Below are positions 1 to 64,000 of a stretch of DNA of 64,000 nucleotides, piece by piece. The notes beneath the pieces are model-generated. The model had not been told where the DNA came from. It ran no database searches and saw nothing but the letters and a program-made list of their open reading frames with translations. The position numbers were made by a program, and so were the translations under genes. The number at the start of each line of letters is the position of its first letter. The stretch's first letter is position 1. The DNA is from Janibacter sp. A1S7. GTDB lineage: Bacteria; Actinomycetota; Actinomycetes; Actinomycetales; Dermatophilaceae. The stretch is taken from assembly GCF_037198315.1 (NCBI RefSeq), contig NZ_CP144913.1, positions 496,001 through 560,000 of the forward strand, in the 5' to 3' direction.

Positions 1-2
1 AG

Positions 3-860
3 GCCCGAGCGGTCATCTGGGTCGGGCTGCGCGACGGCGTCGCCACGGCGCGGGTCGACCCGCGCCTGCTCGTGGATCTTGGTGAGGCGGCACTGGTCAC
101 CGAGGACAACGACTCGATCTTCTCGCGCGCCGGGATGCACCTGACCGGTCGCGTCATCCGCGTGCTGCTCCCGGATGCGGAGCAGCCCGCGGCCCGGGCC
201 CGCATGGCCCGCGTGGGTGAGAAGGTCCTCGCCGCTGCCGAGCCCGGGTCCTCACGGGCGCTGCACGCAGCGCGTCTGGTCGCGCGCACCACCGACGACG
301 TCGAGGGGCGCCTCGTGCCCTGGTCGCAGGGCCGTGACCTGCCCACCGGGCTCGAGGGCGACGTCGACTTCCGGTGGATCCTGCTCGGCCAGCTCAGCCG
401 TCGTGGTGTGATCGGCGCCGCGGAGATCGACCGCGCCCTCGAGGAGGACCGGACGATGACCGGTCAGCTCGGTGCGCTCACCGCGCGAGCGGCGATCCCG
501 ACCGTGGAGGCGAAGGGGGAGGCCTGGGCGGACCTGACGACCAACCGGGAGCGCAGCAACCACGAGCTCGTCGCGATCTCGGCCGGCTTCTGGGGTCCGG
601 AGGACCTCTCGCTCGTCGAGCCCTACGTCGAGCGGTACTTCATCGAGGTCCCGCTGATGACCCAGTGGCTCGGCGAGGACGCCCTCTCCCGGGTGGCCGC
701 CATGAACTACCCGTCCCGCTTCGTCAACGAGGGGACGCTCGCGCTGTCACGAGCCTGCCTCGCCCGGGAGGACCTACAGCAGGGGGTACGTCGCCAGATG
801 GTCGACGCGCAGTCCGAACTCGAGGAGGCCCTCGCGTCGCGGACGGCATTCCCCGGCTGA
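3..860 (+). CDS. pepN: Aminopeptidase N, C-terminal part (5' truncated by window edge)
   Basis: The frame is open from base 3, so the gene begins upstream of the window; about 285 C-terminal residues are visible. The sequence matches the helical ERAP1-like C-terminal domain of actinobacterial M1-family aminopeptidase N, with the stretch DLTTNRERSNHELVAI followed by a GFWGPEDL segment. The zinc-binding HExxH catalytic domain would lie upstream and is not seen. The enzyme removes N-terminal residues from peptides in the cytoplasm. An internal GTG at 72 is a possible start but would cut the domain, so I treat the gene as partial. It converges with the oxidoreductase gene that ends at 928. Confidence 0.82.
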   Translation, partial: ARAVIWVGLRDGVATARVDPRLLVDLGEAALVTEDNDSIFSRAGMHLTGRVIRVLLPDAEQPAARARMARVGEKVLAAAEPGSSRALHAARLVARTTDDVEGRLVPWSQGRDLPTGLEGDVDFRWILLGQLSRRGVIGAAEIDRALEEDRTMTGQLGALTARAAIPTVEAKGEAWADLTTNRERSNHELVAISAGFWGPEDLSLVEPYVERYFIEVPLMTQWLGEDALSRVAAMNYPSRFVNEGTLALSRACLAREDLQQGVRRQMVDAQSELEEALASRTAFPG

Positions 861-876
861 GGCGCGCCGCCCCCTT

Positions 877-898
877 CGCACCTGCTCGGGCTCTTGCG
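877..898. repeat. Intergenic hairpin repeat, copy 1
   Basis: A short inverted repeat, CGCA-N14-TGCG, with core CTGCTCGGGCTCT, lies just after pepN. A close copy follows 42 bases later, and related copies occur at 3598 and 45871. It looks like a small REP-type extragenic palindrome and might also help terminate the two converging genes. Confidence 0.5.
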
Positions 899-917
899 GC
901 TCGGTGGGCGGTCCCTT

Positions 918-941
918 CCGCAACTGCTCATGCTCTTGCGG
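918..941. repeat. Intergenic hairpin repeat, copy 2
   Basis: A perfect 6-bp inverted repeat CCGCAA / TTGCGG encloses the 12-base loop CTGCTCATGCTC. It shares CCCTTC-type flanking bases and the CTGCTC...CTCTTGCGG core with copy 1. It overlaps the last codons of the minus-strand oxidoreductase that ends at 928. Confidence 0.5.
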
Positions 942-1938
942 ATCGAGGGGCCGCCGTGACGACGATCCGACCGGTGCTCGAGCCGCCGGCGATTCGGGTG
1001 AGGGCGTCGGGGACCTCGTCGAAGGCGAACGTCTCCGCCACCAGCGGCTCGATCCGTCCCGCATCGGCCAGGCGGACCAGCTCGGCGTGGCAGTCACGGA
1101 TCGACTGCGGCTCGTGCTGCTCGTACAGGCCCCAGTGCAGGCCCAGGATCGTGTAGTTCTTCACCATGGCATGGTTCAGCCGCGGCTCGGGGATGCGCCC
1201 GCTGGCGAACCCGACGACGATGATCCGCCCCTCGAAGGCGATGCACTTCGTGCTCGCGGTGTACGCCGAGCCGCCGACCGGGTCGTAGACGACGTCGGCG
1301 CCGTGCCCGTCGGTGACCTCCTTGACCCGGGCGATGATGTCCTCGCTCTTGCGGTCGATGACGACGTCGCAGCCCATCCGCTGGGCGATGGCGACCTTGT
1401 CCTGACCTCCGACCACGCCGATGACCCGCGCTCCCGCCGCCTTGCCGAGCTGCACGGCAGCCGACCCGACGCCACCGGAGGCGGCGTGGACCAGGAGGTC
1501 CTCCCCCTCGCGCAGTCCGGCCCGACGGTGCAGTCCGAACCACCCGGTCTGGTAGCTGATCATCAGGGCGGCGCTCGCCTCGTCGTCCAGGCCAACCGGG
1601 GCCGAGAAGGTCCGACTCGCCTCCATCAGGCACTCGCTCGCGAACCCACCGTGCGGCACCGCGGTCCCGCCGAGCACCCGGTCGCCGACGGCCACGTGGG
1701 TCACGCCCTCGCCCACCTCCAGCACGTCGCCGCACACCTCGAGGCCGGGGACGAAGGGAGGATCGGGCCTGACCTGGTAGTCGCCGGCGCACATCAGGGT
1801 GTCGGCGAAGTTCACCGCGCTCGCACGCACCCGCACCCGCACCTGTCCGGGGCCGGGTGCCGGGCTGGGTGCCTCGACGAGGGTGAGGACGTCGGCCGGG
1901 GTGCCGAGCTGCTGGGCCTGCCATGCGCGGATGCTCAT
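928..1938 (-). CDS. NADPH:quinone oxidoreductase-like, zinc-free MDR family
   Basis: A 336-residue member of the medium-chain dehydrogenase/reductase superfamily. The N-terminal GroES-like half (about 1-125) has the usual NFADTLMCAG and PFVPGLEVCGDV segments. The cofactor half carries the Rossmann glycine motif HAASGGVGSAAVQ at about 151-163. The structural-zinc cysteine cluster is absent, as in the quinone oxidoreductase subgroup. Such enzymes reduce quinones or enones with NADPH in the cytoplasm. I start it at MSIRAWQ because the longer open frame upstream runs into the divergent alkyltransferase gene. The natural substrate cannot be read from the sequence. Confidence 0.8.
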   Translation of the reverse strand: MSIRAWQAQQLGTPADVLTLVEAPSPAPGPGQVRVRVRASAVNFADTLMCAGDYQVRPDPPFVPGLEVCGDVLEVGEGVTHVAVGDRVLGGTAVPHGGFASECLMEASRTFSAPVGLDDEASAALMISYQTGWFGLHRRAGLREGEDLLVHAASGGVGSAAVQLGKAAGARVIGVVGGQDKVAIAQRMGCDVVIDRKSEDIIARVKEVTDGHGADVVYDPVGGSAYTASTKCIAFEGRIIVVGFASGRIPEPRLNHAMVKNYTILGLHWGLYEQHEPQSIRDCHAELVRLADAGRIEPLVAETFAFDEVPDALTRIAGGSSTGRIVVTAAPRSARA

Positions 1939-2017
1939 GCCGGGGAGGGTACTGACCTCACGGATCCGTGGGCCCGTGCGTTCACATGGTGTGACGACAT
2001 CCACCATGATCGACCCC

Positions 2018-2533
2018 ATGACCACCCGGCACGCGCTGCTCCCGACGGGGATCGGTGAACTCACAGCCGTCCTCGGCGGGACCGGGCGCGGCACGGTGCT
2101 CGTGGGCCTGTACTTCCCGGGGCACTGGACCCTGCCGGACCCCGACACCTTCGGCCCGCTCACGGAGAGCGACGAGCCGGTCCTCACGTCCCTCGCGACC
2201 CAGCTGGGGGAGTACCTCGACGGGGAGCGACGCGACTTCGACCTGCCGCTCGACCTGCGCGGCGGTGAGCACCACGGCCGCGTGTGGGAGCGGCTGACCC
2301 GCATCCCCTACGGGGAGACACTCACCTATGGCGTCCTGGCCGCCGAGCTGGGCGGCGCGGCCCAGGCGATCGGTCGGGCCGTCGGCGCCAACCCGATCTC
2401 GATCGTCGTGCCCTGCCACCGGGTCGTCGGGGCGGGCGGAGCCCTCACCGGATACGCGGGAGGCATCGAGCGCAAGCGCCGGCTGCTCGCGCTCGAGGAA
2501 CCGGCCGCGGAGGTCCGCGATGCCCTCTTCTAG
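2018..2533 (+). CDS. ogt: Methylated-DNA-[protein]-cysteine S-methyltransferase (first copy)
   Basis: A 171-residue O6-alkylguanine-DNA alkyltransferase. The acceptor cysteine lies in VPCHRVV (Cys133), preceded by the DNA-binding RAVGANP helix region and followed by the GGIERKRRLLALE signature. The protein transfers the alkyl group from O6-alkylguanine to its own cysteine in a one-shot suicide reaction. ATG codons at 2006 and 2018 and a GTG at 1991 share the frame; I chose 2018, where homologous sequence begins. Its last 14 bases overlap the start of the sigma-factor gene, so the two are probably translationally coupled. A second alkyltransferase follows the sigma gene. Confidence 0.88.
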   Translation: MTTRHALLPTGIGELTAVLGGTGRGTVLVGLYFPGHWTLPDPDTFGPLTESDEPVLTSLATQLGEYLDGERRDFDLPLDLRGGEHHGRVWERLTRIPYGETLTYGVLAAELGGAAQAIGRAVGANPISIVVPCHRVVGAGGALTGYAGGIERKRRLLALEEPAAEVRDALF

Positions 2534-3041
2534 TGGAGATGCGGCGAGTCGGTTCCCCCGGAGCGACGGAGGAGCTCCGAAGGCGCCTTTCGAGCTCGTC
2601 GTCGCCGAGCACGGACCGCGGGTGCTCGCGATCTGCCGGTCGCGGCTCGATGCGGCCGACGTCGACGATGCGTGGAGCGAGACCTTCCTCGCGGCGCTGT
2701 CCGCGTGGCCGGACCTGCCGCCCGACCTCGACGTCGCTGCGTGGTTGGCGACGGTCGCCCGTCGCAAGTGCACCGACGTCCACCGGGCCAGGGTCCGGCG
2801 CCGCACCGACCCCGTACCCGAGTTGCCGGAGGTCCCCACCCAGGGGGCCGAGGCGGAGGACGAAGGGCTGTGGCGTCACGTGGCCCGGCTGCCCACCAAG
2901 CAACGCCAGGTGATCACCTACCGCTACCTCGGGGGGCTGTCGCACGCCCGGATCGCCGGGCTCGTCGGCGGCACCGAGGCAGCATCCCGTCGCGCAGCCA
3001 GTGACGGTCTGAAGGCCCTGCGCGAGAAGGAGATCCGATGA
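2520..3041 (+). CDS. Small sigma-70 family (ECF-like) RNA polymerase sigma factor
   Basis: A 173-residue protein with a region-2 helix block (about 25-90, with DDAWSETFLAALSAW and AWLATVARRKCTDVHR) and a region-4 helix-turn-helix near the C-terminus (LPTKQRQVITYRYLGGLSHARIAGLVG). No region 1 or 3 is present, which is the ECF layout. It starts inside the end of the upstream alkyltransferase gene and its stop overlaps the start of the next one by an ATGA. This context suggests it directs a response to DNA alkylation, but no target promoter can be identified here. No anti-sigma gene is adjacent. Confidence 0.8.
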   Translation: MPSSSGDAASRFPRSDGGAPKAPFELVVAEHGPRVLAICRSRLDAADVDDAWSETFLAALSAWPDLPPDLDVAAWLATVARRKCTDVHRARVRRRTDPVPELPEVPTQGAEAEDEGLWRHVARLPTKQRQVITYRYLGGLSHARIAGLVGGTEAASRRAASDGLKALREKEIR

Positions 3042-3610
3042 ACCACCTCAACGACCTGCACGCTGATCTCGTCGAGCGCGCTGTCGCAGCAGACCTGCTC
3101 GACGTCGCCTACCGCGTCCTCGACTCGCCCCTCGGTCCGCTGCTCGTCGCGGCAACGGGTGCGGGTGTGGTGCGGGTGGCCTTCGCGCTCGAGGACCACG
3201 ACGCGGTCCTGGCCGACCTCGCCGACCGTGTCAGCCCCCGGGTGCTGCGCGCTCCTGCCCGGCTGGACGCAACCGCGCACGCGCTCGCCGACTACCTCGA
3301 GGGGCGCTCGCAACGGGTGGAGGTGCCTGTCGACCTGCGCCTGCTCAGCGGCTACCGCCGGGAGGTCGTCGGTGCCCTGCCGGCGATCGGGTACGGGAGC
3401 ACCACCACGTACGCCGAGCTGGCGGCCGCAACGGGACGACCCCGTGCGGTCAGGGCCGTCGGCAGCGCCTGCGCCAACAACCCTGTCCCGGTGGTCCTCC
3501 CGTGCCACCGGGTGCTCCGCAGCGACGGGAGCGAAGGGGGTTACCGCGGCGGCCCCGAGGCGAAGCGGCAGCTGCTCGCGCTGGAAGCCACCCCCTTCGC
3601 ACCTGCCTAG
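3038..3610 (+). CDS. ogt: Methylated-DNA-[protein]-cysteine S-methyltransferase (second copy)
   Basis: A 190-residue alkyltransferase, paralogous to the gene at 2018 but clearly diverged. The acceptor motif is LPCHRVL (Cys156), preceded by AVRAVGSACANNP and followed by GGYRGGPEAKRQLLALE. The N-terminal domain (1-100) is better developed than in the first copy. The start ATG overlaps the sigma-factor stop as ATGA, indicating translational coupling in a three-gene operon. The last codons are encoded inside an intergenic hairpin repeat, so the C-terminal TPFAPA tail may be recent. Two alkyltransferases may divide the work between different alkyl lesions; that is inference. Confidence 0.88.
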   Translation: MNHLNDLHADLVERAVAADLLDVAYRVLDSPLGPLLVAATGAGVVRVAFALEDHDAVLADLADRVSPRVLRAPARLDATAHALADYLEGRSQRVEVPVDLRLLSGYRREVVGALPAIGYGSTTTYAELAAATGRPRAVRAVGSACANNPVPVVLPCHRVLRSDGSEGGYRGGPEAKRQLLALEATPFAPA

Positions 3611-3619
3611 GCTCGTGCG
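3598..3619. repeat. Intergenic hairpin repeat, copy 3
   Basis: Inverted repeat CGCAC / GTGCG around a 12-base loop CTGCCTAGGCTC. It resembles the copies at 877 and 918 and contains the stop codon of the second alkyltransferase gene. A weaker relative with the core ACTGCTTGGGCTCCTGCGG follows at about 3645. Confidence 0.45.
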
Positions 3620-3923
3620 CTGTCCGGGCGCACGCCCGTGGCCACTGCTTGGGCTCCTGCGGCGTACGGACCCTTGCCGAGACACCCGCAATGGACCATG
3701 ATCCGAGCATGGACCCGACAGTGGCGTCGGTGGATGTTGTGACCGACCGTCTCGCCGCACCCGGGCCCCGCTCTGACCTGACGCCGCCCGGTGGGGGGAG
3801 CCCCTGATCGACGCCTGCGGGCCGATCCGGCACACGGACGGCGCCGGGGAGCAGACGACAGGGCTCCGGCACTCCCGCACCACCAGAGCACGACCTGACG
3901 GCACACCAACGAAGGAGTCAACG
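3611..3923. other. Intergenic region upstream of the molybdenum hydroxylase operon
   Basis: About 310 bases with no convincing gene. It holds the degenerate hairpin-repeat copy near 3645, a weak promoter-like pair (TTGCCG at 3674 and CATGAT at 3697, 17 bases apart) and the inverted repeat CCATG-N7-CATGG at 3696-3712 lying on the putative -10 box, which could be an operator. A good ribosome-binding site (AAGGAG) precedes coxS. I see no strong terminator here. Confidence 0.4.
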
Positions 3924-4391
3924 ATGACCCGGATCAGTGTCCAAGTCGACGGTGTCGAGTACACCGACGACGTCGAACCACGCACGCTGCTGGTGCACTA
4001 CCTGCGTGAGCAGCTCGGCAAGACCGGGACGGTGGTGGGGTGCGACACGAGCAACTGCGGCGCGTGCACCGTGCACCTCGACGGTTCGAGCGTGAAGTCC
4101 TGCACCGTGCTGGCCGTCCAGGCCGACGGCCAGGCGGTCGACACCGTCGAGGGTCTGGCGACGGACGGTGAGCTGCACCCGATGCAGCAGGCCTTCACCG
4201 ACTGCCACTCGCTGCAGTGCGGATACTGCACGCCGGGGATGATCATGGCCTCCATCGACCTGCTCAAGGAGAACCCCGACCCCACCGAGGAGGAGATCCG
4301 CCTCGGGCTCGAGGGCAACCTCTGCCGGTGCACCGGGTACCAGAACATCGTGCGGGCCGTGCAGCAGGTCGCGGGCGGTGAGCGGTCATGA
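3924..4391 (+). CDS. coxS: Molybdenum hydroxylase / CO dehydrogenase-type small subunit, [2Fe-2S]
   Basis: A 155-residue iron-sulfur subunit of the xanthine oxidase family. The plant-type ferredoxin cluster uses Cys40, Cys45, Cys48 and Cys60 ([11 protein letters not shown]), and the second cluster uses Cys99, Cys102, Cys134 and Cys136 (QCGYCTPG and CRCTGYQ). It passes electrons from the molybdenum site in the large subunit to FAD in the medium subunit. It is preceded by an AAGGAG ribosome-binding site and overlaps coxL by ATGA. The order small-large-medium differs from the medium-small-large order of classical form I CO dehydrogenase operons. Confidence 0.9.
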
Positions 4392-6796
4392 CCGCCGTCG
4401 ACGACAAGCCCACCAGCACGACCTCGCAGATCGGCGCCTCGCGCAAGCGCAAGGAGGACCGCCACCTCATCACCGGCCGGACCACCTGGGTGGACAACAT
4501 GATGCTGCCGGGCATGGTCCACCTGGCCATCCTGCGCAGCCCGATGGCCCACGCGAAGATCGCCTCGATCGACGTCAGCGGCGCTCGCACGGCGCCGGGC
4601 GTCCTCGGCGCGTGGTCGGGTCGCGACTTCGCCGATGTCCAGGGCGACCTGCCATGCGCCTGGCCGGTCACGCCGGACATGGTCAACCCCGGGGCGCCGT
4701 CCCTGGCCGTTGACCAGGTGAACTTCGCCGGCGACGCGGTCGCGGTCGTCGCCGCCCGCACCAAGGGAGAGGCCGTCGACGCGCTCGAGGAGATCGACGT
4801 CGACTACGAGCCGCTGCCGGCGGTCCTCGACCTCGAGGCCGCGCTCGCCGACGGGGCCGACCTCGTCCACGAGTCCGCGGGCACCAACAAGTCCTACACG
4901 TGGGAGCTCGACTCCGCGGCCGCCGGCTCCGGGGGGTCGGTCGAGGACGCCGCCCGCGACGCCGAGGTGACGGTGAAGCGGCGCTTCATCCAGCAGCGCC
5001 TCAGCCCGGGCTTCATGGAGCCGCGCTCCGTGGTCGTCCAACCGGCCGACGAGGCGGTGACGATCTGGTCGAGCACGCAGATCCCGCACATCCTGCGCAC
5101 GATGCTCGGCCTGACCCTGGGCATCCCGGAGCACAAGGTCCGGGTCATCGCACCCGACGTCGGTGGTGGCTTCGGCGGCAAGATCACCATCACCCCGGAA
5201 GAGGTCATCGCGACACTCGTGGCCCGCGCACTCGGCCGCCCGGCCAAGTACACCGAGTCCCGCTCGGAGTCGATGTCGGCCGCGCACCACGGTCGAGGTC
5301 AGATCCAGGACCTCACCATCACCGCCACCCGGGACGGGAAGGTGACCGGACTGGACGTCCACCTCATCGCCGACATGGGTGCCTACCTGCGGTTGCTCAC
5401 ACCGGGCGTACCGGTGCTCGGGGCATTCATGTTCCCCGGCATCTACAAGTTCCCGGCCTACCGCTTCCGCTGTGACGGGGTCTTCACGACCAAGGTGCCC
5501 ACCGACGCCTACCGGGGCGCGGGCCGGCCCGAGGCCACCTTCGGCATCGAGCGGATCATGGACGAGCTCGCGGCCGAGCTGGACATGGACCCGCTCGAGC
5601 TGCGCCGCAAGAACTGGATCACGCACGAGGAGTTCCCCTTCACCACCGTCGCAGGGCTCACCTACGACTCCGGCAACTACGAGGCGGCGACCGACAAGGC
5701 GCTCGCGCTCGCCGGGTGGGACGAGCTGAAGGCCGAGCAGGCCCGGCGTCGCGAGAGCAACGACCCCATCCAGCTCGGGCTGGGCATCTCGACCTTCACC
5801 GAGATGTGTGGTCTGGCGCCCTCGCGGGTGCTCGGCTCCCTCGACTACGGCGCGGGCGGCTGGGAGAGCGCATCGGTGCGGGTCCTGCCGACCGGCAAGG
5901 TCGAGGTCGTCACGGGCATCAGTCCGCACGGCCAGGGGCACGTCACCGGCTTCAGCCAGATCGTCGCCGACCGGTTGGGGGTGCCCTTCGAGGACGTCGA
6001 GATCATCCACGGCGACACCGAGAGTTCGCCGAAGGGGCTGGACACCTACGGGTCCCGGTCCTTGACGGTCGGTGGGGTCGCGGTCGTCCAGGCGGTCGAC
6101 AAGGTGATCGAGAAGGCTCGCCGGATCGCTGCGCACATGCTGGAGGCCGATGAGGCCGACCTCGAGTACGCCGACGGGACGTTCTCCGTCGTCGGTGCCC
6201 CCGGCTCGTCCGTGCCCTTCGGGGACATCGCCTTCGCGGTGTTCTCCGCGCACGACCTGCCGGACGGCATGGAGCCCTCGCTCAACTCGGAGGCCACCTA
6301 CGACCCGGGCAACTTCTCCTTCCCCCACGGGACACACCTGTGCGCCGTGGAGGTGGACACCGAGACCGGCCATGTCGCCATCCGCACCTACGCCTGCGTC
6401 GACGACATCGGGACACCGATCAACCCGATGCTCATCGACGGCCAGGTGCACGGTGGACTCGCCCAGGGGATCGCCCAGGCGCTGTTCGAGGAGGCGGTCT
6501 ACGACGACGCGGGCAACCTCGTCACCGGGTCCTTCGTGGACTACACGTTGCCCACGGCGGCGGACCTGCCCACCTTCCACACCGACCGGACGGTGACCCC
6601 GTCCACGGACAACCCCTTGGGGGTCAAGGGCGTCGGCGAGGCCGGCACCATCGCCTCCACGCCCGCGGTCGTCAACGCCGTGGTCGACGCGTTGCGGCCC
6701 TTCGGCATCAACGACATCACGATGCCGTGCACACCCGAGAGGGTGTGGCGCGCGATCCAAGACCACACCAATGGTTCGCAAGGAGCAGTGCGATGA
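4388..6796 (+). CDS. coxL: Molybdenum hydroxylase large subunit, form II CoxL-like
   Basis: An 802-residue molybdopterin cytosine dinucleotide-binding subunit. It has the GGGFGGK segment for cofactor binding, and the catalytic glutamate is predicted in GVGEAGT (about Glu751). The active-site loop reads AYRGAGR at residues 374-380. True form I CO dehydrogenases have AYXCSFR there, with the copper-ligand cysteine; this protein lacks it and so belongs to the form II group. The substrate is therefore probably an aldehyde, purine or aromatic heterocycle rather than CO. Its stop overlaps the next gene by ATGA, as in a tightly coupled three-subunit operon. Confidence 0.9.
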
Positions 6797-7647
6797 TCCC
6801 GTCCCAGTTCGACTACGTGGCACCGCAGACGGTCGAGGAGGCGCTCGCCGCGCTCGCGCAGCACGGTGACGACGCCAAGGTCCTCGCCGGGGGCCAGAGC
6901 CTGCTGCCGATCCTGCGGCTGCGGATGAACTCCCCGGAGACGGTCATCGACCTCGGCCGCATCCCGCAGCTGCGGGAGATCACCGACGACGGCGACGCCG
7001 TCGTCATCGGCTCCATGGCCACCCACGACGAGACCCGCAAGCACCCCCTCGTCGTCGAGCACGCCACACTGTTGTCCGTGGCGCTCGCCCAGGTGGCCGA
7101 CCCGCAGGTGCGCCACCGCGGCACCGTCGGCGGCGCCCTCGTGCACGCCGACCCCGCCGGCGACGTCGGCGCACCCGCCCTGGCGCTCGATGCCGAGATG
7201 GTCGTCGTCGGCCCGAACGGCTCACGCACCATCGCAGCGGAGGACTTCTTCGTCGGGCTCTTCACCAGCGCAGTGGGGGAGGACGAGCTGCTCACCCAGA
7301 TCCGCATCCCCAAGCACACCGGATGGGGAGCCCACTACGAGAAGTTCGTCCGCGTGGTGCACCAGTGGTCGCTCGTCGCGGTGGCTGCCAACCTCACGGT
7401 CGAGGGCGGCAGCATCGCCGATGCCCGGGTGGCGTTGACCAACATGGGCGCCACCCCCCTTCGTGCCCGATCCGTGGAGCAGGCCCTGATCGGGCAGGCT
7501 CCCACGGCCGACGCCGTCCGCGAGGCGGCGGCGAGGGCGGCCGAGGGCACCGACCCCCCTTCCGACCTCAATGGCGGAGCCGACTACCGACAGCACCTCG
7601 CGGGCGTCCTGACCCGCCGAGCGGTGCTTGCCGCAGCAGGAGTGTGA
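6793..7647 (+). CDS. coxM: Molybdenum hydroxylase FAD-binding medium subunit
   Basis: A 284-residue flavoprotein subunit. The two FAD pyrophosphate-binding motifs of the family are visible: AGGQS (32-36) and TVGGA (111-115). A C-terminal CO_deh_flav_C-type region follows. It takes electrons from the [2Fe-2S] subunit and passes them to an external acceptor. The ATG overlaps the coxL stop. The longer frame that starts at 6340 lies inside coxL and is spurious. The protein carries a CCCCCTTCG 9-mer near 7455 that forces a CTT leucine codon, rare in this GC-rich context. Confidence 0.9.
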   Translation: MIPSQFDYVAPQTVEEALAALAQHGDDAKVLAGGQSLLPILRLRMNSPETVIDLGRIPQLREITDDGDAVVIGSMATHDETRKHPLVVEHATLLSVALAQVADPQVRHRGTVGGALVHADPAGDVGAPALALDAEMVVVGPNGSRTIAAEDFFVGLFTSAVGEDELLTQIRIPKHTGWGAHYEKFVRVVHQWSLVAVAANLTVEGGSIADARVALTNMGATPLRARSVEQALIGQAPTADAVREAAARAAEGTDPPSDLNGGADYRQHLAGVLTRRAVLAAAGV

Positions 7648-7650
7648 GTC

Positions 7651-8559
7651 ATGGATCTGGAGCACCAGTTCACCGTCAACGCGCCCATCGACACCGCCTG
7701 GGCCACGATGATGGACATCGAAGGGGTCGCCGAGTGCTTCCCGGGAGCCGTCCTGACGTCCGCGGACGGCGACTCGTTCGACGGGACGGTCAAGGTCAAG
7801 CTCGGACCGATCGCCATGGTCTACAAGGGCAGTGGGTCCTTCGTCGAGCGGGACGACAGTGCCCACCGGGCCGTCATCGAGGCCAAGGGCAGGGACAAGC
7901 GCGGCAACGGTACGGCCGGGGCCACGGTGACGATGAGCATGACCGAGTCCGGCTCGGAGACCTCGGTCACCGTCGTGACCGACCTCAACGTCACCGGCAA
8001 GCCCGCGCAGTTCGGTCGCGGGGTCATGCAGGACGTCTCGGACGCACTGCTGGGGCAATTCGTCGACTGCCTCGCGACGAAGGTGACCGGCCCGACCGAG
8101 CAGGAGTCGGCACCATCGGCGGCGGAGGCACCCGTATCGGCGGGTGCGCCGGCCGGCGACTCCGCTCCTGCCGGCGCCGACCCGGGCACCGCTCCCGCGG
8201 CGAGTTCGGGCTCCGGCGCGACCGGGGCCGCAGCCCCTGCGGCGGCGGCCATGCCCGCGGCGGCTGCCACGGGGGCCGCCGCATCCTCGGGACGGCCCCC
8301 CGAGTCCGCGGCGCCCGCGCAGCCCGCTGCCACGGGGGCGGCCCCACCCTCGGCCTCCGGGGCCTCGACGGGCACCGCCGGAGCGAGGTCCGGCGGTGGT
8401 TCCGGCGATTCCCTCGACCTCGGCGCGGCGGTGCTGCCTGCGCTCATGCGCAGCTACGCACCGTATGGGGTCGTCGGGATCGGTGGGCTCCTGCTCGGGT
8501 ACCTGCTCGGTCGTCGTCGCAGGGCGGTCTCCCGCGACCGCAGGAAGGACGAGTCCTGA
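7651..8559 (+). CDS. coxG: CoxG-like SRPBCC protein with C-terminal membrane anchor
   Basis: A 302-residue protein. Residues 1-150 form a CoxG/SRPBCC (START-like) domain (FTVNAPIDTAWATMMDIEGVAECFPG and GRGVMQDVS). A long alanine/proline-rich low-complexity linker (about 155-260) follows, then one transmembrane helix (VVGIGGLLLGYLLG) and a basic tail. In CO dehydrogenase systems CoxG recruits the enzyme to the cytoplasmic membrane; by analogy this protein anchors the form II enzyme to its electron acceptor. It starts three bases after the coxM stop, with a GAGTG upstream. It closes the operon, and a terminator hairpin follows. Confidence 0.85.
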   Translation: MDLEHQFTVNAPIDTAWATMMDIEGVAECFPGAVLTSADGDSFDGTVKVKLGPIAMVYKGSGSFVERDDSAHRAVIEAKGRDKRGNGTAGATVTMSMTESGSETSVTVVTDLNVTGKPAQFGRGVMQDVSDALLGQFVDCLATKVTGPTEQESAPSAAEAPVSAGAPAGDSAPAGADPGTAPAASSGSGATGAAAPAAAAMPAAAATGAAASSGRPPESAAPAQPAATGAAPPSASGASTGTAGARSGGGSGDSLDLGAAVLPALMRSYAPYGVVGIGGLLLGYLLGRRRRAVSRDRRKDES

Positions 8560-8591
8560 CCACACGGCTCTGATCGAGGCACCTGCGGGAT

Positions 8592-8623
8592 CGGGGCCCT
8601 CCTCCTGGTGGAGGATGGCCCCG
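8592..8623 (+). terminator. Terminator-like hairpin after the cox operon
   Basis: CGGGGCC then TCCTCC pair with GGAGGA then GGCCCCG around a TGGT loop, with one internal mismatch. It lies between coxG and the MFS gene. There is no U-tract, which is common in high-GC actinobacteria. Confidence 0.5.
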
Positions 8624-8646
8624 AACACTGATGCGGGAGGATCTCC

Positions 8647-9990
8647 ATGACCAGTAGCCCGAGCCCGTCCCGAGCCGATCGGTTGGGCGGGTTGCCGTAC
8701 ACGCGACGCCACACCCGGCTGCTCGTCGGCTCCGGTGTCGGATGGGCCCTCGACGCGATGGACGTCGGGCTGATCTCCTTCGTCATCGTCGTCCTCGCCG
8801 AGCAGTGGGGCCTGACGACGAGCCAGAAGTCGTGGATCGTGACCATCGGTTTCGTCGGGATGGCGATCGGCGCGACGCTCGGCGGACGGTTGGCGGACCG
8901 CTTCGGCCGGCGGGCGGTCTTCGCGACGACGTTGGTCGTCTACGGGGTGGCCACCGGCGCGTCCGCGCTCGTGGGTGGGGTCACGCTCTTCCTGGTCCTG
9001 CGGTTCTTCGTCGGGCTGGGGCTCGGTGCGGAGCTGCCCGTCGCCTCGACGCTCGTGAGCGAGTTGTCCCCGACGCGCATGCGGGGACGTCTCGTCGTTG
9101 TGCTCGAGTCGTTCTGGGCGGTGGGCTGGATCCTTGCCGCCGTCATCGGCTTCTACGTCATCCCGCACGGGGACGACGGCTGGCGCTGGGGTCTGGCCTT
9201 CGGTCTGGTCCCGGCCGTCTACGCCCTCGTCGTGCGCTTCGGTCTGCCCGAGTCGGCCGCCTGGTTGGACACCCGTGGGCGCCACGAGGAGGCCGAGGCG
9301 GTCGTGCGTGCCTTCGAGGAGTCCGCAGGCGTCGACGCGCAGGCGGCGGTCAGGGCGAAGGGGGAGCCGGCCCCCGTCGATGCCGTGGTCGAGGCGCACG
9401 GGCTGTGGTCCCCGGGACTGCGGCGGCGCACGGCGGGCATCTGGATCGTGTGGTTCGCAGTGAACTTCGCCTACTACGGCGCGTTCCTGTGGATCCCGTC
9501 CCTGCTCGTCGCCCGCGGTCACGACGTGACGACCTCGTTCATGTACACGCTGATCATCACGCTGGCCCAGCTGCCCGGCTACCTGCTGTCCGCGGTCCTC
9601 GTGGAGGTGTGGGGTCGGCGGGCGACGCTCGCGGCCTTCCTCGTCGGCTCCGCCGTGTCAGCATGGTTCTTCGGGCAGTCCGACTCGGTGACCTCGATCA
9701 TCGTCGCCGGCTGCGCCCTCTCCTTCGCCAACCTCGGTGCCTGGGGTGCGCTCTACGCCATCACACCGGAGATCTACCCGACCGCGGTGCGCGGGTCGGG
9801 TGCCGGTGCCGCGGCGGGGTTCGGGCGACTGGCCTCGATCCTCGCACCGCTGCTGGTGCCCTTCCTCCTCGAGCGCGGCGGGGCGAGCGGGGACGTCCTC
9901 GTCTTCTCCATCTTCACCGCGGCCTTCGCCGTCGCCGCCGCCGCGAGCTTCCTCCTGCCGGAGCTGAGAGGACGACAACTGGCCGAGTGA
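8647..9990 (+). CDS. MFS transporter, organic/aromatic acid:H+ symporter-like
   Basis: A 447-residue, twelve-helix major facilitator. The first helix segment contains DAMDVGLISFVIVVL, and the loop between helices 2 and 3 has the MFS signature GGRLADRFGRRAV. A long cytoplasmic loop with an LPESAAWLDTRGRHEEA motif separates the halves, as in the metabolite:H+ and aromatic acid:H+ symporters. The GGAGG ribosome-binding site lies at the right distance from ATG 8647. It sits after the molybdenum hydroxylase operon and before a lactonase-like gene, so it may import a carboxylate substrate for either system. The substrate is not determinable from the sequence. Confidence 0.82.
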   Translation: MTSSPSPSRADRLGGLPYTRRHTRLLVGSGVGWALDAMDVGLISFVIVVLAEQWGLTTSQKSWIVTIGFVGMAIGATLGGRLADRFGRRAVFATTLVVYGVATGASALVGGVTLFLVLRFFVGLGLGAELPVASTLVSELSPTRMRGRLVVVLESFWAVGWILAAVIGFYVIPHGDDGWRWGLAFGLVPAVYALVVRFGLPESAAWLDTRGRHEEAEAVVRAFEESAGVDAQAAVRAKGEPAPVDAVVEAHGLWSPGLRRRTAGIWIVWFAVNFAYYGAFLWIPSLLVARGHDVTTSFMYTLIITLAQLPGYLLSAVLVEVWGRRATLAAFLVGSAVSAWFFGQSDSVTSIIVAGCALSFANLGAWGALYAITPEIYPTAVRGSGAGAAAGFGRLASILAPLLVPFLLERGGASGDVLVFSIFTAAFAVAAAASFLLPELRGRQLAE

Positions 9991-10008
9991 GGGCAGGTGG
10001 CCACGCTC

Positions 10009-10037
10009 TTGAAACTCGATTCAGGTACCTCTAGTCT
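10009..10037 (+). promoter_or_regulatory. Promoter of the lactonase-like gene with TGAA-N6-TTCA operator (site 1)
   Basis: A -35 box TTGAAA (10009-10014) is followed after 17 bases by the -10 box TAGTCT (10032-10037). The near-palindrome TGAAACTCGATTCA at 10010-10023 overlaps the -35 box and spacer, a position suited to repression. The same 14-mer recurs at five other promoters of the island. Confidence 0.65.
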
Positions 10038-10067
10038 CCGAGGACACAACTCGACGAGAGGCTTCAC

Positions 10068-11030
10068 ATGGTGGCCGTACCGACCGTGACCGGGAGCGTT
10101 GACTCCGCCGATCTGGGCCGTGTGCTGGCCCACGAGCACGTCTTCGTGCTCGGGGAGGAGTACCGGCAGAACTACCTGGACGACTGGGACGAGGACACCA
10201 CGGTCGCCGAGGCGGTCGAGGAGCTGGGGGCGCTTCCGTCCCTGGGCATCGACACCATCCTCGACCCCACCGTCCTCGGGCTCGGGCGCTACCTGCCACG
10301 GGTGCAGCGCGTCGCCGAGCAGATCGACCTCAACGTCGTCGTGGCCACCGGTCTGTACACGTACAACGAGATCCCCTTCCAGTTCCACTACAGCGGACCG
10401 GGGTTGCTCTTCGACATGCCGGAACCGCTCACCGAGCTCTTCCTCACGGACCTGCGGGAGGGGATCGCAGGCACCGGTGTGCGCGCCGGTTTCCTCAAGT
10501 GCGCCATCGAGGAGCAGGGTCTCACCCCGGGGGTCGAGCGGGCCATGCGCGCGGTCGGCCAGGCGAGCGCCCAGAGCGGTGCTCCCATCACGGTGCACAC
10601 CAACCCGCACACCGGGTCGGGCCTCGTCACCCAACGCGTGCTTGCGGAGGAGGGCGCCGACCTGTCGAAGGTGGTCATCGGCCACTCCGGCGACACGACG
10701 GACCTCGACTACCTGATGACGGTGGCTGACGCCGGCTCCTACCTCGGCATGGACCGTTTCGGCCTGGACGTGCTGCTGCCCTTCGAGGACCGGGTGGCGA
10801 CCGTGCTGGAGCTGCTGCGGCGGGGCTATGCGGAGAAGATGGTGCTGGCCCACGATGCCGCGTGCTTCATCGACTGGTTCGACCCCGAGGCCAAGCGGCA
10901 GGTCGTGCCCCGGTGGAACGTCCGCCACATCAGTGAGGACGTCATCCCCGCCCTGCTCGAGGGCGGTGCCAGCGAGCAGGACATCGACACGATGCTCGTG
11001 ACCAACCCGAGGGCGTACTTCGAGCGATAA
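10068..11030 (+). CDS. Phosphotriesterase-like (lactonase-type) metal-dependent hydrolase
   Basis: A 320-residue TIM-barrel amidohydrolase of the phosphotriesterase homology family. The metal ligands are all visible: His22 and His24 (AHEHVF), the probable carboxylated bridging Lys144 (GFLKCAIEEQ), His177 (ITVHTN), His206 (IGHSGDT) and Asp263 (LAHDAA). Many members hydrolyse lactones rather than phosphotriesters, so a lactonase role (lactone to hydroxy acid) is a reasonable guess given the acyl-CoA genes that share its operator. The GAGAGG ribosome-binding site is six bases before ATG 10068. It is transcribed alone from a promoter with the shared operator. The exact substrate is unknown. Confidence 0.82.
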   Translation: MVAVPTVTGSVDSADLGRVLAHEHVFVLGEEYRQNYLDDWDEDTTVAEAVEELGALPSLGIDTILDPTVLGLGRYLPRVQRVAEQIDLNVVVATGLYTYNEIPFQFHYSGPGLLFDMPEPLTELFLTDLREGIAGTGVRAGFLKCAIEEQGLTPGVERAMRAVGQASAQSGAPITVHTNPHTGSGLVTQRVLAEEGADLSKVVIGHSGDTTDLDYLMTVADAGSYLGMDRFGLDVLLPFEDRVATVLELLRRGYAEKMVLAHDAACFIDWFDPEAKRQVVPRWNVRHISEDVIPALLEGGASEQDIDTMLVTNPRAYFER

Positions 11031-11060
11031 GTGCGCCCGGGTGGTCGGTGAAGCCATCTG

Positions 11061-11118
11061 TTGACAGGGTTGCGGCGCTTCCATAAGGTCGATGAACTTG
11101 AACTTGAACGCAGGTTCA
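11061..11118 (+). promoter_or_regulatory. Promoter and operator of the liv operon (site 2)
   Basis: TTGACA (11061-11066) and TAAGGT (11084-11089) are separated by 17 bases, a near-consensus primary-sigma promoter. The palindrome TGAACGCAGGTTCA at 11105-11118 lies around +10, directly preceded by a further TTGAAC half-site (11098-11103). A repressor bound here would block the start of transcription. Confidence 0.7.
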
Positions 11119-11143
11119 TAATTGATCTCAATGAGGAGACACG

Positions 11144-12349
11144 ATGGCTGCAGCATTGTCGAAGCGCGCGATCCGCGGTGTCGCCACCATGGCCAGTGGT
11201 GGCCTGGTGGCCACGTTGGCAGCGTGTGGAGGCTCCGGAGGGGGTGGCTCCGACTCCGACACGATCACCATCGGCTACTCGGCAGGGATCAGCGGGGGGG
11301 CCGCCGAGTACGGCAAGAACGTGCAGAACGGCCTGCAGATGGCCATTGACCAGATCAACGAGAAGGGCGTCGAGGTCGATGGCACGGACTACACCGTCGA
11401 GCTGGAGAGCCTCGACGACCAGTACCAGCCGGGTACGACCGGGACCAACGCGCAGCGCCTCGTCGAGCAGGAGGGCGCCACCGTCGTCTTCGTCCCACAC
11501 GCCGGTGGGATCAAGGCGGCCCAGGAGCTGAACTCGGGGCGCACCGAGTTCCTCATCGGTGCCTACAGCTCCGACCCGGAGATCGTCGAGAGCGGCAATC
11601 CGCTCACGGTGATGATCCCGCCGTCGTTCATCAGCTACGTCGCTCCGTTCATCAGCAAGGTCGACACCCAGGGCAGCGGCAAGCTCGGTCTCCTCTCGAC
11701 CTCGAGCGAGTTCGGCCAGCAGTGGACCGAGGCCATGACGAAGGCGTGGGAGGAGAAGGGTGGCGAGGTCCAGGAGAGCAACAACATCAACTACGCCACG
11801 GTCTCCGACTTCGCCGGCCCCGTCTCGAAGACCTTGTCCGGAGACCCGGACGTGATCCTCGTCGGTGGGCCGTCGCAGCCGACGGCGATCATCATCGAAG
11901 AGGCGCGCAAGCAGGGCTTCAAGGGGTCCTTCATGATCAACGACCAGGCGAAGTTCGAGGACATGGAGGAGTTCACCGATCCCGCGAACCTCAACAACTC
12001 GGTCGGGGTCGCACCCCTGACGGCGTTCGAGGGGACACAGGAGTTCATCTCCTCGTACAAGGAGAAGTACTCCACGGACAAGCCGGTCAACCCGGACATC
12101 GCCCTGAACTACCAGGCGCTGCCGGTCTTCATCAAGGCCATGGAGTCGGCGGGAACCGTCGATGACCCGGCGGCCATCCGTGAGGCCATCAGCGAGAGCA
12201 TCGACACGGTCGATCCCACGTTCCGAGTGGCCTTCTCGCCCGACCGCGTCACCGACGCGGGGCACTTCATCGCGGACGACCTCAAGGCGGGGTACCGCAC
12301 CAAGGACGGGCAGTACGAGACCTTCTCGATCGACCAGCCCAAGGAATGA
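11144..12349 (+). CDS. Liv-type ABC transporter substrate-binding lipoprotein
   Basis: A 401-residue periplasmic-type binding protein (type I fold, branched-chain amino acid receptor family). A basic N-terminus and hydrophobic stretch end in the lipobox LAAC with lipidated Cys28, followed by a glycine/serine-rich linker. The mature domain starts with ITIGYSAGISGGAAEYG, typical of the family. It delivers solute to the LivHM channel encoded next. Ligands of this family include branched amino acids, amides and also small organic and aromatic acids, so the substrate may be a carboxylate matching the neighbouring catabolic genes. The GAGGAG ribosome-binding site supports ATG 11144. Confidence 0.88.
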   Translation: MAAALSKRAIRGVATMASGGLVATLAACGGSGGGGSDSDTITIGYSAGISGGAAEYGKNVQNGLQMAIDQINEKGVEVDGTDYTVELESLDDQYQPGTTGTNAQRLVEQEGATVVFVPHAGGIKAAQELNSGRTEFLIGAYSSDPEIVESGNPLTVMIPPSFISYVAPFISKVDTQGSGKLGLLSTSSEFGQQWTEAMTKAWEEKGGEVQESNNINYATVSDFAGPVSKTLSGDPDVILVGGPSQPTAIIIEEARKQGFKGSFMINDQAKFEDMEEFTDPANLNNSVGVAPLTAFEGTQEFISSYKEKYSTDKPVNPDIALNYQALPVFIKAMESAGTVDDPAAIREAISESIDTVDPTFRVAFSPDRVTDAGHFIADDLKAGYRTKDGQYETFSIDQPKE

Positions 12350-12356
12350 GCGTCGA

Positions 12357-13223
12357 ATGACCCTCTTCCTCCAGCAGCTGGTCAATGGCCTGGCCCTGGG
12401 CGGCATCTACTGCCTGGCCGCCGTCGGGTTGACCCTGGTCTTCGGGGTGCTCGGATTTCCCAACCTGGCCCACGGGGCGATCTTCATGCTCGGCGGGTAC
12501 GTCACGTATTCGCTGCTCGTCGACGGCGGCCTGCCCTACGTGGTCGCGATCCTGTGCGCGGCGCTCATCCTCGCGGTCATCGGGGTGGTCTTCGAGCGGC
12601 TCATCTTCCACCCACTGCGAAAGGCGCCGCACACGCACCACATGATCGCGACGGTCGGGGTGATGTTCTTCCTCATCGCTGTGGTCCAGGAGATCTGGGG
12701 CACGGGGTTCCTGCGCATGGACTCTCCCTTCGCCGGGCGTCTGACCGTCGTGGGAGCCCAGATCTCGTGGCAGCGGATCATCATCATCGTGATTGCCATG
12801 GTCGTGCTGACCGCGCTGACGTGGTTCCTCAAGAAGTCCGTGCACGGCCAGGCGATCGAGGCCGTCGAGCAGGACCGCACGGGTGCCACGCTCGTCGGGA
12901 TCAACCCCAGCGTGGTCTCGATGGTGACCTTTGCGGTGTCCTTCGCGCTGGTGGCCATCTCGGCGGGCCTGGTTGCGCCGATCCAGCTCCTGTCGCCCGC
13001 GATGGGCGAGTCGCTGAACCTGATCGTCTTCGCGATCATCATCCTGGGGGGTCTGGGTTCGCTTCCCGGCGCGATCATCGGGGGGTTCGTCATCGCCATC
13101 GCTGAGGTGATGGCCTCGACGTACATCTCGGTGGCAGCAGGAGAGGCGGCGGTCTTCGTCGTCCTCATGGGCGTCCTCGCGGTCAGGCCGACGGGACTGT
13201 TCGGAACGGTGGAACAGCGATGA
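12357..13223 (+). CDS. livH: Branched-chain amino acid-type ABC permease LivH
   Basis: A 288-residue inner-membrane permease with about eight hydrophobic helices. It contains the family segments QQLVNGLALGGIYCLAAVGL at the N-terminus and FAIIILGGLGSLPGAIIGG near the C-terminus. It pairs with LivM to form the transmembrane channel. I chose ATG 12357 because it begins the first helix; the longer frame from 12162 lies inside the binding-protein gene. It starts seven bases after the binding-protein stop and overlaps livM. Confidence 0.9.
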   Translation: MTLFLQQLVNGLALGGIYCLAAVGLTLVFGVLGFPNLAHGAIFMLGGYVTYSLLVDGGLPYVVAILCAALILAVIGVVFERLIFHPLRKAPHTHHMIATVGVMFFLIAVVQEIWGTGFLRMDSPFAGRLTVVGAQISWQRIIIIVIAMVVLTALTWFLKKSVHGQAIEAVEQDRTGATLVGINPSVVSMVTFAVSFALVAISAGLVAPIQLLSPAMGESLNLIVFAIIILGGLGSLPGAIIGGFVIAIAEVMASTYISVAAGEAAVFVVLMGVLAVRPTGLFGTVEQR

Positions 13224-14251
13224 TGGAGAAGATCAACCCGCGTCTGCTCGGTGTCGCCCTCATCGTGATCGCGCTTGTGGCGGCGCCTCTCGTCCTCAAC
13301 GGCCAGCCCTACCTGATCCGCGTGGTCACGACGGCGACGATCTACGCGATCGCCGCCTACGGGATGAACATCATCCTGGGCCTGACCGGTCAGCTGTCCT
13401 TGGCGCACGGGGCGTTCTTCGGGGTCGGCGCCTACGTCGTGGGACTGCTGACGACCGACTACGACTGGTCCTTCTGGGGCTCCTTCCTGCTCGCGATCGT
13501 CATCACCACGGTCCTCGGCTACGCCTCCGGCCTGATCGCGCTACGGACCCAGGGGGCGTACTTCGCGATCTTCACGATGGCCCTCGGCTTCCTCATCTTC
13601 ATCGTCATCACCCGCTGGGAGTCGGTGACGCACGCTCACTCGGGCGTCAGCGGGGTGAAGTTCCCGGAGAACATCGGGCCCATCGACTTCACGCAACCGA
13701 CGACGATGTACTACTTCGTGCTGCTCATCCTGGGCGGCGCCGCGTACACCACCCACGCGCTGCTGCGGTCCAACGCTGGCCGGTCCCTGGTGGCCATCCG
13801 CACGTCCGAGGACCTCGCCAAGTCCATCGGCGTCAACGTCGCCGTCAGCAAGCAGCTCGCCTTCACCGCGTCAGCAGGTACGGCCGGTCTGGCGGGTGGG
13901 TTGTTCGCATCCCTGACCGGCTTCATCGGTCCCGACTCGGCGGCCATCGATGTCACCTTCGAGTTCCTGCTCTTCCTGCTCATCGGTGGCATGGGGACGG
14001 TCATGGGACCGATCATCGGGAGCCTGCTCGTGGCCTTCCTCTTCGAGGCGCTGCAGGATCTGCAGTCCTACCGGTTCATCGTCCTGGGGCCGATCATCGT
14101 CCTGCTGGTCATCTTCGCGCCGAAGGGGATCGTCGGCTACCTCAACGACCTGATCCCCTCTCACCGCGGGCGGCGGCGGGCTGCACGGCGACCGGAGACC
14201 TCCGACGACGAGACACCAGAAGCCCGGAAGACGAATGAGGAGGTGCGCTGA
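13220..14251 (+). CDS. livM: Branched-chain amino acid-type ABC permease LivM
   Basis: A 343-residue permease with eight to ten hydrophobic helices and the family motif YGMNIILGLTGQLSLAHGAF. A cytoplasmic coupling segment with GRSLVAIRTSEDLAKSIGVN contacts the ATPases. The C-terminus ends in an arginine-rich and acidic tail (from about 305) longer than in enterobacterial LivM. The start overlaps the livH stop (ATGATG). It forms the importer channel with LivH. Confidence 0.9.
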   Translation: MMEKINPRLLGVALIVIALVAAPLVLNGQPYLIRVVTTATIYAIAAYGMNIILGLTGQLSLAHGAFFGVGAYVVGLLTTDYDWSFWGSFLLAIVITTVLGYASGLIALRTQGAYFAIFTMALGFLIFIVITRWESVTHAHSGVSGVKFPENIGPIDFTQPTTMYYFVLLILGGAAYTTHALLRSNAGRSLVAIRTSEDLAKSIGVNVAVSKQLAFTASAGTAGLAGGLFASLTGFIGPDSAAIDVTFEFLLFLLIGGMGTVMGPIIGSLLVAFLFEALQDLQSYRFIVLGPIIVLLVIFAPKGIVGYLNDLIPSHRGRRRAARRPETSDDETPEARKTNEEVR

Positions 14252-15030
14252 TGCTGCTCCAGGTACGCGACCTCAGCAAGACGTTCGGTGGTCTCGACGC
14301 GGTCAAGGGCGTCGACCTCGACGTCCCGGAGGGGCAGGTCACGGCCATCATCGGACCGAACGGTGCCGGCAAGTCGACCCTGTTCAACCTGCTCGCGGGC
14401 TTCTACAGACCGACATCCGGGACCGTGACCTTCGACGGAGCGGACATCACCGGACAGAAGCCCCACCGGACGGTCCGTGCAGGGATCGCCCGGACCTTCC
14501 AGACGACGCACCTCTTCGATGGCGCCACCGTGCTCGAGAACGTCCTGGCCGCCTGTGTCGTACGGGGTCGGTCCAATCCCCTGGACGCAGTGCTGCACAC
14601 ACCGCGGTACCGCCGTGACGAGAAGGCGAACCACGAGAAGTCGATGGAGGAACTGGACTTCGTGGGCGCCGCCCACCTGCGCGACGAACTCGCCTCGACT
14701 CTCCCGCAGGAGACACAGAAGCGCATCTCGATCGCCCTGGCCCTGGCCACCGAGCCGCGGCTGCTGCTCCTGGACGAGCCGGCTGCCGGGACGACCGACG
14801 AGGAGACCGAGTCCTTCGGCGATCTCATCCGGCAGATCGTCGCGCGTGGGATCTCGGTCTGCCTCGTCGAGCACAAGATGTCCATGGTGATGAACTTGGC
14901 CGACCAGATCGTCGTCCTCGACCACGGCCAGCGCATCGCCCTGGGTAGCCCGGAGGAGATCAAGAGGGACCCGCTCGTCATCGAGGCGTACCTCGGGGTC
15001 GATACGAGAACGACAGGAGCGCCATCATGA
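14251..15030 (+). CDS. livG: ABC transporter ATP-binding protein LivG
   Basis: A 259-residue ATPase. Walker A GPNGAGKST is at 35-43, the family Q-loop follows near 84 (RTFQTTHLF), Walker B LLLLDEP is at 171-177, and the switch histidine is in LVEHKM. The signature motif is odd: where LivG proteins normally have an LPYGxQ or LSGGQ type sequence, this one reads LPQETQ (151-156), with no glycine. One of the two nucleotide sites of the LivGF dimer may therefore be weak or inactive. It overlaps livM by one base and livF by ATGATG. Confidence 0.88.
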   Translation: MLLQVRDLSKTFGGLDAVKGVDLDVPEGQVTAIIGPNGAGKSTLFNLLAGFYRPTSGTVTFDGADITGQKPHRTVRAGIARTFQTTHLFDGATVLENVLAACVVRGRSNPLDAVLHTPRYRRDEKANHEKSMEELDFVGAAHLRDELASTLPQETQKRISIALALATEPRLLLLDEPAAGTTDEETESFGDLIRQIVARGISVCLVEHKMSMVMNLADQIVVLDHGQRIALGSPEEIKRDPLVIEAYLGVDTRTTGAPS

Positions 15031-15734
15031 TGACCATCACCGGACTCAGTGCCGGCTACGGCGCGGGCAACGTCCTGCACTCCGTCGACGTCACTGCCCC
15101 GACGGGTGAGTTGACGGTCGTCCTCGGGTCGAACGGAGCGGGCAAGTCGACGCTCTTTCGCGCCGTCAGTGGAGTGCTCCGACCGTCCGGTGGGCGAGTC
15201 GACTTCGCGGGTGAGGACACCACGAGGAGCAGCACGGCTGCGCTGGTGCGCAAGGGACTGGCGCACTGCCCCGAAGGGCGGCACCTCTTCCCGCGCATGT
15301 CGGTGGAGAAGAACCTCGTGCTGGGGGCGTACACCGGCCGCCGGCACAAGGACCGCGTCCGAACCCTCTTGGACCGGACCTACGAATTGTTCCCGGTGCT
15401 CAAGGACAAGCGGACCCAGTCGGCCGGGTCCCTGTCGGGGGGGCAGCAGCAGATGGCGGCCATCGGCCGCGCCCTGATGTCCGACCCGAGGATGTTGATC
15501 CTCGACGAGCCGTCCATGGGGTTGGCACCCCTGATCACACAGCAGGTCTTCGATGCCATCGTCGGGATCAACAAGGAGGGCATCGGCGTGTTGCTGGCCG
15601 AGCAGAATGCGACCTCTGCCCTGCGAATCGCCTCGTCGGGCTATGTCATGGCCGAAGGGCGGATCGTCCTGTCCGGCGCCGCCGCAGTCCTCGCGGGGGA
15701 CCCGGCCGTGCAGCAGGCATACCTCGGGGTCTAG
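15027..15734 (+). CDS. livF: ABC transporter ATP-binding protein LivF
   Basis: A 235-residue ATPase with Walker A GSNGAGKST (34-42), a canonical LSGGQ signature (136-140), Walker B MLILDEP (about 157-163) and the switch region LLAEQN. The AEQN form, with glutamine where most ABC proteins have histidine, is usual in LivF. It completes the importer started at 11144. Its TAG stop lies within the TCTAGT target site of an IS481-family element, so the insertion left the protein intact but separated the operon from whatever followed. Confidence 0.9.
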   Translation: MMTITGLSAGYGAGNVLHSVDVTAPTGELTVVLGSNGAGKSTLFRAVSGVLRPSGGRVDFAGEDTTRSSTAALVRKGLAHCPEGRHLFPRMSVEKNLVLGAYTGRRHKDRVRTLLDRTYELFPVLKDKRTQSAGSLSGGQQQMAAIGRALMSDPRMLILDEPSMGLAPLITQQVFDAIVGINKEGIGVLLAEQNATSALRIASSGYVMAEGRIVLSGAAAVLAGDPAVQQAYLGV

Positions 15735-15735
15735 T

Positions 15736-15761
15736 TGTACCCGGCCGACAGGTTGGTGACA
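15736..15761. repeat. IS left inverted repeat
   Basis: The 26-bp left end starts TGTACCCGGCC and closes GTTGGTGACA. It is preceded immediately by the TCTAGT target copy, which contains the livF stop codon. Confidence 0.88.
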
Positions 15762-15842
15762 CTCCGGTTGGGTCGTTGACGTAAGGGAGGACCCCCGGGT
15801 GCGGTGGGTGATGTCTAAGTCGCCGACCGACCGGAGGTCCTC

Positions 15843-16817
15843 GTGTCCCACAGTAATGCCCGACTGACCGTGCGTGGTCGTCAGTTGTTGGTGGAGCGGG
15901 TCTGCGAGCAGGGGTGGGCTGTGGCCCACGCCGCCAAGGCCCAAGGCGTTTCCCGCCAGTGCGCCCACCGGTGGATCAACCGGTTCCGTCAGGAAGGCCC
16001 GGCCGGTCTGCACGAGCGTTCCTCGCGTCCGCACCACTGCCCGCGCCAGACCCCGGTCGAAATCGAAGAGCAGATCGTGGCCACCCGCCGCCAGGAACGT
16101 CGTGGCCAGGACTGGCTCGGTCCCGAGCTCGACGTGCCCGCCCGTACCGTCTCTCGGGTCCTACGACGCCATGGCGTGCCCTACCTGCGCGAGTGCGACC
16201 CGCTGACCGGGGAAGTCATCCGCGCGTCGAAGACCACTGCCGTGCGCTACGAACGCGAGCGTCCGGGCGAGTTGACCCACGTCGATGTGAAGAAGATCGG
16301 CAAGATCCCCCACGGTGGTGGGTGGAAGGCCCACGGACGGGCAATGGGTTCCACCGCGGCGAAGAAAAGGGCCCGCATCGGCTACGACTACGTCCACTCG
16401 ATGGTCGATGACCACTGCCGGCTGGCCTACAGCGAGATCCTGCCCGACGAGAAAGGGCGCACCTGCGCCGGGTTCATCAAGCGCGCAGCCGCGTACTTCG
16501 CCGACCACGGCATCACCACGATCGAGCGGGTGATGACCGACAACCACTTCTCCTACCGCAACTCCCACGACGTGCGCGAGGCGATGGAGGAACTGGGCGC
16601 CACACACAAGTTCATCCGGCCCCACTGCCCCTGGCAGAACGGCAAGGTGGAGCGGTTCAACCGCACCCTGCAGACCGAATGGGCCTACCGAGAAGTCTTC
16701 ACCAGCAACGACCAACGCTGCGCTGCCCTTGCGCCCTGGCTCGAGCACTACAACACTGAACGCCGCCACACCGCACTCGGCGGTCACACCCCGACCAGCC
16801 GACTGTCACCAACGTGA
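15843..16817 (+). CDS. IS481-family transposase
   Basis: A 324-residue DDE transposase. An N-terminal helix-turn-helix (about 8-60, with VSRQCAHRWINRFRQEG) binds the ends. The rve-type integrase core carries the acidic triad Asp148 (HVDVKK), Asp233 (MTDNHF) and Glu270 (GKVERFNRT), with 36 residues between the last two. The start is GTG 15843. The stop lies within the right inverted repeat. The frame is full length and undamaged. Confidence 0.92.
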   Translation: MSHSNARLTVRGRQLLVERVCEQGWAVAHAAKAQGVSRQCAHRWINRFRQEGPAGLHERSSRPHHCPRQTPVEIEEQIVATRRQERRGQDWLGPELDVPARTVSRVLRRHGVPYLRECDPLTGEVIRASKTTAVRYERERPGELTHVDVKKIGKIPHGGGWKAHGRAMGSTAAKKRARIGYDYVHSMVDDHCRLAYSEILPDEKGRTCAGFIKRAAAYFADHGITTIERVMTDNHFSYRNSHDVREAMEELGATHKFIRPHCPWQNGKVERFNRTLQTEWAYREVFTSNDQRCAALAPWLEHYNTERRHTALGGHTPTSRLSPT

Positions 16818-16829
16818 TGGCCGGGTACA
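16804..16829. repeat. IS right inverted repeat
   Basis: The 26-bp right end, reverse complement of the left end except for five central bases, ends in GGCCGGGTACA and is followed by the second TCTAGT copy. It overlaps the transposase stop codon. Confidence 0.88.
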
Positions 16830-16880
16830 TCTAGTCGGCCCGGCTCGACCATCCCCTCCCTGGTGGGCGGGACGCTCCCG

Positions 16881-17702
16881 TCAGCGGCCGAAGACGGGTG
16901 GACGCTTCTCCACGAAGGCGCGCGCCGCCTCGACGTGATCGGCGGACAGGCCGCACTCCTTGTGCCGCGGAACCTCGGCGGCCATGGACTCGGACAGCGT
17001 CTGCTGCGGTGCCTCGAGCAGGTTGCGCTTGATGTGGGCCAGCGCGAGGGTCGGGCCGTCGGCGAGTCGGCGGGCCAGGACACGGGTCTGCTCGACCAGC
17101 TCGTCCTCGGCCACCAGTCGGTTCAGCAGCCCCAGGTCCAGGCTGGCCTGACCGTCCAGACGTGGGTTGAGCATGAGCAGCTCGCGGGCCTTGGCCGGGC
17201 CGACGAGGTGGGTCAGGAGCCAGGCGACGCCGTAGTCGCCGGAGAGCGCCACGGCTGCGAAGGCAGTGGCCACGACCGTGCGCGGCGTCCCGATGCGCAG
17301 GTCCGCGGCCAGCGCGAGACCCAGACCGGCGCCGGCTGCGGCTCCGGGGAGGGAGGCGATGACCGGTTTCGGGAACCGGTGGATCCGGGCAACGGTCTCC
17401 TCCTGGTTCTGCAGCTGCTCGGCCACGGCGACCGGGTCGACCTCGGTGGCCCCGCCCCCTTCGCCGCCCTGCTCGTCGAAGTCCCTGACGTCACCGCCGG
17501 CACAGAACGCGCGGCCGGCGCCGGTGAGGACGAGCGCGCGGACCGCAGGGTCCTGCTCGGCCTGCTCCAGGAAACGGCTCAGCCCCTCGAGCATGGGCCG
17601 GGACATGGCGTTGCGGCGGTCGGGGCGGTTGAGGGTGATCGTGGCGACGCCCTCGGTGACGTCGTACAGGACGTGGTCGGCGGCGGTGGACGGGTCACTC
17701 AT
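16881..17702 (-). CDS. Enoyl-CoA hydratase/isomerase family protein
   Basis: A 273-residue crotonase-fold enzyme. The substrate pocket motif GRAFCAGGDVRDFDEQ (about 63-78) and the oxyanion-hole region PGAAAGAGLGLALAADL (about 119-135) are present. The catalytic loop reads SGDYGVAWLL, with Asp where hydratases usually have Glu; this resembles isomerase-type members, so the reaction may be double-bond isomerisation or hydration. The start overlaps the end of the MFS gene by eight bases, making a two-gene leftward operon. It belongs to the unit that starts at the shared-operator promoter near 19080. Confidence 0.82.
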   Translation of the reverse strand: MSDPSTAADHVLYDVTEGVATITLNRPDRRNAMSRPMLEGLSRFLEQAEQDPAVRALVLTGAGRAFCAGGDVRDFDEQGGEGGGATEVDPVAVAEQLQNQEETVARIHRFPKPVIASLPGAAAGAGLGLALAADLRIGTPRTVVATAFAAVALSGDYGVAWLLTHLVGPAKARELLMLNPRLDGQASLDLGLLNRLVAEDELVEQTRVLARRLADGPTLALAHIKRNLLEAPQQTLSESMAAEVPRHKECGLSADHVEAARAFVEKRPPVFGR

Positions 17703-19053
17703 GGTGCTCCTCGGGGTGGGGATGGGTGGATGCGGTGTGTCGGGTCAGGGCGACCACGGCGGTCAGGGGGACGAGAGCCAGAACGAGCACGGCCCCGTCG
17801 AAGCCGATCACCCCGCCGAGGCCGCCCACGGCGGCCGCGCCGAGGCTCCCGCCCAGCAGGAAGACGAGGGTCAACAGGCCCAGCGCCCCGCCTCGTCCTC
17901 GGGTGGGGACCGACTCGGCGACGAGCATCGTCATCGCCGGCTGCCCCAGACCGAAGGAGGTCATCAGCACCAGCGTGGCGAGCACGAGCGGATAGGGCGA
18001 GGTGAGCGCGATCCCGAGCGCGGCCAGGGCCAGGGCGGACAGGACGCCCAGGCCGGCGACCCGCTGGGCGTGCGCCGCGCCCAGGCGCAGCAGCAGCGGA
18101 GCCGTCAGGCGCGGGGCGAGCAGCCCGAGCGCGGCGCAGGGGATGAGCAGCAGCCCGACGTGCAGGATCGGCCACCCGGCCGCGACGAGGGCCGTGGGGA
18201 TGGCCACGAGCATGCCGAACCACGACGAGGAGAGACTGACGGCGGTGAGCAGGCTCGTGCGGGCGCCGCTGTCGGTGATCATGGCCAGCGGCAGGACGCC
18301 TTCGGGGTGGCGGCGCGCGCGCAGCACGGCGACGGGTGTGGCCGTGAGCAGGGCAACCAGACCCAGGGCGGCCACGACCGGGCCCAGGGTGGCGACCTGG
18401 AGGGACAGCACGGCACCGCTGGCCGCGATGGCGATGAGAGCGGCTCCGCCCACATCGAGGGTTGCGCCGGGTTGGCGGGTCGTCGGCAGGTCCCGTCGCA
18501 CCAGGGGCAGCAGGGCCAGTGCCACGACGGGGATCGCGACAACGGGTCGCCAGCCGAGGGAGCCGACGAGGGCCGCCCCCACGACGGGCCCGAGCACGTT
18601 GACCGTGGCCCCCACGGAGGCATACGTCGCCATCGCCCGGGCTCGTCCGTCGCCATGGAAGATCGCCTGGACTGCCGCCAGTGTCAGGGCGGGTACCGCC
18701 GCCGCGCCCAGACCCTGCATCACGCGGGCGGTGATCAACGTCGGGAGGCTGTCCGCGAGTGCCCCCGCGCACGCGGCCGCCACCATGACCCACAGGCCCA
18801 GGACCAGGGGGGCGCGGATGCCGTGGATGTCCGCGAGTCGACCGAAGATGCCGCTGCCGACGGCCAGGGCCAGCGAGTAGCAGCTGACGACGAGAGCGGC
18901 TCGTCCGGGCGTGACGTCCAGGTCGAGGGCGATGACCGGCAGCGACACGGCCACCGCGGCACTGCCGAGCCCCGTCACGCCGAAGAGCGCGGCGAGGGCG
19001 GTCGCCAGAGCGCCCCGATGGGCCTCTGCCCGGGGGAGGGCGGACTCGACCAT
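17695..19053 (-). CDS. MFS transporter, drug/metabolite efflux type
   Basis: A 452-residue major facilitator, with many hydrophobic helices and the conserved loop motif GRLADIHGIRAPLVLG. Helix 5 carries a motif-C-like GATVNVLGPVVGAAL, which is typical of proton-driven exporters of the DHA families. It is transcribed leftward together with the enoyl-CoA hydratase gene, from a divergent region with the shared operator. It may export a toxic intermediate or an acid of the pathway. The C-terminal tail is histidine- and glutamate-rich (HPHPEEHHE). Confidence 0.78.
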   Translation of the reverse strand: MVESALPRAEAHRGALATALAALFGVTGLGSAAVAVSLPVIALDLDVTPGRAALVVSCYSLALAVGSGIFGRLADIHGIRAPLVLGLWVMVAAACAGALADSLPTLITARVMQGLGAAAVPALTLAAVQAIFHGDGRARAMATYASVGATVNVLGPVVGAALVGSLGWRPVVAIPVVALALLPLVRRDLPTTRQPGATLDVGGAALIAIAASGAVLSLQVATLGPVVAALGLVALLTATPVAVLRARRHPEGVLPLAMITDSGARTSLLTAVSLSSSWFGMLVAIPTALVAAGWPILHVGLLLIPCAALGLLAPRLTAPLLLRLGAAHAQRVAGLGVLSALALAALGIALTSPYPLVLATLVLMTSFGLGQPAMTMLVAESVPTRGRGGALGLLTLVFLLGGSLGAAAVGGLGGVIGFDGAVLVLALVPLTAVVALTRHTASTHPHPEEHHE

Positions 19054-19069
19054 GCGACCTCGCGGAGAC

Positions 19070-19098
19070 TTGAATCTGAATCAGAGTTCAAGTATACC
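19070..19098. promoter_or_regulatory. Divergent control region with operator site 3
   Basis: The operator TGAATCAGAGTTCA at 19077-19090 lies between the leftward MFS unit and the rightward HAD unit. A further TTGAAT half-site precedes it. For the rightward genes, TTGAAT (19070-19075) and TATACC (19093-19098) are 17 bases apart. The leftward -35 would be TTGAAC (complement of 19086-19091), but I see no good leftward -10 box. Confidence 0.62.
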
Positions 19099-19139
19099 TG
19101 TGTTCCACAGGTTGTCCATGTCCCGAAAGGTCCCAGCTG

Positions 19140-19820
19140 ATGGCCCTGTCCTCCTCGCCCATCATGGACGCCGACGACGCACCGCGACGCTCGGCCGTCC
19201 TCATCGACTTCGGCGGCGTGCTCACGGTGCCCCTGCGGCAGGCCTTCACCGAGCTCGGTGCCGACCTGGGGGTCGACGCCGACACCGCCCTTCGCGTGCT
19301 GGCCACCCACGAGGGCGCCCGGCGCGCACTCGGCGAGCACGAGATCGGACGTCTGGACGACGAGGGCTTCGAGGACGCCTTTGCCGCGGCGCTGACCGAC
19401 GCCGGCGGACGCGACGTCGAGCCGCGTGGTCTGCTGACCCGTCTGGGTGCCCACATGGAGCTGGATGAGTCGATGATCGACCTGGTGCGCGACCTGCGCG
19501 CGGCAGGTGTCCCCGTGGCCCTCGTCTCCAACTCGTTGGGCCGGGACAGCTATGCGCGCATCGACCTCGACGAGCTCTTCGACGTGACCGTGATCTCCGG
19601 CCGGGTCGGGGTGCGCAAGCCCTCGCGGCGGATCTACGCCATCGCCTGCGAGCAGCTCGGCGTGGAGCCTGACGAGTGCCTCCTCGTCGACGACCTCGAG
19701 CACAACCTCGTCGGAGCCGCCCGGCTCGGTATCGAGGGCATCCACCACCACCGCGCGGACGAGACGATCGTCGCCGTCCGGAAGGCCCTGGGGCTCGCGG
19801 TCAACACTCCCACCACCTGA
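19140..19820 (+). CDS. HAD-family hydrolase, ACAD10 N-terminal domain-like
   Basis: A 226-residue HAD-superfamily protein. Motif I is LIDFGGVLT with nucleophile Asp23; the usual acid/base second aspartate is replaced by Gly25. Motif II is VSNS (about 129-132), motif III Lys160 (VRKPSRR) and motif IV VDDLEHN (183-189). The Asp-to-Gly change suggests weak phosphatase activity or another role. It is followed by an acyl-CoA dehydrogenase and an APH-like kinase, the same three domains that are fused in human ACAD10. An AAAGG ribosome-binding site supports ATG 19140; ATG 19164 is an alternative start. Confidence 0.8.
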
Positions 19821-19855
19821 CGTCACCCGACGTCTGCACAGATAGGACGGCCACC

Positions 19856-21079
19856 ATGTTCGAACTCAGTGAACGCGGACAGGACTACCGCGACCGGCTG
19901 CTCGCCTTCATGGACGAGCACGTCTACCCGGCCGAGTCGGTCTACCGGCAGCAGATGACTGCGGCCGGTGACCCCAACCACCATCCCCAGATCCTGGAGG
20001 ACCTCAAGGCGGAGGCGCGCCGTCAGGGCCTGTGGAACCTCTTCCACCCGCACCCCGAGTGGGGCCCGGGCCTGACCAACCTCGAGTACGCGCACCTGGC
20101 CGAGATCACCGGTCGCAGCATCGAGCTCGCCCCCGAGGCGACCAACTGCAATGCTCCCGACACCGGCAACATGGAGGTGCTCACCCTCTTCGGATCCGAC
20201 GAGCACAAGGAGAAGTACCTGCGACCGCTCCTCGACGGCGAGATGGCCTCCGCCTTCGCGATGACGGAGCCGGCCGTCGCCAGCTCGGACGCGACGAACA
20301 TCGAGACCCGCATGGTCCGCGACGGTGACGAGTACGTCATCAACGGTCGTAAGTGGTGGACCTCGAACGCCCTGCACAAGAACTGCAAGGTCATGATCGT
20401 CATGGGCAAGACCGACCCCGACGCCCCGACCCACCGGCAGCAGTCGATGATGGTCGTGCCGATCGACACTGCGGGGGTGACGATCGAGCGGGGTCTGTCG
20501 GTGTTCGGCTACATGGACCGTGAGGGCCACGCCGAGGTGACCTTCACCGACGTGCGGGTGCCCGTCGACGCCCTGCTTGCCGGTGAGGGGGACGGCTTCA
20601 TGATCAGCCAGGCACGTCTCGGGCCGGGGCGCATCCACCACTGCATGCGCGCCATCGGCGTGGCCGAGCGTGCACTGGACATGATGATCGACCGGGCGCA
20701 GAGCCGCACGGCGTTCGGAGAGCCGATCGCGAACCGGGCCAACATCATGGACTGGGTGGCCGAGGCGCGCATCGAGATCGAGATGGCCCGGCTGCTCACC
20801 CTCAAGGCCGCGCACATGATGGACACGGTCGGCAACAAGGTGGCCCGTACCGAGATCGCGGCGATCAAGGTGGCCGCTCCGAACGTCGCGCTCAAGGTGA
20901 TCGACCGAGCCATCCAGGTGCACGGTGGCGGCGGCGTGAGCGATGACTTCCCGCTGGCCATGTGGTATGCGCACATGCGTACGCTGCGTCTCGCGGACGG
21001 GCCCGACGAGGTGCACAAGATGACCATCGCCCGTCGCGAGTACCGTCGGCGCAGTCCCGAGTGGGGGCGGAAGAAGTAA
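19856..21079 (+). CDS. Acyl-CoA dehydrogenase, ACAD10/ACAD11-like
   Basis: A 407-residue flavoenzyme with the dehydrogenase fold: N-terminal helices ([13 protein letters not shown]), the middle-domain motif [18 protein letters not shown], and the C-terminal [14 protein letters not shown] and [12 protein letters not shown] motifs. This full-length form with [11 protein letters not shown] and DGPDEVH is typical of the ACAD10/11 branch. In that branch, and in the bacterial levulinate pathway (LvaC), the partner kinase phosphorylates a 4-hydroxyacyl-CoA and the dehydrogenase-fold protein removes phosphate to give an enoyl-CoA. It lies between the HAD and APH genes in one operon. A paralogue is at 30102. 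Confidence 0.88.
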
Positions 21080-21102
21080 GTGGTCGAGACGAGGGAGAAG
21101 CG

Positions 21103-22131
21103 ATGAACGACGTGAGCGAGGGCCTGGACACCCGGGCCATGAGCGAGTGGCTCCAGGGCCTGGAGGTCGGTCTGCAGCCTCCTGTGGACTTCGAGCGGGT
21201 CGGCCTGGGGCAGTCCAACCTGACCTACCTCGCCACGGACGCGAAGGGGGCACGGCTCGTCATGCGTCGCCCGCCCCTGGGCGAGCTGCTCGCCTCTGCG
21301 CACGACGTGGCCCGGGAGCACCGGATCCTCTCGGCGCTGCAGGGCACCGACGTGCCGGTGCCGTTGGTGCACGGGCTCTGTCAGGACGCGGCGGTCACCG
21401 ACGTGCCGGTTCTCGTCGTGGACTTCGTCGAGGGGGCCGTGCTCGACGACCGTCGTGACGCCGAGGCGCTCGACCCCGCGGCCCGTCATCACGTCGGCTT
21501 CTCCCTCGTCGACACGCTGACCCACATCCACGCGCTCGACCTCGAGCAGGTGGGCCTGGCGGACCTGGCCAGCCACAAGCCGTACGGGGCCCGTCAGCTG
21601 CGTCGCTGGTCCCAGCAGTGGGACCTCTCCCGCACCCGCGACCTGCCGGACCTGGAGCGGCTCACCGAACGGCTCGCGGCGCGTGACCCCGGCCCCGGGG
21701 AGGTGCGCCTGGTCCACGGGGACAGCCATCTGCGCAATGTGATCATCGACCCGGACGGTGCCGACGTGCGCGCCATCCTCGACTGGGAGCTGTGCACGCT
21801 GGGAGACCCCCTGGCCGACCTCGGCACCCTCCTGGCCTACTGGCCGCAGGCCGGTGACCCCCCGACGATGCGCTTCGACGCCTCGACCGTCAGTGGCTTC
21901 GCCACCCGCACGGAGCTGGTCGAGCACTACGCGCAGGTCTCGGGCCGGGACGTGACGTCCGTCCCGTTCTGGCACGCGTTGGGGCTGTGGAAGCTCGGGA
22001 TCATCCTCGAGGGGGTGCGCCGGCGTCAGCTCGACGACCCGCGCAACCTCACGGCGATGGGGGAGATCCCCGCCAAGGCGGTCGACGAACTCGTGGCCTG
22101 CGCGCACGTCGTGCTGGACGACGCCGATTAG
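21103..22131 (+). CDS. APH-fold kinase, ACAD11 N-terminal/LvaA-like
   Basis: A 342-residue phosphotransferase family protein. The catalytic loop is LVHGDSHLRNVI (His205, Asp207, Asn212), and the magnesium-binding motif is LDWEL (Asp227). Antibiotic resistance is unlikely: its operon partner is an acyl-CoA dehydrogenase, and the homologous domains in ACAD10/11 and LvaA act on hydroxyacyl-CoA. I infer that it phosphorylates the hydroxyl of a 4-hydroxyacyl-CoA. I start at ATG 21103, preceded by GAGGGAG; the longer frame overlaps the dehydrogenase gene. LvaA works with a small partner, LvaB; I see no LvaB-like gene here. Confidence 0.85.
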   Translation: MNDVSEGLDTRAMSEWLQGLEVGLQPPVDFERVGLGQSNLTYLATDAKGARLVMRRPPLGELLASAHDVAREHRILSALQGTDVPVPLVHGLCQDAAVTDVPVLVVDFVEGAVLDDRRDAEALDPAARHHVGFSLVDTLTHIHALDLEQVGLADLASHKPYGARQLRRWSQQWDLSRTRDLPDLERLTERLAARDPGPGEVRLVHGDSHLRNVIIDPDGADVRAILDWELCTLGDPLADLGTLLAYWPQAGDPPTMRFDASTVSGFATRTELVEHYAQVSGRDVTSVPFWHALGLWKLGIILEGVRRRQLDDPRNLTAMGEIPAKAVDELVACAHVVLDDAD

Positions 22132-22141
22132 TCTGTCGACC

Positions 22142-22837
22142 ATGTCCAGCGAGAGCGACACCGCCAGCGCCCCACCGGACCTCGTCGACCCGACGAAGCT
22201 GGGCGTGCAACCGCAGACGGCCCGGGGGCAACGCACCCGTAACGCCCTGATCGCAGCGGCTCGCACCGTCTTCGAGCGCGACGGCTACGTCGACTCCCGC
22301 CTCGTGGACATCGTCGCCGAGGCGAAGTGCTCGATCGGCAGCTTCTACACGTGGTTCGACAGCAAGGAGGAGGTCTTCGCCGCCGTCCTGCACGAGGCGC
22401 AGAGCGAGATGCTCCACCCGGGGACCAACCGGATCGAGACCTCCGACGACCCGGTGGCGATCATCGACGCGAGCAACCGGGCCTACTTCGAGGCGTACCG
22501 GCGCAATGCCCGACTCAACCTGCTCCTGCAGCAGGTCTCGGCGGTCGACCCGCGCTTCCGCGAGATGCGCCGCGCGCGGGCCAGCGCCTTCGTCACGCGC
22601 AACGCCAGGGCGATCGCCGACCTGCAGGCCCGCGGGGTCGCCGACCGGGCAGTCGATCCCGAGATGGCGGCGAAGGCCCTGTCCGGCATGGTCTCGAGGC
22701 TGGCCTACGAGGTCTTCGCTCTGGGCGATCACGGCCCGCAGTCGGACCAGGAGTCCGTCGACGACCTCGTGGGCACCGCCACCCGGTTGTGGACAAACGC
22801 CCTGGGCCTGACCGCGCCGGAGCTGCGCGCGGACTGA
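22142..22837 (+). CDS. TetR-family transcriptional regulator
   Basis: A 231-residue regulator. The DNA-binding domain (about 28-75) has the typical RTRNALIAAARTVFERDGYVDS start and the recognition region CSIGSFYTWFDSKEEVF. The C-terminal helices form the ligand-binding domain; ligands of acyl-CoA-linked TetR proteins are often acyl-CoAs. It is the last gene of the HAD-ACAD-APH operon, ten bases after the kinase, so it would be under the control of operator site 3. It is the only recognisable DNA-binding regulator in the 10-41 kb island, hence the best candidate to bind TGAA-N6-TTCA. Confidence 0.87.
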   Translation: MSSESDTASAPPDLVDPTKLGVQPQTARGQRTRNALIAAARTVFERDGYVDSRLVDIVAEAKCSIGSFYTWFDSKEEVFAAVLHEAQSEMLHPGTNRIETSDDPVAIIDASNRAYFEAYRRNARLNLLLQQVSAVDPRFREMRRARASAFVTRNARAIADLQARGVADRAVDPEMAAKALSGMVSRLAYEVFALGDHGPQSDQESVDDLVGTATRLWTNALGLTAPELRAD

Positions 22838-22852
22838 GTGAGCGCGCCACCA

Positions 22853-22906
22853 CCACGACGTGACGAGGGGGGCCTGCCGCGGCAGGCCCCCCTCGTCACG
22901 TCGTGG
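22853..22906. terminator. Bidirectional terminator, perfect 54-bp palindrome
   Basis: A perfect 54-bp palindrome, arms beginning CCACGACGTGACGAGG and centred on GCCGCGGC, lies between the TetR gene and the convergent SDR gene. Each strand can form a hairpin of about 25 pairs. It should stop transcription in both directions. Confidence 0.85.
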
Positions 22907-22911
22907 GAAGG

Positions 22912-23688
22912 TCACCGGGCGATGGTGACCCCGCCGTCGACGGTCAGGGTGCTGCCGACGACGTAGTCGCCCGCCGTGGAGGCGAGGTAGATCGCTGCGG
23001 CGGCCATGTCCTCGGATCGGCCGATGCGGCCGGAGGGGATGTGCGCGGAGATCTCCTCGGCGTGGTCGCGGGCCTCCTTGTTCATGGTCGAGGCGAAGGC
23101 GCCGGGGGCGATCGCGCTGACGACGATGCCCTCGGGTGCCAGACGGGTGGCCATCCGCTTGGTGAGGTGGACGATCCCGGCCTTGCTGGCGTGGTACGAG
23201 TACGTCTCGAGTGGGTTGAGGGACAGCCCGTCGATCGAGGCGATGTTGATGACCTTGGCCAGGTGCCCGCCGCGCTGGTGACCGGCCAGCAGGAGGGGCT
23301 TGGCTGCCTGGGTGAGGAAGAAGGGGGCCTTGACGTTGAGATCCATGACCTTGTCCCAGCCGCTCTCGGGGAACTCGTCGAAGGGTTGGCCCCAGGCGGC
23401 CCCGGCGTTGTTGACCAGGATGTCGAGGTGGTCCTCGTGCTCGCCGAAGTCGGCGAGGAGGGCGGCGATCCCCTCGGTCGTGGACACGTCGCCGGGGAGG
23501 GCGACGCACCGGCCGAGTGCGGACAGCTCGGCGGCCGTCTCCCGGCAGGCCTCGGCCTTGCGGGCACTGATGTAGACCCGGGCACCCTGGCTGAGCAGGC
23601 CCTCGGCGATCATCCGGCCGATACCGCGGGAGCCGCCGGTGATCAGGGCGACGCGGCCGTCGAGGGAGAAGAGGGAGGAGATGTCCAT
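22912..23688 (-). CDS. SDR-family oxidoreductase (3-oxoacyl reductase-like)
   Basis: A 258-residue classical short-chain dehydrogenase. The cofactor motif is TGGSRGIGR (about 18-26), followed by NNAG, and the active site is the catalytic serine of INIASIDG with YHASK (Tyr and Lys). The C-terminal VGSTLTVDGG is the usual end of the family. It would reduce a 3-oxo or 4-oxo acyl derivative, or run in the oxidative direction in breakdown. I start at ATG 23688, which has an AGAAGGAC ribosome-binding site and fits a promoter at 23733-23761; GTG 23706 is a weaker option. It is divergent from the genes starting at 23834. Confidence 0.86.
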   Translation of the reverse strand: MDISSLFSLDGRVALITGGSRGIGRMIAEGLLSQGARVYISARKAEACRETAAELSALGRCVALPGDVSTTEGIAALLADFGEHEDHLDILVNNAGAAWGQPFDEFPESGWDKVMDLNVKAPFFLTQAAKPLLLAGHQRGGHLAKVINIASIDGLSLNPLETYSYHASKAGIVHLTKRMATRLAPEGIVVSAIAPGAFASTMNKEARDHAEEISAHIPSGRIGRSEDMAAAAIYLASTAGDYVVGSTLTVDGGVTIAR

Positions 23689-23732
23689 GGAGGGTCCTTC
23701 TGTCACGGGGGTGAGGTGGTGGTGCTGCCTCG

Positions 23733-23783
23733 ACCGTAGCGAGACGTGAATCCGGGTTCAAGACTTAGTTGAGGTGGGATTCA
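23733..23783. promoter_or_regulatory. Divergent promoter with operator site 4 and a second imperfect site
   Basis: The operator TGAATCCGGGTTCA at 23747-23760 lies in the spacer of a good leftward promoter: TTGAAC (complement of 23756-23761), 17 bases, TACGGT (complement of 23733-23738). A second imperfect copy, TGAGGTGGGATTCA, is at 23770-23783, 23 bases further on, and overlaps a weak rightward pair TTGAGG / GATGGT. Two sites may allow cooperative binding. Confidence 0.65.
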
Positions 23784-23833
23784 CGTTGTGGGATGGTGGC
23801 CGCAACCATTCGCCGAGCGACGCAGGAGAGTTC

Positions 23834-24835
23834 ATGAGCTGGTCATCGCAGGAGGCCCGTCTCGCCGAGCGACCGACAGGTCGCCCGGACGCGAGCACGT
23901 GGGACATCACCACGGTGGAGGTCCCGGACCCCGAGCCGGGACAGTTCCTCGTCAAGGTCGACCTCATCTCGCTCGACCCGGCCATGCGCGGCTGGCTCAA
24001 CGACGTGCGCTCCTACATCCCGCCAGTCGGCGTGGGGGAGGTGATGCGGGCCTTCACCTCCGGGGAGGTGGTGGCCTCCCAGCACCCCGACTTCGCGGTC
24101 GGGGACGCCGTCAGCGGCGTCCTGGGAGTGCGCGAGTACGCCCTGTCCGACGGGAAGGGGGTGACGAAGCTCGATCTCGACGTGGCCCCCGCCGCCACTT
24201 GGCTCGGTGCGCTCGGCATGCCGGGTATGACCGCCTACTTCGGCCTCGAGGACGTCGGTCGTGCCCAGCCGGGTGAGACAGTGCTCGTCTCGGCGGCGGC
24301 CGGGGCCGTGGGCAGCACGGTCGTCCAGCTCGCCAAGGCCAAGGGGTGTCGCGTCATCGGCGTCGCCGGCGGGCCGGAGAAGGTCGCGTGGTTGCGTGAG
24401 CTCGGGTGCGACGAGGCCATCGACCGTCGTGAGGGCAACCTCGTGCGCCAGGTGCGCCGCGCCGCCCCGGATGGAGTGGACGTCTACTTCGACAACGTCG
24501 GCGGCGAGCTGCTCGACGCCGCACTGGCCAACCTCGCACGCGGCGCGCGCATCGCGATCTGCGGCGCGATCGCCTCCTACAACGAGGAGTCCCTGCCCCC
24601 GGGGCCCAGCCGCTACATGTCGTTGCTCGTCTTCCGCGCGACCATGCAGGGGTTCGTCGTCTTCGACTACGAGGACCGCTACCCCGAGGCGGTCGCCGCC
24701 ATCGCCCGGCTCGTCGACCAGGGGCAGTTCGTCGCCACCGAGACCACCCTCGTCGGCGGCGTCGCCGGGTTCCCCGAGGCGCTGCTCGGCCTCTTCGACG
24801 GGGTCAACACCGGCAAGCTGCTCCTCCAGGCCTGA
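23834..24835 (+). CDS. NADP-dependent oxidoreductase, PTGR/CurA-like MDR family
   Basis: A 333-residue zinc-free medium-chain reductase of the leukotriene B4 12-hydroxydehydrogenase / prostaglandin reductase group. Family marks are LDPAMRGWLND in the N-terminal domain, GMPGMTAYFGL, the cofactor motif SAAAGAVGSTVVQLAK and DVYFDNVGGE. Such enzymes reduce the double bond of enones or enals with NADPH. Start ATG 23834 has a GGAGAG ribosome-binding site; the longer frame from 23774 begins inside the promoter region. It leads a three-gene operon with a second reductase and a thioesterase. Confidence 0.85.
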   Translation: MSWSSQEARLAERPTGRPDASTWDITTVEVPDPEPGQFLVKVDLISLDPAMRGWLNDVRSYIPPVGVGEVMRAFTSGEVVASQHPDFAVGDAVSGVLGVREYALSDGKGVTKLDLDVAPAATWLGALGMPGMTAYFGLEDVGRAQPGETVLVSAAAGAVGSTVVQLAKAKGCRVIGVAGGPEKVAWLRELGCDEAIDRREGNLVRQVRRAAPDGVDVYFDNVGGELLDAALANLARGARIAICGAIASYNEESLPPGPSRYMSLLVFRATMQGFVVFDYEDRYPEAVAAIARLVDQGQFVATETTLVGGVAGFPEALLGLFDGVNTGKLLLQA

Positions 24836-24859
24836 CCACCACTGACCGAAGGACGATTC

Positions 24860-25813
24860 ATGCGCGCCATCCACATCTCCTCCCTCGACGGGCCCGACGC
24901 GGTCGAGCTCGTCGACCTGCCCGACCCCGGCGCAGAGGGCCTGGTGACCATCCGGACCCGGGCTGCGGGGGTCGCCTTCCCCGAGCTGCTCCAGACCCGG
25001 GGTCTCTACCAGATGAAGCCCGACCTCCCCTTCGTCCCCGGGGCCGAGGTCGCCGGTGTCGTCGAGAGCGCTCCCGAGGGGAGTGGGTTCACACCGGGTG
25101 ACCGGGTGGCAGCGCTGACGCTGCTCGGCGGGTTCGCGGAGAAGGTCCAGGCGCAGCCGGACCTGACCTTCCCCCTGCCGGACGGGGTCTCCTTCGAGGA
25201 GGCAGCGTCCTTCACCTTCAACTACGCGACCGTCTACTTCGCGCTCGTCGAGCGCGGTGCGCTGGCAAAGGGCGAGAGCGTCCTCGTGCACGGCGCGGCC
25301 GGTGGTATCGGGACGGCGGCCATCCAGATGGCCAAGGCCTTCGGTGCCGACCGCGTCATCGCAGTGGTTTCCACCGAGGCGAAGGGGGAGGTCGCCCGCG
25401 AGGCAGGTGCCGACGAGGTCGTCCTCGCCGACGGCTTCCTCGAGACGATCGGCAAGGCCTGCGTCGACGTCGTCGTCGATCCCGTGGGCGGGGACCGGTT
25501 CACCGACTCGTTGCGCTCGCTGAAGGAGAACGGTCGGCTGCTGGTCATCGGCTTCACCGCGGGCGAGATCCCCACGGTCAAGGTCAATCGCCTGCTGCTG
25601 AACAACGTCTCCGTCGTGGGGGTGGGCTGGGGTGCCTACGCTTTGTCGCGGCCCGGCCACGTGCGCAAGGAGTGGGAGGCCATGCTGCCGCACCTGCGCA
25701 GCGGCGCCCTGCGACCGGTCGTCGGGGCCACCCACGCACTGGAGGACGCGGCGCGGGCGCTGACGTCGCTTGAGGGGCGCACGGTCACCGGGAAGGTCGT
25801 GCTCGTGCCATGA
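24860..25813 (+). CDS. NADPH:quinone oxidoreductase family protein
   Basis: A 317-residue zinc-free MDR enzyme. It has the N-terminal ELLQTRGLYQMKPDLPFVPGAEVAG region, the cofactor motif VHGAAGGIGTAAIQMAK, and DVVVDPVGGDRF. It is distinct from the PTGR-like gene before it and more like quinone or acryloyl/crotonyl-type reductases. It lies 24 bases after the previous gene and overlaps the thioesterase gene by ATGA. Its place suggests reduction of an unsaturated intermediate of the same pathway. The substrate is not readable from the sequence. Confidence 0.84.
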   Translation: MRAIHISSLDGPDAVELVDLPDPGAEGLVTIRTRAAGVAFPELLQTRGLYQMKPDLPFVPGAEVAGVVESAPEGSGFTPGDRVAALTLLGGFAEKVQAQPDLTFPLPDGVSFEEAASFTFNYATVYFALVERGALAKGESVLVHGAAGGIGTAAIQMAKAFGADRVIAVVSTEAKGEVAREAGADEVVLADGFLETIGKACVDVVVDPVGGDRFTDSLRSLKENGRLLVIGFTAGEIPTVKVNRLLLNNVSVVGVGWGAYALSRPGHVRKEWEAMLPHLRSGALRPVVGATHALEDAARALTSLEGRTVTGKVVLVP

Positions 25814-26316
25814 GCGCCCTGCCCACCCTGAGCGAGGTCACCCAGATCCGTGCAGCCCGTCGCACCGTCGCGGGCCCGGAGTGGGAGGACGAGAACGGTC
25901 ACGTCAACGTCCTGCACTTCTACGGCTTCCACAGTCACGCCGCCGACGACGAGCTGACCCGGCTCGGCGTCGACGACGACTACCGCGCCTCCCGTGGATG
26001 CGGGGTGTTCAGCGTGGAGCACCACCTGCGCTTCTTCGACGAGGTGCGCATCGGCGAGGAGGTCTCGGCCCACCTGCGTTGGCTGGAGCGCGCCGACAAG
26101 GTCTTCCACGCGGTGTCGGTGCTCGTCAACCACACCACCGGACGGGTCGCCAACACGCTGGAGGTGGTCGAGGCGCACGTCGACCTGACGACCCGGCGGG
26201 CGCGGAGCATCCCCGACGACCTCGCCGCGCGCATCGACCGGGAGCTCCTGGTCCACTCCGGACTGACCTGGCAGGTCCCACTCAACGGCAGCATGGGAGT
26301 GCGCGCACGGCCCTGA
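25810..26316 (+). CDS. Hotdog-fold acyl-CoA thioesterase
   Basis: A 168-residue single-hotdog protein of the 4-hydroxybenzoyl-CoA thioesterase type. The segment WEDENGHVNVLHFYGFHSHAAD resembles the DxxGHVN active-site region of the family, and VFSVEHHLRFFDEVRIGEEV matches the second conserved strand. It hydrolyses acyl-CoA thioesters, perhaps to relieve CoA sequestration. The start overlaps the previous stop as ATGA. A strong terminator follows. Confidence 0.8.
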   Translation: MSALPTLSEVTQIRAARRTVAGPEWEDENGHVNVLHFYGFHSHAADDELTRLGVDDDYRASRGCGVFSVEHHLRFFDEVRIGEEVSAHLRWLERADKVFHAVSVLVNHTTGRVANTLEVVEAHVDLTTRRARSIPDDLAARIDRELLVHSGLTWQVPLNGSMGVRARP

Positions 26317-26331
26317 GGGTCTCCGGCGGCG

Positions 26332-26382
26332 GCACGAACTCGGGCCCCACGACCGGGTAGGTCGTGGGGCCCGAGTTCGTGC
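26332..26382. terminator. Bidirectional terminator, 23-bp perfect stem
   Basis: Two perfect 23-base arms beginning GCACGAACTCGGGCC are separated by a GGGTA loop. The hairpin lies between the thioesterase gene and the convergent MaoC gene and should serve both strands. Confidence 0.85.
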
Positions 26383-26394
26383 ACCGGGGGCGGC

Positions 26395-26865
26395 TCAGCT
26401 GCTGAAGCGTCCGATCGACTCGGCCACGAGGATCGGCTTGTCGATGCCATCGGCCTCGACCGTGAGCTGGGTGATGACCTTCACCGCGCCGGGGGAGGTC
26501 TCCTCGACGCTCATCAGCTTCGCGCGCAGGCGGATGCGCGAGCCGACCGGGAGCGGGTGGATGAAGCGCACCTTGTCGTACCCGTAGTTGAGGCTGTGCG
26601 CGAAACCGTCGAAGGCCATCAGCTCCTCGAGGAAGGCCGGGGTGCGCGACAGGCTGTAGAGGCCGTGGGCAATGGTCGAGCCGAAGGGGCTCTGCGCGGC
26701 CCGCTCCGGGTCCACGTGGATCCACTGGTGGTCCCCGGTGAGGTCGGCGAATCCGTCGATCGTCGCCTGGTCGACCACGTGCCACTGCGTGGGGCCGAGC
26801 TCGACGTCGACGAGCTCCTTGAGGTCCTGCACGGACGAGGGGCGGTGCTGGGCGGTCTGGGTCAT
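26395..26865 (-). CDS. MaoC-family (R)-specific enoyl-CoA hydratase-like protein
   Basis: A 156-residue single-hotdog hydratase. The catalytic segment is FADLTGDHQWIHVDPERAA with the Asp/His pair of R-hydratases, and FGSTIAHGLYSLS follows. It adds water to trans-2-enoyl-CoA to give (R)-3-hydroxyacyl-CoA. It is transcribed alone, leftward, from the divergent promoter at 26898-26933. It would act just before the SDR enzymes encoded on the other side of that promoter. Confidence 0.86.
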   Translation of the reverse strand: MTQTAQHRPSSVQDLKELVDVELGPTQWHVVDQATIDGFADLTGDHQWIHVDPERAAQSPFGSTIAHGLYSLSRTPAFLEELMAFDGFAHSLNYGYDKVRFIHPLPVGSRIRLRAKLMSVEETSPGAVKVITQLTVEADGIDKPILVAESIGRFSS

Positions 26866-26897
26866 GGCAACTCCTGGCGTGTCGGACTGGATCCACC

Positions 26898-26933
26898 AAC
26901 CTAATTGAACATGAAGGCGGGTTCAAGTATGGT
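26898..26933. promoter_or_regulatory. Divergent promoter pair sharing operator site 5
   Basis: Rightward: TTGAAC (26905-26910), 17 bases, TATGGT (26928-26933). Leftward: TTGAAC (complement of 26921-26926), 17 bases, TAGGTT (complement of 26898-26903). The operator TGAAGGCGGGTTCA at 26912-26925 lies in both spacers. A dimer bound here would cover both -35 boxes and shut both directions. This is the clearest of the six sites. Confidence 0.75.
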
Positions 26934-26968
26934 CGCACCGTCCGGAGTCGTAGATCACAGGAGCTCTC

Positions 26969-27730
26969 ATGACCCAGAACCAGCAGCGCGTCGCCGTCGT
27001 CACCGGCGCGGCGCGCGGGATCGGAGCGGGCGTGGCCCGCCGTTTCGCCGCGGACGGGATGGCCGTCGCCGTGCTCGACCTCGACGAGTCGAGCTGTGCA
27101 GGTGTCGTCGACGAGATCGCCGGCGCCGGTGGGCGCGCGCTCGCGGTCGGCGCCGACGTCTCCGACCCGGAGCAGGTCGAGCCGGCCGTGCGGCGGGTGG
27201 CCGAGGAGCTCGGTGCGCCGACGGTCCTGGTCAACAACGCCGGGGTCATCCGCGACAACCTGATCTTCAAGATGGACGTCGCCGACTGGGACGCGGTCAT
27301 GGCCGTCCACCTGCGGGGAGCCTTCCTGATGACCAAGGCCGTGCAGTCGCACATGACCCGGGCCGGCTTCGGCCGGATCATCAACCTCTCCTCGACGTCC
27401 GCCCAGGGCAACCGGGGGCAGGTCAACTACTCCGCCGCCAAGGCGGGCATGCAGGGCCTGACCAAGACCCTGGCGATCGAGCTCGGCAAGTTCGGGGTGA
27501 CGGCCAATGCCATCGCCCCCGGCTTCATCGAGACGGAGATGACGGCCGAGACCGCTGCCCGGATCGGGATCAGCTTCGAGGAGCTGAAGAAGATGGCCGG
27601 CGATGCCGCTGCCGTCGCACGCACCGGACGGCCGGAGGACATCGCCCACGCGGCGTCCTTCTTCGCCAGTGAGGGGGCCGGCTTCACCACGGGCCAGGTC
27701 CTCTACGTCGCCGGCGGGCCGTGCGACTGA
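26969..27730 (+). CDS. SDR-family 3-oxoacyl reductase, FabG-like
   Basis: A 253-residue short-chain dehydrogenase with cofactor motif TGAARGIGAG, NNAGVIRDN, catalytic serine in NLSSTSAQG and YSAAK. Closest in style to FabG and to (R)-3-hydroxyacyl-CoA dehydrogenases. It would act on the product of the neighbouring MaoC hydratase. It is the first gene of a long rightward operon that runs through synthetase and dehydrogenase genes. A GGAGCTC ribosome-binding site precedes ATG 26969. Confidence 0.87.
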   Translation: MTQNQQRVAVVTGAARGIGAGVARRFAADGMAVAVLDLDESSCAGVVDEIAGAGGRALAVGADVSDPEQVEPAVRRVAEELGAPTVLVNNAGVIRDNLIFKMDVADWDAVMAVHLRGAFLMTKAVQSHMTRAGFGRIINLSSTSAQGNRGQVNYSAAKAGMQGLTKTLAIELGKFGVTANAIAPGFIETEMTAETAARIGISFEELKKMAGDAAAVARTGRPEDIAHAASFFASEGAGFTTGQVLYVAGGPCD

Positions 27731-28569
27731 TGGGCGCGCAGATGGAGATCGCGGGAAGCACGGTCGTCGTCACCGGGGCCGCCGGCGGCATCGGCGCGGC
27801 CATCGCCCGGCGTCTGCTCGAGGCAGGTGCCCGTGTCGTGGTCTCGGACCTCGACCAGGAGCGACTCGCGGCGACCGCCGAGCAGCTGGCCGAGGTGGCC
27901 GGTGCCGCGGAGGTCGTGTCCGTGGCCGGTGACGCCTCGGCCGACGCCGACATCGAACGGATGATCGCGGCCGCGCAGTCGTCCTTCGGGCCGGTCGACA
28001 TCTTCTTCGCCAACGCCGGTGTCGGGGACGGCAGCGGGCTGCAGGCCAGTGACGAGCAGTGGCAGCTGGCGCTGGACGTCAACGTCCTGGCGCACGTGCG
28101 TGCGGCCCGCCGGCTGGTGCCCGGGTGGCTCGAGCGAGGGTCGGGGTACTTCGTCAGCACCGCCTCCGCGGCTGGTCTGCTGACCCAGATCGGTTCGGCG
28201 ACGTACTCGGTGAGCAAGCACGGCGCGGTCGGTTTCGCCGAGTGGCTGGCCGTCACCTACGGCGACCAGGGGATCGGGGTCAGCTGCCTGTGCCCGATGG
28301 GCGTCGACACCGACATGCTCCGCACCGGGATGACCTCGGGCGGTGGCGAGGGGGGCCGGGTGGCCGCGGCCGCGGTGACCGGGGCCGGGGACGTGCTCGA
28401 CCCTGCGAGCGTCGCCGACGACGTCCTGGCCGCCGTGCAGAAGGGATCCTTCCTCGTCCTGCCCCACGCTGACGTCCACGAGTTCCTGCGTCGCAAGGTC
28501 GATGACCACGACCGCTGGATCGCGGGGATGCAGCGCTACAACCGTCACCTGACCGGAGGTGGGCAGTGA
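27730..28569 (+). CDS. SDR-family oxidoreductase
   Basis: A 279-residue short-chain dehydrogenase. Motifs are TGAAGGIGAAIARR, FANAG (a variant of NNAG), the serine of VSTASAAG, and YSVSK. The C-terminal region (from about 190) has an extended glycine/alanine loop, unlike FabG. The ATG overlaps the preceding stop as TGATG; ATG 27742 and GTG 27721 are alternatives. It may oxidise a hydroxyl further along the chain than the FabG-like protein. The substrate is unknown. Confidence 0.83.
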   Translation: MGAQMEIAGSTVVVTGAAGGIGAAIARRLLEAGARVVVSDLDQERLAATAEQLAEVAGAAEVVSVAGDASADADIERMIAAAQSSFGPVDIFFANAGVGDGSGLQASDEQWQLALDVNVLAHVRAARRLVPGWLERGSGYFVSTASAAGLLTQIGSATYSVSKHGAVGFAEWLAVTYGDQGIGVSCLCPMGVDTDMLRTGMTSGGGEGGRVAAAAVTGAGDVLDPASVADDVLAAVQKGSFLVLPHADVHEFLRRKVDDHDRWIAGMQRYNRHLTGGGQ

Positions 28570-30086
28570 ACAACGCCGTACGACTCATCTGGGAGGGGGC
28601 CGAGAAGCGCCCCGATGCCCTCGCCCTTCGCGAGGACGACCGCTGCTGGACCTACGCCGAGCTGCGCTGCGGTGTGCAGGGCGCGATGGAGCAGCTGCGT
28701 GAGCGTGGGATCGCCGCGGGGGACCGGGTCCTCGTCGTGGTGCCCACGAGCGCGGAGTTCGTGCTGGCGTACCACGCGATCCTGGCGATGGGTGCCACGG
28801 CGGTCACCGTCAATCCGCTGTGCACCTCGCGCGAGCTGGCCCACTTCGTCGAGGATGCCGGGTGCTCCGCCGCGCTGGGGTGGCACGAGGATGCGGCAGC
28901 GGTGCGGGCCACGGCGACGGACTTCGGGATGGACCTGTGGCTCCTGGAGCCCGGGGCGGTCGCGACAACGGGTGGGGGGAGACCGGCCGAGGTCGACGCC
29001 GACGATGCGGCGGTCCTGCTGTACACCTCGGGGACCACGGGAGCACCCAAGGGGGCGGTCCTGACCCACGACAACCTGGTCGCCTGCGGCGCTGCGCTGA
29101 ACGAGGCGCTCGACCTCAGTCCCGAGGACTCCATGGGTACGGCACTGCCGTTGTTCCACGTCTTCGGCCAGGCCGCGGTGATGTTCACCGCCTACGCGGC
29201 CGGTGGTTGCCTCAGCCTGCAGCGTCGGTTCGACGCCGCCGGCCTGCTGCAGATGGCCGCCGACCAGCAGCTGACCGGCATCGCCGGAGTGCCGACGATG
29301 TGGAACGCCATGCTGCACGCGGAGACCGACCTCACGGCAGCCGACCTGGTGCGCCTGCGCCTGGCCTGCTCCGGTGGTGCCGCGCTCCCGCTGGAGGTGG
29401 CCAAGGCCTTCAAGGACCGCTTCGGCGCGGTCGTCCTCGACGGGTACGGGCTCAGCGAGACCACCGGGGCCGCGACCTTCAACAGCCTCGCGAACCCGCG
29501 CAAGGAGATGAGCGTCGGGCGTGCCCTGCCCGGCTGCCGGCTGGCGATCCTCGACGAGGACCGCCGCGAGCTCGCGCCCGGTGGGACCGGTGAGGTCGCG
29601 ATCAGCGGCCCGGTGGTCATGCGCGAGTACTGGGACCGTCCGGATGCCACCGCGGCGGTGCGCGAGGGGGAGTGGTTCCTCACCGGCGACATCGGACGGA
29701 TGGACGAGGACGGCGATCTGTGGATCGTCGACCGCAAGAAGGACCTGATCATCCGGGGTGGGTACAACGTCTACCCGCGGGAGGTGGAGGAAGTCCTCTA
29801 CGGGTACCCCGACATCCGCGAGGTGGCGGTCGTCGGCGTGCCCGACGACCGCCTCGGTGAGGAGATCGCCGCGGTGGTCTCGCCCCAGCCGGGGGCAGAC
29901 ATCGACCCGGGCGAGCTGCGGGCCTGGCTCGAGGAGCGCCTTGCTGCCTACAAGGTTCCCCGCGTCTACCAGCTCATCGACGAGCTGCCCAAGGGACCGA
30001 CGGGGAAGATCCTCAAGCGTGGGCTCGATCGGGAGTCGATCTCCACCGCCGGTGACCGCCCGTCGCGGGCCACCTCCAGCCACTGA
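28566..30086 (+). CDS. Fatty acyl-CoA synthetase (AMP-forming)
   Basis: A 506-residue ANL-superfamily ligase. The P-loop motif LLYTSGTTGAPKG is at about 151-163, followed by the acyl-pocket region, YGLSETTG, the hinge DRKKDLIIRGGYNVYP, and the catalytic lysine in PTGKILKRGL. It activates a carboxylic acid to acyl-CoA using ATP, the entry step of the pathway. The GTG start overlaps the previous stop by GTGA. It fits a role like LvaE (acid activation) in the levulinate pathway. Chain-length preference cannot be read reliably. Confidence 0.88.
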   Translation: MNNAVRLIWEGAEKRPDALALREDDRCWTYAELRCGVQGAMEQLRERGIAAGDRVLVVVPTSAEFVLAYHAILAMGATAVTVNPLCTSRELAHFVEDAGCSAALGWHEDAAAVRATATDFGMDLWLLEPGAVATTGGGRPAEVDADDAAVLLYTSGTTGAPKGAVLTHDNLVACGAALNEALDLSPEDSMGTALPLFHVFGQAAVMFTAYAAGGCLSLQRRFDAAGLLQMAADQQLTGIAGVPTMWNAMLHAETDLTAADLVRLRLACSGGAALPLEVAKAFKDRFGAVVLDGYGLSETTGAATFNSLANPRKEMSVGRALPGCRLAILDEDRRELAPGGTGEVAISGPVVMREYWDRPDATAAVREGEWFLTGDIGRMDEDGDLWIVDRKKDLIIRGGYNVYPREVEEVLYGYPDIREVAVVGVPDDRLGEEIAAVVSPQPGADIDPGELRAWLEERLAAYKVPRVYQLIDELPKGPTGKILKRGLDRESISTAGDRPSRATSSH

Positions 30087-30101
30087 TCGAGAGGAGCGAC
30101 C

Positions 30102-31319
30102 ATGGACTTCGCACTGGATGCCAGGACCATCGAGCTGCGCGAGCGGCTCACCGCCTTCATGGACGAGCACATCTACCCCATCGAGCCCACCTACTGGGAG
30201 CAGCTCGAGGCCCAGCCCGGCCGGTGGTCGCCGCCCCCCGTCATCGAGCCGGCCAAGCGGGCCGCCCGTGACCGGGGGTTGTGGAACCTCTTCCACCCGG
30301 GTGAGGAGGGCGCCGGTCTGACCAATCTGCAGTACGCCCCGCTGTGCGAGGTGCTCGGTCGCAGCCTGCACATCGCCCCCGTCGCCACGAACTGCGCTGC
30401 GCCGGACACGGGCAACATGGAGGTGCTCAGCATGTTCGGCACCCCCGAGCAGAAGGCGCAGTGGTTGCAGCCACTGCTCGAGGGACGGATCCGCTCCGCC
30501 TTCGCCATGACGGAGCCCCACGTGGCCAGCTCCGACGCGACCAACATCGAGACGTCGATCGTGCGGGACGGTGACGAGTACGTCATCAACGGCCGCAAGT
30601 GGTACATCTCCGGCGCGATGAATCCCGAGGCCACGGTGCTGATCGTCATGGGCAAGACCGACCCCTCGGCCGACCGGCACCAGCAGCAGTCGATGGTCCT
30701 CGTCCCCCGCGACACCCCGGGAGTGGACATCCGTCGGGGGATGAAGGTCTTCGGTTACGACGACCGGGACCACGGCGGACACGCCGAGATCGACTTCGTG
30801 GACGTCCGGGTGCCCGTCAGCAACCTCATCGGCGAGGAAGGCGGTGGCTTCGCCATCGCGCAGGCCAGACTCGGCCCGGGGCGGATCCACCACTGCATGC
30901 GCCTGATCGGCATCGCCGAGCGCTCCCTGGAGCTGATGGTCGAGCGAGCTGCGAGCCGGGTCGCCTTCGGCAGGCCACTGTCCGACCAGGGCGTGATCCG
31001 CGACTGGATCGCGGAGTCCCGGGTGCGGATCGAGCAGCTGCGCCTGCTCACCTTCAAGGCGGCCTGGCTGATGGACACCGTCGGCAACAAGGGCGCCCAC
31101 ACCGAGATCCAGGCGATCAAGATCGCGGCGCCCAGCACCGTCGAGTGGATCGTCGACAAGGCCGTGCAGGTGCACGGCGCGGGAGGCCTGAGCCAGGACT
31201 TCCCGGTCGCCGAGTGGTACGCCCAGGTGCGCACTCTCCGCTTTGCGGACGGCCCCGACGAGGTGCACAAGAACGCCCTCGCCCGCCACGAGATCCGGAG
31301 GATGAGCACCCGTGGTTGA
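30102..31319 (+). CDS. Acyl-CoA dehydrogenase, ACAD10/11-like (second paralogue)
   Basis: A 405-residue flavoenzyme closely resembling the protein at 19856: both share AFMDEH, LWNLFHP, [35 protein letters not shown] and ADGPDEVHK. It probably acts on a related substrate or chain length. It has a GAGAGG ribosome-binding site and lies 15 bases after the synthetase gene. The start of the next dehydrogenase gene overlaps its end by eight bases. Unlike the first copy it has no kinase gene directly beside it, but the APH gene at 21103 shares the regulon. Confidence 0.88.
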
Positions 31320-32481
31320 TCTACAGCAGCGGCTGGACCAGTTCCTCGCCGAGCACGACCCGACCACCACGGGGGCCCGTGAGTTCCTCGGTGCGCAGCA
31401 CGACGCCGGCCTCGCCTGGGTCCATTTCCCCGACGGGCTGGGCGGCCTGGGTCTCTCCCGCGGACGCCAGGCCGAGGTCGACGAGCGACTCGAGGCCGTG
31501 GGGGCGCCGCGACCGGACGTCGGCCGCAACTCGATCGGTCTGGGCATGGCGGCACCGACGATGCTGGCCTTCGGTACGCCGGAGATGCAGCGACGTCACC
31601 TGCGGCCGATCTTCGCCTGCACCGAGATCTGGTGCCAGCTCTTCAGCGAGCCGGGGGCCGGCTCCGACCTTGCCGCCGTCGCCACCCGTGCGGTGCCCGA
31701 CGGGGACGAGTGGGTGGTCGACGGGCAGAAGGTGTGGACCTCGGGTGCCCACAACGCCGACTTCGCGATCCTCGTGGCCCGCACCGACTCATCCGTCCCC
31801 AAGCACGCGGGCCTGACCTACTTCATCGTCGACATGACCGACCCCGGGATCGAGATCCGCCCCCTTCGCCAGATCACCGGCGAGGCCGAGTTCAACGAGG
31901 TCTTCCTCTCCGGGGTGCGGGTCCCCGACCGGAACCGGGTCGGTGCCGTCGGCGAGGGCTGGAAGGTCGCGACGACCACCCTGAACAACGAGCGGGTCGC
32001 CATCGGTGCCGGCAACGACCGCGAGGCCGGCCAGATCGGCCCGGTCACCGAACGCTGGCGTCGCGATCCCTCGGTGCGCACCCCCGGCAACCACGCCGAG
32101 CTCATGCAGTGGTGGGTCCGCACGGAGGTGACCCGGCTGGCCGGCGAGCGACTGCGCCAGGGCCTGGCGGTCGGTCAGCCCGGCCCAGAGAGCTCGGCCA
32201 TGAAACTCGCGTTCGCCCAGCAAGCGCAGCAGGTCAGCGGGTTCGCCCTCGAGCTCGCTCCGGAGGAGGGGTTGACCTACCACGACTGGAGCATGGTCCG
32301 GCCCGAGACGGGGTCCTTCCTCGGCCACGGCCCCGGCTTCCGCTACCTGCGCGCGAAGGGCAACTCCATCGAGGGCGGGACCAGCGAGATCATGCGCAAC
32401 ATCATCGCCGAGCGCGTGCTCGGTCTGCCCCCGGAACACCGCCCCGACAAGGGCATTGCCTTCAAGGACGTGCCACGATGA
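31312..32481 (+). CDS. Acyl-CoA dehydrogenase, alpha-type subunit of a probable heteromeric pair
   Basis: A 389-residue dehydrogenase with the middle-domain motif [28 protein letters not shown] and the C-terminal [23 protein letters not shown]. It is directly coupled (ATGA) to a second, divergent dehydrogenase gene. Adjacent unequal ACAD genes of this kind, as in actinobacterial steroid side-chain breakdown (ChsE4-ChsE5 type), form heterotetramers that share active sites. I infer the same here. The start is GTG 31312, inside the end of the previous gene. Confidence 0.85.
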
Positions 32482-33548
32482 CCGACCTGCTCTACACCGA
32501 CATCGAGGAGTCGCTGCGCTCCAGCGTCCGATCCTCACTCCAACGGTCCCTCGATGACGGGCTCGCCGCCCGGCTCTACGACGAACCCGACACCGATGTC
32601 GGTCCCCTCTGGCGTGGCCTGGCCGAACAGCTCGGTCTGGCCGGACTGCTCGTCCCCGAGCGCCTCGGCGGCTCCGGTGCGGGCCCGCGCGAGGCCGCTG
32701 TGGTCCTCGAGGAGCTCGGCCGCAGCGTCGCGCCCGTGCCGTTCCTCACCAGCGCGGTCATCGCCACGTCCGCGCTGCTGTCCGCGGGCGACGAGGAGTT
32801 CCTGCCGGTCCTGTCCGCCGGCGAACGGACCGCGGTCCTGGTCCTGCCGTGGACCGCGCGCCGGGGTGCCTGGGCAGCCGTCGACGGCGCCGTCGGGCCG
32901 GTCGCCGGTGCAGTGGGCGCTGACCTCTTCCTCGTGCCGGAGCAGGGCGAAGGGGGCGTGACCTCCCTTCGTGCGTACGAGGCCGATGACGTGGAGGTCG
33001 AGCCGATCACCTCGCTCGACATGACCCGGCCGCTGGCCCGAGTGGCCACCCGCGGCCAGGGCGCCGAGGTCGCCCGCGGGGCACCGGCCGAGGCCGCGGT
33101 CGACGCCGCGCTCGGCGCGGGACAGGCGTTGCTGGCGTCCGAGCAGCTCGGTCTGGCCCAGTGGTGCCTGGAGACGACGGTCGAGTACGCGAAGACCCGC
33201 GTGCAGTTCGCCCGGCCCGTCGGTTCCTTCCAGGCGATCAAGCACCGCCTGGCCGACCTCTACCTGCTGCTGGTCAACACCCAGGCTGCCGCTCGGTACG
33301 CCGCCGGGACCCTTGCCGACGACGATCCCGATCAGCAGGTGGCCCAGTCGCTGGCGCAGTCCTTCTGCAGCGACGCCGCCGTGCACGCGGCCGAGGAGGC
33401 CCTCCAGCTGCACGGCGGGATCGGCATGACGTGGGAGCACCCGGTGCACACCCGTCTCAAGCGCGCCAAGTCCGACCAGCTGGCGCTCGGGACACCGGAG
33501 CGGCACCGGGACGACCTCGCGGACCTGGTCGACCTCCCGGCGCCCTGA
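32478..33548 (+). CDS. Acyl-CoA dehydrogenase, beta-type subunit of a probable heteromeric pair
   Basis: A 356-residue dehydrogenase, more diverged than its neighbour. N-terminal and middle domains are weakly conserved: the usual TEP..GSD motif is missing. The C-terminal domain keeps [21 protein letters not shown] and [23 protein letters not shown]. This pattern suits a partner subunit with an incomplete flavin or active site. The ATG overlaps the preceding stop as ATGA. The longer frame from 31632 lies inside the alpha gene and is spurious. Confidence 0.85.
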
Positions 33549-33591
33549 CCGACAGAATCGACACACCCCCGTCCCACCCCAAGGAGTAACC

Positions 33592-34788
33592 ATGCGCGAA
33601 GCAGTCATCGTCTCCACCGCCCGCACCCCGATCGGACGCGCCTACCGCGGCGCCTTCAACGACACCCAGGCCCAGGAACTCATCGGCCACGCGGTCCGTC
33701 ACGCCGTCGAACGATCCGGCGTCGAGGGCGGCCAGATCGAGGACGTCATCGTCGGCGCCGCCCTCCAGCAGGGCTCGACCGCGGCGAACATCGGCCGACA
33801 GGCCGCGCTGCGCGCCGGGCTGCCCACCTCGGTCGCCGGCATGTCGGTCGACCGGCAGTGCGCGAGCGGACTCATGGCGATCGCGACGGCAGCCAAGCAG
33901 GTCGTCCTCGACGGCCAGCAGGTCGCCGTCGGCGGCGGCGTCGAGTCGATCTCGCTCGTGCAGAACGAGCACATGAACACCTACCGGGCGCAGGACCCCT
34001 GGCTCGTGGAGCACGTGCCCGCGACCTACATGTCGATGCTCGAGACCGCGGAGGTGGTCGCGAGGCGCTACGGGGTCTCGCGCGAGGCCCAGGACGAGTA
34101 CGCCCTGGAGTCGCAGCGTCGCACCGCAGCCGCGCAGGAGGCGGGTGCCTTCGACGACGAGATCGTGGCGCTGCCGACGACGAAGCTGACCAAGGACAAG
34201 ACCACCGGCGAGGTCGGCTCGGAGCAGGTCACGCTCACCCGGGACGAGGGCAACCGCCCGGGGACGGCGATCGAGGGTCTGGCCGGGCTCAACCCGGTGC
34301 TGGCCAAGGACGGCACCGAGGGGTTCACGATCACGGCCGGTAACGCCTCCCAGCTCTCCGACGGCGCCTCCGCCGCCGTGGTCATGGAGGCCGAGGAGGC
34401 CTCGCGTCGTGGCCTCACCCCGCTCGGAGCCTTCCGCGGGATGGCCGTCGCCGGGGTGGAGCCCGACGAGATGGGCATCGGCCCGGTCGTCGCGGTACCC
34501 AAGCTGCTGAAGCAGCACGGCCTGACCGTCGAGGACATCGACCTGTGGGAACTCAACGAGGCCTTCGCCGTGCAGACGCTCTACTGCCGTGACCACCTGG
34601 GCATCGACCCGGCGAAGTACAACGTCAACGGCGGCGCCATCTCCATCGGTCACCCCTACGGCATGAGCGGTGCGCGCATGGCCGGTCACCTCCTCATCGA
34701 GGGCAGGCGCCGCGGCGCGCGCTACGGCGTGGTGACCATGTGCGTCGGCGGTGGCATGGGCGCCGCCGGTCTCTTCGAGATCTTCTGA
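33592..34788 (+). CDS. Acetyl-CoA acyltransferase (thiolase)
   Basis: A 398-residue thiolase. The nucleophile is Cys90 in DRQCASG, the histidine is in [16 protein letters not shown], and the second catalytic cysteine is in [12 protein letters not shown]. It cleaves 3-oxoacyl-CoA to acetyl-CoA and a shortened acyl-CoA, the last step of beta-oxidation. It has its own AAGGAG ribosome-binding site and lies 44 bases after the dehydrogenase pair, probably in the same transcript. No fused hydratase/dehydrogenase gene follows; those steps may be done by the MaoC and SDR proteins nearby. Confidence 0.9.
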
Positions 34789-34834
34789 GCCATCCGCGCC
34801 GCCGCACGCCACGATCACCCGAGGAGCCACACCC

Positions 34835-37800
34835 GTGTCCGTCTACGTCGCCAACCGTGGAGAGATCGCCGTCCGGCTCGTCCGGGCCGCCCTGGAGGCG
34901 GGGCACGAGGCCGTCGTGGCCGTGACCCGCGCGGAGACGGACTCGCTCGCCGCCCGCTTGGCGACGGCGGTGCACGTCCTGCCCGGTGAGGGCGCGGCCG
35001 CGTACCTCGATGCGCAGGCGCTCGTCGCCGGCGCCACCGAGCACGGGTGCACGATGCTGCATCCCGGTTACGGGTTCCTCAGCGAGAGCCCGGTACTGGC
35101 CCGGGCGTGCGCGGAGGCCGGTGTGACCTTCGTCGGGCCCGACGCCGAGTTGCTGGAGCTCTTCGGTGACAAGGGGCGGGCGCGGGCAGCGACGGCTGAA
35201 GCCGGGGTGCCGGTGTTGCCGGCCACCCCGGTCGGGGTCACCGAGGAGGAGGCGGCCGCGTTCGCAGCGAGCCACCATCCGGCGGGCGTGATGATCAAGG
35301 CGGCCGCGGGTGGCGGTGGGCGCGGGATGCGCCCGGTCCCCGCCGGTGAGTCCCTGACGCTGGCCTGGCAGCGCGCCGGCTCGGAGGCCGAGCGCAGCTT
35401 CGGCTCCGCAGACCTCTTCGTCGAGCTCTACGTCGAGCGCGCCCGCCACATCGAGGTCCAGGTCGCGGCCGACGGCGAAGGGGGAGTGGTCCACCTCGGT
35501 GAGCGGGACTGCTCCCTCCAGCGCCGCTTCCAGAAGGTCGTCGAAGTGGCGCCGGCGCCCGGGCTGCCCGGGGCGGTCCGCACTGCTCTGCACGACGCGG
35601 CCGTGCGGCTCATCGCGGGCCGTGGCTACTGCGGGCTGGCGACCGTCGAGTTCCTCGTCGATGCGGACGACCCGAGTCGCTGGTGGTTCATCGAGGTCAA
35701 CCCGCGCCTGCAGGTCGAGCACCCGGTGACCGAGTGCGTCACGGGAGTCGACCTCGTCCTGGCCCAGCTGCGACTCGCCTCGGGCGAGACCCTCGGGGAC
35801 CTCGGTCTCGGTGCACCCCCGTCGATCAACGGGTCGGCGGTCGAGCTGCGGGTGGCCGCTGAGCGGATCGGCACGAGCGGCGAGGCGCTGCCGGCCCACG
35901 GCGTCGTCGGCAGACTCTCCCTGCCCGCCGGTCCGGGCGTGCGCGTCGACACCCACCTCGTCGAGGGGACCCGGGTGGACGGTGCCTTCGACTCCCTGGT
36001 GGCCAAGCTCGTCACGCACGGTCATGGCGGATTCACCGGTGCGCTCCGCAAGGCACGGCAGGCCGTCGTCGAGTGCGAGGTCCGCGGGATCGCGACCAAC
36101 CTGCCCCTGCTGCACGAGGTGCTCGAGCACGACGATGTCGCGACGTGGGCGGTGACGACGCAGTGGCTCGGGCAGGCCGGCCTTGCCCACGCCGCGCCGA
36201 GTGGCGTCGGCGTCGAGGGCGAGGTCCTCGCCGAGATGGCCGGGACGGTCGTCACCGTCCTGGTGGAGGAGGGACAGGCGGTCAACGCCGGGGATCCGCT
36301 CGTCGTCCTCGAGGCGATGAAGATGGAGCACCTCCTGCCCGCACCTGCCTCCGGTGTGGTGACGGCCGTGCGGGCACGTCCCGGTGCGAGCACCGTGCCC
36401 GACGACCTGCTCGTCCGGCTCCGCCCCTCCTCGCGCCAGTCGGGCGCCGCGGAGGCGGAGAGCGGGCCCGACCTCGACGCCGAGCGCGCCGACCTCACCC
36501 GGCTGCGGCAGCGACGCGAACGCCGGTTGGACGAGGCACGCCCGGAGTCGGTCGCCAAGCGCCACGGGCGCGGGCAGCGGACCGCGCGGGAGAACGTCGC
36601 CGATCTCGTCGACGAGGGCAGCTTCGTCGAGTACGGCGGCCTCGCGGTCGCGGCCCAACGGGCGCGACGGAGCGAGGAGGACCTCATCGCGAGCACGCCT
36701 GCGGACGGGATCGTCACCGGGATCGGCCGGGTCACCGCGTCCACGACCGCTCAGGACACCCGCTGTGCGGTGCTGGCCTATGACTACACCGTCCTCGCCG
36801 GCACGCAGGGCTACCTCAACCACAAGAAGACCGACCGTCTCCTCGAGATCGCCGAGCAGCAGCGCCTACCCGTCGTCCTCTTCGCCGAGGGAGGTGGCGG
36901 CCGCCCGGGAGACACCGACACGACCGTGGCCAGTGGGCTGGACGTGCCCACCTTCGCCACGATGGGTCGTCTCAGCGGTCTCGTCCCGACGATCGGCATC
37001 GCCGCAGGACGGTGCTTCGCCGGCAACGCCGCCCTCCTGGGCTGCTGCGACGTCATCATCGCCACCCGTGACTCGACGATCGGCATGGGTGGTCCGGCGA
37101 TGATCGAGGGCGGCGGACTGGGCGACTTCGCCCCCGAGGAGGTCGGGCCGATCGAGGTGCAGGGCAGCAACGGCGTCGTGGACGTGGTGGTGCGTGACGA
37201 GGCCGAGGCGGTCGCCGTGGCCCAGCAGTATCTCGGGTACTTCCAGGGCGGGCGCGAGGAGTGGACCGCGGCCGACCAACGGGCGCTGCGCCACATCGTC
37301 CCGGAGAACCGGGTCCGGGCCTACGACGTGCGAGCGGCGATCACCGCGCTGGCGGACGAGGGCTCGGTCCTCGAGCTGCGCGCCGGCTTCGCCCCGGGGG
37401 TCATCACCGCGCTCGTGCGCATCGAGGGACGGCCGATGGGGCTCGTGGCCAACAACCCGCGCCACCTCGGCGGTGCGATCGACGCCCCGGCCGCGGACAA
37501 GCTCGCCCGCTTCCTCCAGCTGTGCGACGCACACGGCCTGCCGGTTCTCTCCCTGTGTGACACACCGGGCTTCATGGTCGGACCGGACCACGAGCGGACC
37601 GCCACGGTGCGCCACTTCGCGCGGCTCTTCGTCATCGGTGCCCACCTGCGGGTGCCGATCGTCACCGTCGTCCTGCGCAAGGCCTATGGCCTCGGCGCGC
37701 AGGCGATGGCGGCGGGCAGCTTCCGGCGGCCGGCGGCAACCCTCGCCTGGCCCACGGGTGAGGTGGGTGGGATGGGCCTCGAGGGGGCGGTGCGCCTCGG

Positions 37801-38023
37801 CTTCCGACGTGAGCTCGACGCGGTCGCCGACCCGGTCGAGCGCCGCGCCCTGGAGCAACGACTCCTCGCGGACCTGTACGAGCGAGGACGGGCGGTCAAC
37901 GCCGCGGCCGTCGTCGAGCTCGATGACGTGATCGACCCCGTGGACACCCGGCAGTGGGTCCTCACCGCGATGTCGTCATCGGGCCCGCGAGACGTGCCGA
38001 CGCGGTACGTCGACACCTGGTGA
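34835..38023 (+). CDS. Single-chain biotin-dependent acyl-CoA carboxylase (long-chain acyl-CoA carboxylase-like)
   Basis: A 1,062-residue fusion. Residues about 1-440 are biotin carboxylase (VANRGEIAVRLVRAA, AAAGGGGRGM, FIEVNPRLQVEHPVTE). Residues about 455-525 are the biotin carrier domain, with the biotinylated Lys496 in EAMKMEH. From about 560 to the end are the two carboxyltransferase halves (LFAEGGGGRPGD, CDTPGFMVGPDHE, KAYGLGAQAMAAG). Most actinobacterial carboxylases split these over two or more subunits; the single-chain layout matches the long-chain acyl-CoA carboxylase described in mycobacteria, which accepts a wide range of acyl-CoAs. GTG 34835 with a GAGGAG ribosome-binding site is the start. 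It may carboxylate propionyl-CoA or another pathway product. Confidence 0.88.
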   Translation: MSVYVANRGEIAVRLVRAALEAGHEAVVAVTRAETDSLAARLATAVHVLPGEGAAAYLDAQALVAGATEHGCTMLHPGYGFLSESPVLARACAEAGVTFVGPDAELLELFGDKGRARAATAEAGVPVLPATPVGVTEEEAAAFAASHHPAGVMIKAAAGGGGRGMRPVPAGESLTLAWQRAGSEAERSFGSADLFVELYVERARHIEVQVAADGEGGVVHLGERDCSLQRRFQKVVEVAPAPGLPGAVRTALHDAAVRLIAGRGYCGLATVEFLVDADDPSRWWFIEVNPRLQVEHPVTECVTGVDLVLAQLRLASGETLGDLGLGAPPSINGSAVELRVAAERIGTSGEALPAHGVVGRLSLPAGPGVRVDTHLVEGTRVDGAFDSLVAKLVTHGHGGFTGALRKARQAVVECEVRGIATNLPLLHEVLEHDDVATWAVTTQWLGQAGLAHAAPSGVGVEGEVLAEMAGTVVTVLVEEGQAVNAGDPLVVLEAMKMEHLLPAPASGVVTAVRARPGASTVPDDLLVRLRPSSRQSGAAEAESGPDLDAERADLTRLRQRRERRLDEARPESVAKRHGRGQRTARENVADLVDEGSFVEYGGLAVAAQRARRSEEDLIASTPADGIVTGIGRVTASTTAQDTRCAVLAYDYTVLAGTQGYLNHKKTDRLLEIAEQQRLPVVLFAEGGGGRPGDTDTTVASGLDVPTFATMGRLSGLVPTIGIAAGRCFAGNAALLGCCDVIIATRDSTIGMGGPAMIEGGGLGDFAPEEVGPIEVQGSNGVVDVVVRDEAEAVAVAQQYLGYFQGGREEWTAADQRALRHIVPENRVRAYDVRAAITALADEGSVLELRAGFAPGVITALVRIEGRPMGLVANNPRHLGGAIDAPAADKLARFLQLCDAHGLPVLSLCDTPGFMVGPDHERTATVRHFARLFVIGAHLRVPIVTVVLRKAYGLGAQAMAAGSFRRPAATLAWPTGEVGGMGLEGAVRLGFRRELDAVADPVERRALEQRLLADLYERGRAVNAAAVVELDDVIDPVDTRQWVLTAMSSSGPRDVPTRYVDTW

Positions 38024-38037
38024 CCAAGGAGCGAGCA

Positions 38038-39711
38038 GTGAACCACACCCAGCACCTCGAGGACATCCGTCGTCGGCAGGATCGGGTCCGCCCCGCGGGC
38101 ACGCCCCGCGATGTCGTCCACCCTCTGGGAGACCTCACCGTCCCGGAGTACGTCGACGCCTGGGCGCAGCGGCGGCCGGAGCGCGCGGCCGTGGTCCATG
38201 ACGACCTCGTCATCGACTACCGGGACCTCGCCGACCGGCACGCCCGGTGGGCCGGCTGGCTGCGGGCGAAGGGGGTGGCGCCCGGCGAGCGCGTCGGCGT
38301 GCACCTGGGCAACGTCCCCGAGTTCGTCGTCGCCTTCCTCGGCACGCTACGGGCCGGTTGCGTCCACGTGCCGGTGAACCCGATGTTCCGGCACACGGAG
38401 CTCGTCCACGAGCTCGACGACTCCGGGGCGAGCGTCGTCCTGACGAGCGCCGCCCTTGCGCAACGGCTCTGCGACGCCGCGGCTGAGGCGCAGGTGCGCA
38501 CGGTCGTGGTCCTCGCCGGGGAGGGAGACCCCCTTCCCTGCGTCGACGGTGTCGAGGTGGTGCGCTGGGCCGACACCGCGGCCGCGCAACCGCTGCGCGA
38601 ACCGGCGCGCGACCTCGACGCGCTCGCCGCCCTCAACTACACGGGCGGGACGACGGGCCTGCCCAAGGGGTGCGAACACACCCAGCGGCACATGGTCTAC
38701 ACGGCGGTGAGTGCCTCGGGAGCCAACGGTCTGGACGGCGCCGACGTCGTCTCGCTGTGCTTCATCCCCGTCTTCTGGATCGCGGGGGAGGACCTGGGCG
38801 TCCTCATCCCGCTCGTCATGGGTGGGACGACGGTACTGCTCGAGCGGTGGGACGCGGCCACGGTCGTCGACCTCGTCGAGCGCCATCGGGTGACGACGAC
38901 CGCCGCCACCGTGGAGAGCTATCTCGACATCCTCGAGGTGCCGGGGGTCGGCGAGCGTGACCTCGACTCCTTCACCGCGCCCATGGCGATGTCCTTCATC
39001 CGCAAGCTCACCCCCGAGATCCGTCGACGGTGGTCGCAGGTGGTCGGCCCGGGCTCGGTGCTGCGGGAGGGGTCCTACGGCATGACCGAGAGCCACACCG
39101 TGGACGTCGTCCCGTACGGCTTGCACGAGGGAGACCACGACCTGCTCAGCGAACCGGTCTTCTGCGGGTTGCCCGTGCCCGGCACGGACGTGGTCGTCGT
39201 CGACCCGGTGACCGCGGAGCCGATGGCCTTCGGCGAGTCAGGGGAGATCCTCCTGCGCAGTCCCTCGGTGATGACCGGCTACTGGCGCAATCCCGCAGCG
39301 ACCGCAGAGCAGCTGCGTGACGGATGGCTGCACACGGGTGACACCGGTTACCTCGACGAGGACGGCTGCCTGCACTACCTCGCCCGGACCAAGGACATGA
39401 TCAAGGTGAACGGCATGAGCGTCTTCCCCGCCGAGGTGGAGATGATGCTCGCCAGCCACCCGGAAGTCGCCTCGGTGGCCGTGGTGCCCGCCGACGACGC
39501 GGTCACCGGGCAGCGGCCGGTCGCCTTCGTCAGTCTGCGTGACGGCTCGTCGGCCACCGCGGACGTGCTCCAGGAGTGGGCGGGCGGGGAGATGGCCGGC
39601 TACAAGGTCCCGCTCGTCGAGGTGCTCGCGCACTTCCCGCTCACCGACACCGGGAAGATCCGCAAGCCGGAGCTCCTCGGACGCGCGGAGGAACTCGCCG
39701 CCCGCTCCTGA
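38038..39711 (+). CDS. AMP-dependent synthetase / acyl-CoA ligase
   Basis: A 557-residue ANL-superfamily ligase. Motifs are LNYTGGTTGLPKG, REGSYGMTESH, the hinge ARTKDMIKVNGMSVFP, and the catalytic lysine region TDTGKIRKPEL. It differs clearly from the synthetase at 28566 and may activate a different acid. The start is GTG 38038, preceded by AAGGAGCG; the longer upstream frame lies in the carboxylase gene. It is 14 bases after the carboxylase, in the same operon. Confidence 0.86.
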   Translation: MNHTQHLEDIRRRQDRVRPAGTPRDVVHPLGDLTVPEYVDAWAQRRPERAAVVHDDLVIDYRDLADRHARWAGWLRAKGVAPGERVGVHLGNVPEFVVAFLGTLRAGCVHVPVNPMFRHTELVHELDDSGASVVLTSAALAQRLCDAAAEAQVRTVVVLAGEGDPLPCVDGVEVVRWADTAAAQPLREPARDLDALAALNYTGGTTGLPKGCEHTQRHMVYTAVSASGANGLDGADVVSLCFIPVFWIAGEDLGVLIPLVMGGTTVLLERWDAATVVDLVERHRVTTTAATVESYLDILEVPGVGERDLDSFTAPMAMSFIRKLTPEIRRRWSQVVGPGSVLREGSYGMTESHTVDVVPYGLHEGDHDLLSEPVFCGLPVPGTDVVVVDPVTAEPMAFGESGEILLRSPSVMTGYWRNPAATAEQLRDGWLHTGDTGYLDEDGCLHYLARTKDMIKVNGMSVFPAEVEMMLASHPEVASVAVVPADDAVTGQRPVAFVSLRDGSSATADVLQEWAGGEMAGYKVPLVEVLAHFPLTDTGKIRKPELLGRAEELAARS

Positions 39712-39750
39712 GGGCCCGACTCCCGTCGTCCCACCGGCGTCTGATGACGC

Positions 39751-39798
39751 TTGACACGGGAGTTGACTCATCTCAATATGAACTCGAATTACCATTCA
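39751..39798 (+). promoter_or_regulatory. Promoter of the ACS-family MFS gene with operator site 6
   Basis: TTGACA (39751-39756) and CAATAT (39774-39779) are 17 bases apart. The operator copy CGAATTACCATTCA at 39785-39798 begins near +1; its first base departs from the TGAA consensus. A TAGGAGA ribosome-binding site and the ATG at 39813 follow. Confidence 0.62.
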
Positions 39799-39812
39799 AC
39801 TTAGGAGACTCC

Positions 39813-41165
39813 ATGACTTCACCGACAACGACGTCGGACATGGTGCACGCGCGGGCGACGAAGAAGGCCTTCCTGCGCCTGGTGCCACTGCTGATGGCTG
39901 CCTACTTCATGGCCTTCGTCGACCGCACCAACGTCGGGCTGGCGAAGACCTCCCTGGAGCTCGACGCCGGGATCGATGCCGCGGCGTACGGCCTCGGGGC
40001 CGGGCTGTTCTTCATCACCTACGCGGCGCTCGAGGTGCCGAGCAACCTGCTCCTGCACAAGATCGGGGCGAAGGTCTGGATCAGCCGGATCGCGGTGACC
40101 TGGGGTCTGATCACCATGACGATGATGTTCATCTCCAGCCCGACGGTCTTCTACGTGCTGCGGCTGCTGCTCGGTGCCGCCGAGGCGGGCCTCTACCCGG
40201 GGATCCTGTACCTCATCACCACGTGGTTCGCGCAGAAGGACCGGGCCACTGCCGTCGGTCTGATCCTCACCGCGTCGTCCGTGGCCTTCATCGTGGCCAA
40301 CCCCATCGGTGGCGCGCTGATGAAGATGGACGGTCTCGGCGGTCTGCACGGCTGGCAGTGGCTCTTCGTCCTCGAGGGCATCCCGACGGTCCTGCTGGGT
40401 GTGCTGATCTTCTTCCTGCTGCCGGACTCGCCGCAGAAGGCACCGTGGCTCGACGCCGAGGAGGCGGACGAGCTGACACGACGAGCCGTCGGTGAGCAGG
40501 GGGTCCACGTCGAGGCCCGACCCGGCGCGATCGTGCGCAATGCCATGGCCAAGCCCTTCCTGCTGACCATCGCCGCGATCTACTTCATGAACCAGATCGC
40601 GACGTACGGCGTGATCTTCTTCGTGCCCTCGATCGTCGAGGCGATGGACGTGACCGACAGCTTCATGATCGGGTTGATCTCCGGCGTGGTCGGGATCGGA
40701 GCCGTCATCGGTGTCGTCGTCGTCCCGCGCGTGCTCGCGAGGGGCCCCGGCACCGAGGTGCGGCTCATCGGCGTCACGACGGCCGCGGCCATTGCCAGCG
40801 CCCTGGCCTTCATCGTCGTGGCCAACCCCGTGGCGCAGATGATCATCCTCAGCCTGACGATGCTCTTCATCGTCGGTGTCCAACCGCTGTACTGGTCGGT
40901 CCTCATGGCTCGGCTCGGCGGGGTGGCCGCCGCCGCAGGCCTGGCCTTCGTCAACACCATCGGCCTGACGGGTGCGTTCGTCGGGCCCTACGCCTTCGGC
41001 CTGTCGGAGCAGGCGACCGGGTCACCCTCCTCGGGGTTGTGGGTGCTCGTCGGGGCGACAGCGATCGGCCTGCTGCTCGTACCGTTGCTGCGCCGGCGGC
41101 TGGCGACCCACGACCGCGCTCACCCCGTGCTCCGGGTCGAGGAGAGCGTGCCCAGCCCCACCTGA
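39813..41165 (+). CDS. MFS transporter, anion:cation symporter (phthalate permease) family
   Basis: A 450-residue, twelve-helix major facilitator. Helix 1 carries YFMAFVDRTNVGLAK, with the family's D-R-N pattern, and helix 5 GAAEAGLYPGILYLITTWF, both typical of the ACS family that imports organic anions such as tartrate, phthalate and hydroxyphenylacetate. It is likely the uptake system for the acid substrate of the island, since it has its own promoter with the shared operator. ATG 39813 has a GGAG ribosome-binding site. A bidirectional terminator follows. Confidence 0.87.
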   Translation: MTSPTTTSDMVHARATKKAFLRLVPLLMAAYFMAFVDRTNVGLAKTSLELDAGIDAAAYGLGAGLFFITYAALEVPSNLLLHKIGAKVWISRIAVTWGLITMTMMFISSPTVFYVLRLLLGAAEAGLYPGILYLITTWFAQKDRATAVGLILTASSVAFIVANPIGGALMKMDGLGGLHGWQWLFVLEGIPTVLLGVLIFFLLPDSPQKAPWLDAEEADELTRRAVGEQGVHVEARPGAIVRNAMAKPFLLTIAAIYFMNQIATYGVIFFVPSIVEAMDVTDSFMIGLISGVVGIGAVIGVVVVPRVLARGPGTEVRLIGVTTAAAIASALAFIVVANPVAQMIILSLTMLFIVGVQPLYWSVLMARLGGVAAAAGLAFVNTIGLTGAFVGPYAFGLSEQATGSPSSGLWVLVGATAIGLLLVPLLRRRLATHDRAHPVLRVEESVPSPT

Positions 41166-41176
41166 GCCACCCATGA

Positions 41177-41216
41177 CGAAGGGAGGTTCCCACCCGCGGG
41201 TGGGAGCCTCCCTTCG
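41177..41216. terminator. Bidirectional terminator with CGAAGGG arms
   Basis: A 19-bp stem, CGAAGGGAGG...CCTCCCTTCG with one mismatch, folds at GC between the MFS gene and the convergent yajQ-like gene. The arms end in an inverted pair of the CGAAGGG motif that is frequent across the window. Confidence 0.82.
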
Positions 41217-41224
41217 CCCCGTCA

Positions 41225-41719
41225 TCAGCGGTAGTTGGTGAACTGCAGGGCGACGTCGAGGTCCTTGCCCTTGAGCAGGGAGATGATCTCCTGCAGGTCG
41301 TCGCGGGACTTGCCGGTCACGCGCAGCTCGTCGCCCTGGATCTGCGGCTTGATGCCCTTGGGACCCTCGTCGCGGATGATCTTGGAGATCTTCTTCGCGT
41401 TGTCCTGGTCGATGCCCTCCTTCGTCGGGCCGGCCAGGACGTACTCCTTGCCCGAGGCCTGCGGCTCCTTGTCGCCGAAGTCGATGTTCTTCAGCGAGAC
41501 GCCGCGCCGGACCAGCTTGGACTCGAAGACGTCGAGCACGGCCAGGACGCGGTCCGCGCTGCTGGCCTTGATCACGACATTGTCCCCACTCCACTCGATC
41601 GAGGCACCGACACCCTTGAAGTCGTACCGCTGGGAGACCTCCTTGGCGGTCTGGTTGAGTGCGTTGTCGACCTCCTGTCGGTCGACCTTGCTGACGATGT
41701 CGAAGCTGCTGCTGGCCAT
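41225..41719 (-). CDS. YajQ-family nucleotide-binding protein
   Basis: A 164-residue protein of the YajQ/DUF520 family, recognisable from [33 protein letters not shown] and the C-terminal [17 protein letters not shown]. Members bind cyclic di-GMP or RNA and affect gene expression in some bacteria; the role in actinobacteria is unclear. It is transcribed leftward, away from the tRNA-Tyr gene, and ends at the shared terminator. Confidence 0.9.
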
Positions 41720-41788
41720 GGTGCTCGGGCTCCTCGGGACTCGATTGCGTAGATGCCGGATCTCCTTGCTACCCTTTCATGCGCACAC

Positions 41789-41871
41789 GGCAGGTTGTCC
41801 GAGCGGCCAATGGAAACGGACTGTAAATCCGTCGGGTTATCCCTACGAAGGTTCGAATCCTTCACCTGCCA
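41789..41871 (+). tRNA. tRNA-Tyr (GTA)
   Basis: The acceptor stem GGCAGGT pairs with ACCTGCC. The anticodon arm ACGGA-CTGTAAA-TCCGT presents GTA at 41823-41825. A long variable arm follows, as expected for a class II tRNA-Tyr, and the T-loop is GTTCGAATC. CCA is not encoded. A hairpin terminator follows. Confidence 0.95.
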
Positions 41872-41880
41872 CCCACGTGC

Positions 41881-41914
41881 ACGAAGGCCCCCGGGAGCAT
41901 CCGGGGGCCTTCGT
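41881..41914 (+). terminator. Terminator of tRNA-Tyr
   Basis: A perfect 14-bp stem ACGAAGGCCCCCGG / CCGGGGGCCTTCGT with a GAGCAT loop lies ten bases after the tRNA. Confidence 0.85.
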
Positions 41915-42022
41915 CGTGCTCGTCACCACGCGAGGCCGTCGGTCTCGTCGGCACCGGTGTCCCGAAGCCCCGGGACACGGGTGCGCGTTCGGACGACGTG
42001 CGGTCGGTGGCACCATGCGGGC

Positions 42023-42637
42023 ATGGACGTGATCGTGGGCGAGGACGGGCTGGCCCGACCCCCGTGGGCCGGCAGCGACCCCCTGCTGCAGGAGTACTAC
42101 GACACCGAGTGGGGCATGCCCGTGCACGACGAGCGCGGGCTCTTCGAGAGGCTCAGCCTCGAGGCATTCCAGTCCGGGCTGTCGTGGGCGACGATCCTGC
42201 GCAAGCGGGAGAACTTCCGCGCGGCCTTCGCCGACTTCGACCCCGACACCGTGGCGCTCTTCGACGAGGAGGACCGCGCGCGGCTCCTGCAGGACGCGGG
42301 CATCATCCGCAATCGGGCCAAGATCGAGGCGACGATCCGCAATGCCGCGGCGACCATCTCCCTTCGTGGCGAAGGGGGTCTGCCTCGCCTGGTCTGGTCC
42401 TTCCGTCCGCGGCGCAGCCCGGCGCCACGCACGATGGCGCAGGTCCCCACCACCTCCGACGAGTCGCGGGCGATGGCCACGGAGCTCAAGCGCCGCGGAT
42501 TCTCCTTCGTCGGACCGACGACGGCCTTCGCGCTCATGGAGGCGGTCGGCATCGTCGACACCCACCTCGTCGACAGCCATCGACGGGGGGCCTCGGGCCT
42601 GTGGCGCCCCGACGGGACACCGGTGCAGGATGGCTGA
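42023..42637 (+). CDS. tag: DNA-3-methyladenine glycosylase I
   Basis: A 204-residue Tag-family glycosylase that removes 3-methyladenine from DNA. Family marks are the N-terminal PWAGSDPLLQEYYDTEWGMPVHDER, SLEAFQSGLSWATILRKR, and the C-terminal RGFSFVGPTTAFALMEAVGIVDTH with zinc-binding histidines. The N-terminal RCxW segment of E. coli Tag is not conserved here, so zinc ligation may differ. I chose ATG 42023; the upstream frame overlaps tRNA-Tyr. It adds to the alkylation-repair set together with the two ogt genes, though it is far from them. Confidence 0.88.
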   Translation: MDVIVGEDGLARPPWAGSDPLLQEYYDTEWGMPVHDERGLFERLSLEAFQSGLSWATILRKRENFRAAFADFDPDTVALFDEEDRARLLQDAGIIRNRAKIEATIRNAAATISLRGEGGLPRLVWSFRPRRSPAPRTMAQVPTTSDESRAMATELKRRGFSFVGPTTAFALMEAVGIVDTHLVDSHRRGASGLWRPDGTPVQDG

Positions 42638-42638
42638 C

Positions 42639-43082
42639 ATGAGCCAGACCTTCCGACGCGAGTCGTACCGGCACTGGGTCTGCGTGCCCACGAGATGGAA
42701 CGACAACGACCAGTTCGGCCACGTCAACAACGCCGTCCACTACTCGGTGATGGACACGACGATCAACAACTGGCTCAAGGCGCACGACTTCGACGTCGCG
42801 CAGGGTGGCGGCACGATCAACCTCATCCCCGAGACCGGGTGCCGCTACCTTGCCGAGATGTCCTACCCGGACGTCTTCGAGGTCGGTCTGCGCGCCCTGT
42901 CGGTGGGGCGCACCAGCGTGCGCTGGGAGTGCGCACTCGTGCGGCAGAGTGACGGCGTCCTGGTCGCACTGGCCACCTCGGCCCATGTCTTCGTCGACGC
43001 GACGACCCGGCGGCCGACGTCCATCCCGGCCCACCTGCGACGGCACGCGGAGAAGCTCGTCACGGACGTCCCGGCGCCGTGA
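42639..43082 (+). CDS. 4HBT-family acyl-CoA thioesterase
   Basis: A 147-residue hotdog thioesterase with the active-site segment RWNDNDQFGHVNNAVHYSVMD and the second motif VFEVGLRALSVGRTSVRWEC. It would hydrolyse short or medium acyl-CoA in the cytoplasm. ATG 42639 has an AGGA ribosome-binding site at good distance; ATG 42630 overlaps the tag gene and would add three residues. It probably forms an operon with tag. The link between repair and thioesterase is likely only positional. Confidence 0.85.
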   Translation: MSQTFRRESYRHWVCVPTRWNDNDQFGHVNNAVHYSVMDTTINNWLKAHDFDVAQGGGTINLIPETGCRYLAEMSYPDVFEVGLRALSVGRTSVRWECALVRQSDGVLVALATSAHVFVDATTRRPTSIPAHLRRHAEKLVTDVPAP

Positions 43083-43197
43083 GTTGACGGCCCGACCCGA
43101 CGGAGCGCGACGGCAGGCCACCGATTTCATGAGTTGAGGGTGGGCCGTGTAATCTCTCCCGAGGTTGTCACCGTGGCGCAGGCGCCGCGGAGGGCAT

Positions 43198-43270
43198 GCC
43201 CCCTTAGCTCAGTCGGCAGAGCGTTTCCATGGTAAGGAAAAGGTCGTCGGTTCGATTCCGACAGGGGGCT
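43198..43270 (+). tRNA. tRNA-Thr (GGT)
   Basis: Acceptor stem GCCCCCT / AGGGGGC, D-arm TAGCTCAGTCGGCAGAGC, anticodon arm TTTCC-ATGGTAA-GGAAA with anticodon GGT, and T-arm GTCGG-TTCGATT-CCGAC are all well formed. Its position before tRNA-Met and rpmG is the standard actinobacterial order. A TAATCT -10-like box lies upstream at 43150. Confidence 0.95.
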
Positions 43271-43307
43271 CGGGTCCGGCCCGTGCCGTGCACAGGTCGA
43301 CCGCCAA

Positions 43308-43381
43308 GGCGGGGTAGCTCAGCTGGTTAGAGCGCACGACTCATAATCGTGAGGTCGGGGGATCGAGCCCCCCTCCCGCTA
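43308..43381 (+). tRNA. tRNA-Met (CAT), elongator
   Basis: The acceptor stem GGCGGGG pairs with TCCCGCT using terminal G-U pairs, as in other actinobacterial elongator tRNA-Met. The anticodon arm CACGA-CTCATAA-TCGTG presents CAT at 43342-43344. The T-stem GGGGG/CCCCC encloses the loop ATCGAGC, where the nearly universal first T (position 54) is replaced by A. CCA is not encoded. Confidence 0.92.
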
Positions 43382-43556
43382 CGCAAACCCCACGGTGCGC
43401 CTCGACCGCTCGATTTCCGGTCCGGGCGCATCGTGGATTAATCTTGTGCGTCGATGTGTTGTGTCCGCTGACGTGGGCATGCACCGCGTACCTCCCGCCA
43501 GCGCAGACCGGCGCGGGCGAGTACCACCGATGAAGTGTTGAGAGCAGGTTCCTACC

Positions 43557-43727
43557 GTGGCCACGAAGAGCGCCGACGTCCGCCCGAAGATCACCCTGGC
43601 GTGCACGGAGTGCAAGGAGCGGAACTACATCACCAAGAAGAACCGCCGCAACAACCCCGACCGGTTGGAGCTGGCGAAGTTCTGCCCGCGCTGCCGCACC
43701 CACACGCCGCACCGCGAGACCCGCTGA
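43557..43727 (+). CDS. rpmG: 50S ribosomal protein L33
   Basis: A 56-residue protein starting with GTG 43557: [20 protein letters not shown] and ending [10 protein letters not shown]. The two zinc-ribbon pairs CTEC and CPRC are both present, so this is the zinc-binding (C+) form of L33. It is a component of the large ribosomal subunit near the E site. It precedes hadA, as in Mycobacterium and other actinobacteria, but here a strong hairpin separates them. A TAATCT box at 43439 may be part of its promoter. Confidence 0.95.
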
Positions 43728-43744
43728 GGTCCAGCGCCCCGCAC

Positions 43745-43794
43745 CAGCACGGAAGCGGCCGCCGAGCACTCGCTCGGCGGCCGCTTCCGTGCTG
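43745..43794 (+). terminator. Terminator after rpmG
   Basis: A perfect 23-bp stem, arms starting CAGCACGGAAGCGGCC, with an ACTC loop lies 17 bases after the rpmG stop. It should largely uncouple rpmG from hadA. A weaker hairpin (43813-43846) follows. Confidence 0.85.
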
Positions 43795-43900
43795 CTCGGC
43801 GCCGTCCGGCCTCCCTGCCGACTCTGCCCGGGCTGAGTCGGTAGGGACGTGAACGTGCCGGGGCTCCTCAGCCCGACCCCACCTGCCTAGACTGACCGAC

Positions 43901-44347
43901 ATGGCCGTGAACGAGAACTTCCTGGGGCGCAGCTATCCGCCCACCCCACCCTTCGCCGTCGGGCGCGAGCACATCCGCGACTTCGCCGAGGCCGTGGGCG
44001 CGAGCGACCCGGTCCACCACGACCTCGAGGCGGCTCGTGCAGCCGGGTACACCGACCTGGTGGCCCCGCCGACCTTCGCGGTCATCCCCGGCCAGCGCAC
44101 CGACCGACAGTTCGTCGCCGACCCCGAGGCGGGCGTCGACTACACCCGCGTCGTGCACGGTGAGCAACGCTTCACCCACCACCGCCCGATCGTCGCCGGT
44201 GACGAGCTGCGGGGGATCCTGCACATCGACTCCGTCCGTGCCGCCGGTGGCCACCAGATGGTCACCATGCGCAGTGAGATCATCGACGCCGACGACCAGC
44301 CGGTCTCGACGAGCCGGTCCACGATCGTCATCAGGGGAGGGGAGTGA
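43901..44347 (+). CDS. hadA: FAS-II-type (3R)-hydroxyacyl dehydratase subunit HadA-like
   Basis: A 148-residue MaoC-like hotdog protein with an N-terminal dehydratase half (FAVGREHIRDFAEAVG, APPTFAVIPG, HGEQRFTHHRPIVAGDEL). In mycobacteria HadA is the substrate-binding, non-catalytic partner of HadB. The gene order rpmG-hadA-hadB matches Mycobacterium. This organism need not make mycolic acids; homologues are also found in actinobacteria without them. It overlaps or touches the hadB gene. Confidence 0.87.
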   Translation: MAVNENFLGRSYPPTPPFAVGREHIRDFAEAVGASDPVHHDLEAARAAGYTDLVAPPTFAVIPGQRTDRQFVADPEAGVDYTRVVHGEQRFTHHRPIVAGDELRGILHIDSVRAAGGHQMVTMRSEIIDADDQPVSTSRSTIVIRGGE

Positions 44348-44349
44348 CC

Positions 44350-44784
44350 ATGAGTGAGCAGACCCTGCGTCAGTTCGCCGACGTCAGCGAGGGCGAGAGC
44401 CTGCCCTCCCGCAGCATCCCGGTGACCCGGGCCACCCTGGTCCACTACGCGGGCGCCTCCGGCGACCGCAACGTCATCCACTGGGACGAGCGGACCGCCA
44501 CGTCCGTCGGGCTGCCCGACGTCATCGCCCACGGGATGTGGACGATGGGGGCCGCCATCCAGCTCGTCACCGACTGGGTCGGGGACGCGGGCCGGATCCT
44601 CGACTACGGCACCCGCTTCACCAAGCCCGTCGTCGTACCGCACGACGGCGGCACGAGCATCGACGTCACCGGCACCGTCAAGTCCCTCGACGCGGAGACC
44701 AAGCAGGGTGTCGTGGAGCTCACCGTGACCAGCTCGGGTGAGAAGGTCCTGGGCCGCTGCCGCGCGACCGTGCAGCTGGGCTGA
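44350..44784 (+). CDS. hadB: FAS-II-type (3R)-hydroxyacyl dehydratase catalytic subunit HadB-like
   Basis: A 144-residue MaoC-type dehydratase with the catalytic segment HYAGASGDRNVIHWDERTA (Asp and His) and the AHGMWTMGAAIQ helix. It removes water from a (3R)-hydroxyacyl substrate. I prefer ATG 44350 with its GGGGAGGGGAG ribosome-binding site; GTG 44344 is an alternative overlapping the hadA stop. No hadC gene follows; the next gene, murB, overlaps its stop (TGATG). Confidence 0.88.
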   Translation: MSEQTLRQFADVSEGESLPSRSIPVTRATLVHYAGASGDRNVIHWDERTATSVGLPDVIAHGMWTMGAAIQLVTDWVGDAGRILDYGTRFTKPVVVPHDGGTSIDVTGTVKSLDAETKQGVVELTVTSSGEKVLGRCRATVQLG

Positions 44785-45857
44785 TGACGGCACCCCAGCA
44801 CGGCGCCGAGCTGGCGCCGCTGACGACCATGCGGGTCGGCGGGCCTGCCACCGCACTGGTCACCGCGGAGACGGCCGAGGAGGTCGTCGAGGCGGTGCGG
44901 GCAGTCGACGAGGCGGGGACCCCCCTTCTGCTCGTCTCCGGAGGGTCGAACCTCGTGATCGCGGACGAGGGCTTCAACGGCACCGCCGTGCGCATCGCGA
45001 CGAAGGGGGTCCGAGCCGCCCACCCGGCAGACGGCACCGTCGAGGTGACCGTCGCCGCCGGTGAGGTCTGGGACGACGTCGTCGCCCGAGCCGTGGCCGA
45101 GGGCTGGTCCGGCGTCGAGGCGCTCTCCGGGATCCCCGGACTGACCGGGGCGACGCCCGTGCAGAACGTCGGCGCCTACGGCCAGGAGGTTGCGCAGACG
45201 ATCTCCCGGGTCGTGGCGTGGGACCGCGAGGAGATGCGGGAGCGCGTCTTCACCAACGACGAGTGCGGGTTCACCTACCGCAACTCCATCTTCAAGGCCA
45301 CGGGTCGGTACGTCGTGCTTGAGGTGACCTTCCGGCTCGGTCTCGGTGGCCTGTCCGCACCGATCGCCTACGCCGACCTGGCCACCCACCTGGGGGTGGA
45401 GCAGGGCGAGCGGGTGTTGCTGGCGCACGCCCGCGCCGCGGTGCTCGCCCAGCGTCGCAAGCGCGGCATGGTCCTGGACGCCGACGACCACGACACGTGG
45501 AGCTGCGGGTCCTTCTTCACCAACCCCATCCTGCCGACGGGGGAGATGGACGCGCTCCTGGCGCGGGCCGTCGAGCGACTCGGGCCCGCCGGTCCGGTGC
45601 CACCGACCTTCCCGGCAGGTCAGGGCCGGACCAAGACGAGCGCGGCGTGGTTGATCGACAAGGCCGGCTTCACCAAGGGTTACGCGATGCCCGGGCCGGC
45701 CGCGCTGTCGACGAAGCACACGCTGGCGGTGACCAACCGTGGGGACGCCACCGCAGCGGACGTCGCGGCCCTGGCCCGAGAGGTCCGTGACGGCGTGCAG
45801 ACGGCCTTCGGGGTCACCCTGGTCAACGAGCCGGTCTTCGTCGGCCACTGCCTCTGA
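44784..45857 (+). CDS. murB: UDP-N-acetylmuramate dehydrogenase MurB
   Basis: A 357-residue FAD enzyme of peptidoglycan precursor synthesis, reducing UDP-GlcNAc-enolpyruvate to UDP-MurNAc with NADPH in the cytoplasm. FAD-binding marks are TTMRVGGPA, VSGGSNLVIADEG and GIPGLTGATPVQNVGAYGQE. The catalytic serine is in CGSFFTNP and the C-terminal glutamate in NEPVFVG. The start overlaps the hadB stop by one base. The length is usual for actinobacterial MurB. Confidence 0.95.
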   Translation: MTAPQHGAELAPLTTMRVGGPATALVTAETAEEVVEAVRAVDEAGTPLLLVSGGSNLVIADEGFNGTAVRIATKGVRAAHPADGTVEVTVAAGEVWDDVVARAVAEGWSGVEALSGIPGLTGATPVQNVGAYGQEVAQTISRVVAWDREEMRERVFTNDECGFTYRNSIFKATGRYVVLEVTFRLGLGGLSAPIAYADLATHLGVEQGERVLLAHARAAVLAQRRKRGMVLDADDHDTWSCGSFFTNPILPTGEMDALLARAVERLGPAGPVPPTFPAGQGRTKTSAAWLIDKAGFTKGYAMPGPAALSTKHTLAVTNRGDATAADVAALAREVRDGVQTAFGVTLVNEPVFVGHCL

Positions 45858-45870
45858 GGTCCGCCCTCGG

Positions 45871-45896
45871 TCCGCAACCGTTCGGGATCGTGCGGA
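45871..45896. repeat. Intergenic hairpin repeat, copy 4
   Basis: Inverted repeat TCCGCA / TGCGGA around ACCGTTCGGGATCG, placed between murB and the convergent adenosine deaminase gene. It resembles the copies at 877, 918 and 3598. Confidence 0.42.
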
Positions 45897-45903
45897 GTTG
45901 ACG

Positions 45904-46962
45904 TCACGGCGAAGGGGGCGCCGCCAGCCACGCGTCGATGTCGGCCATCGCCGCGGTCACCACGTCGGCCGGAGCCGCGCTGGCGCGGAAGGAGCTGCGG
46001 GCCAGCTCCGCGATCTGGGCATCGTCGAGGCCGTGGACCGCACGCGCGGTCTCGTACTGGTCGAGCAACCGCGAGTCGAAGAGCAACGGGTCATCGGCGC
46101 CGAGGGCGATCGTCGCGCCGGCGTCGATGAGCGTGCGCAGCGGCACCTCGTCGAGGGCGTCGTAGACACCCAACGAGACGTTGGAACCGGGGCAGACCTC
46201 CAGGGCCACGCCCGCCTCGACGACGGCTGTCAGGACCCTCGGGTCCTCCACGCTGCGCACCCCGTGCCCGAGGCGGTGGGGGCGCAGTGCCGCGAGGGTC
46301 TCGACCACCGCGTCCGCACCGAGCAGCTCACCAGCGTGCGGCACGAGCAGCAGACCGGCATCCTCGGCGATGCGGAAGGCCTTCGTGAAGTCGGTCGTAT
46401 CGGCCCGTCGCTCGTCATTGGACAGGCCGAAGCCGAGCACCCCGCCGGGGCCGGCCAGGTTCTTGGCCAGACGCGCGAGGGTGCGCGCCTCGAGCTGGTG
46501 CCGGGTGCGGCTGGCAGCCATGAGCACCCCGACCCGGGCCGAGCCGCTCTCCGCGGCGGTGGCGTTCACCGACGCGGCCTCGTCGAGGACGATCTCCATC
46601 GCCGGGGTGATGCCGCCGACGAAGGGGGCGTAGGAGGTCGGGTCGACCTGGATCTCCAGCCAGTGGGAGCCCTCCGCCCCGTCGTCGAGAGCGGCCTCGC
46701 GCACGACCCTGCGCATCGCCTCCTCGCCGCGCACGACGTGCCGGGCGGAGTCGTAGAGCCGCTGGAAGCGGAACCACCCGCGCTCATCGGCCGCGGACAG
46801 CAGCGGCGGGTAGCCCTCGTAGAGCACGCGCGGCAGGCGCACTCCCTGCTCCGCCGCCAGGTCGCGGACCGACTGCACGCGCATCGAGCCCGTGAAGTGG
46901 AGGTGCAGGTGGGCCTTGGGCAGCTCTCGCAGGTCCCGCAGGTCCCGGCCGGAGCCGGTCAG
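45904..46962 (-). CDS. add: Adenosine deaminase
   Basis: A 352-residue metal-dependent deaminase converting adenosine to inosine. Zinc and catalytic motifs are KAHLHLHFTGSM, PHAGE, HRLGHGVR and GADDPLLF. The start is unusual. The only sensible initiation point is CTG at 46962-46960, which overlaps the upstream stop (CTGA) and has GGAGA at the right distance. No ATG, GTG or TTG is available nearby without running far into the upstream gene, and the conserved N-terminus LRDLRELPKAHLHLH begins just after it. It is the third gene of a leftward operon. Confidence 0.88.
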   Translation of the reverse strand: MTGSGRDLRDLRELPKAHLHLHFTGSMRVQSVRDLAAEQGVRLPRVLYEGYPPLLSAADERGWFRFQRLYDSARHVVRGEEAMRRVVREAALDDGAEGSHWLEIQVDPTSYAPFVGGITPAMEIVLDEAASVNATAAESGSARVGVLMAASRTRHQLEARTLARLAKNLAGPGGVLGFGLSNDERRADTTDFTKAFRIAEDAGLLLVPHAGELLGADAVVETLAALRPHRLGHGVRSVEDPRVLTAVVEAGVALEVCPGSNVSLGVYDALDEVPLRTLIDAGATIALGADDPLLFDSRLLDQYETARAVHGLDDAQIAELARSSFRASAAPADVVTAAMADIDAWLAAPPSP

Positions 46963-47480
46963 CTCTGCTCTCCGTCGCCGGTCTCCTCGTCGAGGAGGTG
47001 CACGGCTGCCTCCTCCGCCGACGCGGCGCCCCCGTCGATGCCGACGTCCTCGGCCCACAACTCCTTCTCGGTGTCCTCGCCGACGCCTGCGTCGTCGCTC
47101 GCGAGCCGGCCGGAGCGTTGCCCACCGACCTCTGGGCCACCCGACCAGTCCTGGTCCGCGGGGATCGAGTCGGGGTCCGCGCCACCGACGCGGTCCTCGT
47201 CGAGCCCCGACTCGTTGTCGGGGGCGCCTGCGGCCGAGTTGGGATCCGGCAGCTCCTGCTTGATGCGCTCGTCGATCGTCTCGTCCTGGGTCTGCTCGGT
47301 GGCCGTCGTGCCGTGGGCGAGCGACCCGCGTGGCGAGTCCGGCGGGGAGTAGCTCGTGTCGACCACGTCCGGCGTCTCCTGCTCACCGGACCCCGTCATG
47401 GCGGTCTCGGGATCGAGCTGGTCCTCGTCGTCGAGGCTGTAGCTCGTCAGGTCGGTGTCGAGGTTCTCGGACTCGGACAT
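46959..47480 (-). CDS. DUF5709-like acidic protein of unknown function
   Basis: A 173-residue, strongly acidic protein without signal peptide or membrane segment. The core VVDTSYSPPDSPRG followed by TATEQTQDETIDERIKQELPDP matches the DUF5709 pattern known from actinobacteria; the rest is low-complexity and rich in Asp, Glu, Gly and Ser. It is probably soluble and largely disordered. It lies between the aminotransferase and adenosine deaminase genes, with an AAGGAGTC ribosome-binding site. I cannot assign a function. Confidence 0.75.
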   Translation of the reverse strand: MSESENLDTDLTSYSLDDEDQLDPETAMTGSGEQETPDVVDTSYSPPDSPRGSLAHGTTATEQTQDETIDERIKQELPDPNSAAGAPDNESGLDEDRVGGADPDSIPADQDWSGGPEVGGQRSGRLASDDAGVGEDTEKELWAEDVGIDGGAASAEEAAVHLLDEETGDGEQS

Positions 47481-47491
47481 GCGGACTCCTT

Positions 47492-48787
47492 CTAGTCGCG
47501 TGCGGTCAGCTTCTCCGTCGCCGCGAGGAGCACGCAGGTCGCGACGGTCTCCATCGCCTCGGTCAGCTCCTCCATCGGCGGCATCGTCGGGGCCAGTCGG
47601 ATGTTGGTGTCGTCGGGGTCGTCACCGTAGGGGAAGGACGCGCCCGCCGGCGTGAGCGAGAGCCCGGCCTCCTTGGCCAGGGCCACCACGCGCGAGGCGG
47701 TGCTGGGCAGGACGTCGAGGTTGACGAAGTAGCCCCCGGCCGGGGCGTTCCACGTGGCCACCGCACGCCCACCCAGTCGCTCGGCGAGCACCCGGTCGAC
47801 CTCGGCGAACTTCGGCGCGAGGATCTCGCGGTGCCTGTCCATGTGCGCCCGCACACCATCGGCGTCACCGAAGAACTCGACGTGGCGCAGCTGGTTGACC
47901 TTGTCCGGGCCGATCGAGCCCTTGCCGAGGTGGGTGAGGTACCACGTCACCTGCTGGGGCGAGGAGGCGAGGAAGGCGACTCCGGCTCCGGCCCAGGTGA
48001 CCTTGGAGGTGGATGCGAACATCACCGCGCGGTGCGGGTTCCCCGCCGAGGAGGCCAGCGACAGGATGTCTGCACTCTTGGTCTCGGCCTCGGTGAGGTG
48101 GTGGATCGCGTAGGCGTTGTCCCACAGGATCTTGAAGTCCGGGGCGGCCGTCTCCATGGCGGCCAGCCGGCTGGCGACCTCCTGGGTGCAGGTCGCGCCG
48201 GTGGGGTTGGCGTAGGTGGGCACGATCCACATCCCCTTGACGGACGGGTCCGAGGCGGCGATCCGGGCGACCGCGTCCACGTCCGGTCCGTCCGGGGTCA
48301 TCGGGACGGTCACCATCTCGATGCCCAGGTCCTCGAGCAGCCCGAAGTGGCGGTCGTAGCCGGGAACCGGGCAGATGAAGGTGACCTTCTCCTCCTGCAC
48401 CCACGGGCGCGGGGAGTCGATGGCACCGAAGAAGAGCAGGTCGACCAGGACGTCGCGCATCATCGTCAGGGAGGAGTTGCCACCGGCGATGAGCTGGTCG
48501 ACGTCGACCCCGAGCAGCTCGGCGAAGATCTCACGCAGCTCGGCGAGCCCGTCCAGGCCGCCGTAGTTGCGCACGTCGGTGCCCGAGCGGTCCGTCGTCG
48601 AGCGCGGCAGCGAGAGCATCGCGTCGGCCAGGTCGAGCTGGGCCGCGCTCGGCTTGCCGCGGGTCACGTCGAGCGTCACGCCCTTCGCGGCCTGGGCGGC
48701 GTGGGCATCGCGGAGGCCCGTCGCGAGGGAGTCGAGCTCCTCGACGGACAGATCGGGCAGGGGGCGAGCGTCATTCGCGGAAGTCAC
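47492..48787 (-). CDS. PLP-dependent aminotransferase, aspartate aminotransferase-type (PF12897-like)
   Basis: A 431-residue fold-type I aminotransferase. The pyridoxal lysine is in MFASTSKVTWAGAG, the arginine for the carboxylate in NIRLAP, and the substrate-handling segments are VPGYDRHFGLLEDLGIEM and YANPTGATCTQEV. This pattern fits the actinobacterial class with an LDVTRGKPSAAQLDLAD N-terminus. It probably transfers the amino group between aspartate (or alanine) and 2-oxoglutarate. GTG 48787 is the best start; the longer frame reaches back over tRNA-Trp. It leads the leftward operon ending with adenosine deaminase. Confidence 0.87.
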   Translation of the reverse strand: MTSANDARPLPDLSVEELDSLATGLRDAHAAQAAKGVTLDVTRGKPSAAQLDLADAMLSLPRSTTDRSGTDVRNYGGLDGLAELREIFAELLGVDVDQLIAGGNSSLTMMRDVLVDLLFFGAIDSPRPWVQEEKVTFICPVPGYDRHFGLLEDLGIEMVTVPMTPDGPDVDAVARIAASDPSVKGMWIVPTYANPTGATCTQEVASRLAAMETAAPDFKILWDNAYAIHHLTEAETKSADILSLASSAGNPHRAVMFASTSKVTWAGAGVAFLASSPQQVTWYLTHLGKGSIGPDKVNQLRHVEFFGDADGVRAHMDRHREILAPKFAEVDRVLAERLGGRAVATWNAPAGGYFVNLDVLPSTASRVVALAKEAGLSLTPAGASFPYGDDPDDTNIRLAPTMPPMEELTEAMETVATCVLLAATEKLTARD

Positions 48788-48943
48788 GGCGGCCAGTCTT
48801 CCACTTCTGCCGAGTTCGCGGTGCGGGTGTTCGGTGACGTACAGTTGTTCCTCGGTTGACTTCGGCCAGACTGTCCGGCGTGCCCGCACGCGGACGTCGA
48901 CCCGGGTCAGCCACGGATCGTCGCCCCAACCGTGGCGGTCCGA

Positions 48944-49016
48944 AGGGCAGTGGCTCAATTGGTAGAGCACCGGTCTCCAAAACCGGCGGTTGGGGGTTCG
49001 AGTCCCTCCTGCCCTG
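48944..49016 (+). tRNA. tRNA-Trp (CCA)
   Basis: Acceptor AGGGCAG / CTGCCCT, D-arm TGGCTCAATTGGTAGAGC, anticodon arm CCGGT-CTCCAAA-ACCGG with CCA at 48977-48979, and T-arm with GGTTCGAGTCC are complete. It lies 64 bases before secE, the usual actinobacterial place. Terminal CCA is not encoded. Confidence 0.95.
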
Positions 49017-49080
49017 CGTTGCACGCCTGGCAACACCCGCAGACGTGCAGAGCACGACGACCCGGACGAGAAGAGATGAC

Positions 49081-49338
49081 GTGAGCCAGCTCGGAGCGCA
49101 GCCGACCAACGCGCGGCGCGGCCAGAAGGGCGGCAACCCCATCTCGCGGCTGTTCGGTTCGGTCGGTCTGTTCATCGCCCAGGTCATCGACGAGTTGCGC
49201 AAGGTCGTCCGGCCGACGCGGTCGGAGCTGATCAACTACACCTTGGTGCTGATCGTCTTCGTCGTGGTGATGATCGCCTACATCTCTGGCTTGGATGCGG
49301 TGTTCACCCGGGCCGTGCTCTGGGTGTTCGGCGGCTGA
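49081..49338 (+). CDS. secE: Preprotein translocase subunit SecE
   Basis: An 85-residue protein with a basic N-terminus, the SecE motif FIAQVIDELRKVVRPTRSELI and a single transmembrane helix (YTLVLIVFVVVMIAYISGL). It clamps SecY in the Sec translocon. The start is GTG 49081. The single-helix form is normal for actinobacteria. It is followed by nusG, probably co-transcribed. Confidence 0.94.
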   Translation: MSQLGAQPTNARRGQKGGNPISRLFGSVGLFIAQVIDELRKVVRPTRSELINYTLVLIVFVVVMIAYISGLDAVFTRAVLWVFGG

Positions 49339-49412
49339 CGCCGCCACCACCACGCCGCATTACCGGGCGCCCCGAGCGCCGTCGATCGAAGTCGAAGTGA
49401 GGAAATCAGGTC

Positions 49413-50303
49413 ATGTCCGACCAGGCTCAGACCCCCGATCCCCAGGAGACCGAGGGCTCGAGCGCGATCGCTGCCGAGCAGGCCGAGCGAGCCGCTCAGC
49501 CCCCGGCCGACCTGCCCACCGCGCAGGAGGCGGACGATGCCCGTGCTGCCGAGGAGTCCCTCGAGGAGGTCTCCGAGCAGCCCACCGATGCAGCAGGGGT
49601 CGACGCCGCGGACGGCGACGACGAGCCTGCTGCCGCCGCGCCGGTGACCGAGGACGAGGACGGCGACCTGCTGCCCGAGGACACCGATGACCCGGTCCAG
49701 GCCTTCAAGGACGACCTCGCCTCCAAGTGGGGTGACTGGTACGTGATCCACACCTACGCCGGCTACGAGAACCGCGTGAAGCACAACCTCGAGACGCGCA
49801 TCGCGAACCTCGACATGGAGGAGTACATCTTCGAGGTCGCGGTGACCATCGACGAGGTCACCGAGATCAAGAGCGGCCAGAAGAAGACGCGCAAGCAGCC
49901 GCGCATGCCCGGCTACTGCCTCGTGCGCATGGACCTCACCGACGAGTCGTGGGGCGCCGTTCGGCACACGCCGGGCGTCACCGGCTTCGTCGGCAACGCC
50001 CACAACCCGGTGCCGCTGGGCCTCGACGAGGTCTTCACGATGCTCAAGCCCGCTGATCTCGACAAGCCCGCCGCCGCGGCCGCGGCCGGCACCCCGGCCA
50101 AGGACGGCCAGACCGCCTCGGCTCCGATCGATGTCGACTTCGAGGTCGGGGAGTCCGTCACCGTCATGGAGGGCCCGTTCGAGACCATGCCCGCGACGAT
50201 CTCCGAGATCCTCCCCGAGGCCCAGAAGTTGAAGGTCCTCGTCTCCATCTTCGGCCGGGAGACCCCGGTCGAGCTCGGCTTCAACCAGGTGGCCAAGCTC
50301 TGA
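49413..50303 (+). CDS. nusG: Transcription termination/antitermination factor NusG
   Basis: A 296-residue NusG. Residues 1-105 are an acidic alanine/glutamate-rich extension typical of actinobacteria. The NGN domain (about 108-220) starts [18 protein letters not shown] and contains the [14 protein letters not shown] segment. The C-terminal KOW domain has [19 protein letters not shown]. It binds RNA polymerase and couples transcription with Rho or the ribosome. The conserved [12 protein letters not shown] stretch precedes a short alanine-rich insert before KOW. Confidence 0.95.
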
Positions 50304-50306
50304 TCC

Positions 50307-50326
50307 CCGGGGGTGGCAACCCCCGG
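50307..50326 (+). terminator. Short hairpin after nusG
   Basis: CCGGGGGT and ACCCCCGG form a perfect 8-bp stem with a GGCA loop, starting four bases after the nusG stop. It may act as a partial terminator or RNA processing signal between nusG and rplK. Confidence 0.5.
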
Positions 50327-50398
50327 ATGGTCAGGAATCCATTGCAACCGGGTCATCGCCCACGGCGTGGGCCCACACGACGAAAGTAGGAACGCAGC

Positions 50399-50830
50399 AT
50401 GCCTCCCAAGAAGAAGATCGCCGGCTACATCAAGCTCCAGATCCAGGCGGGCGCGGCCACCCCGGCTCCGCCGGTCGGTCCGGCGCTGGGTCAGCACGGC
50501 GTCAACATCATGGAGTTCGTCAAGGCGTACAACGACGCCACGGCGGACATGCGTGGCAACGTCGTCCCGGTCGAGATCACCGTCTACGAGGACCGGTCCT
50601 TCAGCTTCATCACGAAGACCCCGCCGGCCGCCGAGCTGATCAAGAAGGCAGCGGGGGTCAAGAAGGCCTCCGGCGAGCCGCACAAGACCAAGGTCGGTAA
50701 GCTGTCCAAGGACCAGATCCGCGAGATCGCCGAGACCAAGATGCCCGACCTCAACACCCTCGACCTCGACGCCGCGATGAAGACCGTCGCCGGCACCGCG
50801 CGTCAGATGGGCATCGAGACCGAGCTCTGA
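50399..50830 (+). CDS. rplK: 50S ribosomal protein L11
   Basis: A 143-residue protein with the standard L11 sequence [20 protein letters not shown] and [15 protein letters not shown]. It forms the L7/L12 stalk base, the site for thiostrepton and for stringent-response RelA activation. The proline-rich linker and C-terminal rRNA-binding helices are complete. It is followed after 187 bases by rplA. Confidence 0.97.
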
Positions 50831-51017
50831 CGACGGGCGCCGGGGAGGTCGGCCGCATGGGTCCCACGTTCAGCGTGGGCGGAACGAGCGGTCGACCGAA
50901 GCGGAGCCCGAGGACGAGCGAGAGAATGACCGTGCTCGAACCCGACCATTCGGGTGACAGCCGTGGGAGGGCCGGCGCTGGCCCCGACCACACCTCCATC
51001 ACCACCAAGGAGCACTC

Positions 51018-51758
51018 ATGAAGCGCAGCAAGGCCTACCGCGCCGCAGCGGGCAAGATCAACGAGGACGTCGTCTACGGCCCCCTCGAGGCGATCCGCCT
51101 CGCCAAGGAGACCGCACGCACCTCGTACGACGAGACCGTCGAGGTCGTCTTCCGCCTCGGTATCGACCCCCGCAAGGCCGACCAGATGGTCCGCGGCACG
51201 GTCAACCTGCCCCACGGCACGGGCAAGACCGCCCGGGTCCTCGTCTTCGCCAATGGCGACAAGGCGGACGCCGCCCTCGCGGCCGGCGCCGACCACGTGG
51301 GTTCCGACGACATGCTGGAGAAGGTCCAGGGCGGCTGGATGGACTTCGACGCCGTCGTCGCCACCCCTGACCTCATGGGCAAGGTCGGTCGTCTCGGCAA
51401 GGTCCTGGGCCCGCGCGGCCTGATGCCGAACCCGAAGACCGGCACCGTCACGATGGACACGGCCAAGGCCGTCTCCGACATCAAGGGCGGCAAGATCGAG
51501 TTCCGCAACGACAAGCACGCCAACCTCCACTTCATCATCGGCAAGGCGAGCTTCGACGAGAAGGCGCTGGTGGAGAACTACCAGTCCGCGCTCGACGAGG
51601 TCCTGCGGCTCAAGCCGTCCGCCGCCAAGGGTCGCTACATCTCCAAGGCGACCCTGAGCACGACGATGGGTCCGGGCATCCAGCTCGACGCCTCGCGGAC
51701 CAAGGACCTCCTCGAGGAGTCCACCCCGGTTGCCCTGGAGTCGGCCGCCGCAGAGTGA
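51018..51758 (+). CDS. rplA: 50S ribosomal protein L1
   Basis: A 246-residue L1, with RSKAYRAA at the start, [17 protein letters not shown], and the rRNA-binding [18 protein letters not shown]. It forms the mobile L1 stalk and commonly represses its own operon by binding the mRNA. The 187-base rplK-rplA spacer has a small hairpin (CCCAC...GTGGG near 50865) that could be related to such control, but I have no direct evidence. A strong terminator follows. Confidence 0.97.
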
Positions 51759-51775
51759 GACCCGGTCCGCCCTGA

Positions 51776-51819
51776 CGAAGGGGGCGCCGGTCCCGATCGT
51801 GGGATCGGCGCCCCCTTCG
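51776..51819 (+). terminator. Terminator of the rplK-rplA unit
   Basis: A perfect 14-bp stem CGAAGGGGGCGCCG / CGGCGCCCCCTTCG with a 16-base loop that can itself pair (TCCC/GGGA). Both arms carry the CGAAGGGGG motif in inverted orientation. Confidence 0.87.
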
Positions 51820-51942
51820 GCGTCTCCATCCGGTGGCACACGCGGTGTGCACGGCGCGCTCAGGTGCCGCCCAGCCCGGGTGGCCACCCTGAGGGGGCAC
51901 GGCCGCGCGACGGCCATCCACGACGAAAAGGACGATCCGACG

Positions 51943-52740
51943 ATGAAGAGAACGACGACCGCGACACTCATCGGCGCGGCAACGCTCATCGCACTCGCAG
52001 GGTGCGGCAGCTCCGGAGCTGCCGTCAGCGAGGGTGACAGCGTCGAACTGGACGCGCTCAGCACGGACGTGGACGCGGCGATGAGGGACGCCGGGACCGG
52101 GTCGATGAAGGCGGAGTCCGACGGTGTCGAGCTCGAGGGGGACTTCCAGCTCGGGAAGACCGAGGCGGCCAGCGTCACCGGCACGACGGGAGGACAGCCC
52201 GTCGACCTCCGGGTGGTCGACGGGGTGCACTACCTCAAGGCGCCCTCGCCCGAGGTCACGCAGAAGGGCAAGACCTGGATCAAGGCCGACCCGGAGAGCA
52301 AGAAGCCGCAGGATCAACAGCTCGCCAGCTCGATGACGGCCATGACCGACCTGAGGAACCCGCTCGCTGCGATCGACGGTGCGGAGGACGCGAAGGCCGA
52401 GGTGACGAAGGTCGAGGACGACAGGGTCACCTACGAGATCGCCCTGTCGAAGAAGCAGATGGGCGCTGTCCTCGAGCAGCAGGCCAAGGACGCCGGGGAC
52501 GAGCAGGGGGCCGCGATGGCCGCCCAGCAGGCCCGGAAGACCACGACGACGCTGGTCGTCGACAAGGGCGACCTCCCGGTCGAGGCCACGACGAAGGCGG
52601 GTCAGGCCACGCTCGACGTCGCCTACTCGAGTTGGGGTGAGGACGTCTCCGTCGAGGCCCCGCCGAAGGGCACGGTAGGCACCCTGGAGGTGCCCACCCG
52701 GGATGGGCCCCCCGGCTCCGGCTCCTCGTCCTCGCAATGA
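51943..52740 (+). CDS. LppX/LprAFG-like lipoprotein
   Basis: A 265-residue exported lipoprotein. The signal peptide ends in the lipobox LAGC, with lipidated Cys21 followed by GSSGAA. The mature part resembles the LppX/LprAFG fold: VDLRVVDGVHYLKAPSPEVTQ, then VTYEIALSKKQM and TTTTLVVDKGDLPVEAT. Mycobacterial members carry lipids across the periplasm; here the ligand is unknown. The ATG has AAGGACGAT upstream. It is inserted between rplA and rplJ, with its own terminator-flanked unit. Confidence 0.78.
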   Translation: MKRTTTATLIGAATLIALAGCGSSGAAVSEGDSVELDALSTDVDAAMRDAGTGSMKAESDGVELEGDFQLGKTEAASVTGTTGGQPVDLRVVDGVHYLKAPSPEVTQKGKTWIKADPESKKPQDQQLASSMTAMTDLRNPLAAIDGAEDAKAEVTKVEDDRVTYEIALSKKQMGAVLEQQAKDAGDEQGAAMAAQQARKTTTTLVVDKGDLPVEATTKAGQATLDVAYSSWGEDVSVEAPPKGTVGTLEVPTRDGPPGSGSSSSQ

Positions 52741-52764
52741 CGACTCGGGGCCGCCGGACCCGTT

Positions 52765-52793
52765 TTGACCAGCGGGCCGGCGGCCCCTATCGT
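52765..52793 (+). promoter_or_regulatory. Promoter of rplJ-rplL
   Basis: TTGACC (52765-52770) and TATCGT (52788-52793) are 17 bases apart, a good primary-sigma promoter. Transcription would begin near 52800, giving a leader of about 190 bases before rplJ. Confidence 0.7.
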
Positions 52794-52799
52794 TGATCC

Positions 52800-52988
52800 C
52801 GACCACTGACCGCCGGTTGTTCCTGCCCATCGGGAAGGAACTGAAGGTTCCGCCACGAGCGGGCGACCAGCGCAGGCCACGATTTGCGAGCCACACCATG
52901 CGTGTGCGCCTTGTGCCCCGTGCCCTGTGCCGGGGCTCTTCTCTTGTCCGGGCCGACCCGGTGGCACCACACGAGAAGGGAGGCCCGC
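52800..52988 (+). promoter_or_regulatory. rplJ leader (L10-leader type) with attenuator-like hairpin
   Basis: The 190-base untranslated leader before rplJ lies where L10(L7/L12)4 complexes bind in other bacteria for autorepression. It contains GGAAGGAACTGAAGG-type sequence near 52840 and, at 52915-52936, the hairpin GCCCCG-N10-CGGGGC followed by TCTTCTCTT, which looks like an intrinsic attenuator. The L10-leader assignment rests on position and length; I could not match the whole consensus by eye. Confidence 0.5.
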
Positions 52989-53579
52989 ATGGCGAACGCT
53001 CAGAAGGACGCCGCCATTGCCGAGCTGACGGAGAAGTTCCGCAGTTCCGGTGCGGCCGTTCTCACGGAGTACCGCGGTCTGACCGTGGACCAGCTCGCGC
53101 AACTGCGCAAGAACCTCCGTGGCAACGCCACCTACTCCGTGGTGAAGAACACGCTGACCGCGCGCGCTGCCAAGGAGGCGGGCGTCGAGTCCGCTTTCGA
53201 GGGCCAGTTCGTCGGCCCGAACGCGATCGCCTTCGTCGAGGGCGACCCCGTCGAGGCTGCCAAGGGTCTGCGTGACTTCGCCAAGGAGAACCCCCTCCTG
53301 GTGATCAAGGGCGGGATCTTTGACGGGAACCCGCTCTCGCCGGAGCAGATCGACCAGCTCGCGCAGCTCGAGTCGCGCGAGGTGCTCCTGGGCAAGCTTG
53401 CTGGGGCCATGAAGGCCCAGCTGTCCCAGGCCGCTCAGCTCTTCAACGCACCGCTGTCGCAGACCGCTCGGGTCGTCGATGCGCTGCGCCAGAAGGTTCA
53501 GGAGCAGGGACCGCAGGAGTCGGCCGCCGAGGCCGAGCCTGCCACCGAATCCACCCCCGAGGGTGGCGACGAGGCCTGA
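52989..53579 (+). CDS. rplJ: 50S ribosomal protein L10
   Basis: A 196-residue L10 beginning [17 protein letters not shown]. It contains the RNA-binding [21 protein letters not shown] and the C-terminal helix that carries L7/L12 dimers, extended by an alanine/glutamate-rich tail as in other actinobacteria. It anchors the stalk to the L11-binding region of 23S rRNA. It is followed by rplL after 69 bases. Confidence 0.97.
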
Positions 53580-53648
53580 GGCGCCACGCCTTGAGCCCAA
53601 CCACATCACGCCACTCACGGCGCAAACTCAGCAGAAAGGACGCCCATC

Positions 53649-54038
53649 ATGGCGAAGCTCAGCACCGACGAGCTCCTTGAGGCCTTCAAGGAGATGACCC
53701 TGATCGAGCTCTCCGAGTTCGTCAAGCAGTTCGAGGAGACCTTCGAGGTCACCGCCGCGGCGCCGGTTGCCGTTGCGGGTGCCGCCCCGGCGGGCGGCGG
53801 CGACGACGCCGACGCAGCCGAGGAGCAGAGCGAGTTCGACGTCATCCTCACGGCTGCCGGCGACAAGAAGATCCAGGTCATCAAGGAGGTCCGCGCGCTC
53901 ACCAGCCTCGGCCTCAAGGAGGCCAAGGACCTCGTCGACGGCGCTCCCAAGCCGATCGTGGAGAAGGTCGACAAGGACGCGGCCGACAAGGCCAAGGAGG
54001 CCCTCGAGGGGGCCGGCGCCACCGTCGAGCTCAAGTGA
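53649..54038 (+). CDS. rplL: 50S ribosomal protein L7/L12
   Basis: A 129-residue protein with the N-terminal dimerisation helices ([21 protein letters not shown]), an alanine/glycine hinge (about 36-55) and the factor-binding C-terminal domain ([21 protein letters not shown]). It recruits translation GTPases. AGAAAGGACG precedes the ATG. A strong terminator follows, so rpoB needs its own promoter. Confidence 0.97.
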
Positions 54039-54075
54039 TCCCTCCCCGTCACTGACGGGGAACCACGGATCTGCC

Positions 54076-54111
54076 GCAGGGCGGGTCGCACCGAGGTGCG
54101 ACCCGCCCTGC
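54076..54111. terminator. Terminator between rplL and the cardiolipin synthase-like gene
   Basis: Arms GCAGGGCGGGTCGCACC and its complement are separated by only a few bases (loop around CCGAGG), giving about 15 pairs. It lies between convergent genes and can serve both. Confidence 0.83.
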
Positions 54112-54128
54112 GTCGTGTCCCGCGGACG

Positions 54129-55385
54129 TCAGAGCAGGGGGCGCCAGGGGGAGAGGATGCCCTCGGTGACCCGGTTGATCATGGGCCGCGCCGTCCACTC
54201 CTGGAGTGTCAGCTCGGTGCAGGTGCCGGAGTCCAGCTCGAAGACCCGCTCGAGGTGGGCGGCGACCTCGGGGTCGAGGATCTCCATGTTGACCTCGAAG
54301 TTGCCGGCGAGCGAGAGACGATCGATGTTGGCCGTGCCGATCGTCGACCACACCCCGTCGATCGTGGCGGTCTTCGCGTGGACCATGGCGTTCTCGAAGC
54401 GCAGCAGCCGCACGCCCGCCTCGAGGAGGGTGTGGTAGCTCACCCGGGAGAGCCAGTCCGCGACGATGTGGTTGCTGTAGTGCGGGACGATGATCCGCAC
54501 GTCAACGCCGCGCAGGGCCGCGTTGACGAGGCTGCGGGTGAACGCCGCGTCGGGGATGAGGTAGGCCTGCGTCAGGTAGATGTGGTGCTGCGCCCGGTCG
54601 ATTGCCTCGAGGTACATGTTGCGGATCGGGTAGACGTGGTCGGTCGGCACGTTGCGGTGCACGCGTGTCGTGCGGCTCCACGTGCGTCGGCGGGGCTGGG
54701 GGAGTACCGGTCGGCCGTTCTGGTCGTTCCAGTAGTCGACGAAGGCGTTCTCGAGCTCGACGACCATCTCGCCGGCGAAGCGGGCGTGGGTGTCGCGCCA
54801 CTTCGTCGCGTAGAGGCCGCCGATGTTGTAGCCGCCGACGTAGGCGGCCGTGTCGTCGACGACGAGCAGCTTGCGGTGGTTGCGGCCCCAGTTGTGCGGC
54901 ATGAAGAAGGTCGGGCCCCCGGAGACCAGGGGGTGGCGCAGCACGTGGATGCCGTCGGGCAGCGATGCGTAGAAGGACGGCGGCACCACCAGGTTGGCGA
55001 ACTCGTCGAAGACCACGTACACCTCGACGCCGCGCTCGTGCGCGGCGACGAGGGCATCGCGGAAGCGTTCCCCGACGACGTCGCCCTTCCAGATGTAGGA
55101 CTCGAAGAAGACGCGTTCCTTCGCCGCGGCGATGTCGGCGAGCATGTCCGCGAAGAGGTCCTCGCCGTAGGTGAAGATGCGCACCTCGCCCCCGGGGACG
55201 GGCAGCGCACGGGCGGGGGCGCGCGGGAACTCCCGGTGCGGACGGTCGCGGCGACGGATGGAGTCGAACGCGAGCAGCCCTGCGGCCGTGACCAACTGGG
55301 TGCCGAGAGCGGCGGCGGCAGTCCGTCGTACCCAGCGACCGGCGCTGCGCCTGCGACGACGCCGGAGAGCGGCTCGGGGGTTCAT
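54129..55385 (-). CDS. Phospholipase D-superfamily protein, cardiolipin synthase-like
   Basis: A 418-residue protein. After an arginine-rich N-terminus and one hydrophobic segment (about 20-45), it has two PLD domains with the HKD signatures HRKLLVVD and HAKTATID; both keep the His, Lys and Asp. The NWGRNHRKLLV and NAMVHAKTATIDG contexts are typical of bacterial cardiolipin synthases, which condense phosphatidylglycerol or CDP-diacylglycerol with phosphatidylglycerol at the membrane. I start it at ATG 55385; the longer frame to 55427 is less likely. It is inserted in the usual rplL-rpoB interval, on the opposite strand. Confidence 0.85.
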   Translation of the reverse strand: MNPRAALRRRRRRSAGRWVRRTAAAALGTQLVTAAGLLAFDSIRRRDRPHREFPRAPARALPVPGGEVRIFTYGEDLFADMLADIAAAKERVFFESYIWKGDVVGERFRDALVAAHERGVEVYVVFDEFANLVVPPSFYASLPDGIHVLRHPLVSGGPTFFMPHNWGRNHRKLLVVDDTAAYVGGYNIGGLYATKWRDTHARFAGEMVVELENAFVDYWNDQNGRPVLPQPRRRTWSRTTRVHRNVPTDHVYPIRNMYLEAIDRAQHHIYLTQAYLIPDAAFTRSLVNAALRGVDVRIIVPHYSNHIVADWLSRVSYHTLLEAGVRLLRFENAMVHAKTATIDGVWSTIGTANIDRLSLAGNFEVNMEILDPEVAAHLERVFELDSGTCTELTLQEWTARPMINRVTEGILSPWRPLL

Positions 55386-55456
55386 GGGGGCCACCCTAGG
55401 CGGAGGGCGAAGGGGGTGGTGGGCCACAACATGGGCGCGACCCGCCGCGCGGTCCC

Positions 55457-55485
55457 TTGACGTCGCCCGCGTCGTCGTCCATTCT
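55457..55485 (+). promoter_or_regulatory. Putative distal rpoB promoter
   Basis: TTGACG (55457-55462) and CATTCT (55480-55485) are 17 bases apart. It lies between the divergent cardiolipin synthase-like gene and the better-placed proximal promoter. Confidence 0.45.
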
Positions 55486-55564
55486 CATGGCGTCGAATCA
55501 TCTGGCGACGCGCCGTCCGGCGCGCACCGTCATGGACCACCCTCGAGCCGTCGGCTCGACCGGG

Positions 55565-55595
55565 TTGGACACCCGTGCACTTGTGCATCTAGACT
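55565..55595 (+). promoter_or_regulatory. Putative proximal rpoB promoter and conserved leader start
   Basis: TTGGAC (55565-55570) precedes TCTAGA (55588, spacer 17) or TAGACT (55590, spacer 19). The following CGCTTTGCGCTGCC resembles the sequence I recall at the same place upstream of rpoB in streptomycetes. The leader to the TTG start is about 145 bases. The remaining 359-base interval 55386-55744 holds no gene. Confidence 0.55.
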
Positions 55596-55744
55596 GTCGC
55601 TTTGCGCTGCCCTTCTCCTGTCGTGGCCCCCGTCGGATCGCTCGAATCCCCTCAGCGCTGAGGTGTGTGGAGTGGCCGATCGAGGTCGCGGTTGGTGGCT
55701 GTGCACCGTCGCCCGACTCTCTCGGCCCGTGGAAGGATCCATCC

Positions 55745-58700
55745 TTGGCTGCCTCGCGCACCGCTTCCCCGATGTCCACCGCACAGACTGCCAGTGGCCG
55801 TCTGTCCTTCGCGAAGATCCGCGAGCCCCTCGAAGTCCCCGATCTCCTTGCGCTGCAGACCGAGAGCTTCGACTGGCTCCTCGGCAACGAGAAGTGGCAG
55901 GAGCGTGTCGCCGAAGCCATCGAGGCCGGGCGCCGCGACGTGCCCGAGCGCTCGGGACTGGAGGAGATCTTCGAGGAGATCTCGCCGATCGAGGACTTCT
56001 CCGGCTCGATGAGCCTCTCCTTCCGGGAGAGCCGCTTCGAGGAGCCGAAGTACTCCGTCGATGACAGCAAGGAGCGCGACCAGACCTACTCGGCGCCGCT
56101 CTTCGTCACGGCCGAGTTCATGAACGCCGAGACCGGCGAGATCAAGAGCCAGACGGTCTTCATGGGCGATTTCCCGCTCATGACCGACCGCGGCACCTTC
56201 ATCATCAACGGCACCGAGCGTGTCGTCGTCTCCCAGCTCGTGCGCAGCCCGGGTGTCTACTTCGAGAGCACCCCGGACAAGACCTCCGACAAGGACATCT
56301 ACTCGGCGAAGGTCATCCCCAGCCGCGGTGCCTGGCTGGAGTTCGAGGTCGACAAGCGCGACATGGTCGGTGTGTGTGTCGACCGCAAGCGCAAGCAGTC
56401 GGTCACCGTCCTGCTCAAGGCCCTGGGCATGACCTCCTCGGAGATCCTCGAGGAGTTCGGCGAGTTCGAGTCGATCCGCGCCACCCTCGAGAAGGACACG
56501 GTCGAGGACCAGGACGCCGCTCTGCTGGACATGTACCGCAAGCTGCGCCCGGGCGAGCCGCCCACCCGTGAGGCCGCGCAGAACCTGCTCGACAACCTCT
56601 ACTTCAACCCCAAGCGCTACGACCTGGCCAAGGTCGGTCGCTACAAGATGAACCGCAAGCTGGGACGCGGGGTCGAGCTCAGCGAGTCCGTGCTCACACT
56701 CGACGACGTCGTCGCGACGCTGAAGTACCTCGTCGCCCTGCACGCCGACCAGCCCACCCTCCCGGGCGTGCGCAACGGTGAGGAGGTCGACGTCCCCGTC
56801 GAGGTGGACGACATCGACCACTTCGGCAACCGTCGCCTCCGCAGCGTCGGCGAGCTCATCCAGAACCAGATCCGTACGGGCCTGTCCCGGATGGAGCGCG
56901 TCGTTCGCGAGCGGATGACCACCCAGGACGTCGAGGCGATCACGCCCCAGACCCTGATCAACATCCGGCCGGTCGTCGCCTCCATCAAGGAGTTCTTCGG
57001 CACCAGCCAGCTGTCGCAGTTCATGGACCAGAACAACCCGCTGTCGGGCCTGACGCACAAGCGTCGCCTCTCGGCGCTGGGCCCGGGTGGCATCAGCCGC
57101 GACCGTGCCCAGATGGAGGTCCGTGACGTCCACACCTCGCACTACGGCCGCATGTGCCCGATCGAGACCCCTGAGGGCCCGAACATCGGTCTGATCGGCT
57201 CGCTCGCGAGCTACGGACGGATCAACGCCTTCGGGTTCATCGAGACCCCGTACCGCAAGGTCGTGGAGGGTCGCGTCACCGACGAGATCGTCTACATCTC
57301 CGCGGACGAGGAGGACAAGGTCGTCGTCGCCCAGGCGAACGCCGTCCTGCAGGACGACGGTCACTTCCGCGAGGAGCGGGTCCTCGCCCGTACGCGCGGT
57401 GGTGAGGTCGACCAGGTCCCGGCCGAGGACATCGACTACATGGACGTCTCCCCGCAGCAGATGGTCTCTGCCGCGACGGCGATGATCCCCTTCCTCGAGC
57501 ACGACGATGCCAACCGCGCCCTCATGGGCGCGAACATGCAGCGTCAGGCCGTGCCGCTCGTCCAGGCGGAGGCCCCCTTCGTCGGCACCGGCATGGAGCA
57601 CCGCGCCGCGCTCGACTCCGGTGACGTCGTCCGCGCCGAGCAGGCCGGTGTCGTCACCGAGGTGTCCGCCGACCTGGTGACCGTGCTGCAGGACGATGGC
57701 GGCAGCCGGACCTACAAGATGATGAAGTTCAACCGGTCCAACCAGGGGAACAGCTACAACCAGCGCGTCATGGTCTCCGAGGGCGACCGTGTCGAGGCCG
57801 GCCAGCTGATCGCCGACGGCCCCGCGACCGACGGCGGCGAGATGGCCCTGGGCCGCAACCTGCTCGTGGCGTTCATGCCGTGGGAGGGCTACAACTACGA
57901 GGACGCCATCATCCTCAGCCAGCGCCTGGTGCAGGACGACGTCCTCTCCTCGATCCACATCGAGGAGCACGAGGTCGACGCCCGTGACACCAAGCTCGGC
58001 CCGGAGGAGATCACCCGGGACATCCCGAACGTGTCGGACGACGTCCTCGCCGACCTCGACGAGCGAGGCATCATCCGCATCGGTGCCGAGGTCCGCGACG
58101 GCGATCTCCTCGTCGGCAAGGTCACCCCCAAGGGTGAGACCGAGCTGACCCCGGAGGAGCGGCTGCTGCGGGCGATCTTCGGTGAGAAGGCGCGCGAGGT
58201 CCGCGACACCTCGATGAAGGTCCCGCACGGCGAGACCGGAACGGTCATCGGCGTCAAGGTCTTCGACAAGGACGAGGGCGACGAGCTTCCCCCGGGTGTC
58301 AACCAGCTGGTCCGCGTCTACGTGGCCAACAAGCGCAAGATCACCGACGGCGACAAGCTCGCCGGCCGCCACGGCAACAAGGGTGTCATCTCCAAGATCC
58401 TGCCGGTCGAGGACATGCCCTTCCTGGAGGACGGCACGCCGGTCGACGTCGTGCTCAACCCGCTCGGTGTGCCCGGCCGCATGAACATCGGCCAGATCCT
58501 CGAGTTGCACCTCGGCTGGGCAGCCAGTCGCGGCTGGGAGATCGCGGGCAACCCCGAGTGGGCCGAGATGATCCCGCAGGACGCACGTCAGGCCCCGCCG
58601 AACACCCGCGTCGCCAGCCCGGTCTTCGACGGTGCCGAGGAGGAGGAGATCACCGGTCTCCTGGACTCGACGCTGCCGACCCGTGACGGCGATCGGCTCA

Positions 58701-59227
58701 TCGGTGCCTCGGGCAAGGCCAACCTGTTCGACGGCCGGACCGGCGAGCCGTACGAGGACCCGGTCTCCGTCGGCTACATGTACATCCTCAAGCTGCACCA
58801 CCTCGTGGACGACAAGATCCACGCGCGCAGCACGGGGCCGTACTCGATGATCACCCAGCAGCCCCTCGGCGGTAAGGCCCAGTTCGGTGGCCAGCGCTTC
58901 GGCGAGATGGAGGTGTGGGCCCTCGAGGCCTACGGCGCCTCCTACGCGCTGCAGGAGCTGCTGACGATCAAGTCCGACGACGTGACCGGTCGCGTCAAGG
59001 TCTACGAGGCCATCGTCAAGGGGGACAACATCCCCGAGCCCGGCATCCCGGAGTCCTTCAAGGTGCTCATCAAGGAGATGCAGTCCCTCTGCCTGAACGT
59101 GGAGGTGCTCAACTCCGAGGGCGGCACCATCGAGATGCGCGACAACGAGGAGGACGTCTTCCGCGCCGCGGAAGAACTCGGCATCGACCTGTCCCGGCGC
59201 GAGCCGAGCAGCGTCGAGGAGGTCTAA
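55745..59227 (+). CDS. rpoB: DNA-directed RNA polymerase subunit beta
   Basis: A 1,160-residue RNA polymerase beta subunit. I start it at TTG 55745 because GGAAGGA lies seven bases upstream and LAASRTAS matches the N-terminus of streptomycete RpoB, which also starts at TTG; ATG 55772 is the alternative. The rifampicin region [14 protein letters not shown] (418-431) continues to THKRRLSAL; Asp428, His438 and Ser443 are wild type, so sensitivity is expected. The catalytic and clamp motifs are complete, including [14 protein letters not shown] and the C-terminal [23 protein letters not shown]. It is followed by rpoC after 150 bases. Confidence 0.97.
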
Positions 59228-59228
59228 C

Positions 59229-59274
59229 GTCCGGGGGGCCGCTGGTCGCTCGGCGACCGTGAGGCCCCCCGGAC
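59229..59274 (+). other. rpoB-rpoC intergenic hairpin
   Basis: GTCCGGGGGGCC pairs with GGCCCCCCGGAC, enclosing a second small stem (GGTCG/CGACC). It begins two bases after the rpoB stop. It may act as a partial terminator or processing site that sets the ratio of beta to beta-prime. Confidence 0.5.
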
Positions 59275-59377
59275 TCCCCCTCGACAACGCCCGTGTCGTC
59301 GCCGCAGCGGCGAGGGCACAGGGCAACAGAACTTATCGAGAGCCATCCTCGAGAGAACGAGAGTAAGGAAGCACATA

Positions 59378-62300
59378 GTGCTGGACGTCAACTTCTTCGA
59401 CGAGTTGCGCATCGGTCTCGCCACCGCGGAGGACATCCGCGCCTGGAGCCACGGCGAGGTCAAGAAGCCCGAGACCATCAACTACCGCACCCTCAAGCCG
59501 GAGAAGGAGGGGCTCTTCTGCGAGCGCATCTTCGGCCCCACCCGGGACTGGGAGTGCTCCTGCGGCAAGTACAAGCGCGTGCGCTTCAAGGGCATCATCT
59601 GCGAGCGCTGCGGCGTCGAGGTCACCCGCGCCGGTGTTCGTCGTGAGCGCATGGGCCACATCGAGCTCGCCGCTCCGGTCACCCACATCTGGTACTTCAA
59701 GGGCGTCCCGTCGCGCTTGGGGTACCTGCTCGACCTCGCTCCGAAGGACTTGGAGAAGGTCATCTACTTCGCGGCCTACATGATCACCAGCGTCGACGAG
59801 GAGCAGCGCCACACCGACCTGCCCTCGCTCGAGGCCCAGATCGAGGCCGAGAAGAAGGAGCTGGAGAACCGCCGCGACGCCGACGTGGAGAAGCGTGCGC
59901 AGAAGCTCGAGAAGGACGTCGCCGACCTGGAGGCCGAGGGCGCCAAGTCCGACGCCAAGCGCAAGGTCCGCGACTCCGCCGAGCGGGAGATGAACCAGAT
60001 CCGCAAGCGGGCCGACCAGCAGGTCGAGCGCCTCGCCCAGGTCTGGGACCGGTTCAAGAACCTCAAGGTCCAGGACCTCGAGGGCGACGAGATGCTCTAC
60101 CGCGAGATGCGTGACCGCTTCGGTCTGTACTTCGAGGGTGGCATGGGCGCCGCTGCGCTGCAGAAGCGTCTGGAGACCTTCGACCTCGAGGCCGAGTCGG
60201 AGAAGCTGCGCGAGATCATCGCCACCGGCAAGGGCCAGAAGAAGACCCGCGCGCTCAAGCGTCTCAAGGTCGTCACGGCCTTCCTCACCACGGACAACAA
60301 GCCGTCCGGCATGGTCCTGGGGGCCGTCCCGGTCATCCCGCCGGACCTGCGTCCGATGGTTCAGCTGGACGGTGGCCGGTTCGCCACCTCGGACCTGAAC
60401 GACCTGTACCGCCGGGTCATCAACCGCAACAACCGCCTCAAGCGACTGCTCGACCTCGGCGCCCCCGAGATCATCGTCAACAACGAGAAGCGGATGCTTC
60501 AGGAGTCGGTCGACAACCTCTTCGACAACGGTCGTCGTGGTCGTGCGGTCACCGGGCCGGGCAACCGGCCACTGAAGTCCCTGTCGGACATGCTCAAGGG
60601 CAAGCAGGGGCGTTTCCGTCAGAACCTCCTGGGCAAGCGCGTCGACTACTCCGGTCGTTCGGTCATCGTCGTCGGCCCGCAGCTGAAGCTGCACCAGTGC
60701 GGTCTGCCCAAGGCGATGGCGCTGGAGCTGTTCAAGCCCTTCGTGATGAAGCGTCTGGTCGACCTCGACCACGCGCAGAACATCAAGTCGGCCAAGCGCA
60801 TGGTCGAGCGTCAGCGCTCGGTCGTGTGGGACGTCCTCGAAGAGGTCATCACCGAGCACCCGGTCATGCTCAACCGGGCGCCCACGCTGCACCGTCTGGG
60901 CATCCAGGCCTTCGAGCCGCAGCTGGTCGAGGGCAAGGCCATCCAGATCCACCCGCTCGTGTGCACCGCCTTCAATGCGGACTTCGACGGTGACCAGATG
61001 GCCGTCCACCTCCCGCTGAGCGCGGAGGCCCAGGCCGAGGCCCGGATCCTGATGCTCTCGAGCAACAACATCCTCAAGCCGGCCGACGGTCGCCCGGTCA
61101 CCATGCCGACCCAGGACATGGTCATCGGTCTGTTCCACCTCACCTCCGAGGTGGCGCAGGAGGGTGAGCACCTGCGCTCCTTCACCTCGACGGCCGAGGC
61201 CCAGATGGCCATGGATGCCGGGGAGATCAAGGTCGGCAGTCCGATCCGGATCCGTCTGCAGGACATCGTGCCGACGCCGGGGGCGGAACTGCCCGAGGGC
61301 GCCGAGCCGAACGAGTCCGGTCAGCTGGCGACGTGGACGACGGAGACGACTCTGGGTCGCGCGCTCTTCAACGCGACCCTCCCGGTGGACTATCCCTACG
61401 TCAACGAGCCGGTCGACAAGAAGCAGCTGTCGACGATCGTCAACAACCTGGCCGAGCGCTACACCAAGGTGCAGGTCGCCGCGTCCCTGGATGCCCTGAA
61501 GGAGGCCGGCTTCTACTGGGCCTCCCGGTCCGGCACGACCGTGGCCGTCTCCGACGTCGTCACGCCCGAGCGCAAGCCGGAGATCCTCGCGACCTACGAG
61601 GAGAAGGCGACCAAGGTCCAGAAGCAGTACGAGCGCGGTCTGATCACCGACGACGAGCGTCGTCAGGAGCAGATCGAGATCTGGACCCAGGCGACGAACG
61701 AGGTCGCGGCGGAGATGCAGAGCAACTTCCCGACGAACAACCCGATCTACCGGATGGTCTCCTCGGGTGCCCGAGGCAACTGGTTCCAGCTGCGGCAGAT
61801 CGCCGGTATGCGAGGCCTCATGGCCAACCCGAAGGGCGAGATCATCCCCCGACCGATCCGCACGAACTTCCGTGAGGGCCTGTCGGTGGTCGAGTTCTTC
61901 ATCTCCACGCACGGCGCCCGCAAGGGTCTGGCCGACACCGCTCTGCGGACGGCCGACTCGGGATACCTGACCCGTCGTCTGGTCGACGTCTCCCAGGACG
62001 TCATCGTGCGGGAGGAGGACTGCGGCACCGCCCGTGGTCTGGCCATGCCGATCGCGCAGTTCGACGAGCTCACGGGCACGCGTCGTCTCCACGACGACGT
62101 CGAGTTCACCGCCTACGGTCGGTGCCTCGCCACGGACGTGGAGCACGAGGGCGCCGTTCTGGCCGAGGGCGGCTCGGACCTGGGCGATGTCGTCATCGAC
62201 CGGCTCTACGAGGCCGGTGTCGACCAGGTCAAGATCCGCTCGGTCCTCACCTGTGACTCGAAGGTCGGCACCTGCGCCAAGTGCTACGGCCGCTCGCTGG

Positions 62301-63259
62301 CCACCGGTCAGCTCGTCGACATCGGCGAGGCCGTGGGCATCGTCGCGGCGCAGTCGATCGGTGAGCCCGGCACCCAGCTGACGATGCGTACCTTCCACAC
62401 CGGTGGTGTGGCCGGTGACGACATCACGCAGGGTCTGCCGCGTGTCGTCGAGCTCTTCGAGGCCCGTACGCCCAAGGGCGTCGCGCCGATCGCGGAGGCC
62501 GACGGCCGGGTGACCATCGAGGAGACCGACAAGGGTCGTCGGATCCTGCTCGTCGCCGACCGTGACGGCGAGGAGCACGCGTACCCGGTGACCAAGCGCT
62601 CACGCCTGCTCGTCGAGGACGGCCAGCGCGTGCCGGTCGGTACCCAGCTGGTGCAGGGTGCCATCGACCCGAAGCAGGTCCTGCGCATCCTCGGCCCGCG
62701 CCACGCGCAGAAGCACCTGGTCGACGAGGTCCAGAACGTCTACCGACAGCAGGGTGTGTCGATCCACGACAAGCACATCGAGGTCATCGTCCGGCAGATG
62801 CTGCGCCGGATCACGATCCTCGAGTCGGGTGACACCGGTCTGCTTCCGGGCATGCTCGCCGAGCGTGGGCACTTCGAGACCCAGAACCGTCGCGTCGTCT
62901 CCGAGGGCGGTCGCCCGGCCTCGGGTCGTCCGGAGCTGATGGGGATCACCAAGGCCTCGCTGGCCACGGACTCCTGGCTCTCCGCCGCCTCCTTCCAGGA
63001 GACGACCCGCGTCCTCACCGAGGCCGCGATGGAGGGTCGCAGCGACCCGCTGCTGGGCCTGAAGGAGAACGTCATCCTCGGTAAGCTCATCCCGGCCGGC
63101 ACGGGGCTGTCCCGATACCGGAACGTGGACGTCGAGCCCACCGAGGAGGCCAAGGCCGCGATGTACTCGCTGCCGAACTACGACGAGTACGCGTACCCGG
63201 TCTTCGGTCCCGGCTCGGGCGAGGCGATCCGCCTCGACGACCTCGACCTGGACGTCTGA
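59378..63259 (+). CDS. rpoC: DNA-directed RNA polymerase subunit beta-prime
   Basis: A 1,293-residue beta-prime subunit starting at GTG 59378. The N-terminal zinc finger is [20 protein letters not shown]. The catalytic magnesium site is NADFDGDQM, with Asp535, Asp537 and Asp539. The bridge helix and trigger loop region ([12 protein letters not shown] and [14 protein letters not shown]) and a second zinc cluster ([13 protein letters not shown]) are intact. A coiled-coil insert at about 145-215, rich in Glu and Lys, is the usual actinobacterial form. A strong terminator follows. Confidence 0.97.
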
Positions 63260-63293
63260 GTCCGCTCCCGAGGAGCGTCACCCAGGCTGTTGC

Positions 63294-63335
63294 ACGAAGG
63301 GGGTCGGTCACCGCGAGGTGACCGACCCCCTTCGT
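63294..63335 (+). terminator. Terminator of rpoBC
   Basis: A perfect 19-bp stem, ACGAAGGGGGTCGGTCACC and its complement, with a GCGA loop. Both arms carry the CGAAGGGGG motif. Confidence 0.9.
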
Positions 63336-63433
63336 CGTGTCCCGGCACGGCGTGTCGTGGTGCTGGTGTGGCGAATGAGGCTCCCGTCGAGGGGTCATCG
63401 CCCGGGATGACCGGAAAATCAAGGGAAACACGC

Positions 63434-63447
63434 CGACTGCGCAGTCG
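63434..63447. promoter_or_regulatory. Palindrome upstream of the HU gene
   Basis: CGACTGCGCAGTCG is a perfect 14-bp palindrome 70 bases before the HU start. It could be an operator; no regulator can be named. A TTGATT box follows at 63469 without a convincing -10 partner. Confidence 0.4.
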
Positions 63448-63516
63448 ACGCCGGGCCCGTGTTCATGGTTGATTGGACCCTGTTCGAGACCACGAACTTC
63501 ACAGATGGAGAACCAC

Positions 63517-63792
63517 ATGAACAAGTCTGAGCTCGCCAGCGCCGTCGCCGAGAAGGCCGGCGTGTCCGCGTCCTCGGCCTCCGAGGTCATCACCGCCCTC
63601 CAGGCGGTTCTGTCCGAGTCCGTCGCGAAGGGCGAGAAGGTCACGGTTCCCGGCTTCTTCAGCCTCGAGCGCGTCGAGCGTGCCGAGCGCAAGGGCCGCA
63701 ACCCGCAGACCGGCGCCGAGATGACGATCCCGGGTGGCTACGCCGCCAAGCTCTCCGCCGGCAGCGCACTGAAGACCGCTGCCAAGGGCTGA
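63517..63792 (+). CDS. hup: HU-family DNA-binding protein
   Basis: A 91-residue HU-type nucleoid protein: MNKSELASAVAEKAGVSAS, then GFFSLERVERAERKGRNPQTGAE, the beta-arm that inserts in DNA. It lacks the long lysine/alanine tail of mycobacterial HupB. The ATG at 63517 has a GGAG ribosome-binding site; the longer frame from 63469 lies in the promoter. It bends and compacts DNA as a dimer. Confidence 0.93.
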   Translation: MNKSELASAVAEKAGVSASSASEVITALQAVLSESVAKGEKVTVPGFFSLERVERAERKGRNPQTGAEMTIPGGYAAKLSAGSALKTAAKG

Positions 63793-63851
63793 GCGACACG
63801 GACGCCGAAACGGCGTTGTGAGGTGTGCGGACCCCGGGTCCCGCACCGTGA

Positions 63852-63888
63852 CGAAGGGCCGGTCACCGTTGTGGTGGCCGGCCCTTCG
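63852..63888 (+). terminator. Terminator after the HU gene
   Basis: CGAAGGGCCGGTCACC pairs with GGTGGCCGGCCCTTCG (one G-T pair) around a GTTGT loop. Confidence 0.85.
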
Positions 63889-63944
63889 CGTGGCTCCTCC
63901 GCCGTGCCCGTGGCGGTGTGGTCATGCCCGGCGACGATGAGAGG

Positions 63945-64000
63945 ATGGCGCCTGTGCCCGCCCCCGACGACCAGCCCATGACCCTGCGGTCCACCGTCGC
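63945..64000 (+). CDS. Start of an unidentified gene (3' truncated by window edge)
   Basis: An ATG with GAGAGG upstream opens a frame to the window end, encoding MAPVPAPDDQPMTLRSTVA. Only 18 codons are visible and I cannot assign a family. ATG 63979 is an alternative start. Confidence 0.35.
   Translation, partial: MAPVPAPDDQPMTLRSTV

Follow-up and report, generated by a model that had tools for sequence, protein, structure and literature searches.

A shared TGAA-N6-TTCA operator very probably places organic-acid uptake and breakdown genes of Janibacter under one TetR-type repressor

About 27 genes for organic-acid uptake and breakdown in Janibacter sp. A1S7 are very probably controlled by a single TetR-type repressor, with six operator sites forming one regulon. 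Similar sites recur in relatives that have the repressor gene, and operator arms often serve at once as a -35 box, the matching -10 box standing 17 bp off; by itself the core shows modest enrichment across the genome. We consider it highly likely that the TetR-family protein encoded at 22142-22837 represses, through TGAA-N6-TTCA at six promoters, about 27 genes, its own operon among them; it would be released most likely by an acyl-CoA. An earlier note had proposed one shared operator and one regulon of about 25 genes. Conservation at orthologous promoters and co-occurrence with the gene uphold the operator and the regulon, and our operon reading changes the count to about 27.

Operators and promoters of the cluster

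The window, by which we mean the whole 64-kb stretch analysed, contains the following features.

10009..10037, plus strand: site 1, operator 10010-10023, before the PTE-family gene
10068..11030, plus strand: phosphotriesterase (PTE)-family hydrolase, putatively lactonase-like (PF02126, 5.6e-90)
11061..11118, plus strand: site 2, operator 11105-11118, before the Liv-type ABC transporter operon
11144..15734, plus strand: branched-chain-type ABC transporter, five genes
16881..19053, minus strand: MFS transporter and enoyl-CoA hydratase, divergent from site 3
19070..19098, plus strand: site 3, operator 19077-19090, flanked by TTGAAT (-35) and TATACC (-10)
19140..22131, plus strand: HAD hydrolase, ACAD11-type acyl-CoA dehydrogenase, APH-family kinase
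22142..22837, plus strand: TetR-family regulator, 231 aa, the proposed repressor (Pfam TetR_N and EthR_C)
22912..23688, minus strand: short-chain dehydrogenase (SDR1)
23733..23783, no strand assigned: site 4, operator 23747-23760 and weaker copy 23770-23783
23834..26316, plus strand: two zinc-type dehydrogenases/reductases and a 4HBT thioesterase
26395..26865, minus strand: MaoC-like hydratase
26898..26933, no strand assigned: site 5, single operator 26912-26925 within two overlapping divergent promoters
26969..39711, plus strand: nine genes (two SDR, acyl-CoA ligase, three acyl-CoA dehydrogenases, thiolase, biotin-dependent carboxylase, acyl-CoA ligase)
39785..39798, plus strand: site 6, weaker operator CGAATTACCATTCA with an ATGAA half-site at the same offset, upstream of an MFS transporter
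39840..41165, plus strand: MFS transporter behind site 6

All six sequences listed in the earlier note lie where it placed them, at promoters of one catabolic cluster; those at 19077, 23747 and 26912 fall between divergent genes and the other three between co-directional genes. The exact core occurs five times in the window against 0.08 expected (sd 0.31), a count that none of 100 shuffles reached. Allowing one mismatch gives ten matches against 4.0 expected, namely the five exact sites, 39785 (the weakest of the six sites), 23770, 5473, 24847 and 44161. By our gene models 5473 and 44161 are within genes. The 24847 match occupies a 24-bp gap between two genes, its final base being the start of the following gene; we rejected it as a regulon site and regard it as probably due to chance, because it carries two to four mismatches in the eight relatives compared. 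Across the whole genome (3.36 Mb) the exact core occurs 13 times, five of them in the cluster, against three for the reversed pattern. The eight cores outside the cluster divide, by our gene models, into four within genes and four outside, one of the latter in a stretch without any called gene; with four inside genes and none carrying the extended motif, they were not accepted as regulon members. The proposed operator consensus is approximately tTGAAtCnnGnTTCAa, and a plus-strand consensus search allowing one mismatch returned 16 places versus 3 for its control.

The promoter boxes are interlaced with these operators. At site 1 a -35 box, TTGAAA, overlaps the left operator arm, and the -10 box TAGTCT follows 17 bp further, a layout repeated in 7 of 9 PTE-group sites. 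On the minus strand of site 4 the right operator arm is itself the -35 box (23756-23761), with TACGGT as the -10 box (23733-23738). Site 5 carries TTGAAC-N17-TATGGT on the plus strand and TTGAAC-N17-TAGGTT on the minus strand, and both promoter directions are present in 17/17 sites of its group. The pattern TTGANN-N17-TANNNT occurs six times in the window, both strands counted, and five of these are at regulon promoters; the same boxes are never found at spacings of 14, 15, 16, 18 or 19 and once at 20. Sites 3 and 6, the MDR1 direction of site 4 and the MFS2 direction of site 3, which lies between the divergent HAD-ACAD-kinase-tetR and MFS-ECH genes, depart from this exact pattern.

We confirm the extra TTGAA that sites 2, 3 and 5 were reported to share at one offset. 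At sites 3 and 5 it serves as the -35 box, but at site 2 it is a third half-site, which is conserved. There the order is -35 TTGACA, -10 TAAGGT, TTGAA (11098-11102) and operator. For this site we withdrew the reading of TTGAA as nothing more than a -35 box because the LivK promoters (site 2 and six orthologues) have their own upstream -35/-10 boxes, TTGAC-N17-TAnnnT, in 6/7, yet keep TTGAA in 7/7, the window counted (identical site sequences were merged for these counts and sequences under 119 bases excluded). The weaker copy noted at 23770 is supported by its spacing: the window and all five relatives compared have a single exact copy, and in each of them the next-best match, carrying one mismatch, follows at exactly 23 bp. 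Elsewhere, Janibacter and Dietzia loci contain two exact copies separated by 21-23 bp. Site 6 orthologues in five relatives read CGAA-N6-TTCA in two and are exact sites in three.

The regulator and its sites across genomes

The candidate repressor matches TetR_N (PF00440; E 1.4e-8, 34.9 bits, cut-off 24) and weakly EthR_C (PF21313; E 5.3e-7, 30.4 bits, cut-off 27), and we do not class it as EthR; nor is it classed with the ScbR/gamma-butyrolactone receptor equivalog NF041196, where its 58.3 bits are below the cut-off of 150. Its gene is last in the operon behind site 3 and is therefore probably autoregulated. As in a FadR-like repressor, operators are found at several promoters of an acyl-CoA cluster, its own operon included.

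Among 39 genomes the extended motif is present in 16, our own counted, all with the TetR gene at 1e-20, and in 0/20 genomes without the gene (Fisher 2.6e-8, the relatives not being statistically independent). Among 394 genomes of the class, motif and TetR gene (E<=1e-45, a cut fixed before the result was seen, with at most seven candidates scored per genome) are each found in 23 and together in 11 (p=1.7e-9, for relatives again not statistically independent); each of these 11 has a site no more than 12.2 kb from a TetR gene. The sites recur at the same gene boundaries, and at most orthologous promoters, in most relatives, these loci having been chosen partly by the recognition-helix peptide FYTWFDSK, which biases them toward similar DNA reading, with the DNA itself not selected. 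Exact sites are missing at some boundaries even in near relatives (MDR1 in L131, PTE in L043 and L124, HAD in L038), and an exact core is missing from the stretch compared in 16 loci (TetR identity 54-63%) among the 42 actinobacterial loci L033-L074. One genome with the TetR gene has only a core with TTGTA (G002), and two whose TetR proteins are 34-37% identical lack the extended motif (G025, G030).

Evidence from outside the cluster also points to this regulator. Seven extended-motif sites lie far from tetR or on another contig, and of the five inspected all have a LivK operon behind them. A matrix built from actinobacterial sites, the window's own included (so that their scores are not independent), finds its best match upstream of a tetR homologue in 18/18 sphingomonad-type loci, whose sites were not used in the matrix; some are near-identical. 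The earlier note's choice of the 22142-22837 TetR protein thus gains from co-occurrence, from the distant LivK operons and from the operators upstream of distant tetR homologues.

Operator class also covaries with recognition-helix residues 65 and 67, which align with the base-contacting Tyr47 and Leu49 of Sulfolobus FadR; near homologues with His65/Thr67, TGAC-N6-GTCA stands in place of the operator. A rule on Ser/Thr67 alone is not clean: counting one TetR per locus in L033-L111 (79 rows; the covariation table keeps all copies found), TGAA-N6-TTCA occurs in 4/36 Thr67 loci and is missing in 3/43 Ser67 loci, in a comparison that is lopsided, TGAA-N6-TTCA being sought locus-wide and TGAC-N6-GTCA no further than 250 bp ahead of tetR. 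We put forward tentatively, and with more doubt than belief, the joint proposal that the TetR clade has a readable specificity code across two phyla (Ser67 with Ile/Leu/Thr/Ala65 for TGAA-N6-TTCA, His65/Thr67 for TGAC-N6-GTCA) and that the Janibacter-group repressor senses 4-hydroxyacyl-CoA or a lactone. If true, this repressor would be a transcriptional sensor for the ACAD10/11-type pathway.

The operators could instead be real and shared while being bound by another regulator encoded elsewhere, the TetR gene only travelling with the cluster. Some counts favour this: of the 23 class genomes that carry the extended motif, 12 have no TetR gene at 1e-45 (six of them one small-genome family in which the reversed control also matches), and of the 23 that carry the gene, 12 have no extended motif. 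Against it, in 30 cluster and flanking proteins scanned, regulator domains were found only in the TetR protein and an IS481 transposase; the sphingomonad-type homologues retain the operator upstream of their own tetR, although the stretches compared showed little of the catabolic cluster; and operator letters follow the recognition helix. We therefore judge a different regulator improbable. More improbable still is that the same TetR protein acts at these sites as an activator. Acyl-sensing TetR-family activators exist, FasR being one in the part of the literature available, but these operators overlie the -35 box or the spacer between the -35 and -10 boxes, or sit just beyond the -10 box, positions suited to a blocking repressor.

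A motif made mainly of promoter sequence, in which TTGAA boxes at fixed spacing in strong promoters mimic a palindrome and no single regulon exists, would account for the several sites where TTGAA is a -35 box. However, in the group of site 2 and six orthologues dyad and half-site are downstream of a separate promoter (6/7), the sphingomonad-type sites by eye adjoin or lie beyond a -10-like box, and the right arm TTCA is conserved as well; this reading, too, we hold to be very unlikely.

Proposed pathway and mode of repression

The target genes bear on what the repressor may sense. The PTE-family protein matches 4if2 (5.2e-116) and 2vc5 (5e-78), the latter of which we take to have lactonase activity; it stays below three NCBIfam equivalog cut-offs, one of them for a lactonase. 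In the arrangement of ACAD10/ACAD11 (Lva-type) systems, the ACAD11-type dehydrogenase of 19140..22131 (4.9e-133 to ACAD11, 8v3u) adjoins the APH-family kinase (1.1e-33 to ACAD11, 8v3v), and the dehydrogenase at 30102-31319 also matches ACAD11 (2.8e-134). Taken with the HAD and lactonase-like genes, this suggests breakdown of 4-hydroxy acids or lactones and an acyl-CoA inducer. The earlier assignment to acyl-CoA metabolism is thus kept and, judging from gene content, narrowed to a route of this type. A plasmid search with 19000-27000 gave five records matching part of it, the four annotated there all as acyl-CoA dehydrogenase, and none covering 80%.

We propose that the TetR protein binds TGAA-N6-TTCA at six promoters, its own operon among them, and represses about 27 genes. 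At several promoters the operator arm or the extra TTGAA half-site would be the -35 box, with the -10 box 17 bp away, and repressor and RNA polymerase would therefore be mutually exclusive. At site 5 a single operator may shut two overlapping divergent promoters. The third half-site on some operators (TTGAA, 6 bp out of register) would fit a second dimer, and site 4 would offer a second dyad 23 bp on. By precedent, a pathway intermediate, most likely an acyl-CoA, would release the repressor. The cluster would take up and break down a 4-hydroxy acid or lactone, beginning with CoA activation; the kinase would then phosphorylate, the ACAD11-type dehydrogenase would remove the phosphate, and beta-oxidation would follow.

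These proposals give a Janibacter and Dietzia catabolic cluster a complete, testable regulon (regulator, operators, promoters and about 27 targets) and a likely substrate class; the repressor would be a candidate for sensing 4-hydroxy acids or lactones. They also provide a natural homologue series in which operator letters shift along with two residues placed where bases are contacted. How an operator arm works as a -35 box at the same time should be directly measurable in this system.

Comparison with known systems

We found no description of this regulon among the records listed by searches of an open-access library, most subscription journals being outside that scope. Among the profile matches of the TetR protein are 5gp9 (4.3e-17), presumably a FadR, and 3whb (4.2e-14), named 'Fatty acid metabolism regulator protein'. 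The TetR-type FadR of Bacillus is, in the portion of its source available, an acyl-CoA-dependent regulator of beta-oxidation. Its operator, TGAATGAnnnnTCATTCA, has outer half-sites similar to TGAA-N6-TTCA, with TGAA and TTCA 10 bp apart there versus 6 in Janibacter. Neither BkaR nor KstR, the latter presumably Rv3574, is named among the TetR-protein matches listed. In mycobacteria, as the available parts of the two papers describe, both BkaR (PMC3920632) and Rv3574 (PMC1995591) are TetR repressors whose palindrome recurs at several promoters within a set of acyl-CoA catabolic genes; the BkaR core, GTTA(N)T(N4)A(N)TAAC, is unlike TGAA-N6-TTCA (PMC3920632). The accessible portions of the sources on EdcR, MftR, BkaR, a Stenotrophomonas PsrA-like regulator, Rhodococcus AlkU and Streptomyces fadAB gave no TGAA-N6-TTCA operator. 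For the third half-site, the model is QacR and CprB, which per the text available place two dimers on overlapping sites (PMC4150764); their ligands and targets differ, and double-dimer binding is here only proposed.

The kinase and dehydrogenase have their counterparts in the Lva pathway of Pseudomonas putida and in mammalian ACAD10/ACAD11, where such a pair acts on 4-hydroxyacyl-CoA, ACAD10 also having a HAD domain (PMC11342911, in the part available). Janibacter differs in having three separate genes with the TetR gene in the same run.

The best PDB profile match of the TetR protein (8.5e-24) is to FadR of Sulfolobus acidocaldarius, which we take to be the protein of entries 6el2 and 6en8, the residue numbers fitting. 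By the available portion of its description, that FadR recognizes a 16-bp dyad, binds at its own control region, represses a lipase/beta-oxidation cluster of 23 genes and 30 kb, sits as one dimer at one operator and as two at another, the second on one side, and is released by acyl-CoA (PMC6449355). It is the nearest precedent for the Janibacter regulon, differing in that its promoters are archaeal, whereas here an operator arm is a bacterial -35 box and the cluster adds transport and ACAD11-type genes.

Operator sites and the genes behind them

An earlier note proposed that one repressor controls this region through a shared TGAA-N6-TTCA operator. All six site positions and the second copy at 23770 were found at the coordinates it claimed, with exact matches at five and one mismatch each at 39785 and 23770 in a search of the window. 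The exact dyad occurs five times in the window against 0.08 expected, an excess far beyond chance; the genome is a single contig of 3.36 Mb. A symmetric matrix trained on 73 distinct 16-mer sites from Actinobacteria, the window's own among them, ranks the six sites first (24.2 to 14.0), followed by 23770 (9.9). Shuffled windows gave top scores of 4.4-12.5 in all but one of 20 cases, the exception reaching 19.2, so the score by itself does not secure site 6 (14.0). Another one-mismatch site in a gene gap, at 24847, was rejected, as it is not conserved across the eight relatives examined.

The genes around the sites form a catabolic cluster, based on a codon-usage gene model and Pfam scans of 30 proteins:

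Site 1, 10010: phosphotriesterase-family (PTE) hydrolase behind
Site 2, 11105: five-gene Liv-type ABC transporter (LivK operon) behind
Site 3, 19077: enoyl-CoA hydratase and MFS transporter on one side; HAD, acyl-CoA dehydrogenase, APH kinase and tetR (22142-22837, +) on the other
Site 4, 23747 (weaker copy 23770): SDR on one side; two zinc-type dehydrogenases and thioesterase on the opposite side
Site 5, 26912: MaoC on one side; on the other a nine-gene run of two SDRs, ligase, three acyl-CoA dehydrogenases, thiolase, carboxylase and ligase
Site 6, 39785: MFS transporter behind

The regulon would comprise 27 genes if each co-directional run, as gene spacing suggests, is one operon. ARAGORN calls a tRNA-Pro at 31708-31785 inside an acyl-CoA dehydrogenase gene; it is absent from the Rfam output and is probably a false call.

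Conservation and co-occurrence with the TetR

Related loci mostly carry the operator at matching gene boundaries, namely before HAD, PTE, SDR2/MaoC, SDR1/MDR1, LivK and the last MFS gene; exact sites are missing in some, e.g. before MDR1 (L131), PTE (L043, L124) and HAD (L038). The second copy at site 4, 23 bp on, is present in the window and in 5/5 relatives checked. Site 6 is weak; two relatives share its CGAA variant, and three others have exact sites.

The extended motif TTGAANNTGAAN6TTCA tracks the proposed repressor, whose closest named match is from Janibacter melonis (83%). Among 39 genomes, the window's own (G000) included, TetR is matched at 1e-20 in 19 and the extended motif occurs in 16, all of which carry TetR (Fisher 2.6e-8); the motif was found in none of the 20 genomes of this set without TetR. 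Three genomes have a TetR match without the motif: G002, which has a core site with TTGTA instead, and G025 and G030, whose matches are 34-37% identical. Across 394 genomes of the class, 23 carry the motif, 23 carry TetR at 1e-45 and 11 carry both, against 1.3 expected (23 x 23 / 394; p = 1.7e-9, or 1.4e-8 excluding G000). In each of these 11, a site is found no more than 12.2 kb from a TetR gene. Twelve genomes have the motif but not TetR, and 12 TetR but not the motif; six of the motif-only genomes belong to one family of small genomes (f40), where the reversed control also matches. Site excess, conservation at gene boundaries and motif-TetR co-occurrence support the prediction of one regulon with a shared operator.

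One record, titled Microtetraspora glauca (L034), holds a TetR 81% identical to the window's though the genus is distant, reflecting either horizontal transfer or mislabelling.

Seven extended-motif sites either are distant from tetR or belong to a different contig (G003:C34, G009, G010:C7, G011:C3, G013, G015:C326 and G015:C474). The five fetched, all except G003:C34 and G015:C474, each have the LivK operon directly behind. This operon lies between PTE and enoyl-CoA hydratase in the window and directly behind tetR in Dietzia (L035). LivK follows the site in 5/5 stretches while the operon's place varies, so the operator travels with it. In the window the operon adjoins an IS481-family transposase (15843-16817), and several other Janibacter genomes have it apart from tetR; it was possibly inserted into the cluster. 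L121/L122 (G005) likewise show IS481-like matches, there separating kinase from tetR.

Operator variants and recognition residues

The matrix was also applied to 18 loci outside its training (L094-L111, mostly sphingomonads, several near-identical; the protein is 26-52% identical over parts of its length). These were found partly by a recognition-helix peptide, which favours similar DNA reading; the DNA itself was unselected. The best match lies upstream of the tetR match in 18/18, and in 17 it is an exact core, 42-174 bp ahead of the tetR match (0.56 expected across the 18 together). One such sphingomonad-type operator (L103, 9624-9727) separates tetR from a divergent TonB-dependent receptor gene. 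Of 42 nearer actinobacterial loci (L033-L074), 26 have an exact core; none was found in the fetched stretches of the other 16, whose TetR is 54-63% identical.

More divergent homologues (L075-L093, 34-42% identity) have TGAC-N6-GTCA instead in 16/19, lying roughly 70-140 bp ahead of the tetR match. Over 79 loci, with counts inflated by kinship within each group, TGAA-N6-TTCA occurs anywhere in the fetched stretch in 40/43 with Ser67 versus 4/36 with Thr67, and TGAC-N6-GTCA within 250 bp upstream in 15/18 with His65 versus 1/61 without. Thinned to below 90% identity, these become 25/27 versus 3/19 and 6/9 versus 1/37. Counted on the alignment, residues 65, 67, 69 and 70 correspond to Sulfolobus FadR Tyr47, Leu49, Tyr51 and Phe52, which a passage of PMC6449355 describes as contacting bases. 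Ser67 and the TGAA operator are common to sphingomonad-type and Janibacter proteins, from distant organisms.

In two Rhodococcus loci (L049, L074), a pair of TetR paralogues goes with hybrid palindromes of the form TGAC-N6-TTCA or TGAA-N6-GTCA, suggestive of an operator changing from one type to the other. At position 1501 of L001 and L011, intergenic TGAACTCATGTTCA and TGAAGTCATGTTCA are more alike mutually than to the regulon; the former (L001) adjoins a gene TetR-like by eye.

Promoter layout and predicted substrate

TTGANN-N17-TANNNT occurs six times on both strands of the window, five times as a regulon promoter; spacings of 14, 15, 16, 18 and 19 give none and 20 gives one. A dyad arm forms the -35 box at site 1 and in the minus-strand promoters of sites 4 and 5, and site 3 is a near fit (TTGAAT-N17-TATACC). 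The pattern was not matched at site 6 or in the MDR1 and MFS2 directions. Across relatives it is matched in both directions in 17/17 site-5 sequences, in the plus direction in 10/10 of the SDR3 group (mostly Gordonia), in 7/9 of the PTE group and in 15/27 SDR1-direction rows, tandem dyads counted twice. The site-3 group has TTGAA in 14/15 and TTGTA in one, with TATACC, TATACA or TATATC 17 bp on.

The extra TTGAA of the earlier note is the -35 box of the plus-strand promoter at site 5 and probably a half-site at site 2. At site 2 the operator comes after the -10 box, and its group has a separate upstream TTGAC-N17-TAnnnT promoter in 6/7, the seventh apparently cut by the 45-base margin. Because TTGAA is nevertheless retained in 7/7, it seems to be a genuine half-site here, standing 6 bp out of the dyad's register. 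A second dimer could occupy it, by analogy with QacR, CprB (PMC4150764) and Sulfolobus FadR (PMC6449355), precedents in the passages concerned.

Among structures, the PTE-family protein closely matches 2vc5 (5e-78), which we take to be a lactonase. Dehydrogenases at 19856 and 30102 match ACAD11 (4.9e-133 and 2.8e-134), as the kinase matches its kinase part (1.1e-33), and the adjoining HAD, kinase and dehydrogenase genes repeat the parts of ACAD10. Because of these likenesses, our best guess is that the substrate would be a 4-hydroxy acid or lactone. LvaA and LvaC, described in PMC11342911 as bacterial counterparts of ACAD10, act on 4-hydroxyacyl-CoA. The predicted regulon is very probably real; it is well conserved and of a kind already known, and Sulfolobus FadR is its nearest worked-out system.
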